Assembly (NCBI RefSeq): GCF_000374125.1
Contig: NZ_KB893643.1
Coordinates: forward strand, 317,645-381,644
DNA length: 64,000 nucleotides
Direction: 5' to 3'
DNA from: Niabella aurantiaca DSM 17617
Lineage (GTDB): Bacteria; Bacteroidota; Bacteroidia; Chitinophagales; Chitinophagaceae
Part shown: in pieces, positions 1 through 64,000 of the stretch
How positions within the stretch are numbered: position 1 is the first letter of the stretch
How the letters are laid out: each line of letters starts with the position of its first letter
Notes under the pieces: model-generated
The model's input: the letters and a program-made list of their open reading frames with translations, nothing else
Database searches by the model: none
What the model was told of the DNA's origin: nothing
Program-made: the position numbers and the translations under genes

Positions 1-30
1 TTCTCGTATTTATTGTTATCTACTATATAT

Positions 31-1122
31 ATGAAACCAAAAACGCTAATAATTTATAATAAAATCTGGCCATATCGGGAAAAAATTTTTGAGTTGCTGA
101 ATGAGCAACTGGATTTGACCGTGGGTTTTAATGATCCTGCTTATGTAGGAAAAAAATTCAAATTCAAGACGATCTATTTACCGACAACTAATGTCGGGCC
201 TTTTGTTTTCCATAAAAACAACTTAAGAAGATTGTCTTCAAAATACGATGCAATAATTGGCTTATTTGATATTCACTGGATTTCCCTGATGACCCTCTCG
301 CTGCTTCCAAAAAGAAACTATTCTGTATCTTTCTGGGGCATTGGGGTACGCGCTTCCTACGAAAATAAGTTTGACTCCACTTCCAGGTGGGATAAATTAA
401 GATTTTTTTTCGCTAAAAGCGCTAATTCAGTGATCTTCTACAGTAGTTATCCCCTGACCAAGTACATCAACGGTGGTATTTCAAAAGAAAAATTGTTTGT
501 CGCAAATAATACCACTGAGGTGGCAATTCGCGATACAGACAATATGGAGAATAAAAAGAACTTTCTGTTTGTAGGCACTCTCTATCCACAAAAGGGCATC
601 GAAATATTGTTAGAAGCTTATTCTATTTTATTTAAAAAATATCAAACTCTGCCCGGGCTAAATATCATTGGCGATGGCCCTGAATTAAGTAAGATCAAGA
701 AATACATCGAAATGAATGGTCTTTCAAATGCAGTCACCTTACATGGCAGTATCTATGACCGGAATAGGATCGCTCAATACTATGATGAATCGATTGCGTG
801 CATTTCTCCGAATCAGGCAGGGCTCTCTGTTCTAAATTCCATGGGGAATGCCACTATTTTCTTAACATCAAAAGATGCGATTACAGGTGGCGAGATTTTT
901 AATATTTCCGATAAAGAAACAGGTTTGTTTTTTGATGGAACGGTTAATAGCCTGGTCGAAAAAATGGAATGGATCTTTCTAAATAAAGAAAAAGCATTAG
1001 AAATATGTCAGAATGCCAAAGTCTTTTATTTAGAAAACAGGCTGCCGCAAATGATGGCACAATCCATAGTGGACGCTGTTTTTTTTGCCTTACGAAAGAA
1101 TAAATCACATATAGCAAACTAA
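31..1122 (+). CDS. GT4-like glycosyltransferase of the polysaccharide cluster
   Basis: Probable cytoplasmic glycosyltransferase of 363 residues with a GT-B fold. The C-terminal half shows the usual GT4 landmarks: a nucleotide-binding strand followed by a lysine ([12 protein letters not shown]) and the GDGPE segment. The EX7E element of retaining GT4 enzymes is absent: the matching stretch reads [13 protein letters not shown], without the two glutamates, so donor binding must differ from the standard model or the enzyme belongs to a divergent subgroup. The reading frame opens at a TTG (13), but the ATG at 31 gives the more natural N-terminus ([10 protein letters not shown]). It is AT-rich and the first of an unbroken series of + strand sugar genes; the cluster probably starts upstream of the window. 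Acceptor and donor cannot be read from sequence. Confidence 0.75.
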
Positions 1123-1136
1123 ATTCAAAAAGAGCA

Positions 1137-1814
1137 ATGGACCTTATTTTAAACTTCTTTTCGTTGCATTCAATTTACATCAGGCTTCTCAATAGAAAAA
1201 TATCCCTGTTAAGCCTATTTGATCGCTATAGTAAGATAAGCGTTAATGCGCTAATTAATCGATTTGTTAAATTAAGAAAATGCACCGTAGACAGCTATAC
1301 TTATATCGGTGCCAATACTACGTTGTATAATGTTAAAGTGGGAAAGTTTTGTTCGATATCCGAAAATGTCAGAATGGGATTAGGCACTCACCCAACCAAC
1401 TTTTTCTCAACCTCACCTATTTTTTTTTCAAAAAAAAACGGAACCGGTTTGCAATGGAGAACCGATAATATCTATGATGATGAGGCCAAAGCATCAGAGA
1501 TCGGGAATGATGTATGGATCGGCGCAAACGTTTCCATCATGGGAGGTATTAAGATAGGAAACGGTGCAATAATCGGAGCCCATTCCCTGGTAACAAAGGA
1601 CGTGGAACCCTACGCGATAGTTGGCGGGGTTCCTGCCAAATTAATAAAGAAACGATTTGATGAACGCACAATTTTTGAATTAGAATCTTTAGATATATGG
1701 AACCAACATGAGGAAGTTTATAAAAAAAATATAAACCTGTTCGGAAGCCCCGTAACCAATGCAAAAATTCTTGAGTTAAGAAGTATAATAGAAAACAATG
1801 AAAATCAAAAATAA
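1137..1814 (+). CDS. Hexapeptide-repeat (left-handed beta-helix) acyltransferase
   Basis: Probable sugar O- or N-acetyltransferase of 225 residues, CatB/WcaF type. The central part carries imperfect hexapeptide repeats ([16 protein letters not shown], then [16 protein letters not shown]) and the terminal segment [13 protein letters not shown] typical of xenobiotic and polysaccharide acetyltransferases. A histidine of the acetyl-transfer type is plausible at GTHP in the loop after the first coils. It follows the preceding glycosyltransferase by 14 bp and overlaps the next gene by 17 bp, so it is co-transcribed and translationally coupled. Likely job: O-acetylation of a residue in the repeat unit. 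The substrate is not predictable. Confidence 0.8.
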
Positions 1815-2841
1815 GACCCTCCTCATCACCGGCGGAACCGGTTCGTTTGGAAATGCAGTAATGAACCGTTTTTTACACACGGAGCATTTTAAAGAAATAC
1901 GCATTTTCAGCCGCGATGAAAAAAAGCAGGATGACATGCGCAAGCGCTATAATCACCCCAAAATTAAGTTTTATTTAGGCGATGTACGTGATCGGGCCAG
2001 TGTGGAAACAGTAGTGAACGGTGTTGATTATATCTTTCATGCAGCCGCTCTGAAACAGGTACCTTCCTGTGAATTCTTTCCCCTGGAAGCTGTAAAGACC
2101 AATGTGCTGGGGACCGATAATGTGCTAAACGCAGCGGAAAAATACCAGGTCAAAAAAGTAGTGGTATTGAGCACCGATAAAGCCGCTTATCCGATCAATG
2201 CCATGGGTATGTCAAAGGCGCTGATGGAAAAAGTTACCGTAGCGCGCTCCCGGAACCTCGATGATTCAAAAACTGTATTTTGTGCCACCCGCTACGGGAA
2301 TGTAATGGCTTCCCGGGGCTCGGTGATCCCGCTATTCATCGACCAGATCAAAGCGGGCAAACCCCTTACCATTACCAACCCGGACATGACACGTTTTATG
2401 ATGACCCTCGAAGACGCTGTAGACCTGGTACTCTATGCTTTCGAAAACGGTAAACAAGGCGACCTGTTCGTGCAAAAAGCCCCGGGCGCCACCATTCAAA
2501 CCCTTGCAAAGGCATTACTGGAGATGTACCAGTCCGATAGTGAAATAAAGATCATTGGAACCCGGCATGGCGAAAAGATCTATGAGACCCTTGTGAACAG
2601 GGAAGACATGCTAAAAGCGAAAGATATGGGAGACTATTACCGCATTCCTGCAGATAACAGGGACCTGAACTATGAACAATATTTTTCGGAAGGAAATACG
2701 CGGGAAGCAGAAATTGAAGAATATCATTCTCATAATACCCGCCGCCTGGACATTGAAGGGATGAAGGAGTTGCTTAAAAAGCTCCCGGTTATCAGAGAAG
2801 ATATCTTAAAGGAACAAAATGTAATGCATTATCCTGTTTAA
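1798..2841 (+). CDS. capE: UDP-GlcNAc 4,6-dehydratase/5-epimerase, CapE/WbjB/FnlA type
   Basis: First step of UDP-N-acetyl-L-fucosamine synthesis: conversion of UDP-GlcNAc to a 4-keto-6-deoxy sugar with C5 inversion. The 347-residue protein begins with a Rossmann GGTGSFG motif and has [16 protein letters not shown], in which the SDR catalytic tyrosine is replaced by Met (MxxxK), the hallmark of the inverting CapE/FlaA1/PseB group. [13 protein letters not shown] and the C-terminal tail with EYHSHNT fit CapE-type enzymes. The next two genes encode the CapF-like reductase and CapG-like epimerase, which makes this assignment much firmer than for an isolated dehydratase. The start overlaps the previous stop by 17 bp. 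Confidence 0.88.
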
Positions 2842-2874
2842 ATGCTCTCTTTTCTAATTCCAAAATCAAAATCA

Positions 2875-3993
2875 ATGAAAAAGATAGGCATTACCGGGCA
2901 GGAAGGGTTTATAGGAAAACATCTGTACAATACATTATCCCTTCAGAAAGAGGCATTCGAACTCGTTCCGTTTTCCAAGGAATACTTCGGCAACAATCAG
3001 CAATTGGATGCCTTTGTATCTCAATGCGATGTTATTGTTCATCTTGCGGCTATGAACCGCCATGAAAGCCAGGAATACATTTATGAAACCAATGTGAATT
3101 TGGTACGCTCATTAATAGCCGCTTTTGAGCGCACGCAATCAAAATGTCATGTTCTTTTTTCTTCATCCTCCCAGGAAGAGAAGGAGAACCGGTATGGACA
3201 ATCCAAAAAGGAAGGACGTCAATTATTAGCACATTGGGCAGAGCGCAACAACGCACCGCTCACAGGAATGATCATTCCCAATGTATTTGGCCCTTTTGGA
3301 AAACCTTTCTACAATTCGGTGGTCGCAACCTTTTGCCACCAGGTCGCAAGAAACGAATCCCCTCAAATTCACGTAGACGGGAATATAAAACTGATCTATG
3401 TAGGAGAACTCGTTGAAGAGATCATAAAAAAGATCAGAACCGGCATTTTTGAGCCCGACTGCGTAGTACCTCATACAGCAGAAGTAAACGTGTCACAGAT
3501 CCTCGAATTGCTCGAAGGATTTAAAGCAACCTATCAGGAGAACGGGACCATTCCCGATCTCAAAAACAGGTTCGAGCTGGATCTGTTCAATACATATCGC
3601 TGTTACATGGATATACAAAATCATTTCCCGGTACATTTTACCCAACATGCTGATCCCCGGGGAACATTTGTTGAACTCATACGGTTAAACACCGGCGGGC
3701 AGGTTTCCTTTTCAACTACCGTTCCGGGTGTCACCAGGGGCAATCATTTTCATACAAGAAAAATCGAACGCTTTGCAGTGATCAAAGGGAATGCACTGAT
3801 CCAGCTCCGAAAGATCGGCACCACCGAAGTCCTTGAATTCCGGGTTTCCGGCGATCAGCCGGGTTATGTGGACATGCCTGTTTGGTACACGCACAATATA
3901 AAAAATATCGGTGAAGACGATTTGTACACGGTTTTCTGGATCAATGAATTTTATAACCCGGAGGATCCCGATACCTTCTTTGAAAATGTGTAA
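2875..3993 (+). CDS. capF: CapF/WbjC/FnlB-type bifunctional reductase with C-terminal cupin
   Basis: Second step of UDP-L-FucNAc synthesis. The N-terminal ~240 residues are an extended SDR domain (GITGQEGFIGKH near the start, SSSSQ, and YGQSKKEGR with YxxxK), expected to reduce the 4-keto sugar with NADPH. The C-terminal ~120 residues form a cupin (GNHFHTRK metal-ligand segment, ending in DPDTFFENV), known in CapF to catalyse C3 epimerisation. The frame is open from an ATG at 2842, directly after the CapE stop; the ATG at 2875 (MKKIGITG) matches the family start better and is used here. It is followed by the CapG-like gene. Confidence 0.88.
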   Translation: MKKIGITGQEGFIGKHLYNTLSLQKEAFELVPFSKEYFGNNQQLDAFVSQCDVIVHLAAMNRHESQEYIYETNVNLVRSLIAAFERTQSKCHVLFSSSSQEEKENRYGQSKKEGRQLLAHWAERNNAPLTGMIIPNVFGPFGKPFYNSVVATFCHQVARNESPQIHVDGNIKLIYVGELVEEIIKKIRTGIFEPDCVVPHTAEVNVSQILELLEGFKATYQENGTIPDLKNRFELDLFNTYRCYMDIQNHFPVHFTQHADPRGTFVELIRLNTGGQVSFSTTVPGVTRGNHFHTRKIERFAVIKGNALIQLRKIGTTEVLEFRVSGDQPGYVDMPVWYTHNIKNIGEDDLYTVFWINEFYNPEDPDTFFENV

Positions 3994-4045
3994 ATTTGCA
4001 GCACCTCATTATGTAGAACCCGAACCATCCAAAAAAAGCAATTCA

Positions 4046-5182
4046 ATGAACCGATTAAAAGTGATGACCGTAGTGGGTACCCGCCCGGAAATCATCCGGC
4101 TTTCCCGGGTGTTGGCAGCGTTAGACCAGTCTGTAGCTATAGAGCATATATTGGTGCACACCGGTCAGAATTATGACTATGAACTCAATGAAATTTTCTT
4201 CAATGATCTGGGCATCCGTAAACCAGATCATTTCTTAAATGCAGCGGGAAGCAATGCGACAGAAACCGTTGGCAATATCCTGATCAAGATAGACCCACTG
4301 CTGGAATCGGTCCGACCGGATGCCTTTTTGGTGTTAGGCGATACCAACAGTTGCCTGTGCGCCTTGCCGGCCAAAAAAAGAAAAATTCCTGTTTTTCACA
4401 TGGAGGCCGGCAACCGCTGCTTTGATCAGCGGGTACCGGAAGAAACCAACCGGAAGATTGTGGATCATATAGCAGACATAAACCTTACTTATAGCAGTAT
4501 TGCCAGGGAATACCTGTTACGCGAGGGGCTTTTGCCCGATCGTATCATCAAAACAGGCTCCCCCATGTTCGAGGTACTGCATCACTATTTACCGTTGATC
4601 CGGAAATCGGATGTTTTGAATCGCCTTGACCTCGCTGAGGAAAAATACTTTGTCGTTTCTGCTCACCGGGAAGAAAACATAAATTCAGAGAAGAACTTCA
4701 AACACCTGATGGATTCTTTAAATGCCATAGCTATCAAATACCGGTATCCGGTCATTGTTTCTACGCATCCGAGGACAAGGAATATGATTGAAAAGACGCA
4801 GGCAGCCGTAGCACCCGAAATCCGGCTCTTAAAGCCATTGGGATTTCATGATTACAATAATCTTCAAATGCATTCTGCTGCCGTTTTATCAGATTCTGGC
4901 ACCATTTCTGAAGAGTCTTCCATTCTGAATTTCAGGGCATTGAATATCCGTGAAGCGCATGAGCGCCCGGAAGCGATGGAAGAAAGTTCTGTTATGATGG
5001 CAGGCCTGCAGCCCGAAAGGATTTTACAGGGCCTGGCACAATTAGAGCAGCAACAGGTTGGCGACAACCGAAATTTCAGATTGGTACCCGACTATTCCAT
5101 GCCCAACGTATCACAAAAAGTTGTACGGATAATAATAAGCTATACCGATTATATAAACCGGGTAGTCTGGAGCAAATTATAA
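4046..5182 (+). CDS. capG: UDP-N-acetylglucosamine 2-epimerase family, CapG/WbjD/FnlC
   Basis: Third step of UDP-L-FucNAc synthesis: C2 epimerisation to UDP-N-acetyl-L-fucosamine. The 378-residue protein shows the WecB-type landmarks in order: GTRPEIIRLS at the N-terminus, VLGDTNSCL, MEAGNRCFDQRVPEETNRK with the two conserved glutamates, VSAHREENI with the active-site histidine, and DSGTISEESS for nucleotide binding. The frame can be extended to 3911, but that would overlap CapF by over 80 bp; the ATG at 4046 starts exactly where family homology starts. With capE and capF it forms a complete pathway set. Confidence 0.88.
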   Translation: MNRLKVMTVVGTRPEIIRLSRVLAALDQSVAIEHILVHTGQNYDYELNEIFFNDLGIRKPDHFLNAAGSNATETVGNILIKIDPLLESVRPDAFLVLGDTNSCLCALPAKKRKIPVFHMEAGNRCFDQRVPEETNRKIVDHIADINLTYSSIAREYLLREGLLPDRIIKTGSPMFEVLHHYLPLIRKSDVLNRLDLAEEKYFVVSAHREENINSEKNFKHLMDSLNAIAIKYRYPVIVSTHPRTRNMIEKTQAAVAPEIRLLKPLGFHDYNNLQMHSAAVLSDSGTISEESSILNFRALNIREAHERPEAMEESSVMMAGLQPERILQGLAQLEQQQVGDNRNFRLVPDYSMPNVSQKVVRIIISYTDYINRVVWSKL

Positions 5183-5192
5183 AAGAACATTA

Positions 5193-5975
5193 ATGAAAAT
5201 AGTGATCATCACGCAGGAAGATTCCTTTGTTATTCCCCGGAATATCGAGAAACTGATCAAACTCGATTTCGTTAAAATAATAAAGATCATTGACGTCGAT
5301 TCTCCGCAAAGCCTTGTGAATCGAAAAGATCTATTCATCAGAGGATTTGGTCTGTATCAATCTGCGAAAATGGGCTTCCGTGTAATTTCGAATAAACTAA
5401 TCAATATTATAGACGCCGTTTTTAACTACCGGTTGCCTTTAAACCCAAGAAGTCTGAGATCCGTAGCTCAAAAGCATAAGATCCCTTATCAGCAAATAGG
5501 GAATCCAAACGAAAAAAGATTTATAGAAGAGCTGGCAGCGTTGGCACCGGACCTCATAGTGTCCTACTCCGCCCCCCTTATCTTTAAAAAAGAGTTACTA
5601 ACCCTCCCGGAAAAAGGCTGTATCAACCTGCATTGCTCGCATTTACCTGATTATGCGGGCGTCATGCCCAGTTTTTGGACCCTCTACAACAAAGAAAAGA
5701 CAACCGGGGTTTCCGTGCATTATATGGATTCTAAAATTGATAATGGTAAAATATTAGGACAAAAAAAAGTAGAAATTTTCCCCGGCGAAACCATGTTCCA
5801 GTTAATCGAAAAAACCAAGAATATCGGGGGAGACGTTATGTGTGAGGTGTTGAGGAATATCAACAGTGACACGGTGATCGAAAAGGACAATGAAGTGGAC
5901 CGTAATAAATACTTTTCATGGCCCACAGTAGAAAATTTTAAAGATTTTAGAAACAGGGGTGGTCGCCTGATATAA
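5193..5975 (+). CDS. Formyltransferase-fold protein (Met-tRNA/sugar formyltransferase family)
   Basis: 260-residue protein with the catalytic core of the formyl_trans_N family: INLHCSHLPDYAG contains the catalytic Asn and His, and DSKIDNGKIL supplies the Asp of the Asn-His-Asp triad. It lacks the C-terminal tRNA-binding domain of methionyl-tRNA formyltransferase, and it sits between UDP-FucNAc synthesis genes and a polysaccharide deacetylase. An N-formyltransferase acting on an amino sugar is therefore the best guess, with N10-formyl-THF as donor. The first ~90 residues diverge from the textbook family and no close subfamily is recognised. It starts 10 bp after capG and is clearly part of the same operon. 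Confidence 0.75.
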   Translation: MKIVIITQEDSFVIPRNIEKLIKLDFVKIIKIIDVDSPQSLVNRKDLFIRGFGLYQSAKMGFRVISNKLINIIDAVFNYRLPLNPRSLRSVAQKHKIPYQQIGNPNEKRFIEELAALAPDLIVSYSAPLIFKKELLTLPEKGCINLHCSHLPDYAGVMPSFWTLYNKEKTTGVSVHYMDSKIDNGKILGQKKVEIFPGETMFQLIEKTKNIGGDVMCEVLRNINSDTVIEKDNEVDRNKYFSWPTVENFKDFRNRGGRLI

Positions 5976-6004
5976 ATATAGGTTTCATCAAAGACAATAA
6001 GAAA

Positions 6005-6856
6005 ATGCATAAAAAATATGCTGTTTTAGGAATGGATATTGAAGATTGGTACCATTTAGACTATTTTGATAAAGAAAAATGCGACCAATCAGAAAGTACC
6101 CTTGACGGGATTAGCATTTATCTGGATATTTTAGATACCTATAATATCAAAACAACTTTTTTTGTTGTTGGTGAGCTTGTAGAAAAACTCAAAGGCACTT
6201 TAAAACAGATCATCAATCAGGGGCATGAAATAGCGCTACATTCTCATTCTCATAGAAGACCCTTAACAATGTCTATCGAAGAATACAAGCAAGACACCGG
6301 CAAAAACATCAGGGAAATTCGCGATCTCCTCGGCTACAATGCCATAGGCTATCGCGCTCCCTGTTTTAGCATGGATAGAGAACGCCTGGAAATCCTGGAA
6401 GATCTGAATTTACATTACGACGCCAGTCATATTAAATTTTCCGATCATAAATTATATGGCCATTTAGATCTGACCGGTTTCACGCCGGTCAGAAATGACA
6501 TTCTGAAAAGAAACGATTTTTTTGAATTCGAAACCAGCACGTTGCCGCTAAAGAACAAAAACATCCCCATTTCAGGAGGAGGTTATTTGCGGATTTTTCC
6601 ATGGATACTCACAAAATACCTTCTTAACAAATATGTAAAACTGAATAAAAATTACTTTTTCTACATTCACCCCTTCGAGTTCTCTAAAAACTACAACATC
6701 AAAACACCCTCAGGAACTTCCTTTGCAACGAATCTGCGATTCAGATTAGGTCGAAAATCAGTGGAAAAGAAAATGCATCGGCTCATACAACTGCTAAAAG
6801 AACGTCAATATGAATTTGTACGTTTTGAAGATTTAGTAAACAAACAAGGCGCATGA
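6005..6856 (+). CDS. NodB-domain polysaccharide deacetylase
   Basis: Probable metal-dependent carbohydrate esterase (CE4 type) of 283 residues, resembling the DUF3473-containing deacetylases found beside exosortase and polysaccharide clusters. Motifs: GMDIEDWYH at the N-terminus (catalytic Asp and metal-binding Asp), ALHSHSHRRP giving the HxxxH metal ligands, and YRAPCFSM (RxPxxS). There is no signal peptide, so it probably acts on cytoplasmic lipid-linked or nucleotide-linked sugar. A free amino group produced here could be the target of the formyltransferase-like enzyme just upstream; that link is inference. Confidence 0.82.
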   Translation: MHKKYAVLGMDIEDWYHLDYFDKEKCDQSESTLDGISIYLDILDTYNIKTTFFVVGELVEKLKGTLKQIINQGHEIALHSHSHRRPLTMSIEEYKQDTGKNIREIRDLLGYNAIGYRAPCFSMDRERLEILEDLNLHYDASHIKFSDHKLYGHLDLTGFTPVRNDILKRNDFFEFETSTLPLKNKNIPISGGGYLRIFPWILTKYLLNKYVKLNKNYFFYIHPFEFSKNYNIKTPSGTSFATNLRFRLGRKSVEKKMHRLIQLLKERQYEFVRFEDLVNKQGA

Positions 6857-6857
6857 A

Positions 6858-8063
6858 ATGGATATAAAACGACAAAAGTTATGGGTTTTTTCGGAGCTCT
6901 TTTTTCCAGAAGAGACATCCACCGCATATATCTTAACGAAAATAAGCGAGAAGCTTTCTCAAAAATATGACGTGGAGGTAATTTGCACGTATCCTTCATA
7001 CGACAACTTCAATAAAAGATTAACCTTACAAAACAACAATATAAAAGTAACAAGGATTAAAAGCTTCAAAGGAAATAAAAACAATAATATACATCGTATT
7101 TTAAAGTTCGGTTATCTTTCAATAGCCTTCGCCATTCACCTTGCGACGAAAGTAAAAAAGAAAGATCATGTTTTTACGGTAACAAATCCCGCTCCTTTCC
7201 TGATCTTGGCGGCCATTATAAAAACCATAAAAAAATTCCGGCTGACCATACTTGTACATGACGTTTTCCCGGAAAATACGATCCCGGCCTCTTACATGAA
7301 TCCGAAATCAATCGTTTATAAACTATTAAAAGTCATTTTTACCAAAGCATATTCCAAATATGATACGATCATTGTATTGGGGAGAGATATGCTGGAGCTC
7401 TTTAGAAAAAAACTCACCCACTACAAAAAACAGCCGCATGTAGTTGTTATAGAAAACTGGGCAGACACCGAGCATATTTCGCCGCAAGCTTCAAATTCGA
7501 AATCGGCAGCAGCTGAGGACAAAATAGTTTTTCAGTTTGCGGGAAACCTCGGAGCCATTCAGGGGCTCGATTATCTTTTCTCAGTGATCTCAAAAATAAC
7601 CAACGATCACCTACTGTTCGCTTTTATCGGCAATGGCAAACTCAAAGAACCTTTAGAAACTATGGCAAAGGAACAGGGGCTTAAGAATATCATCTTTAAA
7701 CCGCCCTTCAAAAGAGTGGAGCAAAATGAGGTCTTAAATAGTTGCGATATCGGGATCGTTTCTCTTTCCAAAGGGATGCAGGGTCTGGGAGTTCCCTCGA
7801 AAACTTATAACATTTTATCAGCTGGAAAACCAATATTATTTATTGGCGATAAGGAATCTGAAATCAGTCTTTTAGTCAAAGAACACAATATCGGCTATTC
7901 CTTTGGCTATATGGAAGAAGAAGAGCTTATTCATTTTCTGAACGCCTTAAACCCGGAAATAGCCCGGAAGCATTTCCAGGAAAAAGGTCAAAAGGCGCGA
8001 TGTATTGCAAAAACATTATACTCGGAGGAGTCTATTTTAACAAAATATCTTGAGTTAATATGA
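6858..8063 (+). CDS. GT4 glycosyltransferase, WbuB-like (candidate L-FucNAc transferase)
   Basis: 401-residue GT-B glycosyltransferase. The N-terminus (LWVFSELFFPEETSTAYIL) and the segment GLGVPSKTYNILSAGKP are characteristic of the WbuB/WcaI-like group, several members of which are annotated as L-fucosamine transferases. Since the same cluster makes UDP-L-FucNAc, transfer of that sugar is a reasonable role, but it is inferred from context. The donor-binding FQFAGNLGAIQGLDYL segment is intact. It begins 1 bp after the deacetylase stop and overlaps the next gene by 4 bp (ATGA). Confidence 0.8.
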   Translation: MDIKRQKLWVFSELFFPEETSTAYILTKISEKLSQKYDVEVICTYPSYDNFNKRLTLQNNNIKVTRIKSFKGNKNNNIHRILKFGYLSIAFAIHLATKVKKKDHVFTVTNPAPFLILAAIIKTIKKFRLTILVHDVFPENTIPASYMNPKSIVYKLLKVIFTKAYSKYDTIIVLGRDMLELFRKKLTHYKKQPHVVVIENWADTEHISPQASNSKSAAAEDKIVFQFAGNLGAIQGLDYLFSVISKITNDHLLFAFIGNGKLKEPLETMAKEQGLKNIIFKPPFKRVEQNEVLNSCDIGIVSLSKGMQGLGVPSKTYNILSAGKPILFIGDKESEISLLVKEHNIGYSFGYMEEEELIHFLNALNPEIARKHFQEKGQKARCIAKTLYSEESILTKYLELI

Positions 8064-8959
8064 AAGTGGCCATTTTAGGTGCAAGCGGTTATATAGGAAA
8101 GGCGCTCAGTCTTCTTTTAAACCATCAATATCAGGTATATCCGATAGATCGCAGATCAGCCATCGATCTTAAGGACCACGACTTTGATATGATCATCAAT
8201 TGTATTGGAAGGACTCCGGATAAAAAGGATTTCTCATTCCAGGAGTACAAAGAGGCGAACTATGATATTCTAAAAAAAGTACTTCCGGATTTCATGAATT
8301 CAAAATGCAAAGCATTCATCCAGTTCAGCAGCATTTCTGCCGTCGAAGAGGAATCAAGCCTGACGGAGGTGACCGAAGAAACACCCTGCACCCCCACTAC
8401 TGACTATGGAAAAACGAAACGTATGGGAGAGGAATATCTATTGGCTTATCCGATAACCACCGGAAAAAAAATCATCATCCTGCGCCCCGCACGCATACAT
8501 GGACCCGGGGAACGCGGGACCATTTATAAACTTTTTAAATTTATAGTTAAGGGAATTCCCTACCCCTTTGGAAAGTTTTCTAATAAAAGAAGTTTCTTAT
8601 CAATAGACAATCTGTATTTCCTGATTCAATCTATAATCGAAAATCACACCAGGCTCGAAACAGGCATATACAATATAGCAGACGACGAAGCGCTTTCCAC
8701 CGCTGATATCATTCGATGTATTGAAAGAAAAACAGGAAGAAAAAAAACGATATTAAATATTCCTAAAAAGGTAATTTTCTTAATTGGTTCCGTAGGCAAT
8801 ATCCTACACCTGCCCATCAATAAGACTACAATTGCTAAACTGACCTCAACACGTATCATCTCAAACAATAAAATTAAAAATTCTTTGGGAGTGAAGAAAT
8901 TACCGTTCACGGCCGAAGAAGGGCTGATAAAAACAATAACAAGCTTTAATACCCCCTAA
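8060..8959 (+). CDS. NAD-dependent epimerase/dehydratase (extended SDR)
   Basis: 299-residue nucleotide-sugar SDR. The NAD-binding motif GASGYIG is at the N-terminus; SSISAVEEE provides the catalytic Ser region and DYGKTKRMGEEY the YxxxK pair. RPARIHGPGERG and a short substrate-binding C-terminus fit GalE/RmlD-like epimerase-reductases, for example those acting on undecaprenyl-linked or UDP-linked 4-keto sugars. It overlaps the preceding glycosyltransferase by 4 bp. The exact sugar is not predictable. Base composition is AT-rich like the neighbouring 5.2-9 kb segment. Confidence 0.78.
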   Translation: MKVAILGASGYIGKALSLLLNHQYQVYPIDRRSAIDLKDHDFDMIINCIGRTPDKKDFSFQEYKEANYDILKKVLPDFMNSKCKAFIQFSSISAVEEESSLTEVTEETPCTPTTDYGKTKRMGEEYLLAYPITTGKKIIILRPARIHGPGERGTIYKLFKFIVKGIPYPFGKFSNKRSFLSIDNLYFLIQSIIENHTRLETGIYNIADDEALSTADIIRCIERKTGRKKTILNIPKKVIFLIGSVGNILHLPINKTTIAKLTSTRIISNNKIKNSLGVKKLPFTAEEGLIKTITSFNTP

Positions 8960-8961
8960 AC

Positions 8962-10173
8962 ATGCCTCTACACTTTAACATCGAGCAATTCATTGGAGAA
9001 CACATCACCCGCCGCTCTCAAAGCCTGTTTCTCCCCGACATGGAAGCCCATGCCGAAAAATTGCATACGGAAATAAAAGACAAAAACGTACTGGTCATTG
9101 GTGGCGCGGGCACCATCGGATCCTCGTTCATCAGGGCACTGGTGAAATATGATCCCGGCAAGCTGATCGTGGCAGACATCAATGAAAACGGACTTACCGA
9201 GCTGGTCCGGGATTGCCGGAGCCGGCCCGGACTGAAACTACCCGGCAATTTCAAAACCTACCCGGTAAATTTCAGCGACAAGGCATTCAGGAAGATATTC
9301 GAACATGAAGGTCCGTTCGATATTGTAGCCAATTTCGCGGCTCACAAACACGTACGTTCCGAAAAAGATATTTTCTCGATCGAAGCCATGATCGAGAACA
9401 ATGTAACGCGTGCAAAGTACCTGCTGGAGTTATTGGTAAAGCAGCCTCCCAAACATTTTTTCTGTGTATCAACCGACAAAGCCGCCAACCCCGTAAATGT
9501 GATGGGCGCCAGTAAAAAATTAATGGAAGAAGTGATCCTTGCATACTCAGAGAAAATGAAGATCACCACCGCCCGTTTTGCCAACGTAGCTTTTTCAAAT
9601 GGAAGCCTGCTGGCCGGTTTTATCGAAAGGGTATTAAAACAACATCCGCTCTCCTGCCCCTCGGATGTAAAACGTTTCTTTGTTTCTCCCGATGAATCCG
9701 GACAGATCTGTTTATGCGCCTGCATCCTGGGGCAGTCCGGCGAAATTTTCTTTCCGAAACTGGAAACCTCCGGCATGGTGAATTTTGCCGACGTTGTAGC
9801 TCCTTTCCTGAAAGAAATGGGTTTTAAAATGCATCCCTGCAAATCTGAAGAGGACGCAAAAAATGCGACCGACAATATCAAAAATGGCCTCTACCCCGTT
9901 TACCTCTTTCCAAGCAGTACCAGCGGAGAAAAGCTATACGAAGAGTTCTATACAGACGAAGAAGAACTGGATACCACAACATTTCAATCTTTCGGTATTG
10001 TAAAAAATGCGAAACGAAGGAAAATAGATGACCTCGATAAAGTGATACAGACATTAAAACAGGTTTTTGAAAACACAAAAGCAGAGAAAAAGGATATTGT
10101 ATCTGCTTTGAATTCAATGATCCCCGGTTTTGAACATATTGAAACAGGAATCAATCTTGATCAAAAAATGTAG
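8962..10173 (+). CDS. CapD-like nucleotide-sugar 4,6-dehydratase family protein
   Basis: 403-residue SDR of the polysaccharide-biosynthesis CapD family. It has an N-terminal ~40-residue extension, then VIGGAGTIG for NAD binding and STDKAANPVNVMGASKK, where Met replaces the catalytic Tyr (MxxxK) as in 4,6-dehydratases. No N-terminal membrane domain is present, unlike full-length CapD/PglF. The C-terminus (about 300-403) is longer than in CapE and has SSTSGEKLYEEFYTDEEEL, equivalent to the GEKLYEEL segment of the family. It starts 2 bp after the previous stop and is more GC-rich than the two genes before it. It probably supplies a second dideoxy or amino sugar. Confidence 0.78.
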   Translation: MPLHFNIEQFIGEHITRRSQSLFLPDMEAHAEKLHTEIKDKNVLVIGGAGTIGSSFIRALVKYDPGKLIVADINENGLTELVRDCRSRPGLKLPGNFKTYPVNFSDKAFRKIFEHEGPFDIVANFAAHKHVRSEKDIFSIEAMIENNVTRAKYLLELLVKQPPKHFFCVSTDKAANPVNVMGASKKLMEEVILAYSEKMKITTARFANVAFSNGSLLAGFIERVLKQHPLSCPSDVKRFFVSPDESGQICLCACILGQSGEIFFPKLETSGMVNFADVVAPFLKEMGFKMHPCKSEEDAKNATDNIKNGLYPVYLFPSSTSGEKLYEEFYTDEEELDTTTFQSFGIVKNAKRRKIDDLDKVIQTLKQVFENTKAEKKDIVSALNSMIPGFEHIETGINLDQKM

Positions 10174-10256
10174 CCGATACACTCTTTTGGCTTATTCCTT
10201 GCAGTTATTGTATCGTTCGTTCAAAAATCCTTATCTCGTTCCTAATTCCTCAAACA

Positions 10257-10946
10257 ATGTACTCCTTTTTTAAACGTCTTTTTGACCTTATTGTTGCACT
10301 GACCCTATTTGTCGTCATTCTTCCGTTTATGATCCCCATTGTGATCATTCTCCTGCTGACCGGCGAACACTATGTTTTTTACCGGCAGAAAAGGATCGGC
10401 TATAAAAACAGGTACTTTTACATCATTAAGTTCGCCACCATGCTTAAAAACAGTCCCAATATGGGAACGGGGCTGATCACCGTTCGAAATGATCCCCGGC
10501 TGCTTCCCATCGGAGGTTTTTTAAGAATGACGAAAATCAATGAACTGCCGCAGATCATCAATGTGATCAAAGGCGATATGAGCATTGTAGGGCCCCGGCC
10601 GCTGGTTGATAAAACATTCAATGCGTACACCGAAGAGGTCAAAGATCATTTGTATGATTCTGTTCCGGGGATAACAGGGATCGGATCGATCATCTTTCGC
10701 GATGAAGAGCAATTACTGACCAACACGAAAATGGATCGCGTGGAATACTATGAAAAAGTAATAGCCCCCTATAAAGGAGAACTGGAAATGTGGTACAACA
10801 GGCATAAAAGCCTCCGGGTTGATTTCTGGATCATTTTCCTGACGGCATGGTCCATCATCAATCCGGATACAAAACTTCCATACAAAGTATTTAGAGATCT
10901 TCCAAAGCGAACACTGTCCGACACTTATCAGCTATCCATGCAATGA
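10257..10946 (+). CDS. Monotopic phosphoglycosyl transferase (bacterial sugar transferase)
   Basis: Initiating enzyme of repeat-unit assembly, transferring a sugar-1-phosphate from UDP-sugar to undecaprenyl phosphate at the inner membrane. The 229-residue protein has one N-terminal hydrophobic helix (about 8-35), then YRQKRIGY, and INELPQIINVIKGDMSIVGPRP, the core of the PglC/WbaP family. The catalytic dyad of this family is normally Asp-Glu (DELPQ); here the codon is AAT, giving Asn-Glu. The remaining motifs are intact, so the gene is probably functional, but this substitution deserves checking. It is the last gene of the polysaccharide operon, 83 bp after the preceding gene. Confidence 0.85.
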   Translation: MYSFFKRLFDLIVALTLFVVILPFMIPIVIILLLTGEHYVFYRQKRIGYKNRYFYIIKFATMLKNSPNMGTGLITVRNDPRLLPIGGFLRMTKINELPQIINVIKGDMSIVGPRPLVDKTFNAYTEEVKDHLYDSVPGITGIGSIIFRDEEQLLTNTKMDRVEYYEKVIAPYKGELEMWYNRHKSLRVDFWIIFLTAWSIINPDTKLPYKVFRDLPKRTLSDTYQLSMQ

Positions 10947-11035
10947 CCTACAAAAAGGCCAGGGAACTGATAAAAAGCAGCATCTTCAATGTATAAAAAC
11001 TGGCTCCGCGGGGTTTTCCCTTCAACGTGAACCCC

Positions 11036-11043
11036 TATCTTTG
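11036..11043 (+). promoter_or_regulatory. Bacteroidota -7 element (TAnnTTTG)
   Basis: TATCTTTG matches the Bacteroidota -7 consensus exactly. A T-rich stretch about 18 bp upstream (near 11014) could serve as -33. It lies 28 bp before the ATG at 11072, which supports that start over the longer frame opening at 11027. Eye-based call. Confidence 0.45.
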
Positions 11044-11071
11044 CCCCGGTTTGACTCACTCCCATCATTTT

Positions 11072-11635
11072 ATGAAGCCAGGCATATTTTACATCGTTGC
11101 ATTGTGCTGGGGTCTTATTGCGCAGGGTCCGGCGCAGGCTCAAAGCGCCCGTTATAAAGCTCATTTGAATGTAGCCCGCCAGCACGGGGTGCCGGTGCTG
11201 AAAAGCAGTGCCCAGGTAAAGAGCTATGTAAATAAAAAGAAACTCTCGAGGGTAAGCTCGGGCAAAGGCTACCGGGTGCAAAAGCTCACTTACAGTGTGC
11301 CCTACCTGACCCCGCGGGCCAAAGCGGTTTTAAACCAGATCGCGCGGTCGTTCTACGCGCAAACAAAAAGTACCTTCACCGTCACCTCGCTTACAAGGAC
11401 GCTGCACGCACAAAGCAAGCTGCGTAAAGTGAACGGCAATGCCACTTCCGGCCTTAGCTCTCATAATTACGGCAGTTCTTTCGATATTTCCTATATACGC
11501 TTTAACGGGCGCAAACGGCCTAACAAAAAGCTGGAGCGGGCACTCCACTCCGTGCTGGCCAATTACCAGGCAAGAGGCAAGATCTTATACATAAAGGAAT
11601 ACTATGTAAGTTGTTTTCATATTACCGTACGCTAA
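11072..11635 (+). CDS. Exported DUF5715/peptidase M15-like protein
   Basis: About 187 residues with an N-terminal signal peptide (hydrophobic FYIVALCWGLIAQ, then AQAQ). The C-terminal half has SSHNYGSSFDIS, the metal-binding SxHxxGxxxD pattern of LAS/M15 D-Ala-D-Ala peptidases (VanY family), and a terminal CFHITVR that can supply the last zinc histidine. It is likely a periplasmic peptidoglycan-modifying enzyme or a binding relative of one; activity is not proven. The frame is open from 11027, but the ATG at 11072 gives a clean signal peptide and follows a good -7 element. It stands alone and is convergent with the VOC gene. Confidence 0.7.
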   Translation: MKPGIFYIVALCWGLIAQGPAQAQSARYKAHLNVARQHGVPVLKSSAQVKSYVNKKKLSRVSSGKGYRVQKLTYSVPYLTPRAKAVLNQIARSFYAQTKSTFTVTSLTRTLHAQSKLRKVNGNATSGLSSHNYGSSFDISYIRFNGRKRPNKKLERALHSVLANYQARGKILYIKEYYVSCFHITVR

Positions 11636-11673
11636 AACAGATAGCCTCTCCTGCAGCGTTGAATGCCTGCGGT

Positions 11674-12096
11674 TCACAATGTACTTCCGGCAGGATCAAA
11701 ATTCAACATCCAGCGAATGCCGAACGGATCGGTTAACGATGCATAATAGCAGCCGGAGGTCGTAGGAATGACCCGTTGGGTAGCCGTTCCTCCCTTTCCC
11801 AGCCGCTGATACACCCCCATCAATTCTTTCAGACTCCTGCATTCCAGCATCAGGGCTATGTTATTTCCCATATACAGGCCCTCATCCGGCACAATGTCCG
11901 TTGCGATGATCTCTGCGTAGGGTGAACGCAGCGAGGCCTGCAAAATACAGGCTTTAATTTCCTTTGGCAACACTTCTGTCCCCACAGATTCTCCCAGGGT
12001 CTGGAAACGAAGCTCCCCGCCAAGACATTTTTTATAAAAACGCATCGCTTCGCGGCAGTTGCCGTTGAATGTTAAATAGGATTTTATCCGGATCAC
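11674..12096 (-). CDS. VOC/PhnB-like glyoxalase-fold protein
   Basis: About 140-residue protein of the PhnB-type vicinal-oxygen-chelate family. FNGNCREAMRFYKKCLGGEL at the N-terminus and LTDPFGIRWMLNFD at the C-terminus are typical. Such proteins form dimers with a small-molecule or metal site, and no specific substrate can be named. Homologues begin with a short strand before YLTFNGNC; the GTG at 12096 fits that, while an ATG at 12129 would add 11 unusual residues. It is divergent from the AraC-type regulator. Confidence 0.75.
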   Translation of the reverse strand: MIRIKSYLTFNGNCREAMRFYKKCLGGELRFQTLGESVGTEVLPKEIKACILQASLRSPYAEIIATDIVPDEGLYMGNNIALMLECRSLKELMGVYQRLGKGGTATQRVIPTTSGCYYASLTDPFGIRWMLNFDPAGSTL

Positions 12097-12170
12097 TTTG
12101 TAAACGATTCTTTTACAAAATTGCTCCAATTACTGTTAAAAAATAGTGGCATATACGCCATTGAAAGGGG

Positions 12171-12201
12171 TTGTTCGCGACAAATACATTTTTTATCTTT
12201 A
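12171..12201 (+). promoter_or_regulatory. Predicted Bacteroidota promoter for the DJ-1/AraC regulator
   Basis: TTG at 12171, a 20-bp spacer, then TATCTTTA at 12194-12201, close to the TTTG-N19/20-TAnnTTTG consensus of the Bacteroidota primary sigma factor. The ATG at 12217 follows 15 bp later. This supports 12217 as the real start even though the frame is open from 12121. Confidence 0.5.
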
Positions 12202-12216
12202 CCAAAACTTTTCAGC

Positions 12217-13224
12217 ATGAAACGGATCTGCATCTATGTCCCGATCAATGGCGTTATTGAAGCCATCACTCCGGCGGTAAGAATTTTCCAGACCGCCAAT
12301 GAATTCCTGGCGGCCAACGGCTGCCCAGCGAAATTCCAGGTAGAGCTGGTAGGATTGAAAAAAGTAATCCCCCTGTCCAACGGATTGTACACGGTAACAA
12401 CCGACCGTTTGCTGAAAGATGTAACGGACGCCGACCTGCTCATCATTCCGGCGCTGATCGATGCGGAAATGCATAAGGCCGTTGCACTGAATGAGCAGGC
12501 GCTACCGCTTATAGCCGCAATACATGCCCGTGGTGCAGAAGTAGCATCGCTTTGTCTGGGCGCATTCTTACTGGCAGCCACCGGCGTGCTCGATAATAAA
12601 AAATGTTCCACGCACTGGGCATACTATCATGAATTCATGCAGCTGTATCCCAACGTGGAAATAACCGACGGAACGGTCATTACGGATGAAGCCGGCGTTT
12701 ATTCCAGCGGCGGCGCCAATTCTATCTGGAACCTGCTCCTGTACCTGGTAGAGAAATATACCAATCGCGAAACGGCGATCCTTCTTGCAAAGTTTTTTGC
12801 GATCGATATCGACCGCAACAGCCAGAATGCCTTCTCTATTTTTAAAGGGCAAAAGGACCACAATGACGAAGCCATCATTAAAACACAGGACTATATTGAG
12901 AATAACATCAGCGACCGGATCAGTATCGATCAGCTGGCAGGGCTCATTGCGGTGAGCAGAAGGAGCTTCGAGCGCAGATTTAAGCAAGCCACCAACAATA
13001 CGGTGCTGGAGTACATCCAGCGTGTACGCATTGAAGCCGCTAAGCGGAAATTTGAATCAAAACGACTGAATATAAATGAAGTGATGTACGACGTGGGATA
13101 TACGGATACCAAGGCCTTCCGGGATGTATTTAAAAAAGTGACCGGCCTTACCCCCATCGAATACCGCAACAAATATTATAAGGCGAACCTGGAAATGCCT
13201 GCCGCGGGTTATGCTTTTTCATAG
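12217..13224 (+). CDS. GlxA-type transcriptional regulator (DJ-1/PfpI + AraC)
   Basis: 335-residue regulator with an N-terminal class-I amidotransferase-like DJ-1/PfpI domain (about 1-190; VASLCLGAFLLAATG contains the nucleophile-elbow cysteine) and a C-terminal AraC DNA-binding domain (about 235-325) with two helix-turn-helices: ISIDQLAGLIAVSRRSFERRF and INEVMYDVGYTDTKAFRDVF. In GlxA-type regulators the first domain is a ligand sensor rather than an active amidase. It is followed by the convergent LLM oxidoreductase and divergent from the VOC gene; either may be a target, but no operator is evident. Confidence 0.88.
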   Translation: MKRICIYVPINGVIEAITPAVRIFQTANEFLAANGCPAKFQVELVGLKKVIPLSNGLYTVTTDRLLKDVTDADLLIIPALIDAEMHKAVALNEQALPLIAAIHARGAEVASLCLGAFLLAATGVLDNKKCSTHWAYYHEFMQLYPNVEITDGTVITDEAGVYSSGGANSIWNLLLYLVEKYTNRETAILLAKFFAIDIDRNSQNAFSIFKGQKDHNDEAIIKTQDYIENNISDRISIDQLAGLIAVSRRSFERRFKQATNNTVLEYIQRVRIEAAKRKFESKRLNINEVMYDVGYTDTKAFRDVFKKVTGLTPIEYRNKYYKANLEMPAAGYAFS

Positions 13225-13225
13225 A

Positions 13226-13244
13226 TGCTGAAACAAATTCAGCA
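13226..13244. repeat. REP-like hairpin (TGCTGAA-ACAAA-TTCAGCA)
   Basis: Perfect 7-bp inverted repeat with a 5-nt loop, immediately after the AraC-type stop codon. It belongs to the same family as the elements at 22478 and 29116 (loop ACAAG there). It may act as an attenuator or a dispersed REP element. Confidence 0.6.
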
Positions 13245-13350
13245 GGACACCAAACAAGGTTCTGCAAGACATAAAACAGCGGCACACAAAACAAGATCCG
13301 GCGTAACATAACAAGTACGACCGGCCGGGTTCAAATACCTAACCGCATCG

Positions 13351-14385
13351 CTACTTCCTTAACGCCTCGCGTACTTTGGGCGCTATTTTGGTACCATAGA
13401 TCTCGATCGATTTCATAATATCCTTGTGCAACGGCGCCCCGGTGTCCATATGCGTTGCAAAACGGGTCAGTCCGAATAATTCCTGCAGGTACAGGATCTT
13501 GTCAATTGCTTCGTTGGCATCCCCGATCACCAGGGCGCCGTTTTTTGTTTTGCCAAAATCAAACTGGTTCCTTCTGTAAGGAGGCCATCCCCGGGAACGT
13601 CCTACCCGGTCCATCTGAGCAGCATACAGCGGATAATACATTTCACTGAGCGCTGCACTGTCTTCTCCGTAAAACCCATGCACATGAATGCCCACCTGGT
13701 ATTGATCCTCCGGATGCCCGTACCGCCGGTACGTTTCCTGATACAATTCGAAAAAGGGCTTAAACTGCGCAGGTGATCCGCCGATAATGGCGATCATCAG
13801 GGGTAATCCCAGTCGTCCTGCCCGTTCTACGGATGAAGGTGTGCCCCCAACCGCTACCCAAACCGGCAGGTGATTATTGGTAGCTCTTGGCAATACCATT
13901 TGCTCCTGCAATGACGCCCGGTGCTTCCCCTTCCAGGTGATCACCGGTTCTTTGTTGATCTTTAACAGCAGCTCCAGCTTTTCTTCAAACAAGGCATCAT
14001 AATCCCGGAGATCATATCCAAACAGCGGAAATGACTCAATAAAGCTTCCCCTGCCCGCCATCAGCTCTGCACGGCCGTCAGAGATCAGGTCTACCATCGC
14101 AAAATTCTGATACAGCTTCACCGGGTCCGATGAACTGACCACGGATACCGCGCTGCCCAGCTTTATCTTCCGGGTAACCGGGGCCGCCGCAGCCAATACG
14201 ATCTCCGGCGTTGGTACTGCATAATCCGGCCGATGATGCTCACCGATACCAAAATAGTCCAGGCCCACTTCGTCCATCAATTTTATCTCCTCTATAATCT
14301 CCTTCAGGCGCTCACCGGGAGCCTGCACCTTATTGGTAGCCGGGTCAACGTGAAGATCTCCAAACATACTGATACCAAGTTCCAT
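13351..14385 (-). CDS. LLM-class flavin-dependent oxidoreductase (luciferase-like)
   Basis: 344-residue TIM-barrel protein of the bacterial luciferase-like monooxygenase family. Typical elements: ELGISMFGDLH start, DYFGIGEHHRPDY in the first third, LGSAVSVVSSSDPVKLYQNFAMVDLISDGRAE in the middle split by short loops, and AGRGSF. It probably uses FMN with an external NAD(P)H-dependent reductase; the substrate is unknown. A TAAATTTG -7-like element lies on the minus strand at 14404-14411, about 20 bp upstream of the ATG. It is convergent with the regulator gene. Confidence 0.85.
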   Translation of the reverse strand: MELGISMFGDLHVDPATNKVQAPGERLKEIIEEIKLMDEVGLDYFGIGEHHRPDYAVPTPEIVLAAAAPVTRKIKLGSAVSVVSSSDPVKLYQNFAMVDLISDGRAELMAGRGSFIESFPLFGYDLRDYDALFEEKLELLLKINKEPVITWKGKHRASLQEQMVLPRATNNHLPVWVAVGGTPSSVERAGRLGLPLMIAIIGGSPAQFKPFFELYQETYRRYGHPEDQYQVGIHVHGFYGEDSAALSEMYYPLYAAQMDRVGRSRGWPPYRRNQFDFGKTKNGALVIGDANEAIDKILYLQELFGLTRFATHMDTGAPLHKDIMKSIEIYGTKIAPKVREALRK

Positions 14386-14527
14386 ATTCTTTCATTTAGA
14401 ATACAAATTTAACCGCCTTCAGGGCATATTCACTTAATATAGGTTAATGAAATACCGGGCACAGGCTCCTTTAACATGGTTTTGGGAGCCTACCCGCCCT
14501 TAGCCACAGAAATGTGTAAATAAAAAT

Positions 14528-15406
14528 ATGCGGCACTCCCTTTATTGCACCCAACACCGTATTTTGCATCAGAAATGTACCTCCTCTAAAACCGAAGTAA
14601 AAACAACAGTATTGAGCCAGATATCCTTAGTCAATAAGAGGCTTTTTGCCGGCCTGTTGCTCCTGGTTCCCTTTGCAGCAGCGACCCAAACACCTAAAGA
14701 CAGCACACATCTTCAGCCACTTTCGCAACAAAAAAGCCGGTCGCTCTTCCCGGAAAACATCACTGCCCGTACTTATTTATTCCCGGCGGCGCTGGTAACT
14801 TTTGGCGCTGCCGCCACCATTATACGGGAAAACAAAAATAACCGCGGGGACAGGCTACCGCATTCCCCCGCCCGGGAAACCAGCATCTTCCTGGAACCGG
14901 AAAACTACACGGCCCTTGCCCCTGCTGCGGCGGTGGCCGGATTACAGGTAATGGGTATCAAAGGGATGCACAGACCACAGGAGCAGGCGCTGCTCTATGC
15001 CATGGCTGCGGGTATCTCCACCGCCATCGTTTATCCATTGAAGAACAATACCCGGGTGTTGCGCCCCGACAAAAGTGATGCGCAGGCCTTTCCCTCCGGA
15101 CATGCATCGCTTGCCTTTGCATCCGCCGAGTTCCTCCGGAGAGAGTATGGCCGGCAGTCCGTTTGGTACACTGTGGGCGGATACGCGGCAGCAATGGCCA
15201 CGGCCGTGCTGCGGGTCGCAAAAAAGCAACACCGGGTAGCTGATGTAAGCGCCGGGGCCGGTATCGGGATCGCCTCTACCACAACGGCTTATTGGATCTA
15301 TAACAAGCTGAAAAAAAGACCGAGGCGCAACCCGGATCAAACAACGCTCTTTATGCCTGCCGTTTCCCCGGGCTACTACGGCGTGTACATCACGAAGCGA
15401 CTCTGA
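14528..15406 (+). CDS. Membrane-associated PAP2-family phosphatase
   Basis: Phosphatidic-acid-phosphatase/bacterial acid-phosphatase superfamily. All three motifs are visible in the C-terminal half: KNNTRVLRP (KX6RP), PSGHAS, and RVAKKQHRVAD (RX5HX3D). A signal-peptide-like segment (RLFAGLLLLVPFAAATQ) occurs about 35 residues into the frame, so the true start may be the TTG at 14612 rather than the ATG at 14528; a -7-like TATTTTG around 14560 favours the later start. The substrate is probably a lipid phosphate or undecaprenyl diphosphate at the periplasmic face. It is a single gene with no operon partner. Confidence 0.8.
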   Translation: MRHSLYCTQHRILHQKCTSSKTEVKTTVLSQISLVNKRLFAGLLLLVPFAAATQTPKDSTHLQPLSQQKSRSLFPENITARTYLFPAALVTFGAAATIIRENKNNRGDRLPHSPARETSIFLEPENYTALAPAAAVAGLQVMGIKGMHRPQEQALLYAMAAGISTAIVYPLKNNTRVLRPDKSDAQAFPSGHASLAFASAEFLRREYGRQSVWYTVGGYAAAMATAVLRVAKKQHRVADVSAGAGIGIASTTTAYWIYNKLKKRPRRNPDQTTLFMPAVSPGYYGVYITKRL

Positions 15407-15613
15407 AGACCTTAACAGACGCATTTTGAGCGTTCCGGATGTTCAGGGACGTTGAGCGGTGTAACCGTTTTATTTCCTGAGGCAGACGTAAAACAAACCA
15501 GGGTTGGCGGCCGGCTCCCCGTCCTTCATGAACCAGAAAAATGTTATGCCCCCGGTACGCCGGCCCCGTTTAAAATACGGCGTCAAATGCTTAGCTTTAT
15601 AAAAAGCTCAGGC

Positions 15614-16300
15614 ATGAATGACTCCGTATTTACCGGTGCTCCCAACGGCGGGGCCCATGAAAACGATCAGATCCCCTGCAGGCGGCTGCGCCCCGCGTTG
15701 TATGAATACATAAAGCTGGAGCGCCCCGGCCTTAAACGTTCAGACAGTATTTCCCATAATGAGCTCAATGAATACAAGCTCCGCTACATTTCTAAATACC
15801 TGCTGCGGGACGTTCACCAGCTTTCGGAACTGGAAGACACCGTTATTTCTTCCATGACCAACCAAACGGTGATCTCCGATATGATTGATGAAGACGATGG
15901 CAATAAAGCCACGTTCGGCCAGCAGCTCGCCGACCGGGTCTCCGGTTTTGGCGGCAGCTGGACCTTCATTATTTCCTTTGTGGTTTTGCTGCTGGCATGG
16001 ATCTTCATCAATTTCTACTGGATGCACAACCGGGGCTTCGACCCCTACCCGTTCATTTTATTAAACCTGCTCCTGTCCTGCCTGGCAGCGCTGCAGGCTC
16101 CGATCATTATGATGAGCCAGAACCGGCAGGAAGAAAAGGACCGGGCCCGCTCTAAAATGGACTATATGGTCAATCTGAAATCAGAACTGGAAGTACGGAT
16201 CCTTCATGAAAAACTGGATCAATTGCTCTCCAATCAGGAAGAGTTCATGGCCCGCCTGCAGGAGCTGGAAAACAAGCCTCCTTCCGGCAGGGATCATTGA
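15614..16300 (+). CDS. DUF1003 membrane protein
   Basis: About 228 residues. The DUF1003 core contains two membrane helices (SWTFIISFVVLLLAWIFIN and PFILLNLLLSCLAAL, separated by NRGFDPYP) and the conserved IIMMSQNRQEEKDR segment, followed by a C-terminal coiled coil (KMDYMVNLKSELEVRILHE onward). The frame is open from 15452; the ATG at 15614 is preferred because a TAGCTTTA -7-like element lies at 15592-15599 and homology starts further in. Its 3' end overlaps the convergent glycosidase gene by 7 bp. The molecular function of the family is unknown. Confidence 0.8.
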   Translation: MNDSVFTGAPNGGAHENDQIPCRRLRPALYEYIKLERPGLKRSDSISHNELNEYKLRYISKYLLRDVHQLSELEDTVISSMTNQTVISDMIDEDDGNKATFGQQLADRVSGFGGSWTFIISFVVLLLAWIFINFYWMHNRGFDPYPFILLNLLLSCLAALQAPIIMMSQNRQEEKDRARSKMDYMVNLKSELEVRILHEKLDQLLSNQEEFMARLQELENKPPSGRDH

Positions 16301-17772
16301 TCTCCGCTGTACTCGCTTTCGGGCAGGGGCAGGTTCTTTAATGTGGCACTCCTCAGCGAGATCGTTGAAGAGGCCGAATACAGGCCAATACCGTTTCCGG
16401 AATAGGTATAATCGATCAGCGATAGTTTTACGATACCATCGATCGCCAGCTCGATATAATTTCCATACCGGATCAGCCGGAAATGAAATTCCTTTTCTTC
16501 CTTCAGATGAAAGATATTATCCTGCAATACGCTGTAAATAAAGTTGGACCGCGTATTAGCGGAATTAAAGCCCCAGCTTTGAAGATGCACGACGCTGTTG
16601 ATGACGTCGAAGCTGAAATAATACCCCGACCCTTCTTCATCAATATCGGTTACCAGCCCCAGTTTGCCCATGCCCTCCACCGCCAGGATCCCCTCCCAGA
16701 TAAACCCGGGCGCCGATTTCTGGAGCACAAAAACCTCATACCCGCTCCGGGAGCCGCAGATCCATTTATCCGTTGATTGTTCAAACGTTGCCGTCGGGTT
16801 TTTGAACAATGGCAGGATGGTCCCCATTTCGTTCTGATAAATGGTCTGGATCACCATCTGGTCCCACCGGTAATAGCTTTTCAATACCAGCCGCCCGCGG
16901 TCATCGGTTTCCAGCTGCTTGGGAGGCGGAAAGATGCGCAGCGCATTGACATTTCCGTTTGCATAAAAGAAATTATATACCAGTAAATGGTCACCGTCCT
17001 TTTGAATACGGGCGGCGTAGTTACCCTGCGGCAGCAACACATTGTTATGAAAACAATGATATTCTCCCAGGAACTCCGGTGCAAACCAATAGCGCACTTT
17101 TATATCTTCACGAATGGAGCCTAAAAGATAATGCCGGCCGTTGAGCTCAAAAATACAGGGACATTCCACATCATCATACACCATCGGAAAATGCAGCGGC
17201 GGATGAAAGATCAGCTCCTTGTCCATCAGCTGCACCAGGCCCACACAGCCCCGCCGCGAAACCGGCCCCGTAGCAGCGCGTGTACAGACCAGGAAAAAGG
17301 TCTTTTCCTCATAATCATAACGGAACGGATCCCGGAAGCTCATCCAGAGACGGGGGTTATTTTCATAAGTTTCATAATGCGGCGCCCTTGGCCCAAAAGG
17401 GAATACTTCGTTGTTGAGCTTCTCCCAATCAAACAGATTGCCGGACACCGCTAACCCGATCTTCGATACCACACCCCGGTCCTTTCGCTGCAGGCCGGTG
17501 TAATACATTTCGAACCGGTTGTGGGCCTCATACACCTGCATCGTCCAGAGCATGTCATCATCCCAATCGCCGGGGTCACCTACAAACAGGGCGTTCTTTA
17601 CCCTCCTCCAGGTAATACCGTCTTTTGAGACGGCATGTGCAATATAATCGTGGTTGGGTATGATCAGGTGAAAAAGATGATACACGCCTTTATGCAGGAT
17701 CATGGTCACATCACCAATTTCCCACTCACTGAATCCCGACCCGGAATATAAATTATCTGTTAACCGCTCCAT
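16294..17772 (-). CDS. Clan GH-J (GH32-like) five-bladed propeller glycosidase, cytoplasmic
   Basis: 492-residue protein without a signal peptide. The three acidic sites of clan GH-J are recognisable in order: EIGDVTMI (nucleophile region), SFRDPFRYD (the RDP motif), and VECPCIFEL (the EC-P acid/base motif). The C-terminal ~130 residues look like the beta-sandwich that follows the propeller in GH32 enzymes. A fructosyl substrate is thus likely. It is divergent (163 bp) from a fused sucrose-phosphate synthase/phosphatase, so cytosolic sucrose or a sucrose-like disaccharide is the most economical substrate; this is inference. GH43-like activity is the main alternative. Confidence 0.72.
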   Translation of the reverse strand: MERLTDNLYSGSGFSEWEIGDVTMILHKGVYHLFHLIIPNHDYIAHAVSKDGITWRRVKNALFVGDPGDWDDDMLWTMQVYEAHNRFEMYYTGLQRKDRGVVSKIGLAVSGNLFDWEKLNNEVFPFGPRAPHYETYENNPRLWMSFRDPFRYDYEEKTFFLVCTRAATGPVSRRGCVGLVQLMDKELIFHPPLHFPMVYDDVECPCIFELNGRHYLLGSIREDIKVRYWFAPEFLGEYHCFHNNVLLPQGNYAARIQKDGDHLLVYNFFYANGNVNALRIFPPPKQLETDDRGRLVLKSYYRWDQMVIQTIYQNEMGTILPLFKNPTATFEQSTDKWICGSRSGYEVFVLQKSAPGFIWEGILAVEGMGKLGLVTDIDEEGSGYYFSFDVINSVVHLQSWGFNSANTRSNFIYSVLQDNIFHLKEEKEFHFRLIRYGNYIELAIDGIVKLSLIDYTYSGNGIGLYSASSTISLRSATLKNLPLPESEYSGDQ

Positions 17773-17935
17773 TTTTAAAAAATTACGTTATATTTCCCCC
17801 GTTTTACATCCGGTTGCCGCACTACCGCGGCCGGGAGTCATTCAGCAGGCGCATGCTTTCCGCCGGTCTGTTATCCGGCAGGGCCCGCCTTCAAAGTAAT
17901 CATACATATGATCTCCCCCTCTAAAATGATACGCA

Positions 17936-20161
17936 ATGCAGGAATACTACATACAACTTTTTAGCCCCCATGGATTGATCCGGCATCATAAGCCTGAGAT
18001 CGGAAGGGATAAGGACACCGGCGGACAGGTAAAATATGTACTGGAACTACTGGAAGCCTTGTCCCATCACCCACAGGTCAGAAAGGTGGACCTGTTCACA
18101 AGGAGGATCGCGGACAAGCGGGTTTCTGAAACATACAGTCATGAAATAGAGACCGTATCTTCAAAGGCACGCATTGTCAGGATCACTTGCGGCGGCCACC
18201 TGTACAAACCTAAAGAAAGTTTATGGGATATCCTTGATGAATTTGTAGACAAGGTGATCCGTTTTATTGAGAAACAGGACGACTATCCCGATATTGTGCA
18301 CGGGCATTATGCAGACGGCAATTATATTGCCGGGGAGATCAGCAAGATCTTTGAGGTTCCCTTTATTGCCACCGGGCACTCGCTGGGATGGAACAAAAAG
18401 TCGGTCCTTTTAAAGGATGGTCTTTCCGAAGGAACCATCAATCAGAAATTCAACATGATCCGGAGGATCAATGAGGAAGAGAAGACCCTGAAGATGGCCA
18501 ACCTCATTATTGTAAGTACCCTGCATGAAATAGAGGCACAATACCATGCCTATCAAAACAAAGACAGGGCGCGATTCCGGGTCATTCCCCCGGGCATCAA
18601 CACAGAGATCTTTTATCCTTTTTACAGAGTCGGGCTGCCCTCTTTTACCATGCCCCTGGAACAGGAGCAGGCCATGTACCGTGTAAGCTCGGAGATCGAG
18701 CGGTTCCTTTTCGCACCGGGCAAACCCCTCATCCTCTCGATCGGGCGTGCCGATAAACGGAAGAACTTTGAAACCATTATCGATTGTTTCGGCCAGGACA
18801 AGGAGCTCCAAAGCATGGCCAACCTGGCTATTTTTGCCGGCGTACGTAAAGACATTACCCAGATGCCGCAGGATGAGCAGGAGATCCTTACAGGTCTGTT
18901 GCTGCTGATGGATAAATATGATCTCTACGGTAAAATGGCCTTGCCCAAAAAAAACGACCCCTCGCTGGAAGTACCCGAGATCTACCGTTTGGCCGCACAG
19001 CGGAAAGGTGTATTCGTAAATGCCACGCCGGGCGAGAACTTTGGCCTCACCATTGTGGAAGCAGCCGCCTGCGGTCTCCCGATCGTCGCATCGCCTACCG
19101 GTGGCCCCAAGGAGATCATCGGCAAAGCTCATAATGGTATGCTGGTAGATGTTCAGCACACCAAAGAGGTTTCCGATGCATTAAAAAAGATCATTTCGGA
19201 TACCACGCTCTGGGAAAAATATTCCGCCAATGGCATCCGTGCCGGACAGGAAGACTATTCCTGGGAAACGCATGTAAAGACCTACCTCCGGTCGATCGAT
19301 GAAATATACAAGCCCAAAACGCATCTGAAAGAAACACAGGAACTGCCTTTTGGTAAAAAGCTGATGAAGGCCGACCTCTTTTTCATTTCAGACCTCGACG
19401 GAACGCTGATCGAAGGCGAAGACGCTGCGGGCCTGGACCAGATAAAGCAATGGGTAGATGCGCATAAGAACAAGGTCATTTTCGGGATCGCATCCGGAAG
19501 GAACAAGACCCTGACGATGGAAGCGCTCCGGCATTTTCAGTTCCCGGAACCCGACATCCTGATCTGCTCCGCCGGAACAGAGATCTACTATACCCGGAAT
19601 TTCATACCCGATCCCGGATGGGAAAGTCATATCAATCACCAGTGGAAACGCAAAGAACTGGTAACAGCCCTGGAACACTACCCGGGGCTTCATCTCCAGG
19701 AAGCCGACGCACAATGGGAGTATAAGCTCAGCTATTATGTAAACGACTATTTTAATGAAGGTGCGCTCGCCGACCTCTACAAATTCCTGGATGATCGCAG
19801 GCTGAGGGCAAAGATCCTGCTGACCGATAATAAATTTCTCGACATTTTGCCGGTAAGGGCCGGTAAGGGGAACGCCGTTCGCTACCTCAGCTATAAATGG
19901 CAGCTGCCGCTGGATCATTTCATCACTGCAGGGAACGGAGGTAATGATATTGACATGCTCCGCGGACGTACCAAAGGAATCGTAGTGGCCAATTACAGCC
20001 CCGAACTGGATTCGCTCCGCAGAAGCCGGCACGTTTATTTTTCCGGTGGCCGGCAGGCCGAAGGCGTAATGGAAGGGATCCGCTATTACCTGGATCAGCA
20101 ATCCGCAAAAGCCGGGAAATCAGATACCGACAATCACCGGGAGGGTAAACGTGGCCAGTGA
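17936..20161 (+). CDS. Bifunctional sucrose-phosphate synthase/sucrose-phosphatase
   Basis: 741 residues. The N-terminal ~470 residues are a GT4 domain with sucrose-phosphate-synthase signatures: SPHGLIRHHKPEIGRD, DTGGQVKYVLEL, TGHSLGWNK, RRINEEEKTLK, VIPPGIN, and ENFGLTIVEAAACGLP (EX7E). From about residue 480 a HAD domain follows: SDLDGTLIEG (motif I), GIASGRN, and AGNGGNDIDML (motif IV). Expected reactions: UDP/ADP-glucose + fructose-6-P to sucrose-6-P, then dephosphorylation. In motif IV the first metal-binding Asp of the usual GDSGND is Asn (codon AAC), so the phosphatase half may be weakened. Mannosylfructose-phosphate synthase is a less likely alternative. A divergent GH32-like gene lies upstream. 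Confidence 0.82.
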   Translation: MQEYYIQLFSPHGLIRHHKPEIGRDKDTGGQVKYVLELLEALSHHPQVRKVDLFTRRIADKRVSETYSHEIETVSSKARIVRITCGGHLYKPKESLWDILDEFVDKVIRFIEKQDDYPDIVHGHYADGNYIAGEISKIFEVPFIATGHSLGWNKKSVLLKDGLSEGTINQKFNMIRRINEEEKTLKMANLIIVSTLHEIEAQYHAYQNKDRARFRVIPPGINTEIFYPFYRVGLPSFTMPLEQEQAMYRVSSEIERFLFAPGKPLILSIGRADKRKNFETIIDCFGQDKELQSMANLAIFAGVRKDITQMPQDEQEILTGLLLLMDKYDLYGKMALPKKNDPSLEVPEIYRLAAQRKGVFVNATPGENFGLTIVEAAACGLPIVASPTGGPKEIIGKAHNGMLVDVQHTKEVSDALKKIISDTTLWEKYSANGIRAGQEDYSWETHVKTYLRSIDEIYKPKTHLKETQELPFGKKLMKADLFFISDLDGTLIEGEDAAGLDQIKQWVDAHKNKVIFGIASGRNKTLTMEALRHFQFPEPDILICSAGTEIYYTRNFIPDPGWESHINHQWKRKELVTALEHYPGLHLQEADAQWEYKLSYYVNDYFNEGALADLYKFLDDRRLRAKILLTDNKFLDILPVRAGKGNAVRYLSYKWQLPLDHFITAGNGGNDIDMLRGRTKGIVVANYSPELDSLRRSRHVYFSGGRQAEGVMEGIRYYLDQQSAKAGKSDTDNHREGKRGQ

Positions 20162-20512
20162 TCTGCAGACCGGTTTGTTGAAATATGATGCAGTTGTTTT
20201 GTTGATGATCATCTTTATAAAGCAATGTCGTTCTTGCCGGATCTTTCGAGGCCATGCCTCTTTTGCTAAAATGATCGTTGAACCCCGTTTTTAAACAGCT
20301 TCTTAGAGCATGCATTCCGGGTGGTCGTTGTGGGCCGGCATCTAAAAACGGAATGCCACCCTGAGCCCGTTTCAGGATCTGCAGATGCCGGAATGAATCC
20401 CGTGGCTATCGGATCAGTAGGGTCACAGCAATTTGAATATACGCCCTTCACGGGGAGAAAAATCAGAAATGAGAAATTATATTCTTATTTTTACCGCTCA
20501 TAACTCAACTTT
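20162..20512. other. 351-bp intergenic gap with a REP-like hairpin
   Basis: No convincing gene. CCTGA (20360-20364) and TCAGG (20372-20376) form a short hairpin of the CCTGA...TTTCAGG type also seen at 22407. A TATTTTTA -7-like element lies just before fabI (near 20488). The rest shows nothing recognisable. Confidence 0.5.
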
Positions 20513-21331
20513 ATGGCATATAATCTTTTAAAGGGTAAAAAAGGAATCATATTCGGAGCGCTGGATGATAAGTCCATCGCATGGAAGACCGCTGAGCAGT
20601 GTTATCAGGAGGGCGCAGAACTGGTGCTCACCAATGCTCCCGTAGCCTTGCGCATGGGGGAAATCAATAAACTGGCCGAAGCATGTGGTAATGCACCCGT
20701 GATCGGTGCAGATGTAACCAGCATGGACGATCTGAAAGCACTGCTCGAAAAATCAATGGAACATTTCGGAGGTAAGATCGATTTCATCCTGCACTCCGTG
20801 GGCATGGGATTAAACGTGCGTAAGGGAAAAGAATATACCGATCTGAACTACGACTGGAACCACAAGACCTTTGACATCTCTTCGATGAGCCTGCACCGCA
20901 TTTTAAAAACCGCCTGGGACCTGGATGCCTTAAATGAGCATGCCAGCGTAATTGCTCTGACCTATATTGCGGCGCAGCGCGTATTCCCCGATTACAGCGA
21001 GATGGCAGATGCAAAAGCATTGCTCGAAAGCATCACCCGGACATTTGGCTATTACTATGGTGTAAAGAAAAAAGTGCGCATCAATACGATCTCCCAATCG
21101 CCTACCAAAACAACGGCCGGCAGCGGGGTAAAAGGATTCGACAATTTTGTCAGCTATGCAGAAAAAATGAGCCCGCTCGGCAACGCGCCTGCAGAAGCAT
21201 GTGCCGATTATATTTCGGTTATGTTCAGCGATCTTACCAAATACGTAACTATGCAAAACCTGTTCCATGATGGTGGCTTTAGCTTTACCGGTGTAACCGC
21301 GGAAGTGCTGGAGTCGATGGGCAACAACTGA
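20513..21331 (+). CDS. fabI: Enoyl-[acyl-carrier-protein] reductase (NADH)
   Basis: Final reduction step of type II fatty-acid elongation. The 272-residue protein has the FabI-type cofactor site with degenerate glycine motif (GKKGIIFGALDDKSIAW), LHSVGMG, and the YX6K active-site pair in DYSEMADAKALLES. NTISQSPTKTTAGSGV corresponds to the NAISAGPIRTLA segment around the substrate-binding loop, in the form usual for Bacteroidota FabI. It is a single gene closed by a strong bidirectional terminator. It is the enzyme class targeted by triclosan. Confidence 0.93.
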   Translation: MAYNLLKGKKGIIFGALDDKSIAWKTAEQCYQEGAELVLTNAPVALRMGEINKLAEACGNAPVIGADVTSMDDLKALLEKSMEHFGGKIDFILHSVGMGLNVRKGKEYTDLNYDWNHKTFDISSMSLHRILKTAWDLDALNEHASVIALTYIAAQRVFPDYSEMADAKALLESITRTFGYYYGVKKKVRINTISQSPTKTTAGSGVKGFDNFVSYAEKMSPLGNAPAEACADYISVMFSDLTKYVTMQNLFHDGGFSFTGVTAEVLESMGNN

Positions 21332-21409
21332 TGTAACGAAGATGAACGAGCTCAATAGCAGTATTCATTTATCTTATAAATTCTGATCCGGAAAACAAGC
21401 GGTTAAAAC

Positions 21410-21447
21410 AAAAAGGGAGCATGACCCGCGGGCCACGCTCCCTTTTT
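21410..21447. terminator. Bidirectional rho-independent terminator
   Basis: Perfect 11-bp stem AAAAAGGGAGC / GCTCCCTTTTT with a 16-nt loop, lying between the convergent fabI and FAH-family genes. It gives a U-tract on both strands. Confidence 0.85.
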
Positions 21448-21474
21448 GATCGGCAGGATCTTTATCCAAAGCGG

Positions 21475-22332
21475 TTACTTTTTCCAGGCAACAGCCGTTT
21501 GCTTCGATGTTCCCAGACCTTCAATACCCAATTCCACCACATCGCCGGGTTTCAGGTACCATGGCTCCGGCTTTTGCCCCAGCCCCACCCCCGCAGGTGT
21601 TCCGGTAGAAATAACATCGCCCGGCAGCAAGGTCATAAACTGACTCAGGTGGCTGATCACCTGCTGCACATTAAATATAAAGTCGGAAGTCGTTGAATGC
21701 TGCATCATGACCCCGTTTACTTTTAGCCAGAGGTTCAGGTTATTGGGGTTTTCAATTTCATCTTTAGTAGCCAGGAAAGGTCCCAGGGGTGCAAACGTAT
21801 CGCAGCTCTTCCCCTTTACCCACTGACCACCGCGCTCGATCTGGAACTCCCGTTCGCTGTAATCATTGTGCAGGGCATACCCTGCTACGTAGTCCAGCGC
21901 CTCCGCTTCTTCTACATACGCTGCTTTCTTTCCGATGACCACCACCAGCTCCACCTCCCAATCCGTTTTTACAGAATTCCGGGGGATCACCACCTCATCA
22001 AAAGGTCCGCAAAGCGCTGTAGTCGATTTAAAAAACACCACCGGTTCTTTGGGTACCGGGGCATTGGTTTCCTTTGCATGCAGGGCATAGTTCAGACCGA
22101 TGCAGATGATCTTGGAAGGGCGGGCAACACAGCTGGCCCAACGTTCGCCCTCATCTACCTTCGGCAAACCCGCAGCATTTTCGCTTACAAATGCTTTCAG
22201 CCGTTCCGGGCCATTGTTTTCAAAAAAGGCCTCGTTATAATCTTCACCAAACGCCGATGTATCGTAACGTACATCGTCAATAAGCACACCCGTCTTTTCT
22301 TTACCCGGCTGCCCGTACCTGATTAGTTTCAT
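21475..22332 (-). CDS. Fumarylacetoacetate hydrolase family protein (candidate 2,4-diketo-3-deoxy-L-fuconate hydrolase)
   Basis: 285-residue FAH-superfamily enzyme. CIGLNYALHAKE, the metal-ligand strand DWEVELVVVIGKKA (ExE), HNDYSEREFQIERGG and TGTPAGVGLG are all family signatures, with a short N-terminal domain carrying KLIRYGQPG. Mg2+-dependent C-C hydrolysis or decarboxylation of a beta-diketo acid is expected. The next minus-strand gene upstream is an SDR; an SDR + FAH pair is the signature of the last two steps of non-phosphorylative L-fucose degradation, as known from Xanthomonas. Other keto-acid pathways cannot be excluded. Gap to the SDR: 234 bp with REP-like elements. Confidence 0.8.
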   Translation of the reverse strand: MKLIRYGQPGKEKTGVLIDDVRYDTSAFGEDYNEAFFENNGPERLKAFVSENAAGLPKVDEGERWASCVARPSKIICIGLNYALHAKETNAPVPKEPVVFFKSTTALCGPFDEVVIPRNSVKTDWEVELVVVIGKKAAYVEEAEALDYVAGYALHNDYSEREFQIERGGQWVKGKSCDTFAPLGPFLATKDEIENPNNLNLWLKVNGVMMQHSTTSDFIFNVQQVISHLSQFMTLLPGDVISTGTPAGVGLGQKPEPWYLKPGDVVELGIEGLGTSKQTAVAWKK

Positions 22333-22406
22333 GTATTTAATTTATAGTTTATTATTTATTATCAAAGTTGTTCAAGCTTTTTGTTGATAATCTTTTTATA
22401 AAGAAA

Positions 22407-22446
22407 GGTCGTCCTGAACCTCCGCCCGGAAGGGTGTTTCAGGACC
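22407..22446. repeat. REP-like inverted repeat (CCTGAA...TTCAGG)
   Basis: GGTC-GTCCTGAAC on the left pairs with GTTTCAGGACC on the right across a 15-nt middle part that contains its own CCxCCCGG-like segment. It is between the SDR and FAH genes. Confidence 0.5.
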
Positions 22447-22477
22447 TGTTCGGAACAAATATTTTCCACCCAATAGT

Positions 22478-22496
22478 TGCTGAAACAAGTTCAGCA
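22478..22496. repeat. REP-like hairpin (TGCTGAA-ACAAG-TTCAGCA)
   Basis: Perfect 7-bp inverted repeat with loop ACAAG, in the same gap as the element at 22407. It matches the elements at 13226 and 29116 in stem and loop length. Confidence 0.6.
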
Positions 22497-22566
22497 CAAC
22501 AACCCTAAGACCAATTGTGGTCTTTTATACTCGAAACTGCCTGTTTTTGTAAACCTGTATACAACG

Positions 22567-23331
22567 TTAATTATTCAGTTTTATAAACCCGCCGTCGATC
22601 GGATAATCGCAACCGGTGATGAAGGCTGCTTCGTCACTGCACAGATATAAGATCAGTGCAGCAATCTCTTCCGGCTTTGCCATACGGCCGATGGGCTGTG
22701 TTTTCGACAATTTTTCAAACATCTCTTTTTCCTTTCCGGGATACGTCCTGGCAATAAACCCGTCTACAAACGGCGTGTGTACCCGCGCCGGGGAAACACA
22801 ATTGCAGCGGATGCCATCACCGATATAATCTTTGGCTACCGACAGGGTCATGGCCAGTACCGCTCCTTTGCTCATCGAATAGGCAAACCGGTCCGGTAGT
22901 CCGACGCTGGAAGCGATCGAAGCCATATTGATAATAACACCCCCTCCCTGGGCCTTCATCCGGGGTATGGCAGCATGCAGCGCATTGTACACGCCTTTTA
23001 CATTTACACTGTACACCCGGTCAAAATCGGCTTCGTCCGTGGTATCGGCCTTGCCGATATGGGAAATACCCGCACTGTTGACCAATATATCGATGGCTGC
23101 TACCTGCTCAAAAGCTGCTGTAACTTCCTCCTGCCGGGATACATCCAGGAAAATGCCGGAGGCCTTTCCACCTGCGGCTTCGATCTCCCCAACGGTTTGA
23201 AGCCCTGCTTCTTTATTAAAATCGGCTACGATCACCCGGGCGCCGGCCCTGGCAAACAAAAGCGCCACTGCTTTTCCAATACCGCTTCCTCCTCCTGTTA
23301 TGACCGCGGTCTTATCGTTTAACTGAAACAT
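22567..23331 (-). CDS. SDR oxidoreductase (candidate 2-keto-3-deoxy-L-fuconate dehydrogenase)
   Basis: 254-residue classical SDR: TGGGSGIG (NAD site), NSAGISH, NMASIASSVG with catalytic Ser, and YSMSK giving YxxxK, ending in the usual CDYPIDGGF. There is an Asp after the second strand (VIVADFNKEAG), which favours NAD over NADP. Pairing with the FAH hydrolase downstream suggests oxidation of 2-keto-3-deoxy-L-fuconate. Supporting genes (fuconate dehydratase, fucose dehydrogenase, permease) are not in the window, so the pathway is inferred. Confidence 0.8.
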   Translation of the reverse strand: MFQLNDKTAVITGGGSGIGKAVALLFARAGARVIVADFNKEAGLQTVGEIEAAGGKASGIFLDVSRQEEVTAAFEQVAAIDILVNSAGISHIGKADTTDEADFDRVYSVNVKGVYNALHAAIPRMKAQGGGVIINMASIASSVGLPDRFAYSMSKGAVLAMTLSVAKDYIGDGIRCNCVSPARVHTPFVDGFIARTYPGKEKEMFEKLSKTQPIGRMAKPEEIAALILYLCSDEAAFITGCDYPIDGGFIKLNN

Positions 23332-23601
23332 AATTCAATAATAATAAATAATGTAGGTTTAAAATTATAATGGCGCCGCTAATTTACCATATAAATGATA
23401 AAAAAGAAGATGAAAAAGGATATAGAGTTGAATCCGGGTCCATTTCCGGAATACCTGTTTTCCGGATCCGAAAACTATTTTCAAAATACTAATAATTTTA
23501 GTATTTTTGATAAGATCTTTCATTTTCATTATAAGTGATTTACCTAATAAAAAAAATTATAAGCTATAAAGCTGATAAATAAATTTATAAGTAAATTTGC
23601 T

Positions 23602-23609
23602 TATATTTG
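23602..23609 (+). promoter_or_regulatory. -7-like TATATTTG just upstream of satD
   Basis: An exact TAnnTTTG match ends 4 bp before the ATG at 23614, so a transcript starting there would have almost no leader. No clear -33 TTTG at the normal distance was seen. The 23400-23610 region is very AT-rich, so chance is a real possibility. Confidence 0.3.
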
Positions 23610-23613
23610 AACC

Positions 23614-24225
23614 ATGATAGCAATCCTTACAGGTGATGTTATGCGCTCAGAAACCACGGATCCCAAAGAATGGATGCCGCTGCTGAAAAGCTTTTTGAAA
23701 AAACAGGGCCATGCACCCGGTGACTGGGAGATCTACCGGGGCGATGCATTCCAGTTGAAATTGCCACCGGCAGATGCCCTTTTTAAAAGCATGCACTTAA
23801 AAAGCATCCTGAAGCAGCAGGCAAACCTGGATGTACGGTTAAGCATCGGGGTGGGCGAGCTTTCGTATCGCACGGAGAAAATAACCGAGTCGAACGGAAC
23901 GGCGTTTGTACGATCCGGCCGGAAATTTGACAGCATGAAAGAAGAGAAGACCACACTCGCGTTCGCAACCGGCAACGAGCAAGCCGATGCCGCTCTAAAC
24001 CTCATGGCTCGTTTCGCTTCACTGATCATGGACAACTGGAGCCCTGCAGCCGCAGAAATTGTAGCATTATTCCTGGAAAAGCCCGAATGGAACCAGCAGC
24101 AGATCGCAGAAAAGCTAAAGATCAATCAATCCGCCGTAAGCCAGAGCCGCAAGCGCGCACAATTTGACCTGCTGATGGATTTTAATAAATTTTATCAAAC
24201 CACAATAACCGGGTTAAGCACATGA
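23614..24225 (+). CDS. SatD family protein with C-terminal HTH
   Basis: 203 residues. MIAILTGDVMRSE at the N-terminus is the SatD-family opening, and YRGDAFQLKL, LSIGVGELSY and NGTAFVRSGRKFD follow the family pattern. The C-terminus (about 160-195) is a helix-turn-helix (QQIAEKLKINQSAVSQSRKRA). SatD is a poorly characterised protein named from Streptococcus acid-tolerance work. It overlaps the DUF3307 gene by 4 bp (ATGA); the same pair occurs side by side in other Bacteroidota and probably works together. Confidence 0.8.
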   Translation: MIAILTGDVMRSETTDPKEWMPLLKSFLKKQGHAPGDWEIYRGDAFQLKLPPADALFKSMHLKSILKQQANLDVRLSIGVGELSYRTEKITESNGTAFVRSGRKFDSMKEEKTTLAFATGNEQADAALNLMARFASLIMDNWSPAAAEIVALFLEKPEWNQQQIAEKLKINQSAVSQSRKRAQFDLLMDFNKFYQTTITGLST

Positions 24226-24962
24226 CACTACTGATAAAACTGTTGCTGGCACATTTACTGGGCGATTTTGTATTGCAGCCTTCCCGCTGGGTAGAAGAAA
24301 AAGAGCGTAAAAAATACAGAAGCGCCAAACTGTATATACACGTGCTCATTCACTTTGCGCTGATCCTGCTGCTGACCATGAGCACCCGGTACCTGACCCT
24401 GGCTGTGCTCATTGCCGGCAGCCACCTGCTGATCGATCTGGCAAAGCTTCAGCTGCAAACTCCCAGGAACAGGAAAATATTCTTTATTCTGGACCAGGTA
24501 TTGCACCTGGCCGTGATCATATGTGCCGCCTGGTGGACGGAGCCCTTTGCGCTGCACCTGACTCCGGCGCAGACTGATGCCTTGCTGATCACGGCCACCG
24601 GACTGGTATTGCTGACCACCCCGGTTTCCGTGGTCATTAAGCTGATCTTGTCCAAATGGGCGCCGGCAACCGAGATCCGGACCGACCTTATTGAAACAAA
24701 ATCATTGCAACATGCAGGTATGATGATCGGCTACATCGAACGCATTCTGGTACTGATCTTCATCCTGAACCAGCAATGGGTAGCCATTGGTTTTCTGGTA
24801 ACAGCCAAATCTGTCTTCCGTTTCAGCGATCTCAAAGCGGGCCAGGACCGGAAGCTGACCGAATACATCCTGATCGGCACCCTGCTGAGTTTTGGGATGG
24901 CGATCATTACCGGCATCCTCGTTGAGCAAATGATCCGGCTGAGCGCCTCGTATGCGCCTTAG
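24222..24962 (+). CDS. DUF3307 integral membrane protein
   Basis: 246 residues, with an N-terminal signature LLAHLLGDFVLQPSRWVEEK and several membrane helices (about 40-70, 88-105, 118-145, 175-200, 213-240). The histidines and aspartates near helix ends (HLLGDF, HVLIHF, SHLLIDLAK) are typical of the family. Function unknown. It is translationally coupled to satD. Confidence 0.8.
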   Translation: MTLLIKLLLAHLLGDFVLQPSRWVEEKERKKYRSAKLYIHVLIHFALILLLTMSTRYLTLAVLIAGSHLLIDLAKLQLQTPRNRKIFFILDQVLHLAVIICAAWWTEPFALHLTPAQTDALLITATGLVLLTTPVSVVIKLILSKWAPATEIRTDLIETKSLQHAGMMIGYIERILVLIFILNQQWVAIGFLVTAKSVFRFSDLKAGQDRKLTEYILIGTLLSFGMAIITGILVEQMIRLSASYAP

Positions 24963-25102
24963 CCGGAATGCCATTCTTTGTGCAACCGTTTGTCCCTGAT
25001 ATCTGCCGCCGAACGCTCACTGCGCAATCGTTTCCATAAGGCATTTTTTTCCGGTATGGGTTGGTTACTTTTACAGGATCATTTTAACACAACCCAGCTA
25101 TC

Positions 25103-28100
25103 ATGAACCGGGAGTCTGAAAATACATGCTTTAGAAAAAGATTACTGACTGCATTGCTTGCAGCAACGTTATTCTTTACCGCCGGCGCGCAGGTGACTGC
25201 CGCGCAACCCGTCACCGACACTTTTTCTGTTGCCGGTGCGGAAAAGATCAATCCCACTACCATAAAAGTGCGCTTTACCAATCAGCAAGATCTGTTGCTG
25301 GACTTTTACGGGGAAACGATCTTCCGTATGTTCTCAGATCCCGGCGGCGGCGCCCTTCGTGCTCCGGAAGCCACACCACCGGCATCCATCCTTGTGGACA
25401 ATCCCCGTAAAAACGTTGCAACCCTCAGCGTAAAAGACCAGGGCGGTCAGATCCTTATTTCGACCAATGCCGTTACTGTTTCACTGAATAAAGCAACCGC
25501 CCGCCTCCGGATCATTTATAAAAAAACCGGCCAGGTAGCTGTTGAAACGATTACGCCTCCTGTATTTGACAAAAAAAGCACCAGCCTGAAACTGAAAGAA
25601 GATCCTGCGGAATACTTTTACGGAGGCGGCGTGCAAAACGGACGCTTTTCACACAAAGGGAAAATCATTTCCATCGAAAACCAGAACAGCTGGACGGATG
25701 GCGGTGTGGCCTCCCCTACGCCCTTTTACTGGTCTACCAACGGCTATGGCTTTATGTGGTATACTTTTAAAAAAGGAAAGTATGATTTTGGAGCCAAAGA
25801 AAAAGGTGTGGTAACCCTTTCCCACGAGACGAGCTACCTCGATGTATTCTTTCTGATCGATAAAGAGCCGGTATCGATACTGAAAGATTTCTACCAGCTT
25901 ACCGGCAACCCCGTGCTATTACCCAAATTCGGCTTTTACGAAGGCCATCTGAATGCCTACAACCGGGATTACTGGAAAGCCGATACCGCCGGGATCCTTT
26001 TTGAAGACGGCAAACGGTACAAAGAAAGCCAGAAAGATAACGGAGGGATTAAGGAGTCGCTGAACGGAGAAAAGAACAATTATCCCTTCTCCGCCAGGGC
26101 CGTGATCGACCGTTATAAAGCGCACGACCTTCCCCTGGGCTGGATCCTGCCCAATGACGGGTACGGTGCGGGTTACGGGCAAACGGGTACACTGGACAGC
26201 AATATCCGGAACCTGAAGGCTTTTGGCGACTATGCCCGTAAGAACGGCGTACAGATCGGCCTCTGGACCCAATCGGACCTGCATCCAAAAGACAGCATTC
26301 CCGCTTTGCTGCAGCGGGACATCATTAAAGAAGTTGGTATTGCGGGTGTGCGCGTACTAAAAACGGATGTAGCCTGGGTAGGTCCGGGGTATTCATTTGG
26401 TCTGAACGGCGTGGCGGATGTAGGACAGATCATACCCAAATACGGCCACAACGCAAGACCTTTTATAATTTCCCTGGACGGCTGGGCGGGTACCCAGCGC
26501 TATGCCGGCATCTGGAGTGGCGATCAAACCGGTGGCGCATGGGAGTACATCCGCTTTCACATTCCCACCTACCTGGGAGCGGGATTGTCGGGCCAGCCCA
26601 ATATTACTTCCGATATGGATGGTATTTTCGGCGGCAGGAACTTCAGGGTGAACACCCGCGATTTTCAATGGAAGGCATTCACGCCGATGCAGCTCAATAT
26701 GGACGGCTGGGGAGCCAATGAAAAATACCCTTATGCACTGGGAGAGCCGGCGACCTCCATCAACCGGACCTACCTCAAGCTAAAATCGGAGCTGCTGCCA
26801 TATACCTACAGCATCGCACGGAAGGCTGTTAATGGGTTACCCATCATCCGCGCCCTGTTCCTCGAATATCCCAATGCCTATACCTATGGTAAAGCCACGC
26901 AGTACCAGTACCTGTACGGGCCTTACTTCCTGGTAGCGCCCATTTACCAGGATACAAAGGCCGACGAAAAGGGGAACGATATCCGCAACAATATTTATTT
27001 GCCGGCAGGCACCTGGATCGATTATTTTTCCGGCGATGCCTATGAAGGCAACCGGATCATCAATAACTTTAATGCACCGCTCTGGAAGCTGCCCGTGTTT
27101 GTAAAAGCAGGAGCCATTATTCCGATGGCGAATCCCAGCAACAACAGCACACAGATCAACAAAGCGCTGCGCATTTATGAGCTGTATCCTTCAGGGAACA
27201 GCGCCTTTACCGAATACGACGACGACGGGCTGACAGAGGCTTATAAGTCGGGGACCGGCGCCACCACGCTTATTGAATCTGCAGTCCGGAAAAATACGGT
27301 GACGATCGTTGTTCACCCAACAAAGGGGACCTACGACGGTTTTGAAAAGAAAAAAGCAACGGAATTCAGAATAAACCTCACACAAAGGCCCACAGGCATT
27401 ACTGCAAAAACAGGCAGCACCCGCATCCGGTTAACGGAAGCAACCTCAGAAGAAGCCTTCAGGAAACAAACCAATGTATATTACTATAACCCGGCGCCCA
27501 ACCTGAACCGCTTTTCTACAGCAGGCAGTTCTTTTGAACAAACGGCCATCACCAAAAATCCGCAGCTGCTGATAAAACTGGCTGCTGCAGATGTGACCGC
27601 CCGCGCCCTAACCCTTACCTTTAACGGATACCATTTTGAACCTGCGGATCATTTACGCAAACAACACGGCAGGCTGGCCGCCCCGTTACAGGCACAGGTA
27701 ACCGACAGCAACCGGCAGGCATATGCATTAACCCCCAGCTGGAACAAACAACCCAAGGCCGACTTTTACGAGATCGATTTTAATGGCCAGCAATATACCA
27801 CCATCCGGGATACCAGTTTACTATTCGATGGTCTGACACCGGAAACCGGCTATCAGTTTAAGCTGCGGGCTGTTAATAAGGACGGACAATCTCCCTGGGC
27901 CATCATTTTTGCAAAGACAAAAGTAAACCCGCTCGAATTTGCCATTAAAGACATTGTGGCCACGGCATCCGTTGCTGACCAGGAAGGAAGCGAAATAGGG
28001 CAGCTGTTTGATTTCGATGAAGGCAACCTCTGGCATACCAAATGGGGAACAAAAGCAGTACCCTTTGATCTGGTACTGGATCTGAGATCCGTTAACCAGT

Positions 28101-28948
28101 TAGACAAGATCCATTACCTTCCCCGCACCCGCGGAAACGGGGTGCTCCTGAAAGGACGCATCTATTACAGTACCAATAAATCCGGCTGGACGGAAGCCGG
28201 CAATTTTGAATGGGCTAAGAACGGGGATACCAAAGTGTTTGCTTTCAACAACCACCCCACCGCGCGTTACATCAAAATTTCGGTAACGGAAGCAGTCGGA
28301 GACTTTGGTTCGGGGCGCGAATTGTATGTATTTAAAGTACCGGGGTCTGAAAGCTATATTCCGGGCGATATCAACAGCGACCATATCATCGACAAGAACG
28401 ATCTTACCTCGTACATCAACTATACCGGCCTGCGAAGCGGTGACGGGGATTTTGAAGGATACATCAGCAATGGCGATATCAACAAAAACGGGCTGATCGA
28501 TGCCTATGATATCTCAAACGTGGCAACACGCCTGGAGGGAGGTGCCGACATGAGCAGCACCGACACACTACAAGGCCACATTCAAATAACAACGGCAAAG
28601 AAAGCATACCGGAAAGATGAAGTAGTGGACATCCTGGTAAAAGGCAATGGACTGAAGGCTGTAAATGGACTGAGCTTTGCCTTGCCCTACAATACACAGG
28701 ACTACACCTTTGCAGGCATTACCCCGTTAAACCTTAAGGAACTGGAGAACATGACCAACGACCGGTTACACAGCAACGGGAAAAAAGTGCTGTATCCGAC
28801 CTTCGTAAATATCGGAGACCGGCCTCTTTTAGAGGGCACGCAGGACCTGTTCATCATCCGGCTGAAAGCAAAGCATGATCTGAATTTTGACCTGAAGCCG
28901 GCCGACGGAATACTGGTAGACAAGCGGCTGAATACGGTAAGCTTTTGA
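25103..28948 (+). CDS. Exported multidomain GH31 glycosidase with Fn3, discoidin, dockerin-like and cohesin-like modules
   Basis: 1281 residues with a signal peptide (about 12-32). The GH31 barrel spans roughly 150-700, with nucleophile Asp422 in LKTDVAWVG and acid/base Asp474 in WSGDQTGG. The GYSFGLNG stretch after the nucleophile differs from classical alpha-glucosidases (WxDxNE) and recalls alpha-N-acetylgalactosaminidases of GH31; I am only moderately sure of that subgroup. Then come a C-terminal beta-sandwich, an Fn3 domain (about 855-940), an F5/8C discoidin domain (about 945-1080), a dockerin-like double EF-hand (GDINSDHIIDKNDLTSYI and GDINKNGLIDAYDISNVA), and a cohesin-like sandwich (about 1155-1281). 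It likely acts on host- or plant-derived glycans outside the inner membrane. It is a single gene. Confidence 0.8.
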   Translation: MNRESENTCFRKRLLTALLAATLFFTAGAQVTAAQPVTDTFSVAGAEKINPTTIKVRFTNQQDLLLDFYGETIFRMFSDPGGGALRAPEATPPASILVDNPRKNVATLSVKDQGGQILISTNAVTVSLNKATARLRIIYKKTGQVAVETITPPVFDKKSTSLKLKEDPAEYFYGGGVQNGRFSHKGKIISIENQNSWTDGGVASPTPFYWSTNGYGFMWYTFKKGKYDFGAKEKGVVTLSHETSYLDVFFLIDKEPVSILKDFYQLTGNPVLLPKFGFYEGHLNAYNRDYWKADTAGILFEDGKRYKESQKDNGGIKESLNGEKNNYPFSARAVIDRYKAHDLPLGWILPNDGYGAGYGQTGTLDSNIRNLKAFGDYARKNGVQIGLWTQSDLHPKDSIPALLQRDIIKEVGIAGVRVLKTDVAWVGPGYSFGLNGVADVGQIIPKYGHNARPFIISLDGWAGTQRYAGIWSGDQTGGAWEYIRFHIPTYLGAGLSGQPNITSDMDGIFGGRNFRVNTRDFQWKAFTPMQLNMDGWGANEKYPYALGEPATSINRTYLKLKSELLPYTYSIARKAVNGLPIIRALFLEYPNAYTYGKATQYQYLYGPYFLVAPIYQDTKADEKGNDIRNNIYLPAGTWIDYFSGDAYEGNRIINNFNAPLWKLPVFVKAGAIIPMANPSNNSTQINKALRIYELYPSGNSAFTEYDDDGLTEAYKSGTGATTLIESAVRKNTVTIVVHPTKGTYDGFEKKKATEFRINLTQRPTGITAKTGSTRIRLTEATSEEAFRKQTNVYYYNPAPNLNRFSTAGSSFEQTAITKNPQLLIKLAAADVTARALTLTFNGYHFEPADHLRKQHGRLAAPLQAQVTDSNRQAYALTPSWNKQPKADFYEIDFNGQQYTTIRDTSLLFDGLTPETGYQFKLRAVNKDGQSPWAIIFAKTKVNPLEFAIKDIVATASVADQEGSEIGQLFDFDEGNLWHTKWGTKAVPFDLVLDLRSVNQLDKIHYLPRTRGNGVLLKGRIYYSTNKSGWTEAGNFEWAKNGDTKVFAFNNHPTARYIKISVTEAVGDFGSGRELYVFKVPGSESYIPGDINSDHIIDKNDLTSYINYTGLRSGDGDFEGYISNGDINKNGLIDAYDISNVATRLEGGADMSSTDTLQGHIQITTAKKAYRKDEVVDILVKGNGLKAVNGLSFALPYNTQDYTFAGITPLNLKELENMTNDRLHSNGKKVLYPTFVNIGDRPLLEGTQDLFIIRLKAKHDLNFDLKPADGILVDKRLNTVSF

Positions 28949-28956
28949 TCCGGTGT

Positions 28957-28992
28957 TTTTTTCCGGGTCTTCCGCAAGGAGACCCGGAAAAA
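28957..28992. other. Hairpin after the GH31 gene
   Basis: TTTTTCCGGGTCT pairs with AGACCCGGAAAAA around a 9-nt loop, 8 bp after the stop. The U-tract falls on the 5' side of the stem rather than after it, so it is not a textbook intrinsic terminator on either strand. Confidence 0.45.
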
Positions 28993-29115
28993 GCAGTGGC
29001 ACAATTAAGACCCCGAACTATGCAAAGCGGAGTAATATTTTGAGGTGTATCAAAAGTCTTTCATTTGTCATTGGCAACTTGTTTCCGTATCTAATAATAG
29101 TTATGGATCAATAGA

Positions 29116-29134
29116 TTCTGAAACAAGTTCAGAA
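29116..29134. repeat. REP-like hairpin (TTCTGAA-ACAAG-TTCAGAA)
   Basis: Perfect 7-bp inverted repeat with loop ACAAG, same family as 22478 and 13226. Confidence 0.6.
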
Positions 29135-29180
29135 CGACAACACGCCATAAAGCGACTTTTGGTACAATCCCAAAAAAGCG

Positions 29181-29205
29181 AAAACCCGCCATGACAGCGG
29201 GTTTT
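29181..29205 (-). terminator. Rho-independent terminator of tRNA-Cys
   Basis: Inverted repeat AAAACCCGC / GCGGGTTTT with a 7-nt loop. Read on the minus strand it lies 15 bp after the tRNA and continues into a T-rich run (TTTTCGCTTTTTT). Confidence 0.8.
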
Positions 29206-29219
29206 AACTTTTTATCCGG

Positions 29220-29290
29220 AGGTCCCGAGCGGATTCAAACCGCTGTACGAGCTTTTGCAGAGCTCTGCCTGATCACTCGGCCACGGGACC
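29220..29290 (-). tRNA. tRNA-Cys (anticodon GCA)
   Basis: 71 nt on the minus strand folding into a full cloverleaf: acceptor GGTCCCG/CGGGACC, D stem GCC/GGC, anticodon stem GAGCT/AGCTC with loop CTGCAAA (anticodon GCA), T stem AGCGG/CCGCT with loop TTTGAAT, and discriminator U73 as expected for tRNA-Cys. The 3' CCA is not encoded (CCG follows). Confidence 0.95.
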
Positions 29291-29356
29291 ATTATCCCCA
29301 ATCCCTGATCTTTGGCAGCCGGCACCGGGGCCAGGCATCCATCCGATCATTTAATC

Positions 29357-29387
29357 TTTGAGGGCTGGCAAAAATAGGATATTTTTG
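29357..29387 (+). promoter_or_regulatory. Predicted Bacteroidota promoter of the nucleoside phosphorylase gene
   Basis: TTTG at 29357-29360, 19-bp spacer, TATTTTTG at 29380-29387: an exact fit to the -33/-7 consensus. The ATG at 29419 follows 31 bp later. Confidence 0.65.
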
Positions 29388-29418
29388 GTAAATAATAGCA
29401 AAGATTAAAGACCTTTTT

Positions 29419-30294
29419 ATGAGCAGGATCGCCGAATCGGAATTGATCATCAATAACAGGGGCGCGGTTTATCACCTCGATCTTCGTCCGGAAGAGCTTG
29501 CGGGCACAGTAGTTACCGTTGGCGACCCGGACCGGGTGGCAGAATTCAGTAAATATTTTGACACCGTCGAAGTTAAACGCCGGCACCGGGAATTTGTGAC
29601 CCATACCGGCATGGTGGGCGGCAAGCGGCTCACGGTGCTTTCCTCCGGTATCGGACCGGACAATATCGATATTGTGATGAACGAACTGGATGCCCTGGTG
29701 AACATCGATTTTGAAACGCGGGAGATCCGGCCGGAATTACGATCTTTAAACATCATCCGCGCAGGCACTTCCGGCTCACTGCAGGCAGACATTCCGGTAG
29801 ACAGCTTTGTAGCTTCCACACACGGATTGGGGCTGGACAATCTTTTGAACTTTTACCGACCTGAGGAAACGGATGAGGAAACGCAATTGCTGCAGTCTTT
29901 TGTTACCCATGTACAAATGCAGGGACTGAGCACGCCCTATATCACCGGGGCCTCCCCCTCCCTGCTCAAGCATTTTGTAACCGGGTTTCACCAGGGTATT
30001 ACCGTTACCTGTCCGGGGTTCTATGGCCCGCAGGGAAGGGTATTGCGGCTGGGCGTGCGCAATCCGCAGCTCATCGACCGTTTGACCGACTTTAGCTTCG
30101 GGCAACACCGGATCACGAATTTTGAAATGGAGACCTCCGCCATTTTCGGCCTGGGAAAATTACTCGGACACCACTGCCTGGCGTTGAATGCCATCGTGGC
30201 CAACCGCATCGTAAGGGAATTTACAAAGGACGGAAAAGCAGCGGTGGAGCGGCTGATCCTGAAATTTCTGGAAACATTCAAAAATAATTTCTGA
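29419..30294 (+). CDS. Nucleoside phosphorylase (uridine phosphorylase-like)
   Basis: 291-residue PNP/UDP family enzyme: VVTVGDPDRVAEF (phosphate loop with Asp and Arg), SSGIGPDNIDIVMNEL, IRAGTSGSLQ, and FEMETSAIFGLGKLLGH with the Glu-Met-Glu ribose-binding element. Expected reaction: phosphorolysis of uridine or a related nucleoside to base and ribose-1-phosphate in the cytoplasm. It has its own well-matched promoter and precedes dapF by 43 bp, so part of the dapF transcription may read through from here. Confidence 0.85.
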   Translation: MSRIAESELIINNRGAVYHLDLRPEELAGTVVTVGDPDRVAEFSKYFDTVEVKRRHREFVTHTGMVGGKRLTVLSSGIGPDNIDIVMNELDALVNIDFETREIRPELRSLNIIRAGTSGSLQADIPVDSFVASTHGLGLDNLLNFYRPEETDEETQLLQSFVTHVQMQGLSTPYITGASPSLLKHFVTGFHQGITVTCPGFYGPQGRVLRLGVRNPQLIDRLTDFSFGQHRITNFEMETSAIFGLGKLLGHHCLALNAIVANRIVREFTKDGKAAVERLILKFLETFKNNF

Positions 30295-30337
30295 AACAGG
30301 ATTTGTTTCATTGGTTATAAAAAGAAATAAATAAAAT

Positions 30338-31129
30338 ATGAATTTGGCTTTTTACAAATACCAGGGAACGGGAAACGACTTTATACTTGTTGACAACCGG
30401 GAAGGGGACTATTCGGGCCTAACAGAAGAGCAGATAAGATCATTGTGCGACCGGCGGTTTGGTATCGGAGCCGACGGTTTTATGCTGCTCAATGAAAAAG
30501 AAGACTATGATTTTGAGATGGTGTATTATAATGCTGACGGACGGGAAGGCTCCATGTGCGGGAATGGCGGCCGCTGCATTGTTCAGTTTGCCAGCGACAG
30601 GGGCATTAAGAAACCAGCCTATCATTTTATTGCAACCGATGGCCCTCACGAGGCAACCATTGAAGATGGCGAAGTATCCCTGAAAATGAAAGACGTGGAA
30701 AGCATTCAGGCGTACAGGACCGATTCTGTCTTAAACACGGGCTCTCCCCACTATGTACAGCTGGATCCCGATGTGATGCACCTCGATGTATTTAAAGAGG
30801 GCCAGAAAATACGGTATAGCAAGGAATTTGCCGAACAGGGCATCAACGTTAATTTTGTGCAGGTAAAAGAGCCCGATACGCTGATCGTACGCACTTATGA
30901 GCGGGGTGTGGAAAACGAGACCTATTCCTGTGGTACCGGCGTAACGGCTGCGGCACTGGTATACTATCACAATGATAACGGGTTTAATTCGGTAAATATA
31001 GAGACCCTGGGCGGAAAACTAAATGTACGGTACCGCCGGGAACCCGATGGATCTTTTAACAACATCTGGCTCAAAGGCCCTGCTGTAAAGGTTTTCGAAG
31101 GCAGCATAAGCGCAACCGATCATGATTAA
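30338..31129 (+). CDS. dapF: Diaminopimelate epimerase
   Basis: Converts LL- to meso-diaminopimelate for peptidoglycan and lysine synthesis. The 263-residue protein has both active-site cysteines in their motifs: ADGREGSMCGNGGRC and ENETYSCGTGVTAAAL, plus the opening KYQGTGNDFILVDN. It overlaps corA-like by 8 bp, which itself overlaps the NUDIX gene, giving a tight three-gene operon. Confidence 0.95.
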   Translation: MNLAFYKYQGTGNDFILVDNREGDYSGLTEEQIRSLCDRRFGIGADGFMLLNEKEDYDFEMVYYNADGREGSMCGNGGRCIVQFASDRGIKKPAYHFIATDGPHEATIEDGEVSLKMKDVESIQAYRTDSVLNTGSPHYVQLDPDVMHLDVFKEGQKIRYSKEFAEQGINVNFVQVKEPDTLIVRTYERGVENETYSCGTGVTAAALVYYHNDNGFNSVNIETLGGKLNVRYRREPDGSFNNIWLKGPAVKVFEGSISATDHD

Positions 31130-32063
31130 ATACTTCAGGAATATTGACCATAGCACCGTAGAGATCTTCGAGCCGGAGAGCGATAGCTGGGTGAACGTTG
31201 TTCCGCCGCTGAAACAGGAGGAATTCAATGAGCTGTCGGAACTGCTGGAGATCCCCATCGACTTTCTGACAGACTCGCTGGATATCGACGAGCGTAGCCG
31301 TTATGATGAAGATGACAATGTAAAGCTCATCGTGATCAAAACGCCTACTGAAAACAATTCATTCAATGAAAGCGATGCTTACTACATCACCATCCCTATC
31401 ATCATCATCCTTACCCACAACCATATTGTTACGGTAAATTCTTTTGAAAATCCGGCCATAAAAAAATTCCTGAATACTTTTCAGAACCGCCAGCCGGATA
31501 AAAGGAACATGATGGTGATCAAGATCATTGAAAAGATCATCCAGAATTTCATGGAATACCTGAAGGAAATCAATCAAAAGCGGAATCTTATTGAGCAAAA
31601 GCTTTATGATGCCAACAAGAACGAGCATCTGCTGGAGCTGATGAAGATCCAGAAAAGCCTGGTGTATTTTGTAACGGCGTTGCGCTCCAACGAACTGCTG
31701 CTTGCCAAAATACAACGCACAAAGTTCCTGCAGCTTACAGAAAACGAATCCGAGCTCCTGGAGGACCTTATGGTTGATAACTCACAGGCCCTCGAAATGG
31801 CCAATATCTATACCAATATCCTTAGCAGCACCATGGATACCTTTGCCAGCATTATCGCCAACAATCAGAACCAGGTATTAAAAAGACTGGCGATTGCCAC
31901 CATTGTACTGAGCTTCCCCGTATTGATTGCAAGTATCTTCGGCATGAATGTACCCAGCGGCTTTGAGCATTCGCCTTATGCGTTTTATATTGTGGCAGTG
32001 CTTTCATTGTTACTGGCCGTGGTTTTGGGTGTGCTGGCTTTCAGAAAAAAAATACTGGAATGA
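31122..32063 (+). CDS. corA: CorA-family divalent cation transporter
   Basis: 313-residue CorA/MIT-family channel: a large N-terminal cytoplasmic domain with long helices, then two C-terminal membrane helices (about 250-270 and 283-303). The pore signature GMN is present in SIFGMNVPSG at the end of the first helix. Transport of Mg2+ (or Co2+/Ni2+) is expected. Overlaps the genes on both sides (8 bp and 4 bp). Confidence 0.9.
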   Translation: MIKYFRNIDHSTVEIFEPESDSWVNVVPPLKQEEFNELSELLEIPIDFLTDSLDIDERSRYDEDDNVKLIVIKTPTENNSFNESDAYYITIPIIIILTHNHIVTVNSFENPAIKKFLNTFQNRQPDKRNMMVIKIIEKIIQNFMEYLKEINQKRNLIEQKLYDANKNEHLLELMKIQKSLVYFVTALRSNELLLAKIQRTKFLQLTENESELLEDLMVDNSQALEMANIYTNILSSTMDTFASIIANNQNQVLKRLAIATIVLSFPVLIASIFGMNVPSGFEHSPYAFYIVAVLSLLLAVVLGVLAFRKKILE

Positions 32064-32509
32064 CACTGAGATCTTTTAACATCCGCGTGTATGGCGTTCT
32101 GGTGAATGAAAAGCGGCAGGTGCTGGTAAGCGACGAGCGCATCTATTTCAACAACTGCGAGGTCACCAAGTTTCCCGGAGGCGGACTGGAACTGGGCGAA
32201 GGTACGCGGGAGTGCATTGTGCGGGAATGTAAGGAAGAAATGAACGCAGACGTAGAAGTGATCGATCATTTGTACACGACAGATTTCTTTCAGCAATCGG
32301 CATTTAATGAAGAACACCAGCTGATCTCCATTTATTATATCGTGCGGCCTGTTACTCCCCTGCCCTACAGGCTCAATAACGGCACCCCTGTTTATCCCGA
32401 AACGATCACCGAAAACTTCCGCTTTGTAGACTGGGATCATTTTTCAGCCGATGTAATGACCTTACCCATCGATAAAATTGCCGCAGCGCTTTTAAAAGAA
32501 CGCGGCTGA
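32060..32509 (+). CDS. NUDIX hydrolase
   Basis: 149-residue NUDIX protein with a complete box: GGGLELGEGTRECIVRECKEEM fits GX5EX7REUXEEXGU, apart from the last glycine position (shown here in separate parts: GGGLELGEG and RECKEEM). It would hydrolyse a nucleoside diphosphate linked to another moiety; the substrate is not predictable. It overlaps the CorA gene by 4 bp. Confidence 0.85.
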   Translation: MTLRSFNIRVYGVLVNEKRQVLVSDERIYFNNCEVTKFPGGGLELGEGTRECIVRECKEEMNADVEVIDHLYTTDFFQQSAFNEEHQLISIYYIVRPVTPLPYRLNNGTPVYPETITENFRFVDWDHFSADVMTLPIDKIAAALLKERG

Positions 32510-32623
32510 ACGGCTCACCGGCACATCTCGGCCCGAATGACGTACTGAAACACGGGAAACAGCTCCGTGTGCGGTGTCCCGGTAGTAATGCCCCCCTCCT
32601 GTATGATTCTAACAAAAAATCGA

Positions 32624-32631
32624 TACTTTTG
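32624..32631 (+). promoter_or_regulatory. -7 element upstream of the lipoprotein gene
   Basis: TACTTTTG matches TAnnTTTG exactly, 22 bp before the ATG at 32654. No obvious -33 TTTG at the usual distance. Confidence 0.4.
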
Positions 32632-32653
32632 AAGCCCGTTTTAATCCCCTGAT

Positions 32654-33412
32654 ATGAAGCGATTTGTTACAGCCGTTACACTGGTCATCGTAGTGCTTAC
32701 AATGTCCACCTGTTCAAAAAAAGATATTCCCTTTGCCCATAACAAAGATGCCGCCGCCTACAATAAACCGGTTGGTGCTTCAGCAAAGGACCTACTGGGC
32801 AGCAGCGCATTCGCCAGTCTTTCGGTAGAGATACAGTATGTTGCCGGTTATGCCCCGGATGCCGCAGCCCTCGAGCAGCTGAAAACATTCCTGGCCAACC
32901 GGCTTCATAAACCCGGTGGCGTTACGATAACCACGCAGGTCATCCCTGACCCGGGCGCTCCCACGCTATCCCTCAGCCGGGTCCGGGAAATTGAAAATGC
33001 GCACCGCACCCTTTTTAACAAGGGCAACCGGTTCAGTCTCTATATCCTTTACAGCAACAGCGATTACTCCGACGCCAACACGCTGGGCATTGCCTATCGC
33101 AATACCTCAGCGGCGCTGATGGGAAAAAAGATCCATGAAAACTCCGGAGGATTCGGTCAGATAAGCCGTACCAAACTGGAAGCAACGGTGCTGGAACATG
33201 AAGTGGGGCATTTACTGGGGCTGGTTGATCTGGGATCTCCCATGCAATCGGCACATAAAGATGCGCCGCACGGCAATCATTGCAGTAACGAACAATGCCT
33301 CATGTACTATGCGTCGGAAACAACTGATGTGCTTGGTTTCCTGTCTCGTAATGAAGCTTCAGAACTGGACGCGGGCTGCCTTGCAGACCTGAAAGCGAAC
33401 GGAGGCAGGTAG
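32654..33412 (+). CDS. Metzincin-like zinc metalloprotease lipoprotein
   Basis: 252-residue protein with a lipoprotein signal peptide (hydrophobic VTAVTLVIVVL, lipobox ending at Cys20 in MSTC). The C-terminal half has LEHEVGHLLGLVDLG, which fits HExxHxxGxxD, a metzincin-type zinc site with Asp as the third ligand, followed about 40 residues later by CLMYY, a plausible Met-turn. Probably a surface or periplasmic membrane-anchored protease of the kind common in Bacteroidota; target unknown. It is a single gene, convergent with the TolC-like gene. Confidence 0.75.
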   Translation: MKRFVTAVTLVIVVLTMSTCSKKDIPFAHNKDAAAYNKPVGASAKDLLGSSAFASLSVEIQYVAGYAPDAAALEQLKTFLANRLHKPGGVTITTQVIPDPGAPTLSLSRVREIENAHRTLFNKGNRFSLYILYSNSDYSDANTLGIAYRNTSAALMGKKIHENSGGFGQISRTKLEATVLEHEVGHLLGLVDLGSPMQSAHKDAPHGNHCSNEQCLMYYASETTDVLGFLSRNEASELDAGCLADLKANGGR

Positions 33413-33430
33413 GACTGGGAATCGGGGGTC

Positions 33431-33475
33431 CGGAATTGAGATTTGAGAACTTGGAATTGAGTATTTGGTATTGGA
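33431..33475. repeat. Degenerate GAGATTTGAG-type tract
   Basis: AATTGAGATTTGAGAAC followed by GGAATTGAGTATTTGG. One of a set of similar low-complexity tracts in intergenic gaps (also 34811, 35624, 51285, 61560). Confidence 0.5.
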
Positions 33476-33501
33476 ACATCCGCGTTCAACAGCATTGCCG
33501 G

Positions 33502-34809
33502 CTACGGCTCATTGATCCCCTGGTAATAATTATAGATCTTCACCCGCAATAAATATTCATATTTCCCGCCGATAAGATCCACATTTGCCCGGTCCAGGTT
33601 GTTCTTCACCGTCAGGTACTCCACGGAGTTCCAGGTACCTACCGTGAACCGCGCCTCTGCAGCCTGGTACGACTGCTGCAATGCCTGTACCCGCTCCTGC
33701 AGCTTTTTATAACGTTCATAAGCCGCATTCATATTCACATAGGCCGTTTGTATATTTTGCTGCAGGGCCGTCTTTGCGGATGTGTTTTGCAACCGGGCGT
33801 CCTTCAGATCCAGTTTTGCCAGGCGGACACTATTCCGCAATTGCAGGTTCCCAAAGATGGGGATGGATAAGGAAAAGCCCAGGTTTCGCCCGAAGTTATT
33901 TTTCAACTGGTTTCCGATGTTCCCGTTAAACTGTGTGTAACTGCTTCCGAAACCATATCCGAAACCCAGTGAGGGAAATAATTTTCCACGGGCTGCTTTC
34001 AAACCGTACCCCGCACTTTTCAACGTATAATCGGCAGCCTGTACCCCGGCAAAATGTTCCAGCGCCGTATTATAGGCCGTTGCCGCATCAATGGTATTCT
34101 TTTGCAGGACCTCGGTAGCCGGCATCCGTTCAAAGACCATTGCGGTATCATAAGGAATATTCATCAGCGCGCATATATTGATCTTTGCCGTTTCCACATC
34201 CCGTTTTACATTAATGACCGAGGCTTCATCTCCCGCAAATTGTCCCCGTATATCAAAAAAATCAGAAGGCGCTATAGCCCCCTGATCGTTCATATCTTTC
34301 AACCGCTTCATCTGCCTTTCCGAAAGTGCTGCCTGTTCGGTATTTTGTACCAGCAGGTCTTCAAAATTCATCAGCTGCAGATATGCCAGGATCATGTTCA
34401 GGGTCATATTGTCCTTTTGCTGCTGCCAGCTCATTTTGGTGGCCGCTACGTTCATGGCTGCCTGCCGTACCGTATGCTGCAGGGCCAGCCCCTGGAAAAC
34501 AGGCAAACCGCCCGACAGATTGTAGTTACCGGAATAAAAGCTTTTATCGACATAGTCATTGGTTGTTTTGTCAATGCTCCGGCCGAAGAACCAGCCATGG
34601 CTTGCGGCGGCATTCAGATCCGGCAGCATGTTCAGCCATGCTTGCCGGTGGCCGATCGCGGCACGCTCCAGCTGATTTCCGGCAAGGGCAATCTGCAGGT
34701 TATTCTTTAGTGCCATATCAATACAGGTTTCCAGTGTGTAATGGTTGCGCTGCGCCCGGGCCATTACAGGGACCGTGATCAAAAAAAATCCTATAAAAAA
34801 AAACTTCAT
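33502..34809 (-). CDS. TolC-family outer-membrane efflux protein
   Basis: About 435 residues with a signal peptide (FFFIGFFLITVPVMARAQ). It opens with YTLETCIDMALKNNLQI, the conserved start of outer-membrane factor repeats, and shows two long coiled-coil repeats and NIPIFGNLQLRNSVRLAKLDL-type beta/helix transitions. It is the exit duct for an ABC-type tripartite system. The frame is open to 34938, but ATG 34809 gives the signal peptide. It is the last gene of the third transporter unit, 136 bp after the ATPase stop. Confidence 0.85.
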   Translation of the reverse strand: MKFFFIGFFLITVPVMARAQRNHYTLETCIDMALKNNLQIALAGNQLERAAIGHRQAWLNMLPDLNAAASHGWFFGRSIDKTTNDYVDKSFYSGNYNLSGGLPVFQGLALQHTVRQAAMNVAATKMSWQQQKDNMTLNMILAYLQLMNFEDLLVQNTEQAALSERQMKRLKDMNDQGAIAPSDFFDIRGQFAGDEASVINVKRDVETAKINICALMNIPYDTAMVFERMPATEVLQKNTIDAATAYNTALEHFAGVQAADYTLKSAGYGLKAARGKLFPSLGFGYGFGSSYTQFNGNIGNQLKNNFGRNLGFSLSIPIFGNLQLRNSVRLAKLDLKDARLQNTSAKTALQQNIQTAYVNMNAAYERYKKLQERVQALQQSYQAAEARFTVGTWNSVEYLTVKNNLDRANVDLIGGKYEYLLRVKIYNYYQGINEP

Positions 34810-34810
34810 G

Positions 34811-34840
34811 GATCGAGATTTCAGAGTTGAGATTTGAAAC
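34811..34840. repeat. Degenerate GAGATTT tract
   Basis: ATCGAGATTTCAGAG then TTGAGATTTGAAAC, directly upstream of the TolC start. Confidence 0.45.
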
Positions 34841-34945
34841 AGGGAGCATCCATTACCGGCATTCAGCAAATCATTGCCGGAACAGCCTCTTTTCCTATAT
34901 CCTTTTACTATTGCCTGTTTGCCGTAACCATTGATCATACACCAT

Positions 34946-35623
34946 TCACTTCTTTTCTACATGAGCGTCCAGCAAATGAATGATCCTTGAGCCATATTCG
35001 GCATTTTTTTCCGAATGCGTTACTTGGATGATGGTGACCCCGTCCCGGTTCAGCTGTTGAAACAGCTCCATGATCTCCTCCCCCTGCTTTGAATTCAGGT
35101 TTCCGGTGGGTTCATCGGCCAGTAATAATTTCGGGCCTCCGATCAATGCCCGCGCAATGCCCACCAGCTGCTGCTGGCCGCCGGAAAGCTGTGTAGGAAA
35201 TAAATCCTTTTTACCCACTATGTTAAAACGGTCCAGCATATCGGCCACCATGGCCTTACGCTCCGGTGTTTTAATACCCTTGTAGAGCAACGGCGTTTCA
35301 ATATTTTCATAAACAGTCAGCTCATCAATCAGGTGATACGCCTGAAAAACAAAACCGATATATTGTTTATAAAGTGCCGCGCGTTGCTTTTCCCTGAGGC
35401 CCTGGACAGCATCTCCCATAAAATGATAAGCCCCTTCATCAAAATCATCCAGCATTCCGATCACATTTAATAACGTGGATTTCCCGGAACCGGAGGGTCC
35501 CATTACCGACACAAATTCTCCTTCGCCGATATCCAGGTTAATATCTTTTAATAAAAATGTACGGTTGATTCCGGTGTTCACCCATTTGTAAATTCCCCGT
35601 AATGATAATAACATAGTGTCCAT
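34946..35623 (-). CDS. MacB/LolD-type ABC ATPase
   Basis: 225 residues: Walker [10 protein letters not shown] (42-50), Q-loop VFQAYHL, signature [15 protein letters not shown], Walker [13 protein letters not shown]-loop VTHSE. In the signature the normally conserved Arg after LSGGQQQ is Leu, and the adjacent Ala is Gly; the second ATPase of this cluster (55385) has the standard LSGGQQQRVAVARA. It energises periplasmic FtsX-type permeases; the 792-residue permease is directly upstream (76 bp). Confidence 0.9.
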
Positions 35624-35650
35624 ATTTGAGTTTTGAGACCTGAGAACCGA
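35624..35650. repeat. Degenerate TTTGAGTTTTGAGA tract
   Basis: Short tract of the GAGATTTGAG type just upstream of the ATPase start. Confidence 0.4.
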
Positions 35651-35699
35651 AGCTCACCGCCTTCTGATTTGTTATTTATTATTTGTCATTCAGCATTCC

Positions 35700-38078
35700 C
35701 TACTCGCTTCGCAATGCTTTGACAGGATTGGCGGTGGCTGCCCTGACGGCCTGTACGCTTATGGTAGCAAAAGCTATGACCAGTGCGATCAAACCCGCCA
35801 GAACAAAGAGCCACCAGCTAACGGAGGTACGATACGCAAAATCATCCAGCCATTTGTTCATAACAATATACGAAACAGGAAAGGCGATTAACAGGGAAAG
35901 GCAAATCCATTTTAACAGGTAAAAGGATACCAGCCGTACAAGACTTGCGACCGAGGCCCCCAACACCTTCCGGATACCCAATTCTTTTACCTGTTGCCCC
36001 GCAGTAAAAGTGATCAGGGCAAACAATCCCAAACAGGCGATCACAATGGCCAGTATCGTAAATCCCAGCAATACATTGCCCTGCCGCTCTTCTTTTACAT
36101 ATTGTCTTGCAAAATTGTCGTCAAGAAAATGATAGCTGAATAAAGCATCTGCATCCATTTGCTTAAAGGTGGACTCAATAAATGCGATCGTCGCTTTCAT
36201 ATGATCGGTACCAATCCGCACATACACATTATCCTTATCTTCATTCTTTCCGGGCAACAGCAGCACCATCGGCTCAATTTTATGCTGAAGCGAATAAATA
36301 TGAAAATCACGAACCACTCCTATTACCGTTTTCAATCCCGGTCCCCCAACCTGTATCTGCATTCCAACAGGGCTTTTCCATCCCGCTTTTTTCACCAGGG
36401 TTTCATTCACCAAGACCGACTGACTGTCTGTAGCGCTTCCTTCAACAAAATTACGGCCGTTCAATAGCCCGATCTCCAATGTCGGGATAAAAGAGGCATC
36501 CACCTGCAATCCATAACCCAGATTTGTAGCCCGGGGGTCAACAACTCCATTTATTTCCGGGCTGTAATCCAACATTCCAATATCGTTATTGCCAATAGGA
36601 TTACCCGCCACTGCCACGCCTTTTATGTCGGGGTTCTGACGGAGGCTTTCCTCCAGCCGCCCGATCTTCCTGCGGGTATCCAGACGATCAATATGAAACG
36701 TAAGCACCTGGTTTTTATTTAGACCAAGGTCTTTATGAAGTACATACTTTAATTGCTTATATACCAGCATAGATACTGCGATCAACGTAACGGTTACCGC
36801 AAACTGGAATACGACCAACCCCTTACGGAAAAGAGCCTGACCGTTTTTACCAACCATTTGGTTCCGCAACGAAGGAATTACTCTAAAAGCTGAAAGCAAT
36901 AATGCCGGGTAAAGTCCCCCGATGCTTCCCAACAGAAGCGAAACACCCGATAATGCGAGAATGGTATATCCGGTGCCAAAATGAAATAATTCCAGCTGTT
37001 TCCCATTCAGCGCATTAAACCAGGGCATCAATGCGATCGCTAACAAAATACTGATGCAGGATGCCAACAGCGCAGTCACAACCGATTCTATTAAAAACAG
37101 GCCTATCAAATGTCTTTTTGAGGAACCAACAATTTTTCTTATTGCCACTTCCTTTAAGCGGACGGAGGATCTTGCCGTTGTTATATTCACATAGTTGATC
37201 AACGCAATAATCAAGATCAGGATCGCAATAGCCCCCACGATATAGATGAACTTTACACTCCGGTTCTCTCCCAGTTCATAACTCAAATCAGAATGCAGAT
37301 GTATGGACGTAACCGGTTGCAGCTCCAGGTTGTATTTTACCTTGCCTGTAGTGTCCGGGAACATTTTGGCTGAGAATGCGGGGAGTTTTGAGATCAGGTT
37401 TTTACTACTTGCACCGGGCTTTAACAAAAGATACGTATAAAGCATAAAATTGCCGGGATCAGTAGTATAATTGTCATCAAAGGAACGCAGTCCCGAAAAG
37501 GTGAAGTGGGAGTTGCGGGGAACATCTTCTATGACGCCTGTAACAAGATTGGGGAAGTTGTTCTCAAAAAAAATGGTTTTACCAACCGCGTTTTCCCAGT
37601 TGGTAAAGAGTTTTTCTGCCACGGTTTTTGTAAGGACTATCGACCGGGGTCTTGCTAAAGCCCCGGAGGGATCCCCGGCCAGAAAACGGTGCGAAAAAAT
37701 ATGAAAAAAACTTTTATCCGTAAAAAGGATGGTATCTTCTTTTAGCTTCTTATCCTTATAACGGATAACACCCCCACCTTCAGCATTGATACGGACCGTT
37801 TGCTCAATTTCAGGAAAGTTGTCTTTCATCGCCTGGGCCAGCGGACCCGAAGTTCCCGTAATGTCAAAACCACCGCCCTGCCACCGGCCATGGGAAACCA
37901 CTCTGTAAATACGATCTGCCTTTTCATGATAGCGATCAAAACTAAGTTCATCAGCAATAAAAAGCGCGATAAGCCAGAATGCCGTAAGGCCCAGGGCCAA
38001 TCCGAAAATATTTACCAGTGCAAACAACCGGTTCCTATTTAATTGCCGCCATGCGGTCCTAAAATAATTTTTAAACAT
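35700..38078 (-). CDS. FtsX/MacB double-domain ABC permease (first gene of unit 3)
   Basis: 792 residues. Layout: N-terminal helix (about 20-42), periplasmic MacB_PCD domain, three helices with EVAIRKIVGSSKRH after the first, a further helix, second periplasmic domain, and three C-terminal helices with KELGIRKVLGAS; it ends NPVKALRSE. Such fused permeases work by mechanotransmission across the periplasm rather than classical transport. It has its own upstream operator (38349-38390) and is followed by an ATPase and TolC gene, so this unit looks like a complete exporter apart from the adaptor. Confidence 0.88.
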   Translation of the reverse strand: MFKNYFRTAWRQLNRNRLFALVNIFGLALGLTAFWLIALFIADELSFDRYHEKADRIYRVVSHGRWQGGGFDITGTSGPLAQAMKDNFPEIEQTVRINAEGGGVIRYKDKKLKEDTILFTDKSFFHIFSHRFLAGDPSGALARPRSIVLTKTVAEKLFTNWENAVGKTIFFENNFPNLVTGVIEDVPRNSHFTFSGLRSFDDNYTTDPGNFMLYTYLLLKPGASSKNLISKLPAFSAKMFPDTTGKVKYNLELQPVTSIHLHSDLSYELGENRSVKFIYIVGAIAILILIIALINYVNITTARSSVRLKEVAIRKIVGSSKRHLIGLFLIESVVTALLASCISILLAIALMPWFNALNGKQLELFHFGTGYTILALSGVSLLLGSIGGLYPALLLSAFRVIPSLRNQMVGKNGQALFRKGLVVFQFAVTVTLIAVSMLVYKQLKYVLHKDLGLNKNQVLTFHIDRLDTRRKIGRLEESLRQNPDIKGVAVAGNPIGNNDIGMLDYSPEINGVVDPRATNLGYGLQVDASFIPTLEIGLLNGRNFVEGSATDSQSVLVNETLVKKAGWKSPVGMQIQVGGPGLKTVIGVVRDFHIYSLQHKIEPMVLLLPGKNEDKDNVYVRIGTDHMKATIAFIESTFKQMDADALFSYHFLDDNFARQYVKEERQGNVLLGFTILAIVIACLGLFALITFTAGQQVKELGIRKVLGASVASLVRLVSFYLLKWICLSLLIAFPVSYIVMNKWLDDFAYRTSVSWWLFVLAGLIALVIAFATISVQAVRAATANPVKALRSE

Positions 38079-38497
38079 ATCTGCCAGTTTTCAGATGCCG
38101 CCTTTTTTATTATCCGTGTCGATACATCCACTCGCACTCCATCTTGTATCCTGTATTTTTCATGCGCCTTTTAATGGATCATTTGCCTGTCGGACCTTCC
38201 GCAATTAATAATCTCATCATTACTGTTGCCCGGGTTTGTACCCCTGCTATTTCCCGTTCGCTTCGTTTTGAACGTTTTGTTTCCAATGCTATGCCGCAAA
38301 CATAAACCATTATAAATTAAAATATTGTATCAGGGCAAGCGCTGTTTGCTGTGCGGTTTTAACACAGGAAGTGTACGGTTTTGATACAGTCCTTAATGGT
38401 TGCTCAGTTCATATGACTATGGTCCTTACTTCCTCATTAAGAATCTAAACAGCTTCCGGGAGCAACGTATGTATGTATTTTATCTGTCAGTTGCCAT
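38079..38497. other. 419-bp gap containing the unit-3 control region
   Basis: No gene seen. The conserved tandem operator is at 38349-38390. A weak TGG-N9-GC arrangement on the minus strand (38296-38309) is not the canonical -24/-12 spacing. Confidence 0.6.
38349..38390. promoter_or_regulatory. Tandem operator, locus i
   Basis: Distal copy GTGCGGTTTTAACACAG (38351-38367) and proximal-consensus copy GTACGGTTTTGATACAGT (38373-38390), 22 bp apart, i.e. two helical turns. Related copies occur at 48650, 58043 and 58783. Each has inverted half-sites (ACTGT-like and ACAGT). It lies about 270 bp upstream of the permease ATG at 38078. Confidence 0.7.
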
Positions 38498-40945
38498 TTA
38501 CTCGCTTCGCAATGCTTTGACCGGATCGGCGGCAGCTGCTTTCACCGCCTGGTAGCCTACGGTTACAAGCGCAATGACCACAGCGCTCACAGCTGCAAGG
38601 GCAAACATCCACCATTGAATATCGATCCGGAACGCAAAATCCTGTAGCCACTTCTTCATCAGCCACCCCGCAACAGGACTGGCGATCAGTACAGATAGCA
38701 GCACCAGCGCCACAAACTGCCGCGACAATAGCGCCACGATGCCCGGTATGGAAGCTCCCAGTACCTTGCGGATCCCCACTTCTTTTGTTCGCTGAAAGGC
38801 CGTCAAAGTCGCCAGCCCGAACAACCCAAGGCAGCTGATAAAAACAGCGATGCCCGTGGCCGCCCGCACAAGGGCCTGGGTGCGTTCCTCCTGCTCATAC
38901 AGCTTTTTGATGGTTTCGTCATAGAACCTGTATTCAAACGGCACACTTCCATAAACCTGCTTCCAACTGGCTTCTACCGATGCAATAGCGCTTTTCCATG
39001 CCGATGGCTGTGGCGGGAGCTTTATATTAAAAGTATTGAGCTGCCTTTTATCCATTGCGATCAGTACTGGCTCAATGGCCGACTGCAGCCCGAACTGGTG
39101 AAAATCGCTAATCACTCCCACAATGGGATATGCTTTCTTCTTATTATCCGGAGATACTAAAAATTTCCCGATCGCATCCGCCGGGGATCCGAAACCGAAT
39201 GCCTTTACTGTTTGCTGGTTGATCACGACCTCATTAGCGGTATCTGATGCCCTGAAATTCCTTCCTGCCAGCAGGTGGAACTGGTACAAACGGAGATAAT
39301 CAGTATCGCCGGTCTTTATATTGACAACATGCTGCTCCTTTGTTCCGTTGTTGTATTCAAGCGCCCAGCCCACCATCGAATTATCCATCGGCCGCTTACC
39401 CAATGCCACACCTCCAATGGCCGTATTCCTGTTCAGCTCATTCTTCAGAACAAATTGTTTGTCCTTAAAGGCCGGATCTTCCCACACACGGTGCGGAACA
39501 TTTACAGTGATCACCGCATTTTTATTAAAGCCCAGGTCCTTGTGCAGCATGAATTGCAGCTGCCGGTTCATAATGATCGCGCCAATAATAAATACCTGCG
39601 CCACGAAGAATTGAAATACGATCAGTGCCTTCCGCAGCGGAACCCGGTTGCTGCCGATCACCTTATCGGTCATTCCCTTTAATACATTCACCGTATCGAC
39701 CCGGGAAGACAGCCATGCAGGATACAAACCGGAAAGCAGCGATATCCCGCCAATCAATACCAGCATAAAACCTGCCATGGCAGGATAATTCATGTACCCG
39801 GAAAGGCCCTCAGGTAAAAAACCGGCAAAGATCCTTACCGCAAACCAGGTAAGCACAAAAGAGAACAGCGCCGCCAGCAATGTGATCACCAGCGTTTCCC
39901 CCATAAAACGAAGAATAAGTCCGCGCGCGCTGCTTCCGAGCGTTTTACGGATACCGATCTCCTTTGCCCGCTTCGGCAAAAGGGCGGTGCTTAAATTGGT
40001 ATAGTTAATGCACGCCAGCAGCAACAGGAATGCGCCGGTGATCATAAGCCCGCGCAACACGTTTTTATTCGCTGTCCGGGTTTGCGCGCTGAACCTTTTC
40101 GCAAAATGTTTTTCGGCAAGCGGCAGTACCTCATACCATCTGGAATAGTGATACTTCTCAAACGATTCCCTGTTATGCTTCAGATTGATGGCATTAAGCT
40201 GACTAAGCAGCCGGTCCGGCTTCATGCCGGCTGCCGGTTTTATAAACAAAAGATCGTTGGAATTAACGGCATCCCAGCTGTTATTATCCAGGTCCTGGGG
40301 AGCAACCCGGATAAATTCCATATTGTCTTTACCAAAGCTGTTAGGATATTCCGGTGCAGCCACCACTCCGGAAACACGGTATATAACCGTGTCGTTATAA
40401 GCAATCCTGCGGCCTATTACCTGCTGCGGTGTCCTTAAGGGGAAGTATTCTTTTACCCGGGCTTCTGTAAGCACTACTTTATCCGGTGCATCCAGGGCGG
40501 TATTCCTGTCTCCCGCAAGCCAGGTATAATCAAGCAGTTTAAAATAATCCGGCAAGGTGGCCACCTGCTGAATGTCCTCTTCTTTTTCGATCCGCCTGGA
40601 CGCAGCGCCCTTCCCTTCCTTAACCGTTGCAAACTGGCGGTATTTGTAAAACATCGGAACCACCAGCGCTGCACCGGCGATATCATTCTTCAGCACGTTG
40701 ACAATGGGCCTCGAGATCCCCGAATTACCGCCCTCCGGGTTGTCGCTGCTCCTGCTTTTTGTTATCACCTGGTAAATATTTTCTGCACCGGGTATTCGCT
40801 TATCAAAACTATATTCATAACTCACCATCCTGAAGATGATCCAGGCGATACAGATGCTTACGCCCAGGCCAAGTATATTCAGCACTGTGAACAAACGGCT
40901 GCGCCACAACTGCCGGATCAGAGTAGTTAGAAAATTTTTGAACAT
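38498..40945 (-). CDS. FtsX/MacB double-domain ABC permease
   Basis: 815 residues, same two-unit architecture as its neighbours: single N-terminal helix, MacB_PCD, three helices with KEIGIRKTLGSSARG, second periplasmic region, three helices with KEVGIRKVLGASIPG, end NPVKALRSE. The periplasmic domains are clearly different from those of the other six permeases, which implies distinct partners. It is the last permease of unit 2; 127 bp separate it from the preceding gene and no operator motif is present in that gap. Confidence 0.88.
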   Translation of the reverse strand: MFKNFLTTLIRQLWRSRLFTVLNILGLGVSICIAWIIFRMVSYEYSFDKRIPGAENIYQVITKSRSSDNPEGGNSGISRPIVNVLKNDIAGAALVVPMFYKYRQFATVKEGKGAASRRIEKEEDIQQVATLPDYFKLLDYTWLAGDRNTALDAPDKVVLTEARVKEYFPLRTPQQVIGRRIAYNDTVIYRVSGVVAAPEYPNSFGKDNMEFIRVAPQDLDNNSWDAVNSNDLLFIKPAAGMKPDRLLSQLNAINLKHNRESFEKYHYSRWYEVLPLAEKHFAKRFSAQTRTANKNVLRGLMITGAFLLLLACINYTNLSTALLPKRAKEIGIRKTLGSSARGLILRFMGETLVITLLAALFSFVLTWFAVRIFAGFLPEGLSGYMNYPAMAGFMLVLIGGISLLSGLYPAWLSSRVDTVNVLKGMTDKVIGSNRVPLRKALIVFQFFVAQVFIIGAIIMNRQLQFMLHKDLGFNKNAVITVNVPHRVWEDPAFKDKQFVLKNELNRNTAIGGVALGKRPMDNSMVGWALEYNNGTKEQHVVNIKTGDTDYLRLYQFHLLAGRNFRASDTANEVVINQQTVKAFGFGSPADAIGKFLVSPDNKKKAYPIVGVISDFHQFGLQSAIEPVLIAMDKRQLNTFNIKLPPQPSAWKSAIASVEASWKQVYGSVPFEYRFYDETIKKLYEQEERTQALVRAATGIAVFISCLGLFGLATLTAFQRTKEVGIRKVLGASIPGIVALLSRQFVALVLLSVLIASPVAGWLMKKWLQDFAFRIDIQWWMFALAAVSAVVIALVTVGYQAVKAAAADPVKALRSE

Positions 40946-41072
40946 GTTTTATTTGTTTATACGTTATCCGTCTTTAGGACCGGTTCCCCGTTTCCTGTTC
41001 CGGCATCCACCTCAAACGTTCCTCCATTTTTTATCGTTCCTCCTTCTGCTTTTCTGTTCACCATGCCCGCTC

Positions 41073-43532
41073 CTATTCATTCCTTAAGCTCTTTACCGGG
41101 TTGGTCACTGCCGTCTTAAGGGTTTGTACACTCACGGTAAGTAACGCCAGTACGATCACCAGGGCACCGGCAAACAGGTACATCCACCAGCTTATTTGCA
41201 CACGATAAGCAAATTCCCGTAACCATTCGTTCATTACCAGCCATGAAAAGGGACCGGCAATGATGAGCCCAATAAAGATCAGCAACACAATTTTCCGGGT
41301 CAGCAGCACAGATATATCCTTTATCGTGGCTCCCAGCACTTTCCGGATCCCGATCTCCTTAGAGCGGTTCAGCATGCTCAGCAATGAAAATCCCAGGAGT
41401 CCGAGGCAGGCAATACTCACTGCAAAAAAAGCCGCCACCGATATGATCTGCTGCCAACGCATATCGGTTTTATACATTTCGCCAAGTGACGCATCAAGAA
41501 ATGTAAACTCGAAAGGATAGTCGTGGGTAAGGGTGCTCCATTCTTTTCTGAATCCATCAATGGTTTTGCCCAACTCCACGCCACGCACTTTAAACATGAA
41601 GTAATTCTCATAGGAATCCGTCAGCACATGTTGCTGCGGTCCTATAGGTTTGGTCAGGCTTTCAAAATTATAATCCTTGCAAACACCGATGACCGTAGCA
41701 CGGATCGTTTCATTGTATTCCCCCAATTTTACATTCCCGGGACCCAGCAGTTTATAGAAAGACTCATTGATCACGCAGGCCCTGGCTTTTTTAACCGTGT
41801 CGGAGATCCGGTCCGCCGAAAAAACCCTACCCATTGTCAGCGGGATGTTGAGCAATTTGAAATAATCATAGTCCACTCTTATCTGGCTGTACCACTGCTG
41901 CGCTCCGTTCAGCTTAAACCTGTTGTAATTATAGGATCCTTTTAAATCGCCCCCGATACCAGACATGGCGACTACCTGCGGCTGTGTGCGGGCGTAATTA
42001 AACAGCCGGTTGCGGATCGATGACAGGTCTTTTCCCATAGCTTCATTCTTAATCAGCAGCACCTGCTCTTTATTGAACCCCAGGTCTCTCCTGCTGATGT
42101 ACCGCATTTGCGTGCTGATCACAATAATGGCGATCACCAGAACGAAACAAATAAAGAACTGGAAAACGATCAGCGGATTTGAGAAGCGGGGATTGATCTT
42201 ATAGGTGTGGCCGCTTTTTACCACTGTTACTGCTTTTGTGGCCGAAATCGCAGCGGCAGGATAGCAGCCCGCGAGAAGGCTCAACAATACGGCTAAGGAG
42301 ACACCCGCTATAAGAATTTCTTTAAAAGTGATCATCGAAAAAGAGATCTGCACATCCAGCAGCCGGTTAAAAAGCGGCAGGCCCAGGCGTGCGAAAAACA
42401 ATCCGGACACCATACATAGCAGCACTACCAGCAGGGTTTCCATCCATAACTGAAACACTACCCTTTTTCTACCCGCCCCCATCAGTTTACGCATGCCCAC
42501 TTCTTTTATCCTGCCTATGGCACCTGCGATGGTGAGCAAAATGTAATTCACCGAAGCCAGTACCAGGATCAGGAGGCTCAGGCAGGTCAGCAGGTACAAT
42601 ACCCGGGAATTGGTATAATGGCCCCACCCCTTTGAACTGTAATGGCATTGCTGCAGCGGGCGTAACAGCCACTGGTATTCCCGGACCCTTTCAGGCTTGT
42701 CAAAACGAAGCTCCTGCCCGTATTTTTGCCTCATCCAGCTATTTAACTTGTGCTGGAATCGGGCTGCATCCACCCCGGTTGCCAGCTCGATAATGTATTG
42801 GTGCGACCATGTATTCAACCTGCTGCTGATGCGGTCGGTATAGTCGGGTCTCGATCTTATATTATAAACCATACTATACCGGATGCCGGAATTGGCAGGC
42901 GCATCCGCTGCTATTCCGGTAACAATAAATTGCTGAGTAGTATCATTATCCAGCACCACCCGTTGTCCTATAGGATCCCTGCTCCCAAAATATTTTAACG
43001 CCACAGATCCCGACAAAACCATGCTATTGATGTCCTCAAGCACCGTAGCAGGGTTGCCTTTTAAAAGAGGAAAACTAAAATTTTCAAAAAAATTGGCGTC
43101 AACATCCAGTATATCTGTTTCCTTAAACACTTTATCATTGGCCTCTACCACCGTTTTCCAGGCCTCATCATTTAATGACATTCCTGCCATCCTGGTGATA
43201 CTTTTTACCTCCGGAAAAGCAGCCTGCAATTCTTCTGCAATAACAAAGGGGAAAACCACAGAATTGTTTGTTTCCTCCCCACCGGTCAGTTTCTTCAGCC
43301 AGCCCCTCTTTGTACCTTCCTCTTCCTTTATTTCATATCGCTGCGTTGCCTCCAGCCGGAACAAACGGTCCTTTTTTGTGTGGAAGCCATCAAAGGATCG
43401 CTCATACCGGATATAAAAAAACAATAAAAGGCACAATGCAACCGAAATACTCAGCCCGATTATATTAATACTGCTGATCACCCTGTTCTTCCAGAGGATC
43501 CGTACTGCCACTTTAAAATAATTTTTCAGCAT
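41073..43532 (-). CDS. FtsX/MacB double-domain ABC permease
   Basis: 819 residues, the longest of the set. The first FtsX block has KEVGMRKLMGAGRKR and the C-terminal one KEIGIRKVLGATIKD; end NPVKSLRNE. The first periplasmic domain contains an extra Lys/Glu-rich stretch (EIKEEEGTKRGWLKK, about 70-85) not seen in the others. Third gene of unit 2; 91-bp gap to the upstream permease. Confidence 0.88.
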   Translation of the reverse strand: MLKNYFKVAVRILWKNRVISSINIIGLSISVALCLLLFFYIRYERSFDGFHTKKDRLFRLEATQRYEIKEEEGTKRGWLKKLTGGEETNNSVVFPFVIAEELQAAFPEVKSITRMAGMSLNDEAWKTVVEANDKVFKETDILDVDANFFENFSFPLLKGNPATVLEDINSMVLSGSVALKYFGSRDPIGQRVVLDNDTTQQFIVTGIAADAPANSGIRYSMVYNIRSRPDYTDRISSRLNTWSHQYIIELATGVDAARFQHKLNSWMRQKYGQELRFDKPERVREYQWLLRPLQQCHYSSKGWGHYTNSRVLYLLTCLSLLILVLASVNYILLTIAGAIGRIKEVGMRKLMGAGRKRVVFQLWMETLLVVLLCMVSGLFFARLGLPLFNRLLDVQISFSMITFKEILIAGVSLAVLLSLLAGCYPAAAISATKAVTVVKSGHTYKINPRFSNPLIVFQFFICFVLVIAIIVISTQMRYISRRDLGFNKEQVLLIKNEAMGKDLSSIRNRLFNYARTQPQVVAMSGIGGDLKGSYNYNRFKLNGAQQWYSQIRVDYDYFKLLNIPLTMGRVFSADRISDTVKKARACVINESFYKLLGPGNVKLGEYNETIRATVIGVCKDYNFESLTKPIGPQQHVLTDSYENYFMFKVRGVELGKTIDGFRKEWSTLTHDYPFEFTFLDASLGEMYKTDMRWQQIISVAAFFAVSIACLGLLGFSLLSMLNRSKEIGIRKVLGATIKDISVLLTRKIVLLIFIGLIIAGPFSWLVMNEWLREFAYRVQISWWMYLFAGALVIVLALLTVSVQTLKTAVTNPVKSLRNE

Positions 43533-43623
43533 AGATTTCAGTGTTGGGCGTGTAAATTGAGATCTCAGATATCCGCAGCAGGTATCATTTTACATTTACA
43601 ATTTCTTATGCTATCTTATCGGC

Positions 43624-46050
43624 TCATTCGTTTCTTAAGCTGTTCACAGGATTTGCTGCGGCCGCCTTAATAGCCTGTATGCTCACCGTCGCCACAGCAA
43701 TAACAAGCGCTATTCCGCCTGCCGCTGCAAATACCCACCAGGCAATAGATACCCGGTAGGTAAAATGCTGCAGCCACTTGTTCAACGCCCATAAAGCAAT
43801 TGGCATTGCGATAAAAATTGCTATAACAACCGGTTTAACGAATTCCCTACCGACCAGCGAGGCAATATTGGCGACAGACGCCCCCAGCACTTTCCGTACA
43901 CCGATCTCCTTGGTACGCTGTCCTGTTACAATAAAGGCCATTGCAAATAATCCCATGCAGGATAAGATAATGGCGATGCCGGCCGCTATTGAAAACATCC
44001 TTGCCAGTTTTTGCTCAGACCGGTACCAGCGGTCCACATTTTCATCTACATAAGACCCAAGAAATGCGGCACCGGGGTTCACTTCCCGCCAGGCATTTTT
44101 TACCAGATCCATGGCAGCAGCCGGATCGGTCGTTTTCACCTTAACCAGCAGGTAAGAAAAATTTGCTCCCGGCTCTAAGCCAATGGTGAGCGGTTCCGTT
44201 TCATGATATAACGAATACAAATGAAAATCAGGGATCACGCCCACAATATGCCAGGGTTTCGCCGCCGAATCATATAAAATATGCTGTCCTACCGGGTCTT
44301 TCAGATCCAGCTTTTTTACAAAACTTTCCGTAACAATTACATGATGAGCGGAATCTGCGTTATAGTTTCTTGTAAAATCACGCCCACCGAGCGTTCGCAC
44401 TCCCAGTGTTTTCAGTATATCAAAGCCGGCAGCCATATAGGCGGTTCTGATATGCCGCTCCCGATGATCAAAGCCAAACATCTCTTTATTGGAGCTCCCA
44501 TCCTTTCCAAGCCCCAGGTTTATATTACTGGCAGATACGCTTATAACCGATGTTTGACTATTTAAAAGGTTCCGTATTCTTTCGACCGGGTCGGCGGAAG
44601 CGGTATGCTCACCGCTCATGGGCACCGAAATAAGGTTTTCCTTCTCATAACCCAGGGGAGCCGTCCTTAAATGCTGAAATTGCTGGTAAATGACAACAGT
44701 AGCACAAATCAGCACTACTGCTATGATAAATTGAAAAACGATCAATACATTTCTTAAGCCACTCTTTCCTTTAATGATCAATTTCCCCTTTAATATCTCG
44801 TTAACCTTTAAGCGATTCATTAATAAAGCAGGTGAGCCGGAAGCCATTAATGAAATAAAAAGTATCAGGGCTACCAGGCCGGTTATTACAACAGGCTGTC
44901 CAAGCAGGGATGCTGTAATAGAAGCTCCAAATAATTGATTAAACTTTTTTACCAGGGCCAATGCCAGCCCCGTACCCATGAATGCAGAAAGCGTAATTAA
45001 AAAAGCACTTTCGCACCAGACCTGTATCCAGATCTGCCGCTTCTGCGCACCCATATACTTGCGAATACCCATTTCCCTGAAACGTGTAAAAGCCACTCCC
45101 ATATTCAGATTCACAAAATTGAAACCGGCAATTAAAAGAATAACCCCGGCAATAAGCAGCAGGAGGTAAAGAAAGGTTTTATCAATAGCATCATCGGAGC
45201 CTACGGTTGTGTTAAAATGCAGCTCCGTGACCGGCAGCAGCCGCAGCCCGCCGTAGTCGCCCCAGGCATCTTTTTTAAATCCCATTCTTTTTGCTTCCCC
45301 GTCGCTCGCGGGAGCCGTATATTTTTTTGAAAATTGCCGGAGGCGCTGCTCCACATCCTTTTGATTTACACCTGGCATCAACCGCACGTATAAATTGGAG
45401 GAAGCCATATCCCAGCTGTTCTTACCTACAGGAAAGTCAGGATCCAGATCAATCCGGGCCAGCACCTGAAGATCCAGTGAACTGTTATAGGGCAGTTTAT
45501 CGATGACGCCGGATACCATCAACGGCAGCCATTTATTGCCCACATTCACAGCAACCTGTTTTCCAACAGGATCTTCTGTGCCAAATAAGCTTGCAGCTAC
45601 CGGTTCCGTTATTACCACATTGTTCTCATTGGATAAAGCGTTGGCCCCGGTACCTTCCAGCATCGGAAGCGAAAAGATACTCAGAAAATCAGCGCCTACA
45701 AGCCGGATGGAACTATTCAGCTGTTTATCGCCATAACGGATCCCGCCGCCGCCATTCCGGACAAGGGCCGCTTTTTCTATACCGAGGCGTTCCATTTTCA
45801 ATGCCTCCTGGGCGGGGAACGCTATTGAAGCGGATTGCTTTTCTCCCTCTATCCTGTTTTTATAGTTATATACTTTAAAAATACGCTCCCCGTGAGGATA
45901 GGATTGATCATAAGAAAACTCCTGGTATACCCGCAGCAATAATAAAATAGCACAGGTAAACGCCACGGTCAGGCCGATAAAATTAATAACCGTTGCCACC
46001 TTATTCTTTCGAAAGGTGCGGATTAAGGTTTTTATATAATTTTTTAGCAT
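43624..46050 (-). CDS. FtsX/MacB double-domain ABC permease
   Basis: 808 residues. The first FtsX block has REMGIRKYMGAQKRQ and the C-terminal one KEIGVRKVLGASVAN; it ends NPVNSLRNE. N-terminal helix at about 17-40, second periplasmic domain about 450-670. Second gene of unit 2, 69 bp after the first permease of that unit. Confidence 0.88.
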   Translation of the reverse strand: MLKNYIKTLIRTFRKNKVATVINFIGLTVAFTCAILLLLRVYQEFSYDQSYPHGERIFKVYNYKNRIEGEKQSASIAFPAQEALKMERLGIEKAALVRNGGGGIRYGDKQLNSSIRLVGADFLSIFSLPMLEGTGANALSNENNVVITEPVAASLFGTEDPVGKQVAVNVGNKWLPLMVSGVIDKLPYNSSLDLQVLARIDLDPDFPVGKNSWDMASSNLYVRLMPGVNQKDVEQRLRQFSKKYTAPASDGEAKRMGFKKDAWGDYGGLRLLPVTELHFNTTVGSDDAIDKTFLYLLLLIAGVILLIAGFNFVNLNMGVAFTRFREMGIRKYMGAQKRQIWIQVWCESAFLITLSAFMGTGLALALVKKFNQLFGASITASLLGQPVVITGLVALILFISLMASGSPALLMNRLKVNEILKGKLIIKGKSGLRNVLIVFQFIIAVVLICATVVIYQQFQHLRTAPLGYEKENLISVPMSGEHTASADPVERIRNLLNSQTSVISVSASNINLGLGKDGSSNKEMFGFDHRERHIRTAYMAAGFDILKTLGVRTLGGRDFTRNYNADSAHHVIVTESFVKKLDLKDPVGQHILYDSAAKPWHIVGVIPDFHLYSLYHETEPLTIGLEPGANFSYLLVKVKTTDPAAAMDLVKNAWREVNPGAAFLGSYVDENVDRWYRSEQKLARMFSIAAGIAIILSCMGLFAMAFIVTGQRTKEIGVRKVLGASVANIASLVGREFVKPVVIAIFIAMPIALWALNKWLQHFTYRVSIAWWVFAAAGGIALVIAVATVSIQAIKAAAANPVNSLRNE

Positions 46051-46119
46051 AATGCAATTTCTGATGTCTGGTGTTGAACGTTCATCAACTATTGACCATT
46101 GGCGATTCCCTGTCTTTTT

Positions 46120-48525
46120 TTACTCGTTCCTTAGACTCCTGACCGGGTTCGCCAGAGCCGCTTTCACCGTCTGAAGTCCTATCAGTAAAAAAGTAAGCAG
46201 CGCAATACAGGTAACTGCCGCGGCAAAGGGCTCAACCGACAGGGGTATACGATAAGCATAATTACGTAACCAGTTTTCCATAACCGCATATCCTACAGGT
46301 AATGCAACCAAAATGGCCATCAAAAGAATGACAATAAATTCCTTTGTAAACAATCCAACGATACTGCCCACAGATGCACCCAGCACCCTTCGTACCCCGA
46401 TCTCCTTTACCTTTTGCTGGATACTTAGCGACACCATACTGAAGACACCCAGCAGCACGATAACAATGGTTAGCAATGTGGCTGCGTAAGCAGCCTTTTG
46501 CAGCTGCAGCTCTTTGGCATAGATGATCCTTAATGCATCATCCATAAAACGGTATTCAAAAGAGGCTTCCGGTATCAGGGAGGTCCATTTTTTTTGCACG
46601 GCTTCCAAAGCCTGCTGCATGTTCCCGGCTTTCAATTTGAAAGTTAAAAAGCGATAGGTCGGGTTGAAGTTTACATTAAAGAGCATTATTGGGGCGATCC
46701 TGCCGGACATGGCACCGAAATGAAAATCCTTCAGGACCGCTTTGATGGTAAGAACAGCGGGATCGCCTGGTATCCTGACCTGTTTTCCGATTGCGGCTTC
46801 CGCATTTTTATATCCCAGGGCCGCAATACCGGTTTCATTCAGCACCACCTGGCCCGAATCTTTTTTATGTCCTTCGAAGAAACGGCCACTTTTTAAAGAG
46901 AGGCTGTAAGTACGCAGATAATTTTCATCCGTTGACAACAATTGAAAAGTACGCGCCTGCATCGAATCTTCCCCGGACTTATAAACAGGAACGATACCCC
47001 CGTTATTGCCATTTGGGATCTCATAAGATAGCGACACTTCCTTTACCTGGGGCATCCGGGCAAATTGATCCCTGACCGCAATCATTTTATCTACCCCCGG
47101 TTTGGTCCAGTCTCTAGGCACCTGTGCAGCAACAAGATATTCTTTGTTATACCCAAGGCCGTTTCCAAAAAAATAAGTAACCTGCTGTGATATGACCGCT
47201 GTGGAAACCAGGACTACGAGGGCTACTGCAAACTGGAAACCGACCAGGCTTCTCCGGAGCGCGCTATGCGCACCAACGGTTTTTTTGACACCCTTCATGG
47301 CGGCGATCATATTTACCGACGACAACCGGACAGCCGGGTAAATACCGGCCAGCAAACCGATTACTAAAATAAACAGCACCGGCATAAGGGCAAAGTAAAC
47401 CGGGAACGAGATCAAAGCCGGCAGCGGCTTTCCAACAATTCCGGCAAACACATTCTTAGCGACCGGGTAGGCGGCAAGCGCCAATAGTGTTGCGAGCATT
47501 ACCAGAATGACCGACTCCGAAAGGAACTGCAGTACCAGCTGCTTCCTCAAACCGCCGATAACCTTGCGCACGCCAATTTCACGCATTCTTGTTCCCGCAC
47601 TGGTGATGCTTACATTGACGAAATTGATCACTGCCATCATTAAAATAAACAGTGCTACCAGTGACAATGTATAAATCATCCGTTTTATGAATGCATTGTT
47701 CCTTGATAGGTGATATTCAGTGAGGCCAACGGGTTTTACCGTGAGGTTTGACTGGATATTTGCGGGTGTGTTCTGCCGCAGCAACTGCCTGATCGGGCCG
47801 GCCAGGTCCCCAGCCACTACCCCATCATGCAGTTCAATATAGGAAGCGATCTGTATATTATTCCAATGCTCCAGGTCGTTGCGGCCAAAATACGTATAGT
47901 TGGCTGTCGGTACAAAAATGTTGCTGGGATAATCGGGCGTCAGGGAGGTGACCGTATTTTCAGGAATGACATCCAGCACCGCCGTAATTTTAAAATCGTG
48001 AATTTCGCCTCTAAAGCTCCGCAGGGCGATCCGTTCTCCGACAATATCCGTTCTGTTAAAATATTTTTCAGCAATTCCCTTCGTAACCACTACGGAAAAC
48101 GGCTCATTGAGTGCCGTAGCAGGATCGCCATGTAATGTTTTGAAACCATACATGGTTAACAGCGTGCTATCACCCAATTGCACCTCTTCCTTTAAACGCT
48201 TATCTCCTTTAACAACAATCGACGAAATGCCGTCATACCGGTAATAATTCTTTACTAACTGCGGATAATCCTGTTTCAGCCGCTTGGCCAATGGTCCTAA
48301 CGTTGCCAGGTCATAGCCCATGTTGGGGTCTTTCCACACGCTCGTAAGTATGTATTGATCCTTTACATTCTTAAGCCCCCGGTTTACCTGCAGTTCGCCC
48401 CATACATAGGCCCCGATCAAAAAGAAAAACAGGATACCGGCAAACAGCCCGATGATGTTTACACCACTGTGAAGCGGGTGCTTCCGGATATTGCGCCAGG
48501 CAATTTTTATATAGTTCCTTATCAT
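46120..48525 (-). CDS. FtsX/MacB double-domain ABC permease (first gene of unit 2)
   Basis: 801 residues. The first FtsX block has REIGVRKVIGGLRKQ, the C-terminal one KEIGVRRVLGASVGS; it ends NPVRSLRNE. It heads a run of four permeases with no ATPase in the unit, so it must share an ATPase made elsewhere (candidates at 34946 and 55385). The tandem operator at 48650-48689 lies 125-165 bp upstream. Confidence 0.88.
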   Translation of the reverse strand: MIRNYIKIAWRNIRKHPLHSGVNIIGLFAGILFFFLIGAYVWGELQVNRGLKNVKDQYILTSVWKDPNMGYDLATLGPLAKRLKQDYPQLVKNYYRYDGISSIVVKGDKRLKEEVQLGDSTLLTMYGFKTLHGDPATALNEPFSVVVTKGIAEKYFNRTDIVGERIALRSFRGEIHDFKITAVLDVIPENTVTSLTPDYPSNIFVPTANYTYFGRNDLEHWNNIQIASYIELHDGVVAGDLAGPIRQLLRQNTPANIQSNLTVKPVGLTEYHLSRNNAFIKRMIYTLSLVALFILMMAVINFVNVSITSAGTRMREIGVRKVIGGLRKQLVLQFLSESVILVMLATLLALAAYPVAKNVFAGIVGKPLPALISFPVYFALMPVLFILVIGLLAGIYPAVRLSSVNMIAAMKGVKKTVGAHSALRRSLVGFQFAVALVVLVSTAVISQQVTYFFGNGLGYNKEYLVAAQVPRDWTKPGVDKMIAVRDQFARMPQVKEVSLSYEIPNGNNGGIVPVYKSGEDSMQARTFQLLSTDENYLRTYSLSLKSGRFFEGHKKDSGQVVLNETGIAALGYKNAEAAIGKQVRIPGDPAVLTIKAVLKDFHFGAMSGRIAPIMLFNVNFNPTYRFLTFKLKAGNMQQALEAVQKKWTSLIPEASFEYRFMDDALRIIYAKELQLQKAAYAATLLTIVIVLLGVFSMVSLSIQQKVKEIGVRRVLGASVGSIVGLFTKEFIVILLMAILVALPVGYAVMENWLRNYAYRIPLSVEPFAAAVTCIALLTFLLIGLQTVKAALANPVRSLRNE

Positions 48526-48901
48526 TACAATCTCCGTTTAGGCATGCAGCAGGTCGCCATCCGCCGCATATGTTTTATTCCAACGATGATGCCATGAAGA
48601 CAGGCCACTAATAACCAATCGGTTGGAGCCAGATTCCCATCTTCTCATTGTGCGCTTTTAAAACAGGCACCGTCCGGTTTTGATACAGTTTTACAACCTG
48701 GTAAAAAAGTAAAATCCAGACCAACTCGCCGCAACCCCAACCGTAACAACCCGTACAACCAACCCCTATTATACCGGCATCCAGCTTTAAGATCCCACAC
48801 TCCTCTTTCCCGATGCATCACTCAGGCCGCAGTGCCCGAACCATAGAATTGAGATTCGCGCCGCGGGGCACTCCATACCCGTTTTATCCGCCGCTACTTC
48901 T
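48526..48901. other. 376-bp gap containing the unit-2 control region
   Basis: No gene seen. Holds the tandem operator; the remainder, including the GC-rich 48820-48895 part, shows nothing recognisable. Confidence 0.6.
48650..48689. promoter_or_regulatory. Tandem operator, locus ii
   Basis: Copies GTGCGCTTTTAAAACAG (48650-48666) and GTCCGGTTTTGATACAGT (48672-48689), again exactly 22 bp apart and in the same orientation as at 38351/38373 relative to the minus-strand genes. Confidence 0.7.
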
Positions 48902-51277
48902 TTATTGACTTCTTAATGCTTTTGAGGGGTTTGACAACGCAGCCCGGATCGTTTGTGAAACGATCGTAATAAGCGCTACGCCGAATACCACCATTCCTGC
49001 GATGAGGAACACAAGCCATCCGATATCCGTACGATAGCTATATCCCTGCAGCCATTGATGCATGAGCCACCAGGCAATTGGTGAAGCGATCGCCAGGGCA
49101 ATGAGCATTGGTACTATAAAATCTTTTGCCAGCAGCCCGATAATCCCCGAAGCGGACGCCCCCAGCACTTTACGAATACCAATTTCTCTAAATCTTGTTT
49201 CCGCCATATAGGCCGCGAGGCCAAATAAACCCAGGCAGGCGATGAAAATGCTTAACGCAGAAAACAAGCCAATTAAGGTTCCCAGCTCCTCTTCGCTCGC
49301 AAATTTTTTGGCATATTCCTGATCAACGAAATGGAACTCGAACGGGTATCCCGGGTTGTATTTCTTAAAGACTGCCGTCACGGCGGCTATATTTTCCTGC
49401 ACCGGTCTGGCCGGATTCAATTTATAATGCAGCGTTCCGATACTGAAATTGGGATGCGGACCCAGGATCATGACCGGGAGCGTATTGCTGTAAGGAGAGC
49501 CGCTGACATAATTTTTCACCACTCCGACAATGGTCAAACTCATATCATCCCTCCAGATCTTTTTTCCGACCGGATCCTTCAGATGCAGTAGCTGCACCGC
49601 CTTCTCATTCAGCAGGACCGCTGTACTGTCCGCCGGGAACCGGCTTGCATCGATATCGCGGCCGGCAATGATCTTCGTTCCAAAGGTCTTTGTAAAAGCC
49701 CCGTCCGTATTGAAAAGATAAAAGCCCGATTTTGCATCACGCTCCGTGCTGCCTTCCCAATGAAACCCATAATAATTAGGGGCAAACCCTGTTATGGGAT
49801 TTTGAGTACCCGAAACGGTTGTTACAGCACCGCTTTGCAGCAGGGCCTGTTTTATCAGCAGGTAGTTTTTCTGTGCGTCTCCCTCAACAGGTGAGAACAG
49901 CAGTTGATCTTTGTTATAGCCCAACGCCCGGTCTTGGGCATAGCGCATTTGCTTTTTTATGATCAGTGTGCAAATGATCAGGGCTATGGCAAATGCAAAC
50001 TGGGTAACCACCAATAATTTCCGGAGGCTAAAACTTCCATGGTTGTTTTGCAGCCCTCCTTTCAATACTTTTACCGGCGAAAACGAAGCAAGATAGAAGG
50101 CAGGGTACAAACCGGCACCGGCACCGGTCATTAAAATAATTCCAAGGAAAAAAAACCACAACCGGAAATCGCCAAAATTCAGTTTCAGGTCCGCCCCGAT
50201 CAAGCGGTTAAATACCGGAAGGCCCATGGACAAGAGGAAGACGGCAATGACACCCGACAAAAGCGCCAGCAAGATGCTTTCGTTTAGGAATTGCAGAACC
50301 AATAGCGGTTTCCGTGCACCGGCTACCTTACGGACGCCCACCTCCTTTGCCCGTCGCCCGGTCCTTGCGGTTGTAAGGTTAATAAAGTTAATACAGGCAA
50401 TGATGATCATCAACAGGGCAACCAAAACAAAAACACGCACTTTCGTGATGGCGCCATCTGTTAATTGCCCGTTCTCGCTTTTGCTGTACAAATGCCATTT
50501 TGATGCCGGGTGAAGAAACTGTGTCAGCTCCCGGAGCGTATGGTCGCCGGGAACATGCTCCGCCGTGACCCGTTTTATTTTACTGCCCACAACAGCAGCC
50601 GGCACACCCGGTTTTAACAATACATAGGTACGGACATTGTTTCCCGTCCAGTTCGGATATTGACCATACAGCCGGATACAGGTAGCCCAGGGCAATAAGA
50701 ATTCAAACCGGAACCGGGAGGCCGCAGGCACATCTTTTAATACGGCAGCTACTTTTAACGACAGTGAATCATTCAAGGTAAGTAGCCTCCCAACTGCATC
50801 CCCCTTCCCAAACAGCTTTCCTGCCAGTGCTTCGGTAATAAAGATGTCTCCCGGGTTCTCTAATAACCCGGAGGCGTCCCCTTCCAGGACCTGGAACCCA
50901 AACATAGACACAAAACCCGCATCTACAAATAGCCCGCCGGGCTTAAATTGCCGGTCCTTGTTCGCTATCAGGAACTGCCCCTCTGCGGTCCTGGAAACAT
51001 CTTCAATCTCCGGGTAGTCTGTTTTCAATACCGGCCCCATCGGGTTAGGGGTAGAGGAATAGGTATAAGCCACCCCGCTGGATACGTCGCGGTTATATAC
51101 CTGGTACAGCCTGTCGGTATTTTTATACCAGCGATCGAACCGCAGCTCCTGTTGTACCCATAGCAGGATCATACAGGTTGCCGCCATACCAACGGACAAT
51201 CCCAATACATTCAGTATTGTAAAAGATCTGTTCTTCCACAAGCTCCTCCAGGCCGTTTTAAAATAATTTTTGATCAT
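48902..51277 (-). CDS. FtsX/MacB double-domain ABC permease
   Basis: 791 residues. The first FtsX block has KEVGVRKVAGARKPL and the C-terminal one REIGIRKVLGASASG. It is the only one of the seven to end in NPSKALRSQ. Second permease of unit 1, 137 bp after the 51415 permease; the gap contains a GAGATTTGAG tract but no operator. Confidence 0.88.
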   Translation of the reverse strand: MIKNYFKTAWRSLWKNRSFTILNVLGLSVGMAATCMILLWVQQELRFDRWYKNTDRLYQVYNRDVSSGVAYTYSSTPNPMGPVLKTDYPEIEDVSRTAEGQFLIANKDRQFKPGGLFVDAGFVSMFGFQVLEGDASGLLENPGDIFITEALAGKLFGKGDAVGRLLTLNDSLSLKVAAVLKDVPAASRFRFEFLLPWATCIRLYGQYPNWTGNNVRTYVLLKPGVPAAVVGSKIKRVTAEHVPGDHTLRELTQFLHPASKWHLYSKSENGQLTDGAITKVRVFVLVALLMIIIACINFINLTTARTGRRAKEVGVRKVAGARKPLLVLQFLNESILLALLSGVIAVFLLSMGLPVFNRLIGADLKLNFGDFRLWFFFLGIILMTGAGAGLYPAFYLASFSPVKVLKGGLQNNHGSFSLRKLLVVTQFAFAIALIICTLIIKKQMRYAQDRALGYNKDQLLFSPVEGDAQKNYLLIKQALLQSGAVTTVSGTQNPITGFAPNYYGFHWEGSTERDAKSGFYLFNTDGAFTKTFGTKIIAGRDIDASRFPADSTAVLLNEKAVQLLHLKDPVGKKIWRDDMSLTIVGVVKNYVSGSPYSNTLPVMILGPHPNFSIGTLHYKLNPARPVQENIAAVTAVFKKYNPGYPFEFHFVDQEYAKKFASEEELGTLIGLFSALSIFIACLGLFGLAAYMAETRFREIGIRKVLGASASGIIGLLAKDFIVPMLIALAIASPIAWWLMHQWLQGYSYRTDIGWLVFLIAGMVVFGVALITIVSQTIRAALSNPSKALRSQ

Positions 51278-51284
51278 TGGATTC

Positions 51285-51316
51285 TCGTTTGAGATTTGAG
51301 ACTCAAGACTTCAGCA
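51285..51316. repeat. Degenerate GAGATTTGAG tract
   Basis: CGTTTGAGATTTGAGACTC immediately upstream of the permease start. Confidence 0.5.
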
Positions 51317-51414
51317 TGTAACCTTACGTATTTTTTCTTACTTTTAATTTTCCAACTTTTATAAAGATCATTTTCAAATGTTCAAATCAGCACATTCTCA
51401 TATTTCTACATTCC

Positions 51415-53787
51415 CTACTCGCTCCGCAAGGCTTTTACCGGGTTGGCAACAGCGGCTTTAAGTCCCTGGGTACTAACGGTCAGTAAGGCTATCAGCAGCA
51501 CAGTAATCCCCGCCAATAAATAAATGCCCGCAGACAAATTGGTGTGATGATCATATTTATCCAGCCAACGCTGCATGCACCACCAGGAAACGGGCACCGC
51601 AATGATAAAGGACACCATGACCAGCTTTAAAAATTCTTTGGTCAGCAGTGCCGTTAAGCCCAGCACATCCGCACCCAATACCTTGCGTACCCCGATCTCT
51701 TTGGTACGCTGTTCTGCGGCAAATGCCGACAACCCCAGCAATCCAAGACAGGACAAAAAAATGGCGATGCCGCCAAAAACGTTGGTCACAATACCCAATA
51801 TTTGTTCGTTCTGATATTTCTTCGCAAAGTTTTCTTCAACAAATTCCAGGCCTGGTGGAAAGGCCGGGTTGCGTTTCTTTAATTCCCTGTTGATCGCTTC
51901 CACTGAAGCCGTAATATTTTTTTCAGGATTCAGACGCATGGCCACAAAGCCCGGCCGGTTCTGGTAAAAAACGATCATCGGGTTCAGCTTGTAGTAGGGA
52001 GATCCCTTTGTAATGTCTTTAAACACTCCTACAATTGTGTATTGCGTACCATCCTCCTCTTTTATTTGGGTACCGATTGGTGATCGCAGCTTCATTACCT
52101 TCATGGCCGTTTCGCTGATGAGCACGTTCTTACCCGCGGTATCAGCAGGATGATCCGGTGAAAAATCCCTCCCGGTGATAAAGACCGTTCCAAAGGTCTT
52201 CGTAAAACCGAAGCCCACACCCAAAAAATCGATCAATACCCGTTCCCCCGGCAACTTGCCTGGCCAGCTGAATCCCCATCCGTTGTTCCCACCCTGGGTA
52301 ATGCTGATGCTTGTTCCCGTAGCCGCTGTAATTACATTGTCGCGCAGCAGATCATTGATCAGCACATCCTTCTTTGCGCCCAGCACTCCCTCCATCTTTA
52401 TCTCTACCAGGTTTTCCTTATTATAGCCAATGGGCCTGTTACGGATATACTCCACCTGTTTATAGATGCTGAAGGTCGCCACCATTAAAAACATGGCCGT
52501 CGAGAACTGAAGGACCACTGATATTTTACGGACCGGCACTACCGATTTTCCGTTTGTGATAAATCCTTTTAATACTTTTACCGGTTTAAAAGAAGAAAGA
52601 TAGAATGCGGGATAAGAACCTGCTATCAGGCTTGTAAGAAGCGTCATCAGTACAATTCCTGCCCAAAACTCCCAGTCTGAGAACGGTAGTTTCAGATCTA
52701 TTTGCAGCAGACGGTTAAACGACGGAAGCGCGACCGTAAGTATCAGAAGCGAAACCAAAAGTCCCAGCACCGTAATCAGCAATGATTCCCCGAGAAATCT
52801 GAAAACGAGTGATCTCCGGTCGCTGCCAATGGTTTTGAGTATGCCCACTTCCCTGGCACGTTTTTGCGACCGCGCCGTGCTGAGGTTCATAAAATTAATA
52901 CAGGCGATCAGTAAAATGGCTATGGACAGATATATAAATAACCGTATCTGCGAGATCTGCCCTGACCCCGTTGCCTTCCCGTTCTTAAAATCGCGGTACA
53001 GATGGTTCCTGGCCAGCGGGTATAGAAAGGCTTCCGCTTTATAATTGTTCTGGTTTGCCATAACCATTTTTCTTATGACCGCATCCGCAGGCAGGAAATC
53101 GTTTTCAGATCTCAGCTGTACATAGGTATCTGTAAAATTCGATCCCCAGCCTGCATCCTTTGCCCAGGGATTTTCATTTTCCAGAACACGCCACGGCAAT
53201 ATATAGTCAAACTGAAATGTTTCATTGGGACGGGGCGTAGCAACTACTGCCGACACCACCAATGGCACGGTATCATTCCGCATCACGGTTTTGCCGACGG
53301 GGTCTTCATCGCCAAAAAGCTTTTTTGAAAATTCTTCAGTGATAACGATGTTGTTGGGGTTTGCCAGTGCCGTCCGGGCATTCCCCCTTAAGAAGGCATA
53401 GCTGAACAGCCTGAAAAATGCGCTGTCCGCGTTCAGGCCCGAAGTCCGGAAGATCCGGTCTTTATAACGGGTGATGCCCCCTGCGAAATAATCGGCGACC
53501 CTTACTGCACGGACCACTCCCGGCACCTGGTCTTGGATGGCTTTTGCCATAGGCCCCGGAGATACCTGATAGGTAAAAACGTCGTTATCTGCAAACTGGT
53601 TGCTCTCGATCACATAAATATTCTCAAGGTCCTTAAAACGTTTATCCCAGCCAAGATGATAATTTGCATACAATAACAGCAGCAGGCAGCTTGCCAGGCC
53701 GATAGCCAGCCCCAGGATATTCAGCAACGAGAACCCTTTACTTTTCCACAAGCTCCTCCAGGCTGTTTTAAAATAATTTTTGATCAT
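51415..53787 (-). CDS. FtsX/MacB double-domain ABC permease
   Basis: About 790 residues from ATG 53787 (MIKNYFKTAWRSLWKSKG), which aligns with the start of the neighbouring permease; the frame is open a further 16 codons to 53835. The first FtsX block reads REVGILKTIGSDRRS, with Leu in place of the usual Arg in the IRK motif; the C-terminal block is regular (KEIGVRKVLGADVLG). End NPVKALRSE. It follows the S41 protease gene by 94 bp. Confidence 0.88.
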   Translation of the reverse strand: MIKNYFKTAWRSLWKSKGFSLLNILGLAIGLASCLLLLLYANYHLGWDKRFKDLENIYVIESNQFADNDVFTYQVSPGPMAKAIQDQVPGVVRAVRVADYFAGGITRYKDRIFRTSGLNADSAFFRLFSYAFLRGNARTALANPNNIVITEEFSKKLFGDEDPVGKTVMRNDTVPLVVSAVVATPRPNETFQFDYILPWRVLENENPWAKDAGWGSNFTDTYVQLRSENDFLPADAVIRKMVMANQNNYKAEAFLYPLARNHLYRDFKNGKATGSGQISQIRLFIYLSIAILLIACINFMNLSTARSQKRAREVGILKTIGSDRRSLVFRFLGESLLITVLGLLVSLLILTVALPSFNRLLQIDLKLPFSDWEFWAGIVLMTLLTSLIAGSYPAFYLSSFKPVKVLKGFITNGKSVVPVRKISVVLQFSTAMFLMVATFSIYKQVEYIRNRPIGYNKENLVEIKMEGVLGAKKDVLINDLLRDNVITAATGTSISITQGGNNGWGFSWPGKLPGERVLIDFLGVGFGFTKTFGTVFITGRDFSPDHPADTAGKNVLISETAMKVMKLRSPIGTQIKEEDGTQYTIVGVFKDITKGSPYYKLNPMIVFYQNRPGFVAMRLNPEKNITASVEAINRELKKRNPAFPPGLEFVEENFAKKYQNEQILGIVTNVFGGIAIFLSCLGLLGLSAFAAEQRTKEIGVRKVLGADVLGLTALLTKEFLKLVMVSFIIAVPVSWWCMQRWLDKYDHHTNLSAGIYLLAGITVLLIALLTVSTQGLKAAVANPVKALRSE

Positions 53788-53881
53788 AGAATTCAGAATT
53801 AAGGATCGGGAACCGGGATTTAAGAATCGATTCATCTTTCTCTATTAACTATTTCCCATTCCCCTCAACAACATTACCAAC

Positions 53882-55300
53882 CTATTTTATTTTCTGCTGC
53901 AGGTATGCCCTGGCACGATCCAGCACCACATCTTTCCCTTTCAGGTAATCATCCACCGTTGGCACCACCGGAATATGCGGCTGGATCCCATATCCCACAA
54001 ATTCCTTTCCATCGGGATAGGTATCCTTTTTTGTGCATACCCGTGCTGAACCGCCGCCGGGCATATCAAAAACCAGGGGTTGGCCGGTACTGCCAAAGCT
54101 GGGCTCTCCCATACGTATCATATGCTTTTGATTTTCCGCAGCGATCAGGAAATCTTCCGCAGCGGAAGCCGTTCTGTTTCCGGTAAGGATCACCGTGGGT
54201 ACCACAATACGGGGCCTATTTAGTACGAACGATTGCGGCTCGTACGGGAAATTATAAGTGTACACGCCTTTATATACTTCCAGGCATTTCTTATTCCACG
54301 CGTTCCCGATGGTATCCTTTTCCGTTACATATGCACCCCAGGCCTTAAATGCGGGCAGGTGTTCCCTTGTTGCATATCTTGCCCCCGCCAAAACCGTATC
54401 TTTGATCAGGTATTTGAGGATATAGGTGCCGATGTTGGTGCTGCCTCCGCCATTGAAACGCAGGTCTACGATCAAACCTTTGGCCTGATAGAGCTGCGGC
54501 AGAACGGCATCAAACAGGGTATCAATCTTTCGATTTGAAAATGAGTTCAACCCAAGATAAGCCACCCCATTCTCCAGCATTTTAAACTCCAGCAGTTCCC
54601 GCTCCTGCTCATCGTAGTAGGCGCCTGCCTCGGGGAAATAGATACTGTCTGTTGGCGATGCATGCACCAGGTTTACGACCGCCTGCTTCCCGTCTGGTTT
54701 TTTTATTTTGATATTAAAAGAGGTACCGGGAGCACCTGCAAGCATCCAGTGGGTAGCGCCGTTCCATTTTACATATTCGGTAGAACTGGAAATATAGGGC
54801 AACAGGCTATCTCTTAAATACCGTTCGGAAGAGATGCCGTTCACTGCTATGATCTCGCTCCCCACCGGCAATAGCGACTGATCTTTTTTCCAGGAACGTA
54901 TAATGACCGGTTTGTCTTCAATGCGCTTCACAACCACCAGGTGATCACCGAACACATTTTGCATGATCGTTAATCCTTTTATTTTCGGTGGAAAAATATT
55001 GGTATGACCATCATGCAGCAAGGCGCAGAACTTTTGTAACAGCCGGTAATACGCATAATCATTTTCCGTTTCCTGCACCAGGGGGATGAGGGCCTTATAC
55101 GTGCTGTCCCACATCTTACGGTCAATTCTATCCAGATATACAAAATTATAATTCACCTCCTGCCAGAATTTCGATAGGCCATAAACTTTATCTGCGGCGG
55201 AAATAGCATTTGCGATCTGTGCATTGCCCGGAAAACAAAATACGAGGCCGGAGCAGGCAAAAACAAAGCGTAAAAAAAAGGCAACAGAAGATCTTAGCAT
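53882..55300 (-). CDS. S41-family (tail-specific/tricorn-like) peptidase
   Basis: 472 residues with a signal peptide (FFLRFVFACSGLVFCFPGNAQ). A PDZ-like part (about 120-200) precedes the catalytic core: GLIVDLRFNGGG, then LTGNRTASAAEDFLIA with the nucleophilic Ser in SAAE, and MGEPSFGSTGQP. It is a periplasmic protease of the C-terminal-processing type. Its place between the ATPase and permeases of unit 1 suggests it processes or clears a substrate of the exporter. Confidence 0.85.
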   Translation of the reverse strand: MLRSSVAFFLRFVFACSGLVFCFPGNAQIANAISAADKVYGLSKFWQEVNYNFVYLDRIDRKMWDSTYKALIPLVQETENDYAYYRLLQKFCALLHDGHTNIFPPKIKGLTIMQNVFGDHLVVVKRIEDKPVIIRSWKKDQSLLPVGSEIIAVNGISSERYLRDSLLPYISSSTEYVKWNGATHWMLAGAPGTSFNIKIKKPDGKQAVVNLVHASPTDSIYFPEAGAYYDEQERELLEFKMLENGVAYLGLNSFSNRKIDTLFDAVLPQLYQAKGLIVDLRFNGGGSTNIGTYILKYLIKDTVLAGARYATREHLPAFKAWGAYVTEKDTIGNAWNKKCLEVYKGVYTYNFPYEPQSFVLNRPRIVVPTVILTGNRTASAAEDFLIAAENQKHMIRMGEPSFGSTGQPLVFDMPGGGSARVCTKKDTYPDGKEFVGYGIQPHIPVVPTVDDYLKGKDVVLDRARAYLQQKIK

Positions 55301-55384
55301 TATATTACTTTTAAAAAACCGGGCGATCCTTGAATAATATGGGAAAATAGAAAAATGTTATACCATTCACCACAATCCTACGCC

Positions 55385-56062
55385 CTATACCAAAATATTT
55401 TCCGTTACCGTATGCCCGTCCAGCATCCGGATGATGCGGTGGCTGTAGCGCGCATCGTGCTCGCTGTGGGTTACCATCACAATGGTCGTTCCCGCTTCGT
55501 TCAGGTCGGTAAGCATCTGCATCACCTCGTTCCCGTTGCTGCTGTCCAGGTTACCGGTCGGCTCATCGGCCAGGATCAGCCTGGGCCGGTTGACCACGGC
55601 TCTTGCAACGGCCACGCGTTGTTGCTGTCCGCCGGAAAGCTGCTGCGGAAAATGATTGCGCCGATGCATGATCTGCACTTTCTCCAACACTTCGTCTACC
55701 CGGGCTTTACGTTCTGTTTTCTTTACTCCCGCATACATCAGAGGCAACTCTACATTTTCAAAAACGGTCAGCTCGTCGATCAGGTTGAAGCTCTGGAACA
55801 CAAAGCCGATATTTTTTTTACGCATATCCGCGCGCTTGCGCTCATTGAATTTGGCAACCTCTATACCATTGAACAGGAAGCTGCCCGCATCCGGGTCGTC
55901 CAGCAAACCAAGTATATTTAGCAGGGTCGATTTACCGCAACCAGACGGGCCCATTACGGCCACGAACTCCCCCTCTTTTACTTCAAAGGAAAGATCATTC
56001 AAAGCAACGGTTTCTACTTCCTCCGTGCGGTAGATTTTTTCGAGACCAGATATTTTTATCAT
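55385..56062 (-). CDS. MacB/LolD-type ABC ATPase
   Basis: 225 residues: Walker A GPSGCGKST (38-46), signature LSGGQQQRVAVARAV, Walker [15 protein letters not shown]-loop VTHSE. All motifs are regular, unlike the 34946 ATPase. It likely powers permeases of units 1 and 2. Confidence 0.92.
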   Translation of the reverse strand: MIKISGLEKIYRTEEVETVALNDLSFEVKEGEFVAVMGPSGCGKSTLLNILGLLDDPDAGSFLFNGIEVAKFNERKRADMRKKNIGFVFQSFNLIDELTVFENVELPLMYAGVKKTERKARVDEVLEKVQIMHRRNHFPQQLSGGQQQRVAVARAVVNRPRLILADEPTGNLDSSNGNEVMQMLTDLNEAGTTIVMVTHSEHDARYSHRIIRMLDGHTVTENILV

Positions 56063-56084
56063 GCATCCAAGTTTTTAGATTTGA

Positions 56085-56100
56085 GCTATCAGCCGTCAGG
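56085..56100. repeat. Left arm of a 16-bp inverted repeat flanking the 4HB pseudogene
   Basis: GCTATCAGCCGTCAGG; its perfect reverse complement is at 56532-56547. The pair encloses a broken four-helix-bundle gene almost exactly (right arm starts 2 bp after the stop). Confidence 0.75.
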
Positions 56101-56182
56101 TATCAGTTATCAGATTTTTCCGGACTCCTGTATTAAAATATTTTTTTATGTTTACTTATTGTTAATACTATAAAAACAGACT

Positions 56183-56530
56183 ATGAGGAACTTTACAAAA
56201 CTCACCATTTGACAAAGAAGTCATCAACGCACCTTAACGATCTACCGCATCACTAAAAACTTTCCCAAAGAAGAAAATAGGGCATTAACCTATCAAATGC
56301 GGAAAGCCGCCTATTCTATTCCTACAAACATCGCGGAAGGCTGCGGCAGGAGAACAATTCCACAATTCAGAAACTTCCCCGACATTGCCGCAGGTTCTGC
56401 TACCGAAACTCATTACCAGCTTATCCTTTCGAAAGATCTTTTCTATATTACCGCTACGCTTGCAGAAAGCTTAATTCAGGAAGTTATCGAGATCAAAAAA
56501 ATGATTTCCGGATTCATGGACAAACTTTGA
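56183..56530 (+). pseudogene. Four-helix-bundle protein (23S rRNA IVS-type), broken by an in-frame TGA
   Basis: From ATG 56183 the frame reads MRNFTKLTI, TGA (56210-56212), then QRSHQRTLTIYRITKNFP and on to the QMRKAAYSIPTNIAEGCGR signature and LILSKDL, ending 56530. Homologues have IWQKS at the stop position, so a single TGG-to-TGA change inactivates the gene. Apart from the stop it is full length (115 codons). The remaining open part from ATG 56297 encodes 77 residues. It is on the opposite strand to the surrounding ABC cluster and enclosed by a 16-bp inverted repeat. Confidence 0.8.
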
Positions 56531-56531
56531 T

Positions 56532-56547
56532 CCTGACGGCTGATAGC
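56532..56547. repeat. Right arm of the 16-bp inverted repeat
   Basis: CCTGACGGCTGATAGC, perfect reverse complement of 56085-56100. Confidence 0.75.
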
Positions 56548-56596
56548 CGACAGCTACTTCTTCAACACCAGCGTCTCATATCTCCGTTCTCAATTC

Positions 56597-57850
56597 TCAC
56601 CTCCTGAGAATCAGCTCCTGCATATCCCCGTAATTTTCATAACTGCTGGTAACCACTCTGTCACCGGGTTTGAGGCCCTTCAGCACTTCATAGTAATCCG
56701 GGTTCTGGCGTCCAAGCTGCACTTCAGCCTTGTAGGCCGTTTTTCCATCATCGCTCAGTTTGAACACCCAGTTGCCACCGGTTTGCTGATAGAAGCCGCC
56801 CTTCGCCAGCAGGATCGCGGTCATTTCATCGCTCAATGCCAGGCTGATCTGCAAGGTTTGCCCGCGCCGGATGTCTTTAGGAGCAGCGCCGGTAAACTCC
56901 ATATCTACCTGAAAGCGTCCGTTGGTTACCTGGGTGTACACTTTTTTCACCCGCAGCCGATAAGTCTTTCCGGCCACTGCAGCTTCCCCGGTAAGCCCGT
57001 TGAACACCCTGGAAATATAATGCTCATCGATATCCACCCGCACTTTATATCCGCTCAGCACATCAATCTGCCCCAGGCGCTCTCCTTTGTTCTTGGACTG
57101 CCCGATCTCCGCATCCAGGGAGGTCAGCTGCCCGTCGACCGGGGCACGCAGCACCAGGTCGCCCACTTTGCGACCGTAAAGGGTCAATGCTCTTTGAGAA
57201 TTGTTAAACGACTGGGCGGCCTGTTTTGTCTGCAGCTGGTTGGATTCCGCATCCTGCTTCGTAATGCGTTCTGCAAGGTCGCGTTTTTTGAGTTTGTACT
57301 GATAATCGATTTCCGATTTACGGAATTCCTGTTCGCCGATGGCTTTATTCTCATACAGGTACTTATTCAGGTTATAAAGGCGCGCTGCTTCTTTCAGCTG
57401 GCTTTCCGCATCCGTCATCTGGTTGAGGTTGTTCACAGTATTTTGCTGTGCAGTAGCCTTGGCCAGTTGTACCTGTGCCAGTGTGGTATAAACGGAAGAC
57501 TGCTGACCGATCAGGTTCAATTCAAGATCGGTATTGCTCAAGCGTAAGATCGGTTCCCCTTTTTTCATCATGGCGCCGTCCTCTACAAACTTTTCTTCCA
57601 CCCGCCCGCCTTCCATCGCATCGAGGTAAATGGTGCTGATGGGCAGCACAACCCCGTTTACCGGTATGTACTCTTTAAATGGCGCTTTTTTAACCTCACT
57701 GACGGTTATCCGTTCCAGGTCCACGTTCAGTTTGCTTTTGCCGCCGGCTATTACCACGCTGAACACGATCAACAATGCCAGCGCCGTTATACCGGCAATG
57801 GCTCCTATTCTTTTTTTACTCCAGAACTTTTTTTCAATTACTCTGTCCAC
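56597..57850 (-). CDS. HlyD/MacA-type periplasmic adaptor (membrane fusion protein)
   Basis: 417 residues: N-terminal membrane anchor (about 17-37), lipoyl/barrel-sandwich halves around GVVLPISTIYLDAMEGG and VLRAPVDGQL, a coiled-coil hairpin rich in Gln/Ala between (about 130-220), beta-barrel, and a membrane-proximal domain ending LKPGDRVVTSSYENYGD. It bridges the FtsX permeases and the TolC-like protein. First gene of unit 1, with the operator 190 bp upstream. Confidence 0.88.
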   Translation of the reverse strand: MDRVIEKKFWSKKRIGAIAGITALALLIVFSVVIAGGKSKLNVDLERITVSEVKKAPFKEYIPVNGVVLPISTIYLDAMEGGRVEEKFVEDGAMMKKGEPILRLSNTDLELNLIGQQSSVYTTLAQVQLAKATAQQNTVNNLNQMTDAESQLKEAARLYNLNKYLYENKAIGEQEFRKSEIDYQYKLKKRDLAERITKQDAESNQLQTKQAAQSFNNSQRALTLYGRKVGDLVLRAPVDGQLTSLDAEIGQSKNKGERLGQIDVLSGYKVRVDIDEHYISRVFNGLTGEAAVAGKTYRLRVKKVYTQVTNGRFQVDMEFTGAAPKDIRRGQTLQISLALSDEMTAILLAKGGFYQQTGGNWVFKLSDDGKTAYKAEVQLGRQNPDYYEVLKGLKPGDRVVTSSYENYGDMQELILRR

Positions 57851-58197
57851 GTTTGCTCTTTTTTTACCGTAATATGCCTTTTGCGTATTTTATAGCTGAC
57901 CGTTCATTTTGCAGTGCGCTTCGCTGGACGGTTTACAGTCCTTTATCCATCATGCAACAATATGCCAATTTACCAAACTATTGATCGTAAATACATTAAT
58001 ACCGGAAAGTTTTATTTTTCTGTTCGCTATCGCACAAGAACTGTCCGTTTTTGATACAGTGAAGCGGACAGCTTTTAGCTATCGGCCAGCAGCAAAATCT
58101 GACAATTGACCCTGACAGCTGAAAAAAGGGAGCAGATAAGACTACCCGCCCCGTATATACATGAGAAATGTCGAAAGATAGAAAGATACAGGAGCTG
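57851..58197. other. 347-bp gap containing the unit-1 control region
   Basis: No gene seen. Contains the operator at 58021-58060. AGCTATCGGCC and CCTGACAGCTG (58076-58121) resemble the arms of the inverted repeat at 56085/56532. A TTGGCAT...TTGCAT arrangement on the minus strand (57951-57968) looks -24/-12-like but is one base short between GG and GC. Confidence 0.55.
58021..58060. promoter_or_regulatory. Operator, locus iii
   Basis: Strong copy GTCCGTTTTTGATACAGT (58043-58060), extended by AACT to the perfect half-site pair ACTGT...ACAGT. The distal copy (58022-58038) is degenerate and 21 bp away. Confidence 0.65.
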
Positions 58198-58644
58198 CTA
58201 CAGATCTCCTCTCCTGTATTTTTTTGATGTAACGATCTGGCCGTTACCGTTCACCACGGCATTGACCAGGTATTGCTCATCCTTTAAGGTCACATAATAA
58301 GTTACCTCATCATTTATACTCAGTTCTGAGACGTTGGCGATGTGCTGTTTTTCAAATTTCTTTTTCAGGCGATAACGGATGATGGCAGGCAGCTGCTCCT
58401 CCCGGTAATACCGGATCGTCCGGATCAGTTTCCCGTTGTCATCAAAAACCGCCCGTACCAGCATGTCGTTTACTTTAAAGCTCGCTTCGTTATTGTCCTT
58501 CTCTTGTTTCCATTTCACCTGCTCTGCATGCGCAAAAACCAGCTCGAAACTTTTTAGTACTTTTTCGTTCAGCACCGGGTTCGTATCGGCGGCGGCCACA
58601 TTCAACGTAATAAAAGCGGCGATGATCCATATCAGTTTTTTCAT
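58198..58644 (-). CDS. Small secreted PepSY-like protein
   Basis: 148 residues from ATG 58644, with a signal peptide (LIWIIAAFITLNVAAA). The mature part contains two repeats of a beta-alpha pattern (VNDMLVRAVFDDNGKLIRT and VVNGNGQIVTSKKYR) reminiscent of PepSY-like domains of Bacteroidota. It is divergent from the response regulator; locus iv of the operator lies 140-155 bp upstream, so it may be a regulon member acting as periplasmic sensor partner or stress marker. Function not known. Confidence 0.65.
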   Translation of the reverse strand: MKKLIWIIAAFITLNVAAADTNPVLNEKVLKSFELVFAHAEQVKWKQEKDNNEASFKVNDMLVRAVFDDNGKLIRTIRYYREEQLPAIIRYRLKKKFEKQHIANVSELSINDEVTYYVTLKDEQYLVNAVVNGNGQIVTSKKYRRGDL

Positions 58645-58760
58645 TGTGATGTTCTTTAAATGTTTGAGGAATATGATTCTGCTATCAGGTACTGAAACGG
58701 CGTGCCACAATAATAACAGCATAACACTCAATTACTTAAATCCGGGCTCATTAAAAAAAA

Positions 58761-58800
58761 CGTATAAAACCGGACACCAACCGTCTGTTTTTGATACAGT
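58761..58800. promoter_or_regulatory. Operator, locus iv (between secreted protein and response regulator)
   Basis: GTCTGTTTTTGATACAGT at 58783-58800, plus an inverted second copy TGTCCGGTTTTATACG on the minus strand (58761-58776). The right end abuts a TTG (58800-58802) that is 17 bp from AATATTTG (58820-58827), a possible promoter for the regulator gene, so binding here could also autoregulate it. On the minus strand TGGCACG (58701-58707) is a perfect -24 box, but no GC sits at -12. Confidence 0.6.
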
Positions 58801-58863
58801 TGCAAAAATTTTGGAACAGAATATTTGTTATCCGGTTTACTATCCTCATTTTTGTTATCCGTT

Positions 58864-60219
58864 ATGCTATTAAAAGACGCATCCATATTGATCGTTGATG
58901 ATGACCCTGATGTGCTCACCGCTGCACGCCTGCTGCTCAAATCGCAAGCCAGGGAAGTAACCACCGAGAAAAACCCGGAGAACCTCCGGTCTGTTTTCTC
59001 AAAAAAAGATTTCGATCTTGTATTGATGGATATGAACTTCAACAGCAGTATCAATACCGGTAATGAAGGTTTATACTGGTTGCGCAAGATCCGGGAATTG
59101 GGGTCAAAGGCCTCCATCATTATGATCACCGCATATGGCGACATAGACCTGGCGGTACGGTCGCTCAAAGAAGGTGCTTCTGATTTTTTGCTGAAACCCT
59201 GGCAAAACGACCAACTGATCCTGAACATAAAAGAGCTGCTGAAAAAGCGGGCGGCGAAATCCTCAGCAGCCCAGCTCCATACCGCGGGAACCAGCGGCCT
59301 GCTCGGGCATTCTGAGGCCATGCAGGATGTACAGAAAAAGATCGAAAAGATCGCACCCACAGATGCCAATATACTGGTGCTGGGTGAAAACGGCACCGGC
59401 AAGGACCTCGTGGCCCATGCCATTCATCAGCAATCGCGGCGGGCCGCAAAGCCGTTCATAAAAACGGATGTGGGCTCACTAACGGAGAGCCTTTTTGAAA
59501 GCGAATTGTTCGGGCATACCAAGGGCGCATTTACCGACGCACGGGAAGAGCGGACCGGGCGTTTTGAAGCAGCCGGCGGCGGTACCCTGTTCCTGGATGA
59601 GATCGGTAATATCTCCCTGCATCAGCAGGCACGTTTACTGACCGTGCTTCAAAACAGGCAGGTCACCAAACTGGGATCGCATCAGCCCATCCCGATTGAT
59701 ATACGCCTGATCTGCGCTACCAATGTTCCGCTTGACGAACTGGCCAATGAAAAACGTTTCAGGAAGGACCTCATCTACCGCATCAATACCGTAGAGATCA
59801 TCCTGCCGCCGCTGCGGAAAAGAACAGGCGATATTGAGCTGCTGGCCCGCCATTTTGTAAAACAGTATAAGGAAAAATATTTTAAATCCAATCTCGAACT
59901 GGATAAAAAAGCCATCGATAAGCTCAACCACTACCATTACCCGGGAAACGTACGTGAGCTGCAATATGCCATAGAACGTGCCGTGATCATGAGCGACGGC
60001 GAATACCTGCAACCGGGGGATATTGTTTTTTCGCCCATTGAAAGCAGGGACACTGAGTCGATGAAAACGCCGGATTCCATCAATCTGAATGTTCTTGAAA
60101 AGAATGCCATCCTCCTGGCGATAGAAAAGAACAACGGGAATATCACAAAAGCAGCAAAAGAGCTGGGACTGACGCGCACCGCTCTTTACCGCAGGCTGAA
60201 TAAATATGATATTGAGTAA
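58864..60219 (+). CDS. NtrC-family sigma-54-type response regulator
   Basis: About 451 residues from ATG 58864 ([16 protein letters not shown]). The receiver domain has acidic pocket DDD, phospho-acceptor in LVLMDMNF, and KPW; a short insertion NSSINTGNE follows the acceptor Asp. The AAA+ domain has GENGTGKD (Walker A) and [10 protein letters not shown] (Walker B). The sigma-54 contact loop reads GAFTDA instead of GAFTGA. The C-terminal Fis-type HTH is intact ([20 protein letters not shown]). It overlaps the kinase gene by 14 bp. The divergent transporter cluster is the likely target. Confidence 0.9.
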
Positions 60220-61546
60220 AAAAAGGACGGGACTGATCATTGAGCTCCTGCTGTTACTGGCCATTACCGCTGTGATGGCCTGGTGCGGAGGGCGCCGGGA
60301 ATGGTGGTGGGCGAGCGCTTGCCTGCCGTGCTGGATCTACGTCCTCATCCGCATCATTCAGACCTCCGAAAAAACAGACAGGATCATCCTGGAATTTGTA
60401 GAGGCCGTTAAATACAATGATTTCAGTAAAAATTACAACACAGCTTCTGCTACCGGGGACATGAAAAAGCTGCTGACCGGGCTAAACTCGATCAATGACC
60501 GTTTTAAAGCGATCAATAAAGAGCGGAAGGCGGAGAACATCTACCTGCAAACGATCCTGGAACTGACGGGGATCGGCATCCTTTCCTTTGATAACGCAAC
60601 CGGCCTGATCAACTGGATGAATGAGGCATTCAAAAAAATGACCGATATCCCGTATTTTAAAAATATACGCGCCCTCGAAAAACGGAACCCGGAATTCCTG
60701 AAACTGCTGCTGGAAATGGCAACCGGGCAAACAACCATCTTCACCTTTAAAAAAGGCATGCTGGATGAAAAGCTGCTGATCAGCGCCACTTTTTTTACCA
60801 CGGACGGGAAGACTGATAAACTGATCTCAATACAAAGCATTAAAGGCACACTGGATGAAACAGAATCCGTAGCCTGGCAAAAACTGCTGAATGTAATGAC
60901 CCATGAGATCATGAACTCCGTAGCACCGATCTCTTCCCTGGCTGATACGCTGAAGAATCAGCTGGAGCCGAAGGAACCGGATGGCGGGCCGGCCCCCATC
61001 GATCCGGAGGACCTGAAGCTGGGACTGGAAACGATCAAAAAAAGAAGCGAGGGACTGCAACGCTTTGCCATCACTTACCGCAACCTCAATAAGATCACCA
61101 AACCGGTTTTTAAAAAAGTAATGATCAGCGACATTTTTGAAAACCTTCAGAACCTGATGCAGCCCACACTGGACCAGAAGAACATTCAGCTGGACGTTAT
61201 TCTTAAAGACCCCTTCCTGAGCGTGCAGGCAGATGTAAGTTTAATTGAGCAGGTAATGATCAACCTGATGACCAATGCCATTGAGGCGGTAAAAGCCAAC
61301 CCGGCGCCCCAGATCACGCTTTCTGCTTTTGGAGAGGGCGAGCGTTCCTACATTCGCATTGCCGACAATGGTACCGGTATCCCCAATGCCATTGCGGAGC
61401 AAATATTCATTCCTTTCTTCAGTACCCGTAAAAACGGGAACGGCATCGGCCTCAGTCTTTGCAAACAGATCATGCTGCTGCACAAAGGAAGCATACAGAT
61501 GAAAAGCAAAGAAGGGGAAGGCACGATGTTCCTGCTTTATTTTTAA
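60206..61546 (+). CDS. NtrY/NtrB-like membrane sensor histidine kinase
   Basis: 446 residues: two N-terminal membrane helices (about 9-26 and 31-49) with almost no periplasmic loop, a PAS domain (about 110-215), H-box MTHEIMNSVAPISSL, N-box NLMTNAIEAV, G1 IADNGTGIP, and G2 GNGIGLSLCKQ. The lack of a periplasmic domain suggests it senses a membrane or cytoplasmic signal, or a partner such as the permeases. Translationally coupled with the regulator. Confidence 0.9.
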   Translation: MILSKKRTGLIIELLLLLAITAVMAWCGGRREWWWASACLPCWIYVLIRIIQTSEKTDRIILEFVEAVKYNDFSKNYNTASATGDMKKLLTGLNSINDRFKAINKERKAENIYLQTILELTGIGILSFDNATGLINWMNEAFKKMTDIPYFKNIRALEKRNPEFLKLLLEMATGQTTIFTFKKGMLDEKLLISATFFTTDGKTDKLISIQSIKGTLDETESVAWQKLLNVMTHEIMNSVAPISSLADTLKNQLEPKEPDGGPAPIDPEDLKLGLETIKKRSEGLQRFAITYRNLNKITKPVFKKVMISDIFENLQNLMQPTLDQKNIQLDVILKDPFLSVQADVSLIEQVMINLMTNAIEAVKANPAPQITLSAFGEGERSYIRIADNGTGIPNAIAEQIFIPFFSTRKNGNGIGLSLCKQIMLLHKGSIQMKSKEGEGTMFLLYF

Positions 61547-61559
61547 ACGGTGGAGGGGT

Positions 61560-61626
61560 CAGATTCGAGATTTCAGATTTGAGATTTGGCCCTTGGGTTT
61601 TGTATTTTGGATCTTGGGTCTTTGAA
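61560..61626. repeat. Degenerate GAGATTT / CTTGGG tract
   Basis: TTCGAGATTTCAGATTTGAG followed by GATTTGGCCCTTGGG and TTTTGGATCTTGGG. Longest of the low-complexity intergenic tracts, between convergent kinase and VirJ-like genes. Confidence 0.5.
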
Positions 61627-61635
61627 AGTTGGTGT

Positions 61636-62301
61636 TCACCAATACCCCGCAACAACTTTTACAAGTGCTGCCGTATCGCCGCCAAAGTGATGGCCCCCTT
61701 TCAAAACCACGGCCTTAAAGCTGCCCAGCTTAACCGCCTGCACCGGAAACTCCCCATCATCTCCCGGCAGGATGGCTACGATGCGCTGCCCGGCGGCCCG
61801 GTTGATCTCCGCCACCACATCCATGCTCCGCTTTTTACTGCTGCCCCACATATCGGCCACGCGGATCACGAAATCGGTGGTGGATGACGGGGCCATAAGC
61901 ACCGTACGAAACACCCGGCTTTTAACGGCCCTGCCCAGCCGGTTCAGGATAAACGGCGTAACATCTGCCCCGAAGGAATACCCGACGATCAATAGTTGCT
62001 GACTGGGCCGGCCGCTGAATTGCTCCTCCAGGCAGGTCGTCAGCTCGGCCGCTGCCTGCTCCGGTGTTTTCTTGTTCCAGAAATAGGATCTCGAATTGAC
62101 CGCCATTACTGTGTACCCCAGCTGGTTGACCCCCTTGCAAAAATCGCCGGTAAAACTATTCAACCCGCCATCCCCGCTTATATAAAGGACCAACGGCATT
62201 TTATCATTGCCCCGCCAGCTCTTCAGCGGCAATGCCGCGGTGCCGGAGGCTGCAGCATATAAAGACCATACCATACCACAAAACAAAAAAAATGTTCTCA
62301 T
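61636..62301 (-). CDS. AcvB/VirJ-family alpha/beta hydrolase
   Basis: 221 residues with a signal peptide (TFFLFCGMVWSLYAAASG). LVLYISGDGGLNSF is the family signature; the nucleophile is in VGYSFGADVTP (GxSxG), and GGHHFGGD near the end supplies the His. In Agrobacterium and Rhizobium AcvB is a periplasmic lysyl-phosphatidylglycerol hydrolase made from an operon with the synthase LpiA/MprF. Here the gene upstream is MprF-like, 3 bp away, so the same role is likely. Confidence 0.82.
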   Translation of the reverse strand: MRTFFLFCGMVWSLYAAASGTAALPLKSWRGNDKMPLVLYISGDGGLNSFTGDFCKGVNQLGYTVMAVNSRSYFWNKKTPEQAAAELTTCLEEQFSGRPSQQLLIVGYSFGADVTPFILNRLGRAVKSRVFRTVLMAPSSTTDFVIRVADMWGSSKKRSMDVVAEINRAAGQRIVAILPGDDGEFPVQAVKLGSFKAVVLKGGHHFGGDTAALVKVVAGYW

Positions 62302-62304
62302 ATC

Positions 62305-64000
62305 TTAAATTGTATCAGATAAAGGTTTCATTACTTTCCTGAGCGCACCGGGGATCTGCAACAGGTCAAAATCATTGCCAAAAACCATGTATTTATTCTC
62401 CCAGATGGTGGCATATTTCTCCTTAAAATCGCGCAGGGTCCGGTAATGCCGCAGGCTGCCCATACGCTGCGAAGCATATTTGATGATGCGTTCAGCCGGG
62501 TTGTCCGGCGCCTTCATACCATTGAACGGGATCATTCCCAGGTTGAGGTATTTATACTGTTGCGCCCTGGCATACTCCGTCAGCTTTACGATCAATGCAT
62601 CCATGCATCCGCCGGGTGCTTCCAGCCGCCTGCGGATAAGGTCATACGTACACTCCTCCGGTGTGTAATCGCGGATGATGTTCAGAAAAGCCTGGACCAC
62701 CCCTTCGGCATCTTTTACAACGATCACATCCGATTGCCGTATTGCCTCCCGGTCGAACATTCCCTGCGAAAACACCATTTCCTTTTTTTCAAATTTCTTC
62801 AGCCATTCATCAGATACCGATTCCAGCTCCCCGAGGAAGGCATCGCCGTGCGGTGCAGCCGCCAGCAGGGTTTCATAGCCCCTCTTCTGCAAACTGTTCA
62901 GCCCGTTGCGCAGGGATTTGCGGTCCTTACCCTCCAGGGTGAACCGGTCCGTTTCCATTATGGCCTCCTGCCCTATAAAGATCTTCATCTTCCCAAGATC
63001 CTCAAAATGCAGCAGGCTGCTTTCATCGACCCGGTAATACACAGTTTTTAACCCCTGCTGTTTGCAGAAGGCTTCAAACTCTTTCAGCACTTCTGTCTTG
63101 TCTTCCGCCGCACAAACCGGTTCTTCCAGCACCATTGCAAAATCATTGGCCACCCGGTAAGCCGTAAATCCGCTGGTGATGCCGGAAAAGAACAGCTGTT
63201 TATCGGGCATCGTTTTAAAATAATCCACTGCGGACCGGCCGTGCTCTTCCAGAACCGCTCTTGCCAGCCGGGTGGCAGTTTGGGCATCCGGAGCCGCATC
63301 CTCAAAGATCCGGGGGCGCAGCAGGGAATAGACCAGGAGCAGCCAGGAACAAGCGCCCAGGAAGCGGGTGATGTTGATGAAGTCACGCCCGAAATGCGTT
63401 TTGGGCGTAAGCTCGTCATCCGAAAACAACAGGAAGCTCCTCAGCGTGTAATACAACGACTGGCGCCAGTTAAAATCAATACCAAAATGCCGTTTATCAA
63501 TAAAATAAAAACTGAGAAAATCAAAGAGGCAAACGGAAAGAAGCGTGATGAAAAAGGTAGCAAAGCCGATACGGATCCACCGGGGATTTTCTTTGACCCG
63601 GTATTGTTTGCTGTTTGCGATCAGCAATATAAGGATGAAGCCGGCCAGCAGGCTTTCTTCGTAATCCAGCGCTTTTGCAATATTGCCTAAAATGGAAAGC
63701 GCCGTAAAGATCAATGCAGCGATCCACGCCGCCCGCAGTCCTTTAATGAGGTAAGCCGATGTAACGAGTAATGAGATGCCGAGCACCAGTACCATCAGCT
63801 TAGATGCATGAATGGCTTCCACCGGAAGATAGTACCGGTCCAGCCGCATCCGTTCGGCCAGCGGCGGTGTGGCTACCGATATGAGGTTCACCATACCCAG
63901 GAAAAAAATGGCGACCGCCGGCACAATGCGTGCCACCAGCTGCCGCCCCCTCCATATAAACGCAAACAATCCCAGCAACAAAGGGATCCAGAATTCAAAC
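62305..64000 (-). CDS. mprF: MprF-like phosphatidylglycerol lysyltransferase (5' end outside the window)
   Basis: At least 564 residues are present; the frame is open to the window edge (continuing upstream as FEFWIPLLLGLFAF), so the start lies beyond 64000. The N-terminal part has several membrane helices; the C-terminal ~300 residues form the DUF2156/MprF domain (KTVYYRVDESSLLHFEDLG, RKSLRNGLNSLQKRG, YLNLGMIPFNG). It transfers an aminoacyl group (usually Lys) from tRNA to phosphatidylglycerol and lowers the negative surface charge. The VirJ-like hydrolase follows 3 bp downstream. Confidence 0.85.
   Translation of the reverse strand, partial: FEFWIPLLLGLFAFIWRGRQLVARIVPAVAIFFLGMVNLISVATPPLAERMRLDRYYLPVEAIHASKLMVLVLGISLLVTSAYLIKGLRAAWIAALIFTALSILGNIAKALDYEESLLAGFILILLIANSKQYRVKENPRWIRIGFATFFITLLSVCLFDFLSFYFIDKRHFGIDFNWRQSLYYTLRSFLLFSDDELTPKTHFGRDFINITRFLGACSWLLLVYSLLRPRIFEDAAPDAQTATRLARAVLEEHGRSAVDYFKTMPDKQLFFSGITSGFTAYRVANDFAMVLEEPVCAAEDKTEVLKEFEAFCKQQGLKTVYYRVDESSLLHFEDLGKMKIFIGQEAIMETDRFTLEGKDRKSLRNGLNSLQKRGYETLLAAAPHGDAFLGELESVSDEWLKKFEKKEMVFSQGMFDREAIRQSDVIVVKDAEGVVQAFLNIIRDYTPEECTYDLIRRRLEAPGGCMDALIVKLTEYARAQQYKYLNLGMIPFNGMKAPDNPAERIIKYASQRMGSLRHYRTLRDFKEKYATIWENKYMVFGNDFDLLQIPGALRKVMKPLSDTI

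Follow-up and report, generated by a model that had tools for sequence, protein, structure and literature searches.

The 64-kb window analysed here (the whole stretch of 64,000 nucleotides from Niabella aurantiaca DSM 17617) carries a minus-strand cluster encoding permeases, two ABC ATPases, an HlyD-type adaptor, an S41 peptidase, a TolC-type efflux protein and a small putative secreted protein, next to plus-strand genes for an NtrC-type response regulator and a histidine kinase (Table 1). The seven permeases and the gene order proposed in an earlier, sequence-only reading of this DNA were both borne out. These permeases resemble the ADOP family (TIGR03434) in their length of about 800 amino acids, their duplicated MacB_PCD/FtsX halves and the lack of a fused ATPase (no ATPase domain was detected in the three window permeases scanned with Pfam), and the best TIGR03434 stretch is near full length in five of the seven; however, their scores (205-304 bits) fall short of the 622.3-bit cut-off and they are not members by that model. 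Their scores with the MacB model PRK10535 are 23-50 bits, for a cut-off of 966. The 148-aa protein of unit iv matches no Pfam family at the gathering threshold.

Table 1. Operators, promoter boxes and genes of the permease cluster and its two-component system (positions within the window)
Feature	Position	Strand	Remarks
Operator i, first copy	38371-38389	-	CTGTATCAAAACCGTACAC; upstream of permease-ATPase-TolC unit
Operator i, second copy	38349-38367	-	22 bp downstream of first copy
Operator ii, first copy	48670-48688	-	Pattern and matrix match
Operator ii, second copy	48648-48666	-	22 bp downstream of first copy
Operator iii, first copy	58041-58059	-	Degenerate second copy TGTGCGATAGCGAACA (N10) in 22-bp slot
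Operator iv, first copy	58781-58799	-	Second slot is an inverted dyad
-24/-12 box, unit i	38283-38296	-	CGGCATAGCATTGG; distance from first operator copy, 74 bp
-24/-12 box, unit ii	48580-48594	-	TGGCATCATCGTTGG; N5, the canonical spacing; distance from first operator copy, 75 bp
-24/-12 box, unit iii	57954-57967	-	TGGCATATTGTTGC; distance from first operator copy, 73 bp
-24/-12 box, unit iv	58694-58707	-	TGGCACGCCGTTTC; distance from first operator copy, 73 bp; faces secreted-protein gene
Permease P7, unit i first gene	35700-38078	-	ADOP-like; MacB_PCD and FtsX stretches, two of each
ABC ATPase, unit i	34946-35623	-	
TolC-type outer-membrane efflux protein, unit i	33502-34938	-	
Unit ii, four ADOP-like permeases	38498-48525	-	46120-48525, 43624-46050, 41073-43532, 38498-40945
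Unit iii	48902-57850	-	HlyD-type adaptor to second permease
HlyD-type adaptor, unit iii	56597-57850	-	
ABC ATPase, unit iii	55385-56062	-	
S41 peptidase, unit iii	53882-55300	-	
Two permeases, unit iii	51415-53835 and 48902-51277	-	
Unit iv, 148-aa secreted protein	58198-58644	-	Apparent signal peptide (by eye)
NtrC-type response regulator	58864-60219	+	REC, sigma-54 AAA+ with GAFTDA loop, Fis-type HTH; candidate binder
Histidine kinase	60206-61546	+	Two hydrophobic segments close together near the N terminus; outside sensor domain not recognised; proposed regulator partner

The sequence-only reading had placed operator cores at 38373, 48672, 58043 and 58783, and all four positions are exact. 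The related copies announced 22 bp away at the first two loci are present at 38351 and 48650, at exactly that distance, and the inverted copy reported at the fourth exists, although it is better described as a dyad occupying the standard 22-bp second slot. With the second-slot dyads at iii and iv, all four window operators are thus paired, two of them loosely. The core pattern with up to three mismatches has five matches in the window, for a chance mean of 0.36, and none of 100 shuffles reached five. Scored over the 64 kb, a matrix derived solely from 29 sites in relatives ranks the six copies of the window first (31.4, 28.2, 25.6, 16.4, 16.2 and 11.9 bits), the next match (11.4 bits) lying inside a permease ORF. 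In 100 Markov-1 resamplings the best score had a mean of 9.5 and a maximum of 18.8 bits, so that the statistics by themselves single out sites i, ii and iii; it is position and conservation that make probable operators of site iv and of the second copies. No matrix match of at least 9 bits lies in any of the six gaps from which the motif had been said to be missing. Site iv reads CAGAC where the other sites have CGnAC, which is why it escapes the strict pattern used for genomes.

At all four loci the operator is followed at a fixed distance by a sigma-54-like box that had no place in the earlier account. The composite element consists of a TGT-N11-ACA dyad, single or in a pair spaced 22 bp, and then a YTGGCAY -24 box with a weak -12; the operator-to-box distance is 72-75 bp for paired dyads and 50-53 bp for single ones. 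We counted this spacing in the window segment and 40 regions fetched by the regulator gene only, that is, independently of the element, since in the regions retrieved with the composite pattern (L111-L140 and L159-L178, the latter 20 extra regions being hand-picked among the matches listed) the spacing is partly built in. This set contains 41 strict operators (three of them from the window), and for 38 of them a YGGCAY box lies no more than 170 nt away; because both copies of a pair count the same box, these 38 cases correspond to 35 distinct boxes. The distance from core end to YGGCAY is either 52-55 nt (14 cases) or 74-77 nt (24 cases), with no other value among the 38. In a hand-listed table of 42 operators, the box is missing at three.

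The composition of the box is also constrained. A T occupies position +11 of the YGGCAY box in 39 of 39 sites, a position left free by the search, and the first base of the -24 box is T in 35 of 39 and C in four (the search admitted only T or C). In the home family the -12 is mostly TT at N4, one base short, without conservation of its GC; at window site ii it reads N5-TTGG. Between operator and box we found a further conserved block, TTGAWWWTCAA-like, and two A positions, beyond which the interval is little conserved; with IHF considered as a possible owner of this block, the IHF consensus matches its right half but not its left half, which is conserved too. In one genome (G334), five permease promoters have a common spacing of 43 nt, one helical turn below 53-54, so that helical phase is kept; in another (G457, region L200) the gap is 63 nt. 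By eye, the Bacteroidota housekeeping -33/-7 consensus had no fixed match around the elements. A leader hairpin is present in only part of the leaders (read without a shuffled control) and was dropped as a feature common to the whole system. Two one-mismatch genome matches (L006 and L007) were taken for chance because a YGGCAY box is missing from the fixed position in their printed flank.

All four window elements are oriented toward minus-strand genes, and the division of the cluster into HlyD-ATPase-S41-two permeases, four permeases, and permease-ATPase-TolC was confirmed. The fourth unit, previously described as a secreted protein/regulator pair, has to be reduced to the secreted protein: element iv lies on the minus strand, aimed at the ATG at 58644, and would head this gene, not that of the regulator. 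The motif therefore marks the units of the cluster and does not, contrary to what had been claimed, head the two-component unit as well, and site iv was ruled out as the regulator's own element, its box facing the opposite way. With this correction, the view of the motif as a conserved operator heading transcription units is supported. In genome G324 (L140) the element lies directly before the regulator gene; in genomes other than that of the window the regulator may thus activate itself.

A scan of the whole genome with the 17-mer gave 33 matches with up to two mismatches, for six with the reversed pattern; five of the 33 are exact, namely the four window sites and one on contig 7 (G000:C7:94721). 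The contig 7 element belongs to an eighth duplicated permease, so that all eight of the duplicated permeases of about 800 amino acids found in this genome sit in element-headed units; no composite match was found at its four single-domain MacB_PCD ORFs. The motif is thus not confined to this cluster, and in relatives it also precedes permease, ATPase and HlyD genes. For 30 sites, one per genome, the downstream ORF (called as the longest within 700 bp, and not always the first gene) encodes HlyD in 14 cases, a permease in 11 and an ATPase in three (28 of 30). No recognised system gene was found downstream in two of the 20 extra regions (L164 and L178). Elements also precede a DUF4097 protein gene and the 148-aa secreted-protein gene. 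A small-RNA interpretation of L159 and L163, where no gene had been apparent downstream, was abandoned, as the permease ORF there had been called from an ATG that lies in frame within the -24 box.

Among 147 genomes of the family, the strict element is present in 66 of the 73 that encode the regulator and in none of the 74 that do not (Fisher 3e-34, counting genomes as independent and ignoring kinship), and it agrees with the state of the regulator in all seven genera in which both states occur. The motif is found before the clusters of relatives, and the strict element was not observed in family genomes lacking the regulator, where its conservation had been named beforehand as part of a refuting case. 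From this co-occurrence, the NtrC-type regulator, already proposed as the natural binder, is the best candidate. The pattern has no match in seven regulator-positive genomes, in one of which (L073) a variant operator explains the absence. The composite pattern at spacings of 48-78 nt gives 164 matches in 66 genomes and at control spacings of 14-44 nt 14 matches in nine genomes, with nine of 10 inspected control regions still preceding system genes; reversed, it gives one match in the 147 genomes, making the element specific enough for the regulon to be read from sequence. Regulator, element and permeases travel together, and co-inheritance of the cluster could be part of the source of this correlation. 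In the 29 relatives in which the cluster adjoins the regulator, six have, within the 18.5 kb read, an additional operator inside the cluster, and the remainder have operators only in the gap beside the regulator; the four-unit arrangement is a local elaboration.

The regulator exceeds the gathering thresholds of PF00072 (78.1 bits), PF00158 (220.6 bits) and PF02954 (50.3 bits). It shares the REC, sigma-54 AAA+ and Fis-type HTH architecture of the NtrC/ZraR/AtoC type, with paired dyads before a -24/-12 promoter, but scores below the cut-off of each of its best 25 NCBIfam models (AtoC, 382 of 714 bits; ZraR, 361 of 760 bits), and it differs from this type in an operator-promoter distance fixed within a few bases and in having an ABC-permease system as target. 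Its sigma-54 contact loop is GAFTDA, not GAFTGA, as in 39 of 40 aligned relatives; the L094 regulator has GSFTGA. RpoN is encoded in the same genome and in 146 of the 147 family genomes, so that its presence is little informative. Adjacent or merged hydrophobic segments lie within the first 64 residues of 14 of the 15 kinases read (by hydropathy only, at 15 of 30 loci, the 15 left out being in minus-strand orientation); the L050 kinase has one segment over the cut-off.

In view of the anatomy, rigid spacing, orientation and conservation of the element, its co-occurrence with the regulator and the identity of the downstream genes, we consider it very probable that the linked regulator acts as the sigma-54 activator for a regulon of ABC permeases and uses the motif as an upstream activating sequence within a fixed enhancer-promoter element. 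DNA binding by the regulator, sigma-54 dependence, activation, pairing with the kinase and the existence of a signal are what we infer. The phosphorylated regulator would bind two TGT-N11-ACA dyads 22 bp, or two helical turns, apart, with centres some 60 and 82 bp before the -24 box (a geometry derived from the measured spacings), contact sigma-54 RNA polymerase waiting at YTGGCAY-N4-TT and open the promoter by ATP hydrolysis. The predicted regulon would comprise duplicated ATPase-less MacB/FtsX-type permeases with the HlyD adaptor, ATPases, TolC and some small secreted proteins and, in this genome, the four window units and the eighth permease on another contig.

It seems unlikely that a different DNA-binding protein owns the operator and that the regulator is linked for another reason. 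The strict element is missing from all 74 family genomes without the regulator and follows its presence and absence in seven genera, operators differ in other families, where regulators are about 50% identical and the layout is kept with changed dyads, and NtrC-type activators usually act from paired dyads ahead of a -24 box. On the other hand, the closest regulators of genus g17 are only 52-54% identical and one regulator-HlyD gap (region L222) carries a TGTCCG-type dyad, yet home-type TGTATC operators precede permeases elsewhere in g17 genomes (L117, L118, L169 and L170), and this genus does not fit neatly a one-regulator reading. A second owner would also suit the L098 regulator, which has an HTH residue typical of other families yet a home-type operator, breaking simple HTH-operator covariation, and the conserved block between operator and promoter, at which another protein may act.

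We regard as very improbable a promoter not dependent on sigma-54, in which GGCAY would belong to a housekeeping or ECF promoter and the regulator would act on another form of polymerase. The unconserved GC of the -12, a -24/-12 spacing that in the home family usually lacks one base and the GAFTDA loop would be in keeping with it, but the invariant T at +11, an exact TGGCAC-N5-TTGC at the same place in three genomes of one other family, and the full sigma-54 activation domain together with RpoN all point to sigma-54, and the accessible text of a recent study separates TGGCAC from TGC by 5 to 7 nt and predicts sigma-54 control for COG0577 permeases (PMC12316311). We would be just as surprised if the regulator acted as a repressor, or if the element had spread only through duplication of permeases with their upstream regions. 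The permeases are clearly duplicated and these regions could have been copied along; however, elements also head the unrelated HlyD, ATPase, DUF4097 and secreted-protein genes, the little conserved operator-box interval fits selection on anatomy, and the 43-nt promoters of G334 keep helical phase.

To our knowledge, few regulatory circuits have been worked out in bacteria of this kind, and our literature searches found no description of the present regulator or composite element. The NifA upstream activating sequence is TGT-N10-ACA, which the TGT-N10/11-ACA dyads of the window resemble. BceR is not known to be an NtrC-type sigma-54 activator. The Bce-type modules of Firmicutes, as presented in the accessible text of two reports (PMC10314905 and PMC3023708), link a two-component system with an intramembrane-sensing kinase to permeases with large outside domains, an arrangement that the present locus may share; the present cluster differs in having many permeases, two ATPases, HlyD and TolC. 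The same gene class, phylum and predicted sigma factor are the subject of a bulk prediction of sigma-54 control of COG0577 FtsX-like permeases in Bacteroidia, termed a previously unrecognized regulatory axis (PMC12316311, PLoS One 2025); so far as its accessible text goes, that work is a bulk promoter enrichment that describes neither an operator nor an activator for these permeases, nor the geometry of an element.

Since the kinase has no recognised outside sensor, the permeases may themselves report load. We tentatively extend the proposed activator circuit to the possibility that one two-component system runs the duplicated ABC permeases of the family, that regulator, element and permeases are gained and lost together, and that the permeases report load to the kinase, forming a Gram-negative sigma-54 counterpart of Bce-type flux sensing with an unusually rigid enhancer geometry set by helical phase. 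The analysis thereby puts forward a candidate regulator for many permeases of a large class whose substrates are unknown, and reporter fusions to the element would offer a direct route to the inducing signal. As operators vary between families and the promoter layout is constant, these loci also provide a natural series on how enhancer geometry limits sigma-54 activation. In regions with more distant regulators, dyad and box were found in 13 of 26; a HlyD gene is recognisable in 15 of these regions, and 12 of the 15 have both. The dyads of L205 and L222 are nearer by about one turn.

The four operator cores proposed by the sequence-only reading are present in the window (listed in the table) and, as a set, lie far beyond chance; the two related copies that it described were found at exactly 22 bp. 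On the minus strand, which carries the cluster genes, the operator reads CTGTATCAAAAnCGnACA and forms a TGT-N11-ACA dyad; the regulator-kinase pair is on the plus strand. In a window scan with a scoring matrix derived from 29 sites of relatives only, the six copies took the top ranks in the 64 kb. Across all 25 contigs of the genome (5.93 Mb) there are five exact matches to the 17-mer, i.e., the four window sites and one on contig 7, and two one-mismatch matches with no promoter box in the flank examined. Pfam domains in the cluster are OEP, ABC_tran, MacB_PCD with FtsX (three of the seven permeases scanned), Peptidase_S41 and HlyD, and those of the regulator are Response_reg, Sigma54_activat and HTH_8. 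The best model for all seven permeases is ADOP (TIGR03434), with scores below its cut-off.

Operator sites and associated features in the window
Feature	Position	Strand	Remark
Site i, core	38373		operator-box distance 74 bp
Site ii, core	48672		operator-box distance 75 bp
Site iii, core	58043		operator-box distance 73 bp
Site iv, core	58783		operator-box distance 73 bp
ATPase-HlyD gap	56063-56596		534 bp
148-aa secreted protein	start 58644		faced by site iv
NtrC-type regulator	58864-60219	+	
Histidine kinase	60206-61546	+	

Forty regions were fetched via the regulator gene of relatives, with a better-matching subset of 32 (L067-L098). The system adjoins the regulator in 29 of these 32, with HlyD first in 28 and TolC first in L098, and the matrix finds an operator in all 29 regulator-system gaps. 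These operators point away from the regulator, are often paired at 22 bp, and are followed about 70 bp further on by TGGCAY. In a hand-made list, the box lies 72-75 or 50-53 bp after the 19-mer in 39 of 42 sites; a mechanical count over the 40 regions plus the window segment gave 41 strict operators, 38 of them with a box, which always follows the end of the core at 52-55 or 74-77 nt. Since the two modes are 22 bp apart, a single dyad usually sits in the nearer slot. Given 0.00125 YGGCAY per base in the window and a 4-bp slot that was itself defined from these data, the chance of finding all four window boxes in the slot is roughly 6e-10. By the placement of its box, site iv faces the secreted protein and not the regulator; this site escapes the strict genome pattern. 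With the spacing set to 14-44 nt as a control, the same pattern gave 14 matches in 9 genomes, versus 164 in 66 genomes for the composite pattern. Genome G334 holds six of the 14, and in five of its permease promoters the box is closer by one helical turn, at 43 nt; G144 is the only regulator-negative genome with a control match, and no system gene lies downstream of it. This 43-nt spacing (L223-L227 in G334) is about one helical turn below the usual 53-54, as is, approximately, that of L205 and L222, and the 63 nt of L200 are about one turn above it.

Column counts give a box consensus of YTGGCAY-N4-TT[G/T], with T at +11 in 39/39 sites and in 72/76 of a larger set that was in part selected by the pattern. 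Conservation does not extend to the canonical -12 GC, and the -24/-12 spacing is mostly one base short; an exact TGGCAC-N5-TTGC occurs in three regions of one other family (L104, L106 and L212). RpoN is encoded in the genome of the window and in 146 of the 147 family genomes. Taken together, these data support sigma-54 dependence well, though not completely. Sigma-54 promoters have been predicted for COG0577 permeases in Bacteroidia, a control termed previously unrecognised (PMC12316311). In the home family, operator and promoter are separated by a conserved TTGAWWWTCAA-like block (13-23 bp upstream of the -24 box), which can also be seen in other families and may be a site for an IHF/HU-type or other protein.

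The distribution of the element bears on which protein may bind it (family, order and phylum denote groupings of the genome set searched). The strict composite pattern is present in 66 of the 147 family genomes, all among the 73 that encode the regulator (E <= 1e-100); the pattern retained without the regulator, which would have spoken against the proposed binder, was found in 0/74 regulator-lacking family genomes. For G255, one of the seven regulator-positive genomes without the pattern, the only match is a paralogue with 43% identity. The element follows the regulator in all seven genera that are mixed for the latter (g1, g10, g20, g21, g27, g30 and g152), and P2-like permeases (E <= 1e-60) were found in 71 genomes, every one of them inside the 73. 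At the phylum level, the pattern was detected in 12 of 345 genomes, seven outside the family, and the reversed pattern in none of the 345. The awkward case for a match between regulator and operator is genus g17, with regulators 52-54% identical: in L222, a TGTCCG-type dyad occupies the regulator-HlyD gap, and TGTATC-type operators precede permeases elsewhere in the genus. Either the regulator reads both dyad types or another protein is involved there. The g17 set with two dyad types comprises G168, G253, G257, G269 and G285 (L099, L100, L117, L118, L169, L170 and L220-L222), with the TGTCCG-type dyad beside the regulator in some members.

Activation of the permease regulon by the linked regulator is the model best supported by these comparisons: bound at the paired upstream dyads, the regulator would act with sigma-54 polymerase. 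Regulator binding, sigma-54 dependence, the sign of control, the kinase pairing and the signal are what we infer here. The kinase begins with two hydrophobic segments close together and lacks any recognised outside domain, a layout similar in 14 of 15 readable kinases, which hints that sensing may proceed via the membrane or the permeases. A literature search, with subscription journals thinly covered, found no published description of the regulator, operator or composite element.

Where the regulator is more distant (26 regions, 47-54% identical, mostly from other families), dyad and box are present in 13 regions, and in 12 of the 15 in which HlyD can be recognised. Their dyads differ, e.g., TGTTCATTTTTGAACA and TGTAAAAAAACTTTACA; in most regions the distance from the start of the first dyad to the box is 100-103 nt, but it is 89-91 nt in L205 and L222 and, measured to the first of two boxes, in L100. 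Most of these regions also show a TGA-N-TCA-like block. HlyD also lies downstream of the element in three relatives from other families (L200-L202).

When one site was taken from each of 30 genomes, the longest ORF in the next 700 bp encodes HlyD (14), a permease (11), an ATPase (3), the regulator (1, L140) or a DUF4097 protein (1, L115), and 18 of 20 further hand-chosen regions lead to such system genes; the TolC gene of L173 lies at a distance of 889 bp, and L174 starts with a small ORF. In the own genome, all eight duplicated permeases that were found (seven in the window, one on contig 7) belong to element-headed units, and four MacB_PCD ORFs of 408-441 aa in this genome have no composite match. 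In L115 (G326:C14), the element is followed by the DUF4097 protein, which looks secreted, and some 1.6 kb downstream of the element there is a permease, an arrangement possibly linked to envelope-stress modules.

In relatives, tblastn coordinates put the size of the ATPase-HlyD gap between 39 bp (L089) and 713 bp (L072). Between promoter and HlyD, 10 of 29 leaders (raw count, the L082 leader being covered in part) contain a stem of 9-12 bp with a loop of 6-11 nt (L067, L068, L071, L073, L074, L078, L080, L081, L087 and L095), followed in some loci by a T run; an eleventh stem (L088) falls inside a small ORF. The stem could be an attenuation or mRNA element. In some relatives, the first larger gene is preceded, on the element side, by short ORFs that by eye resemble membrane proteins (in the L088 and L089 leaders and as the first ORFs of L174 and L164).
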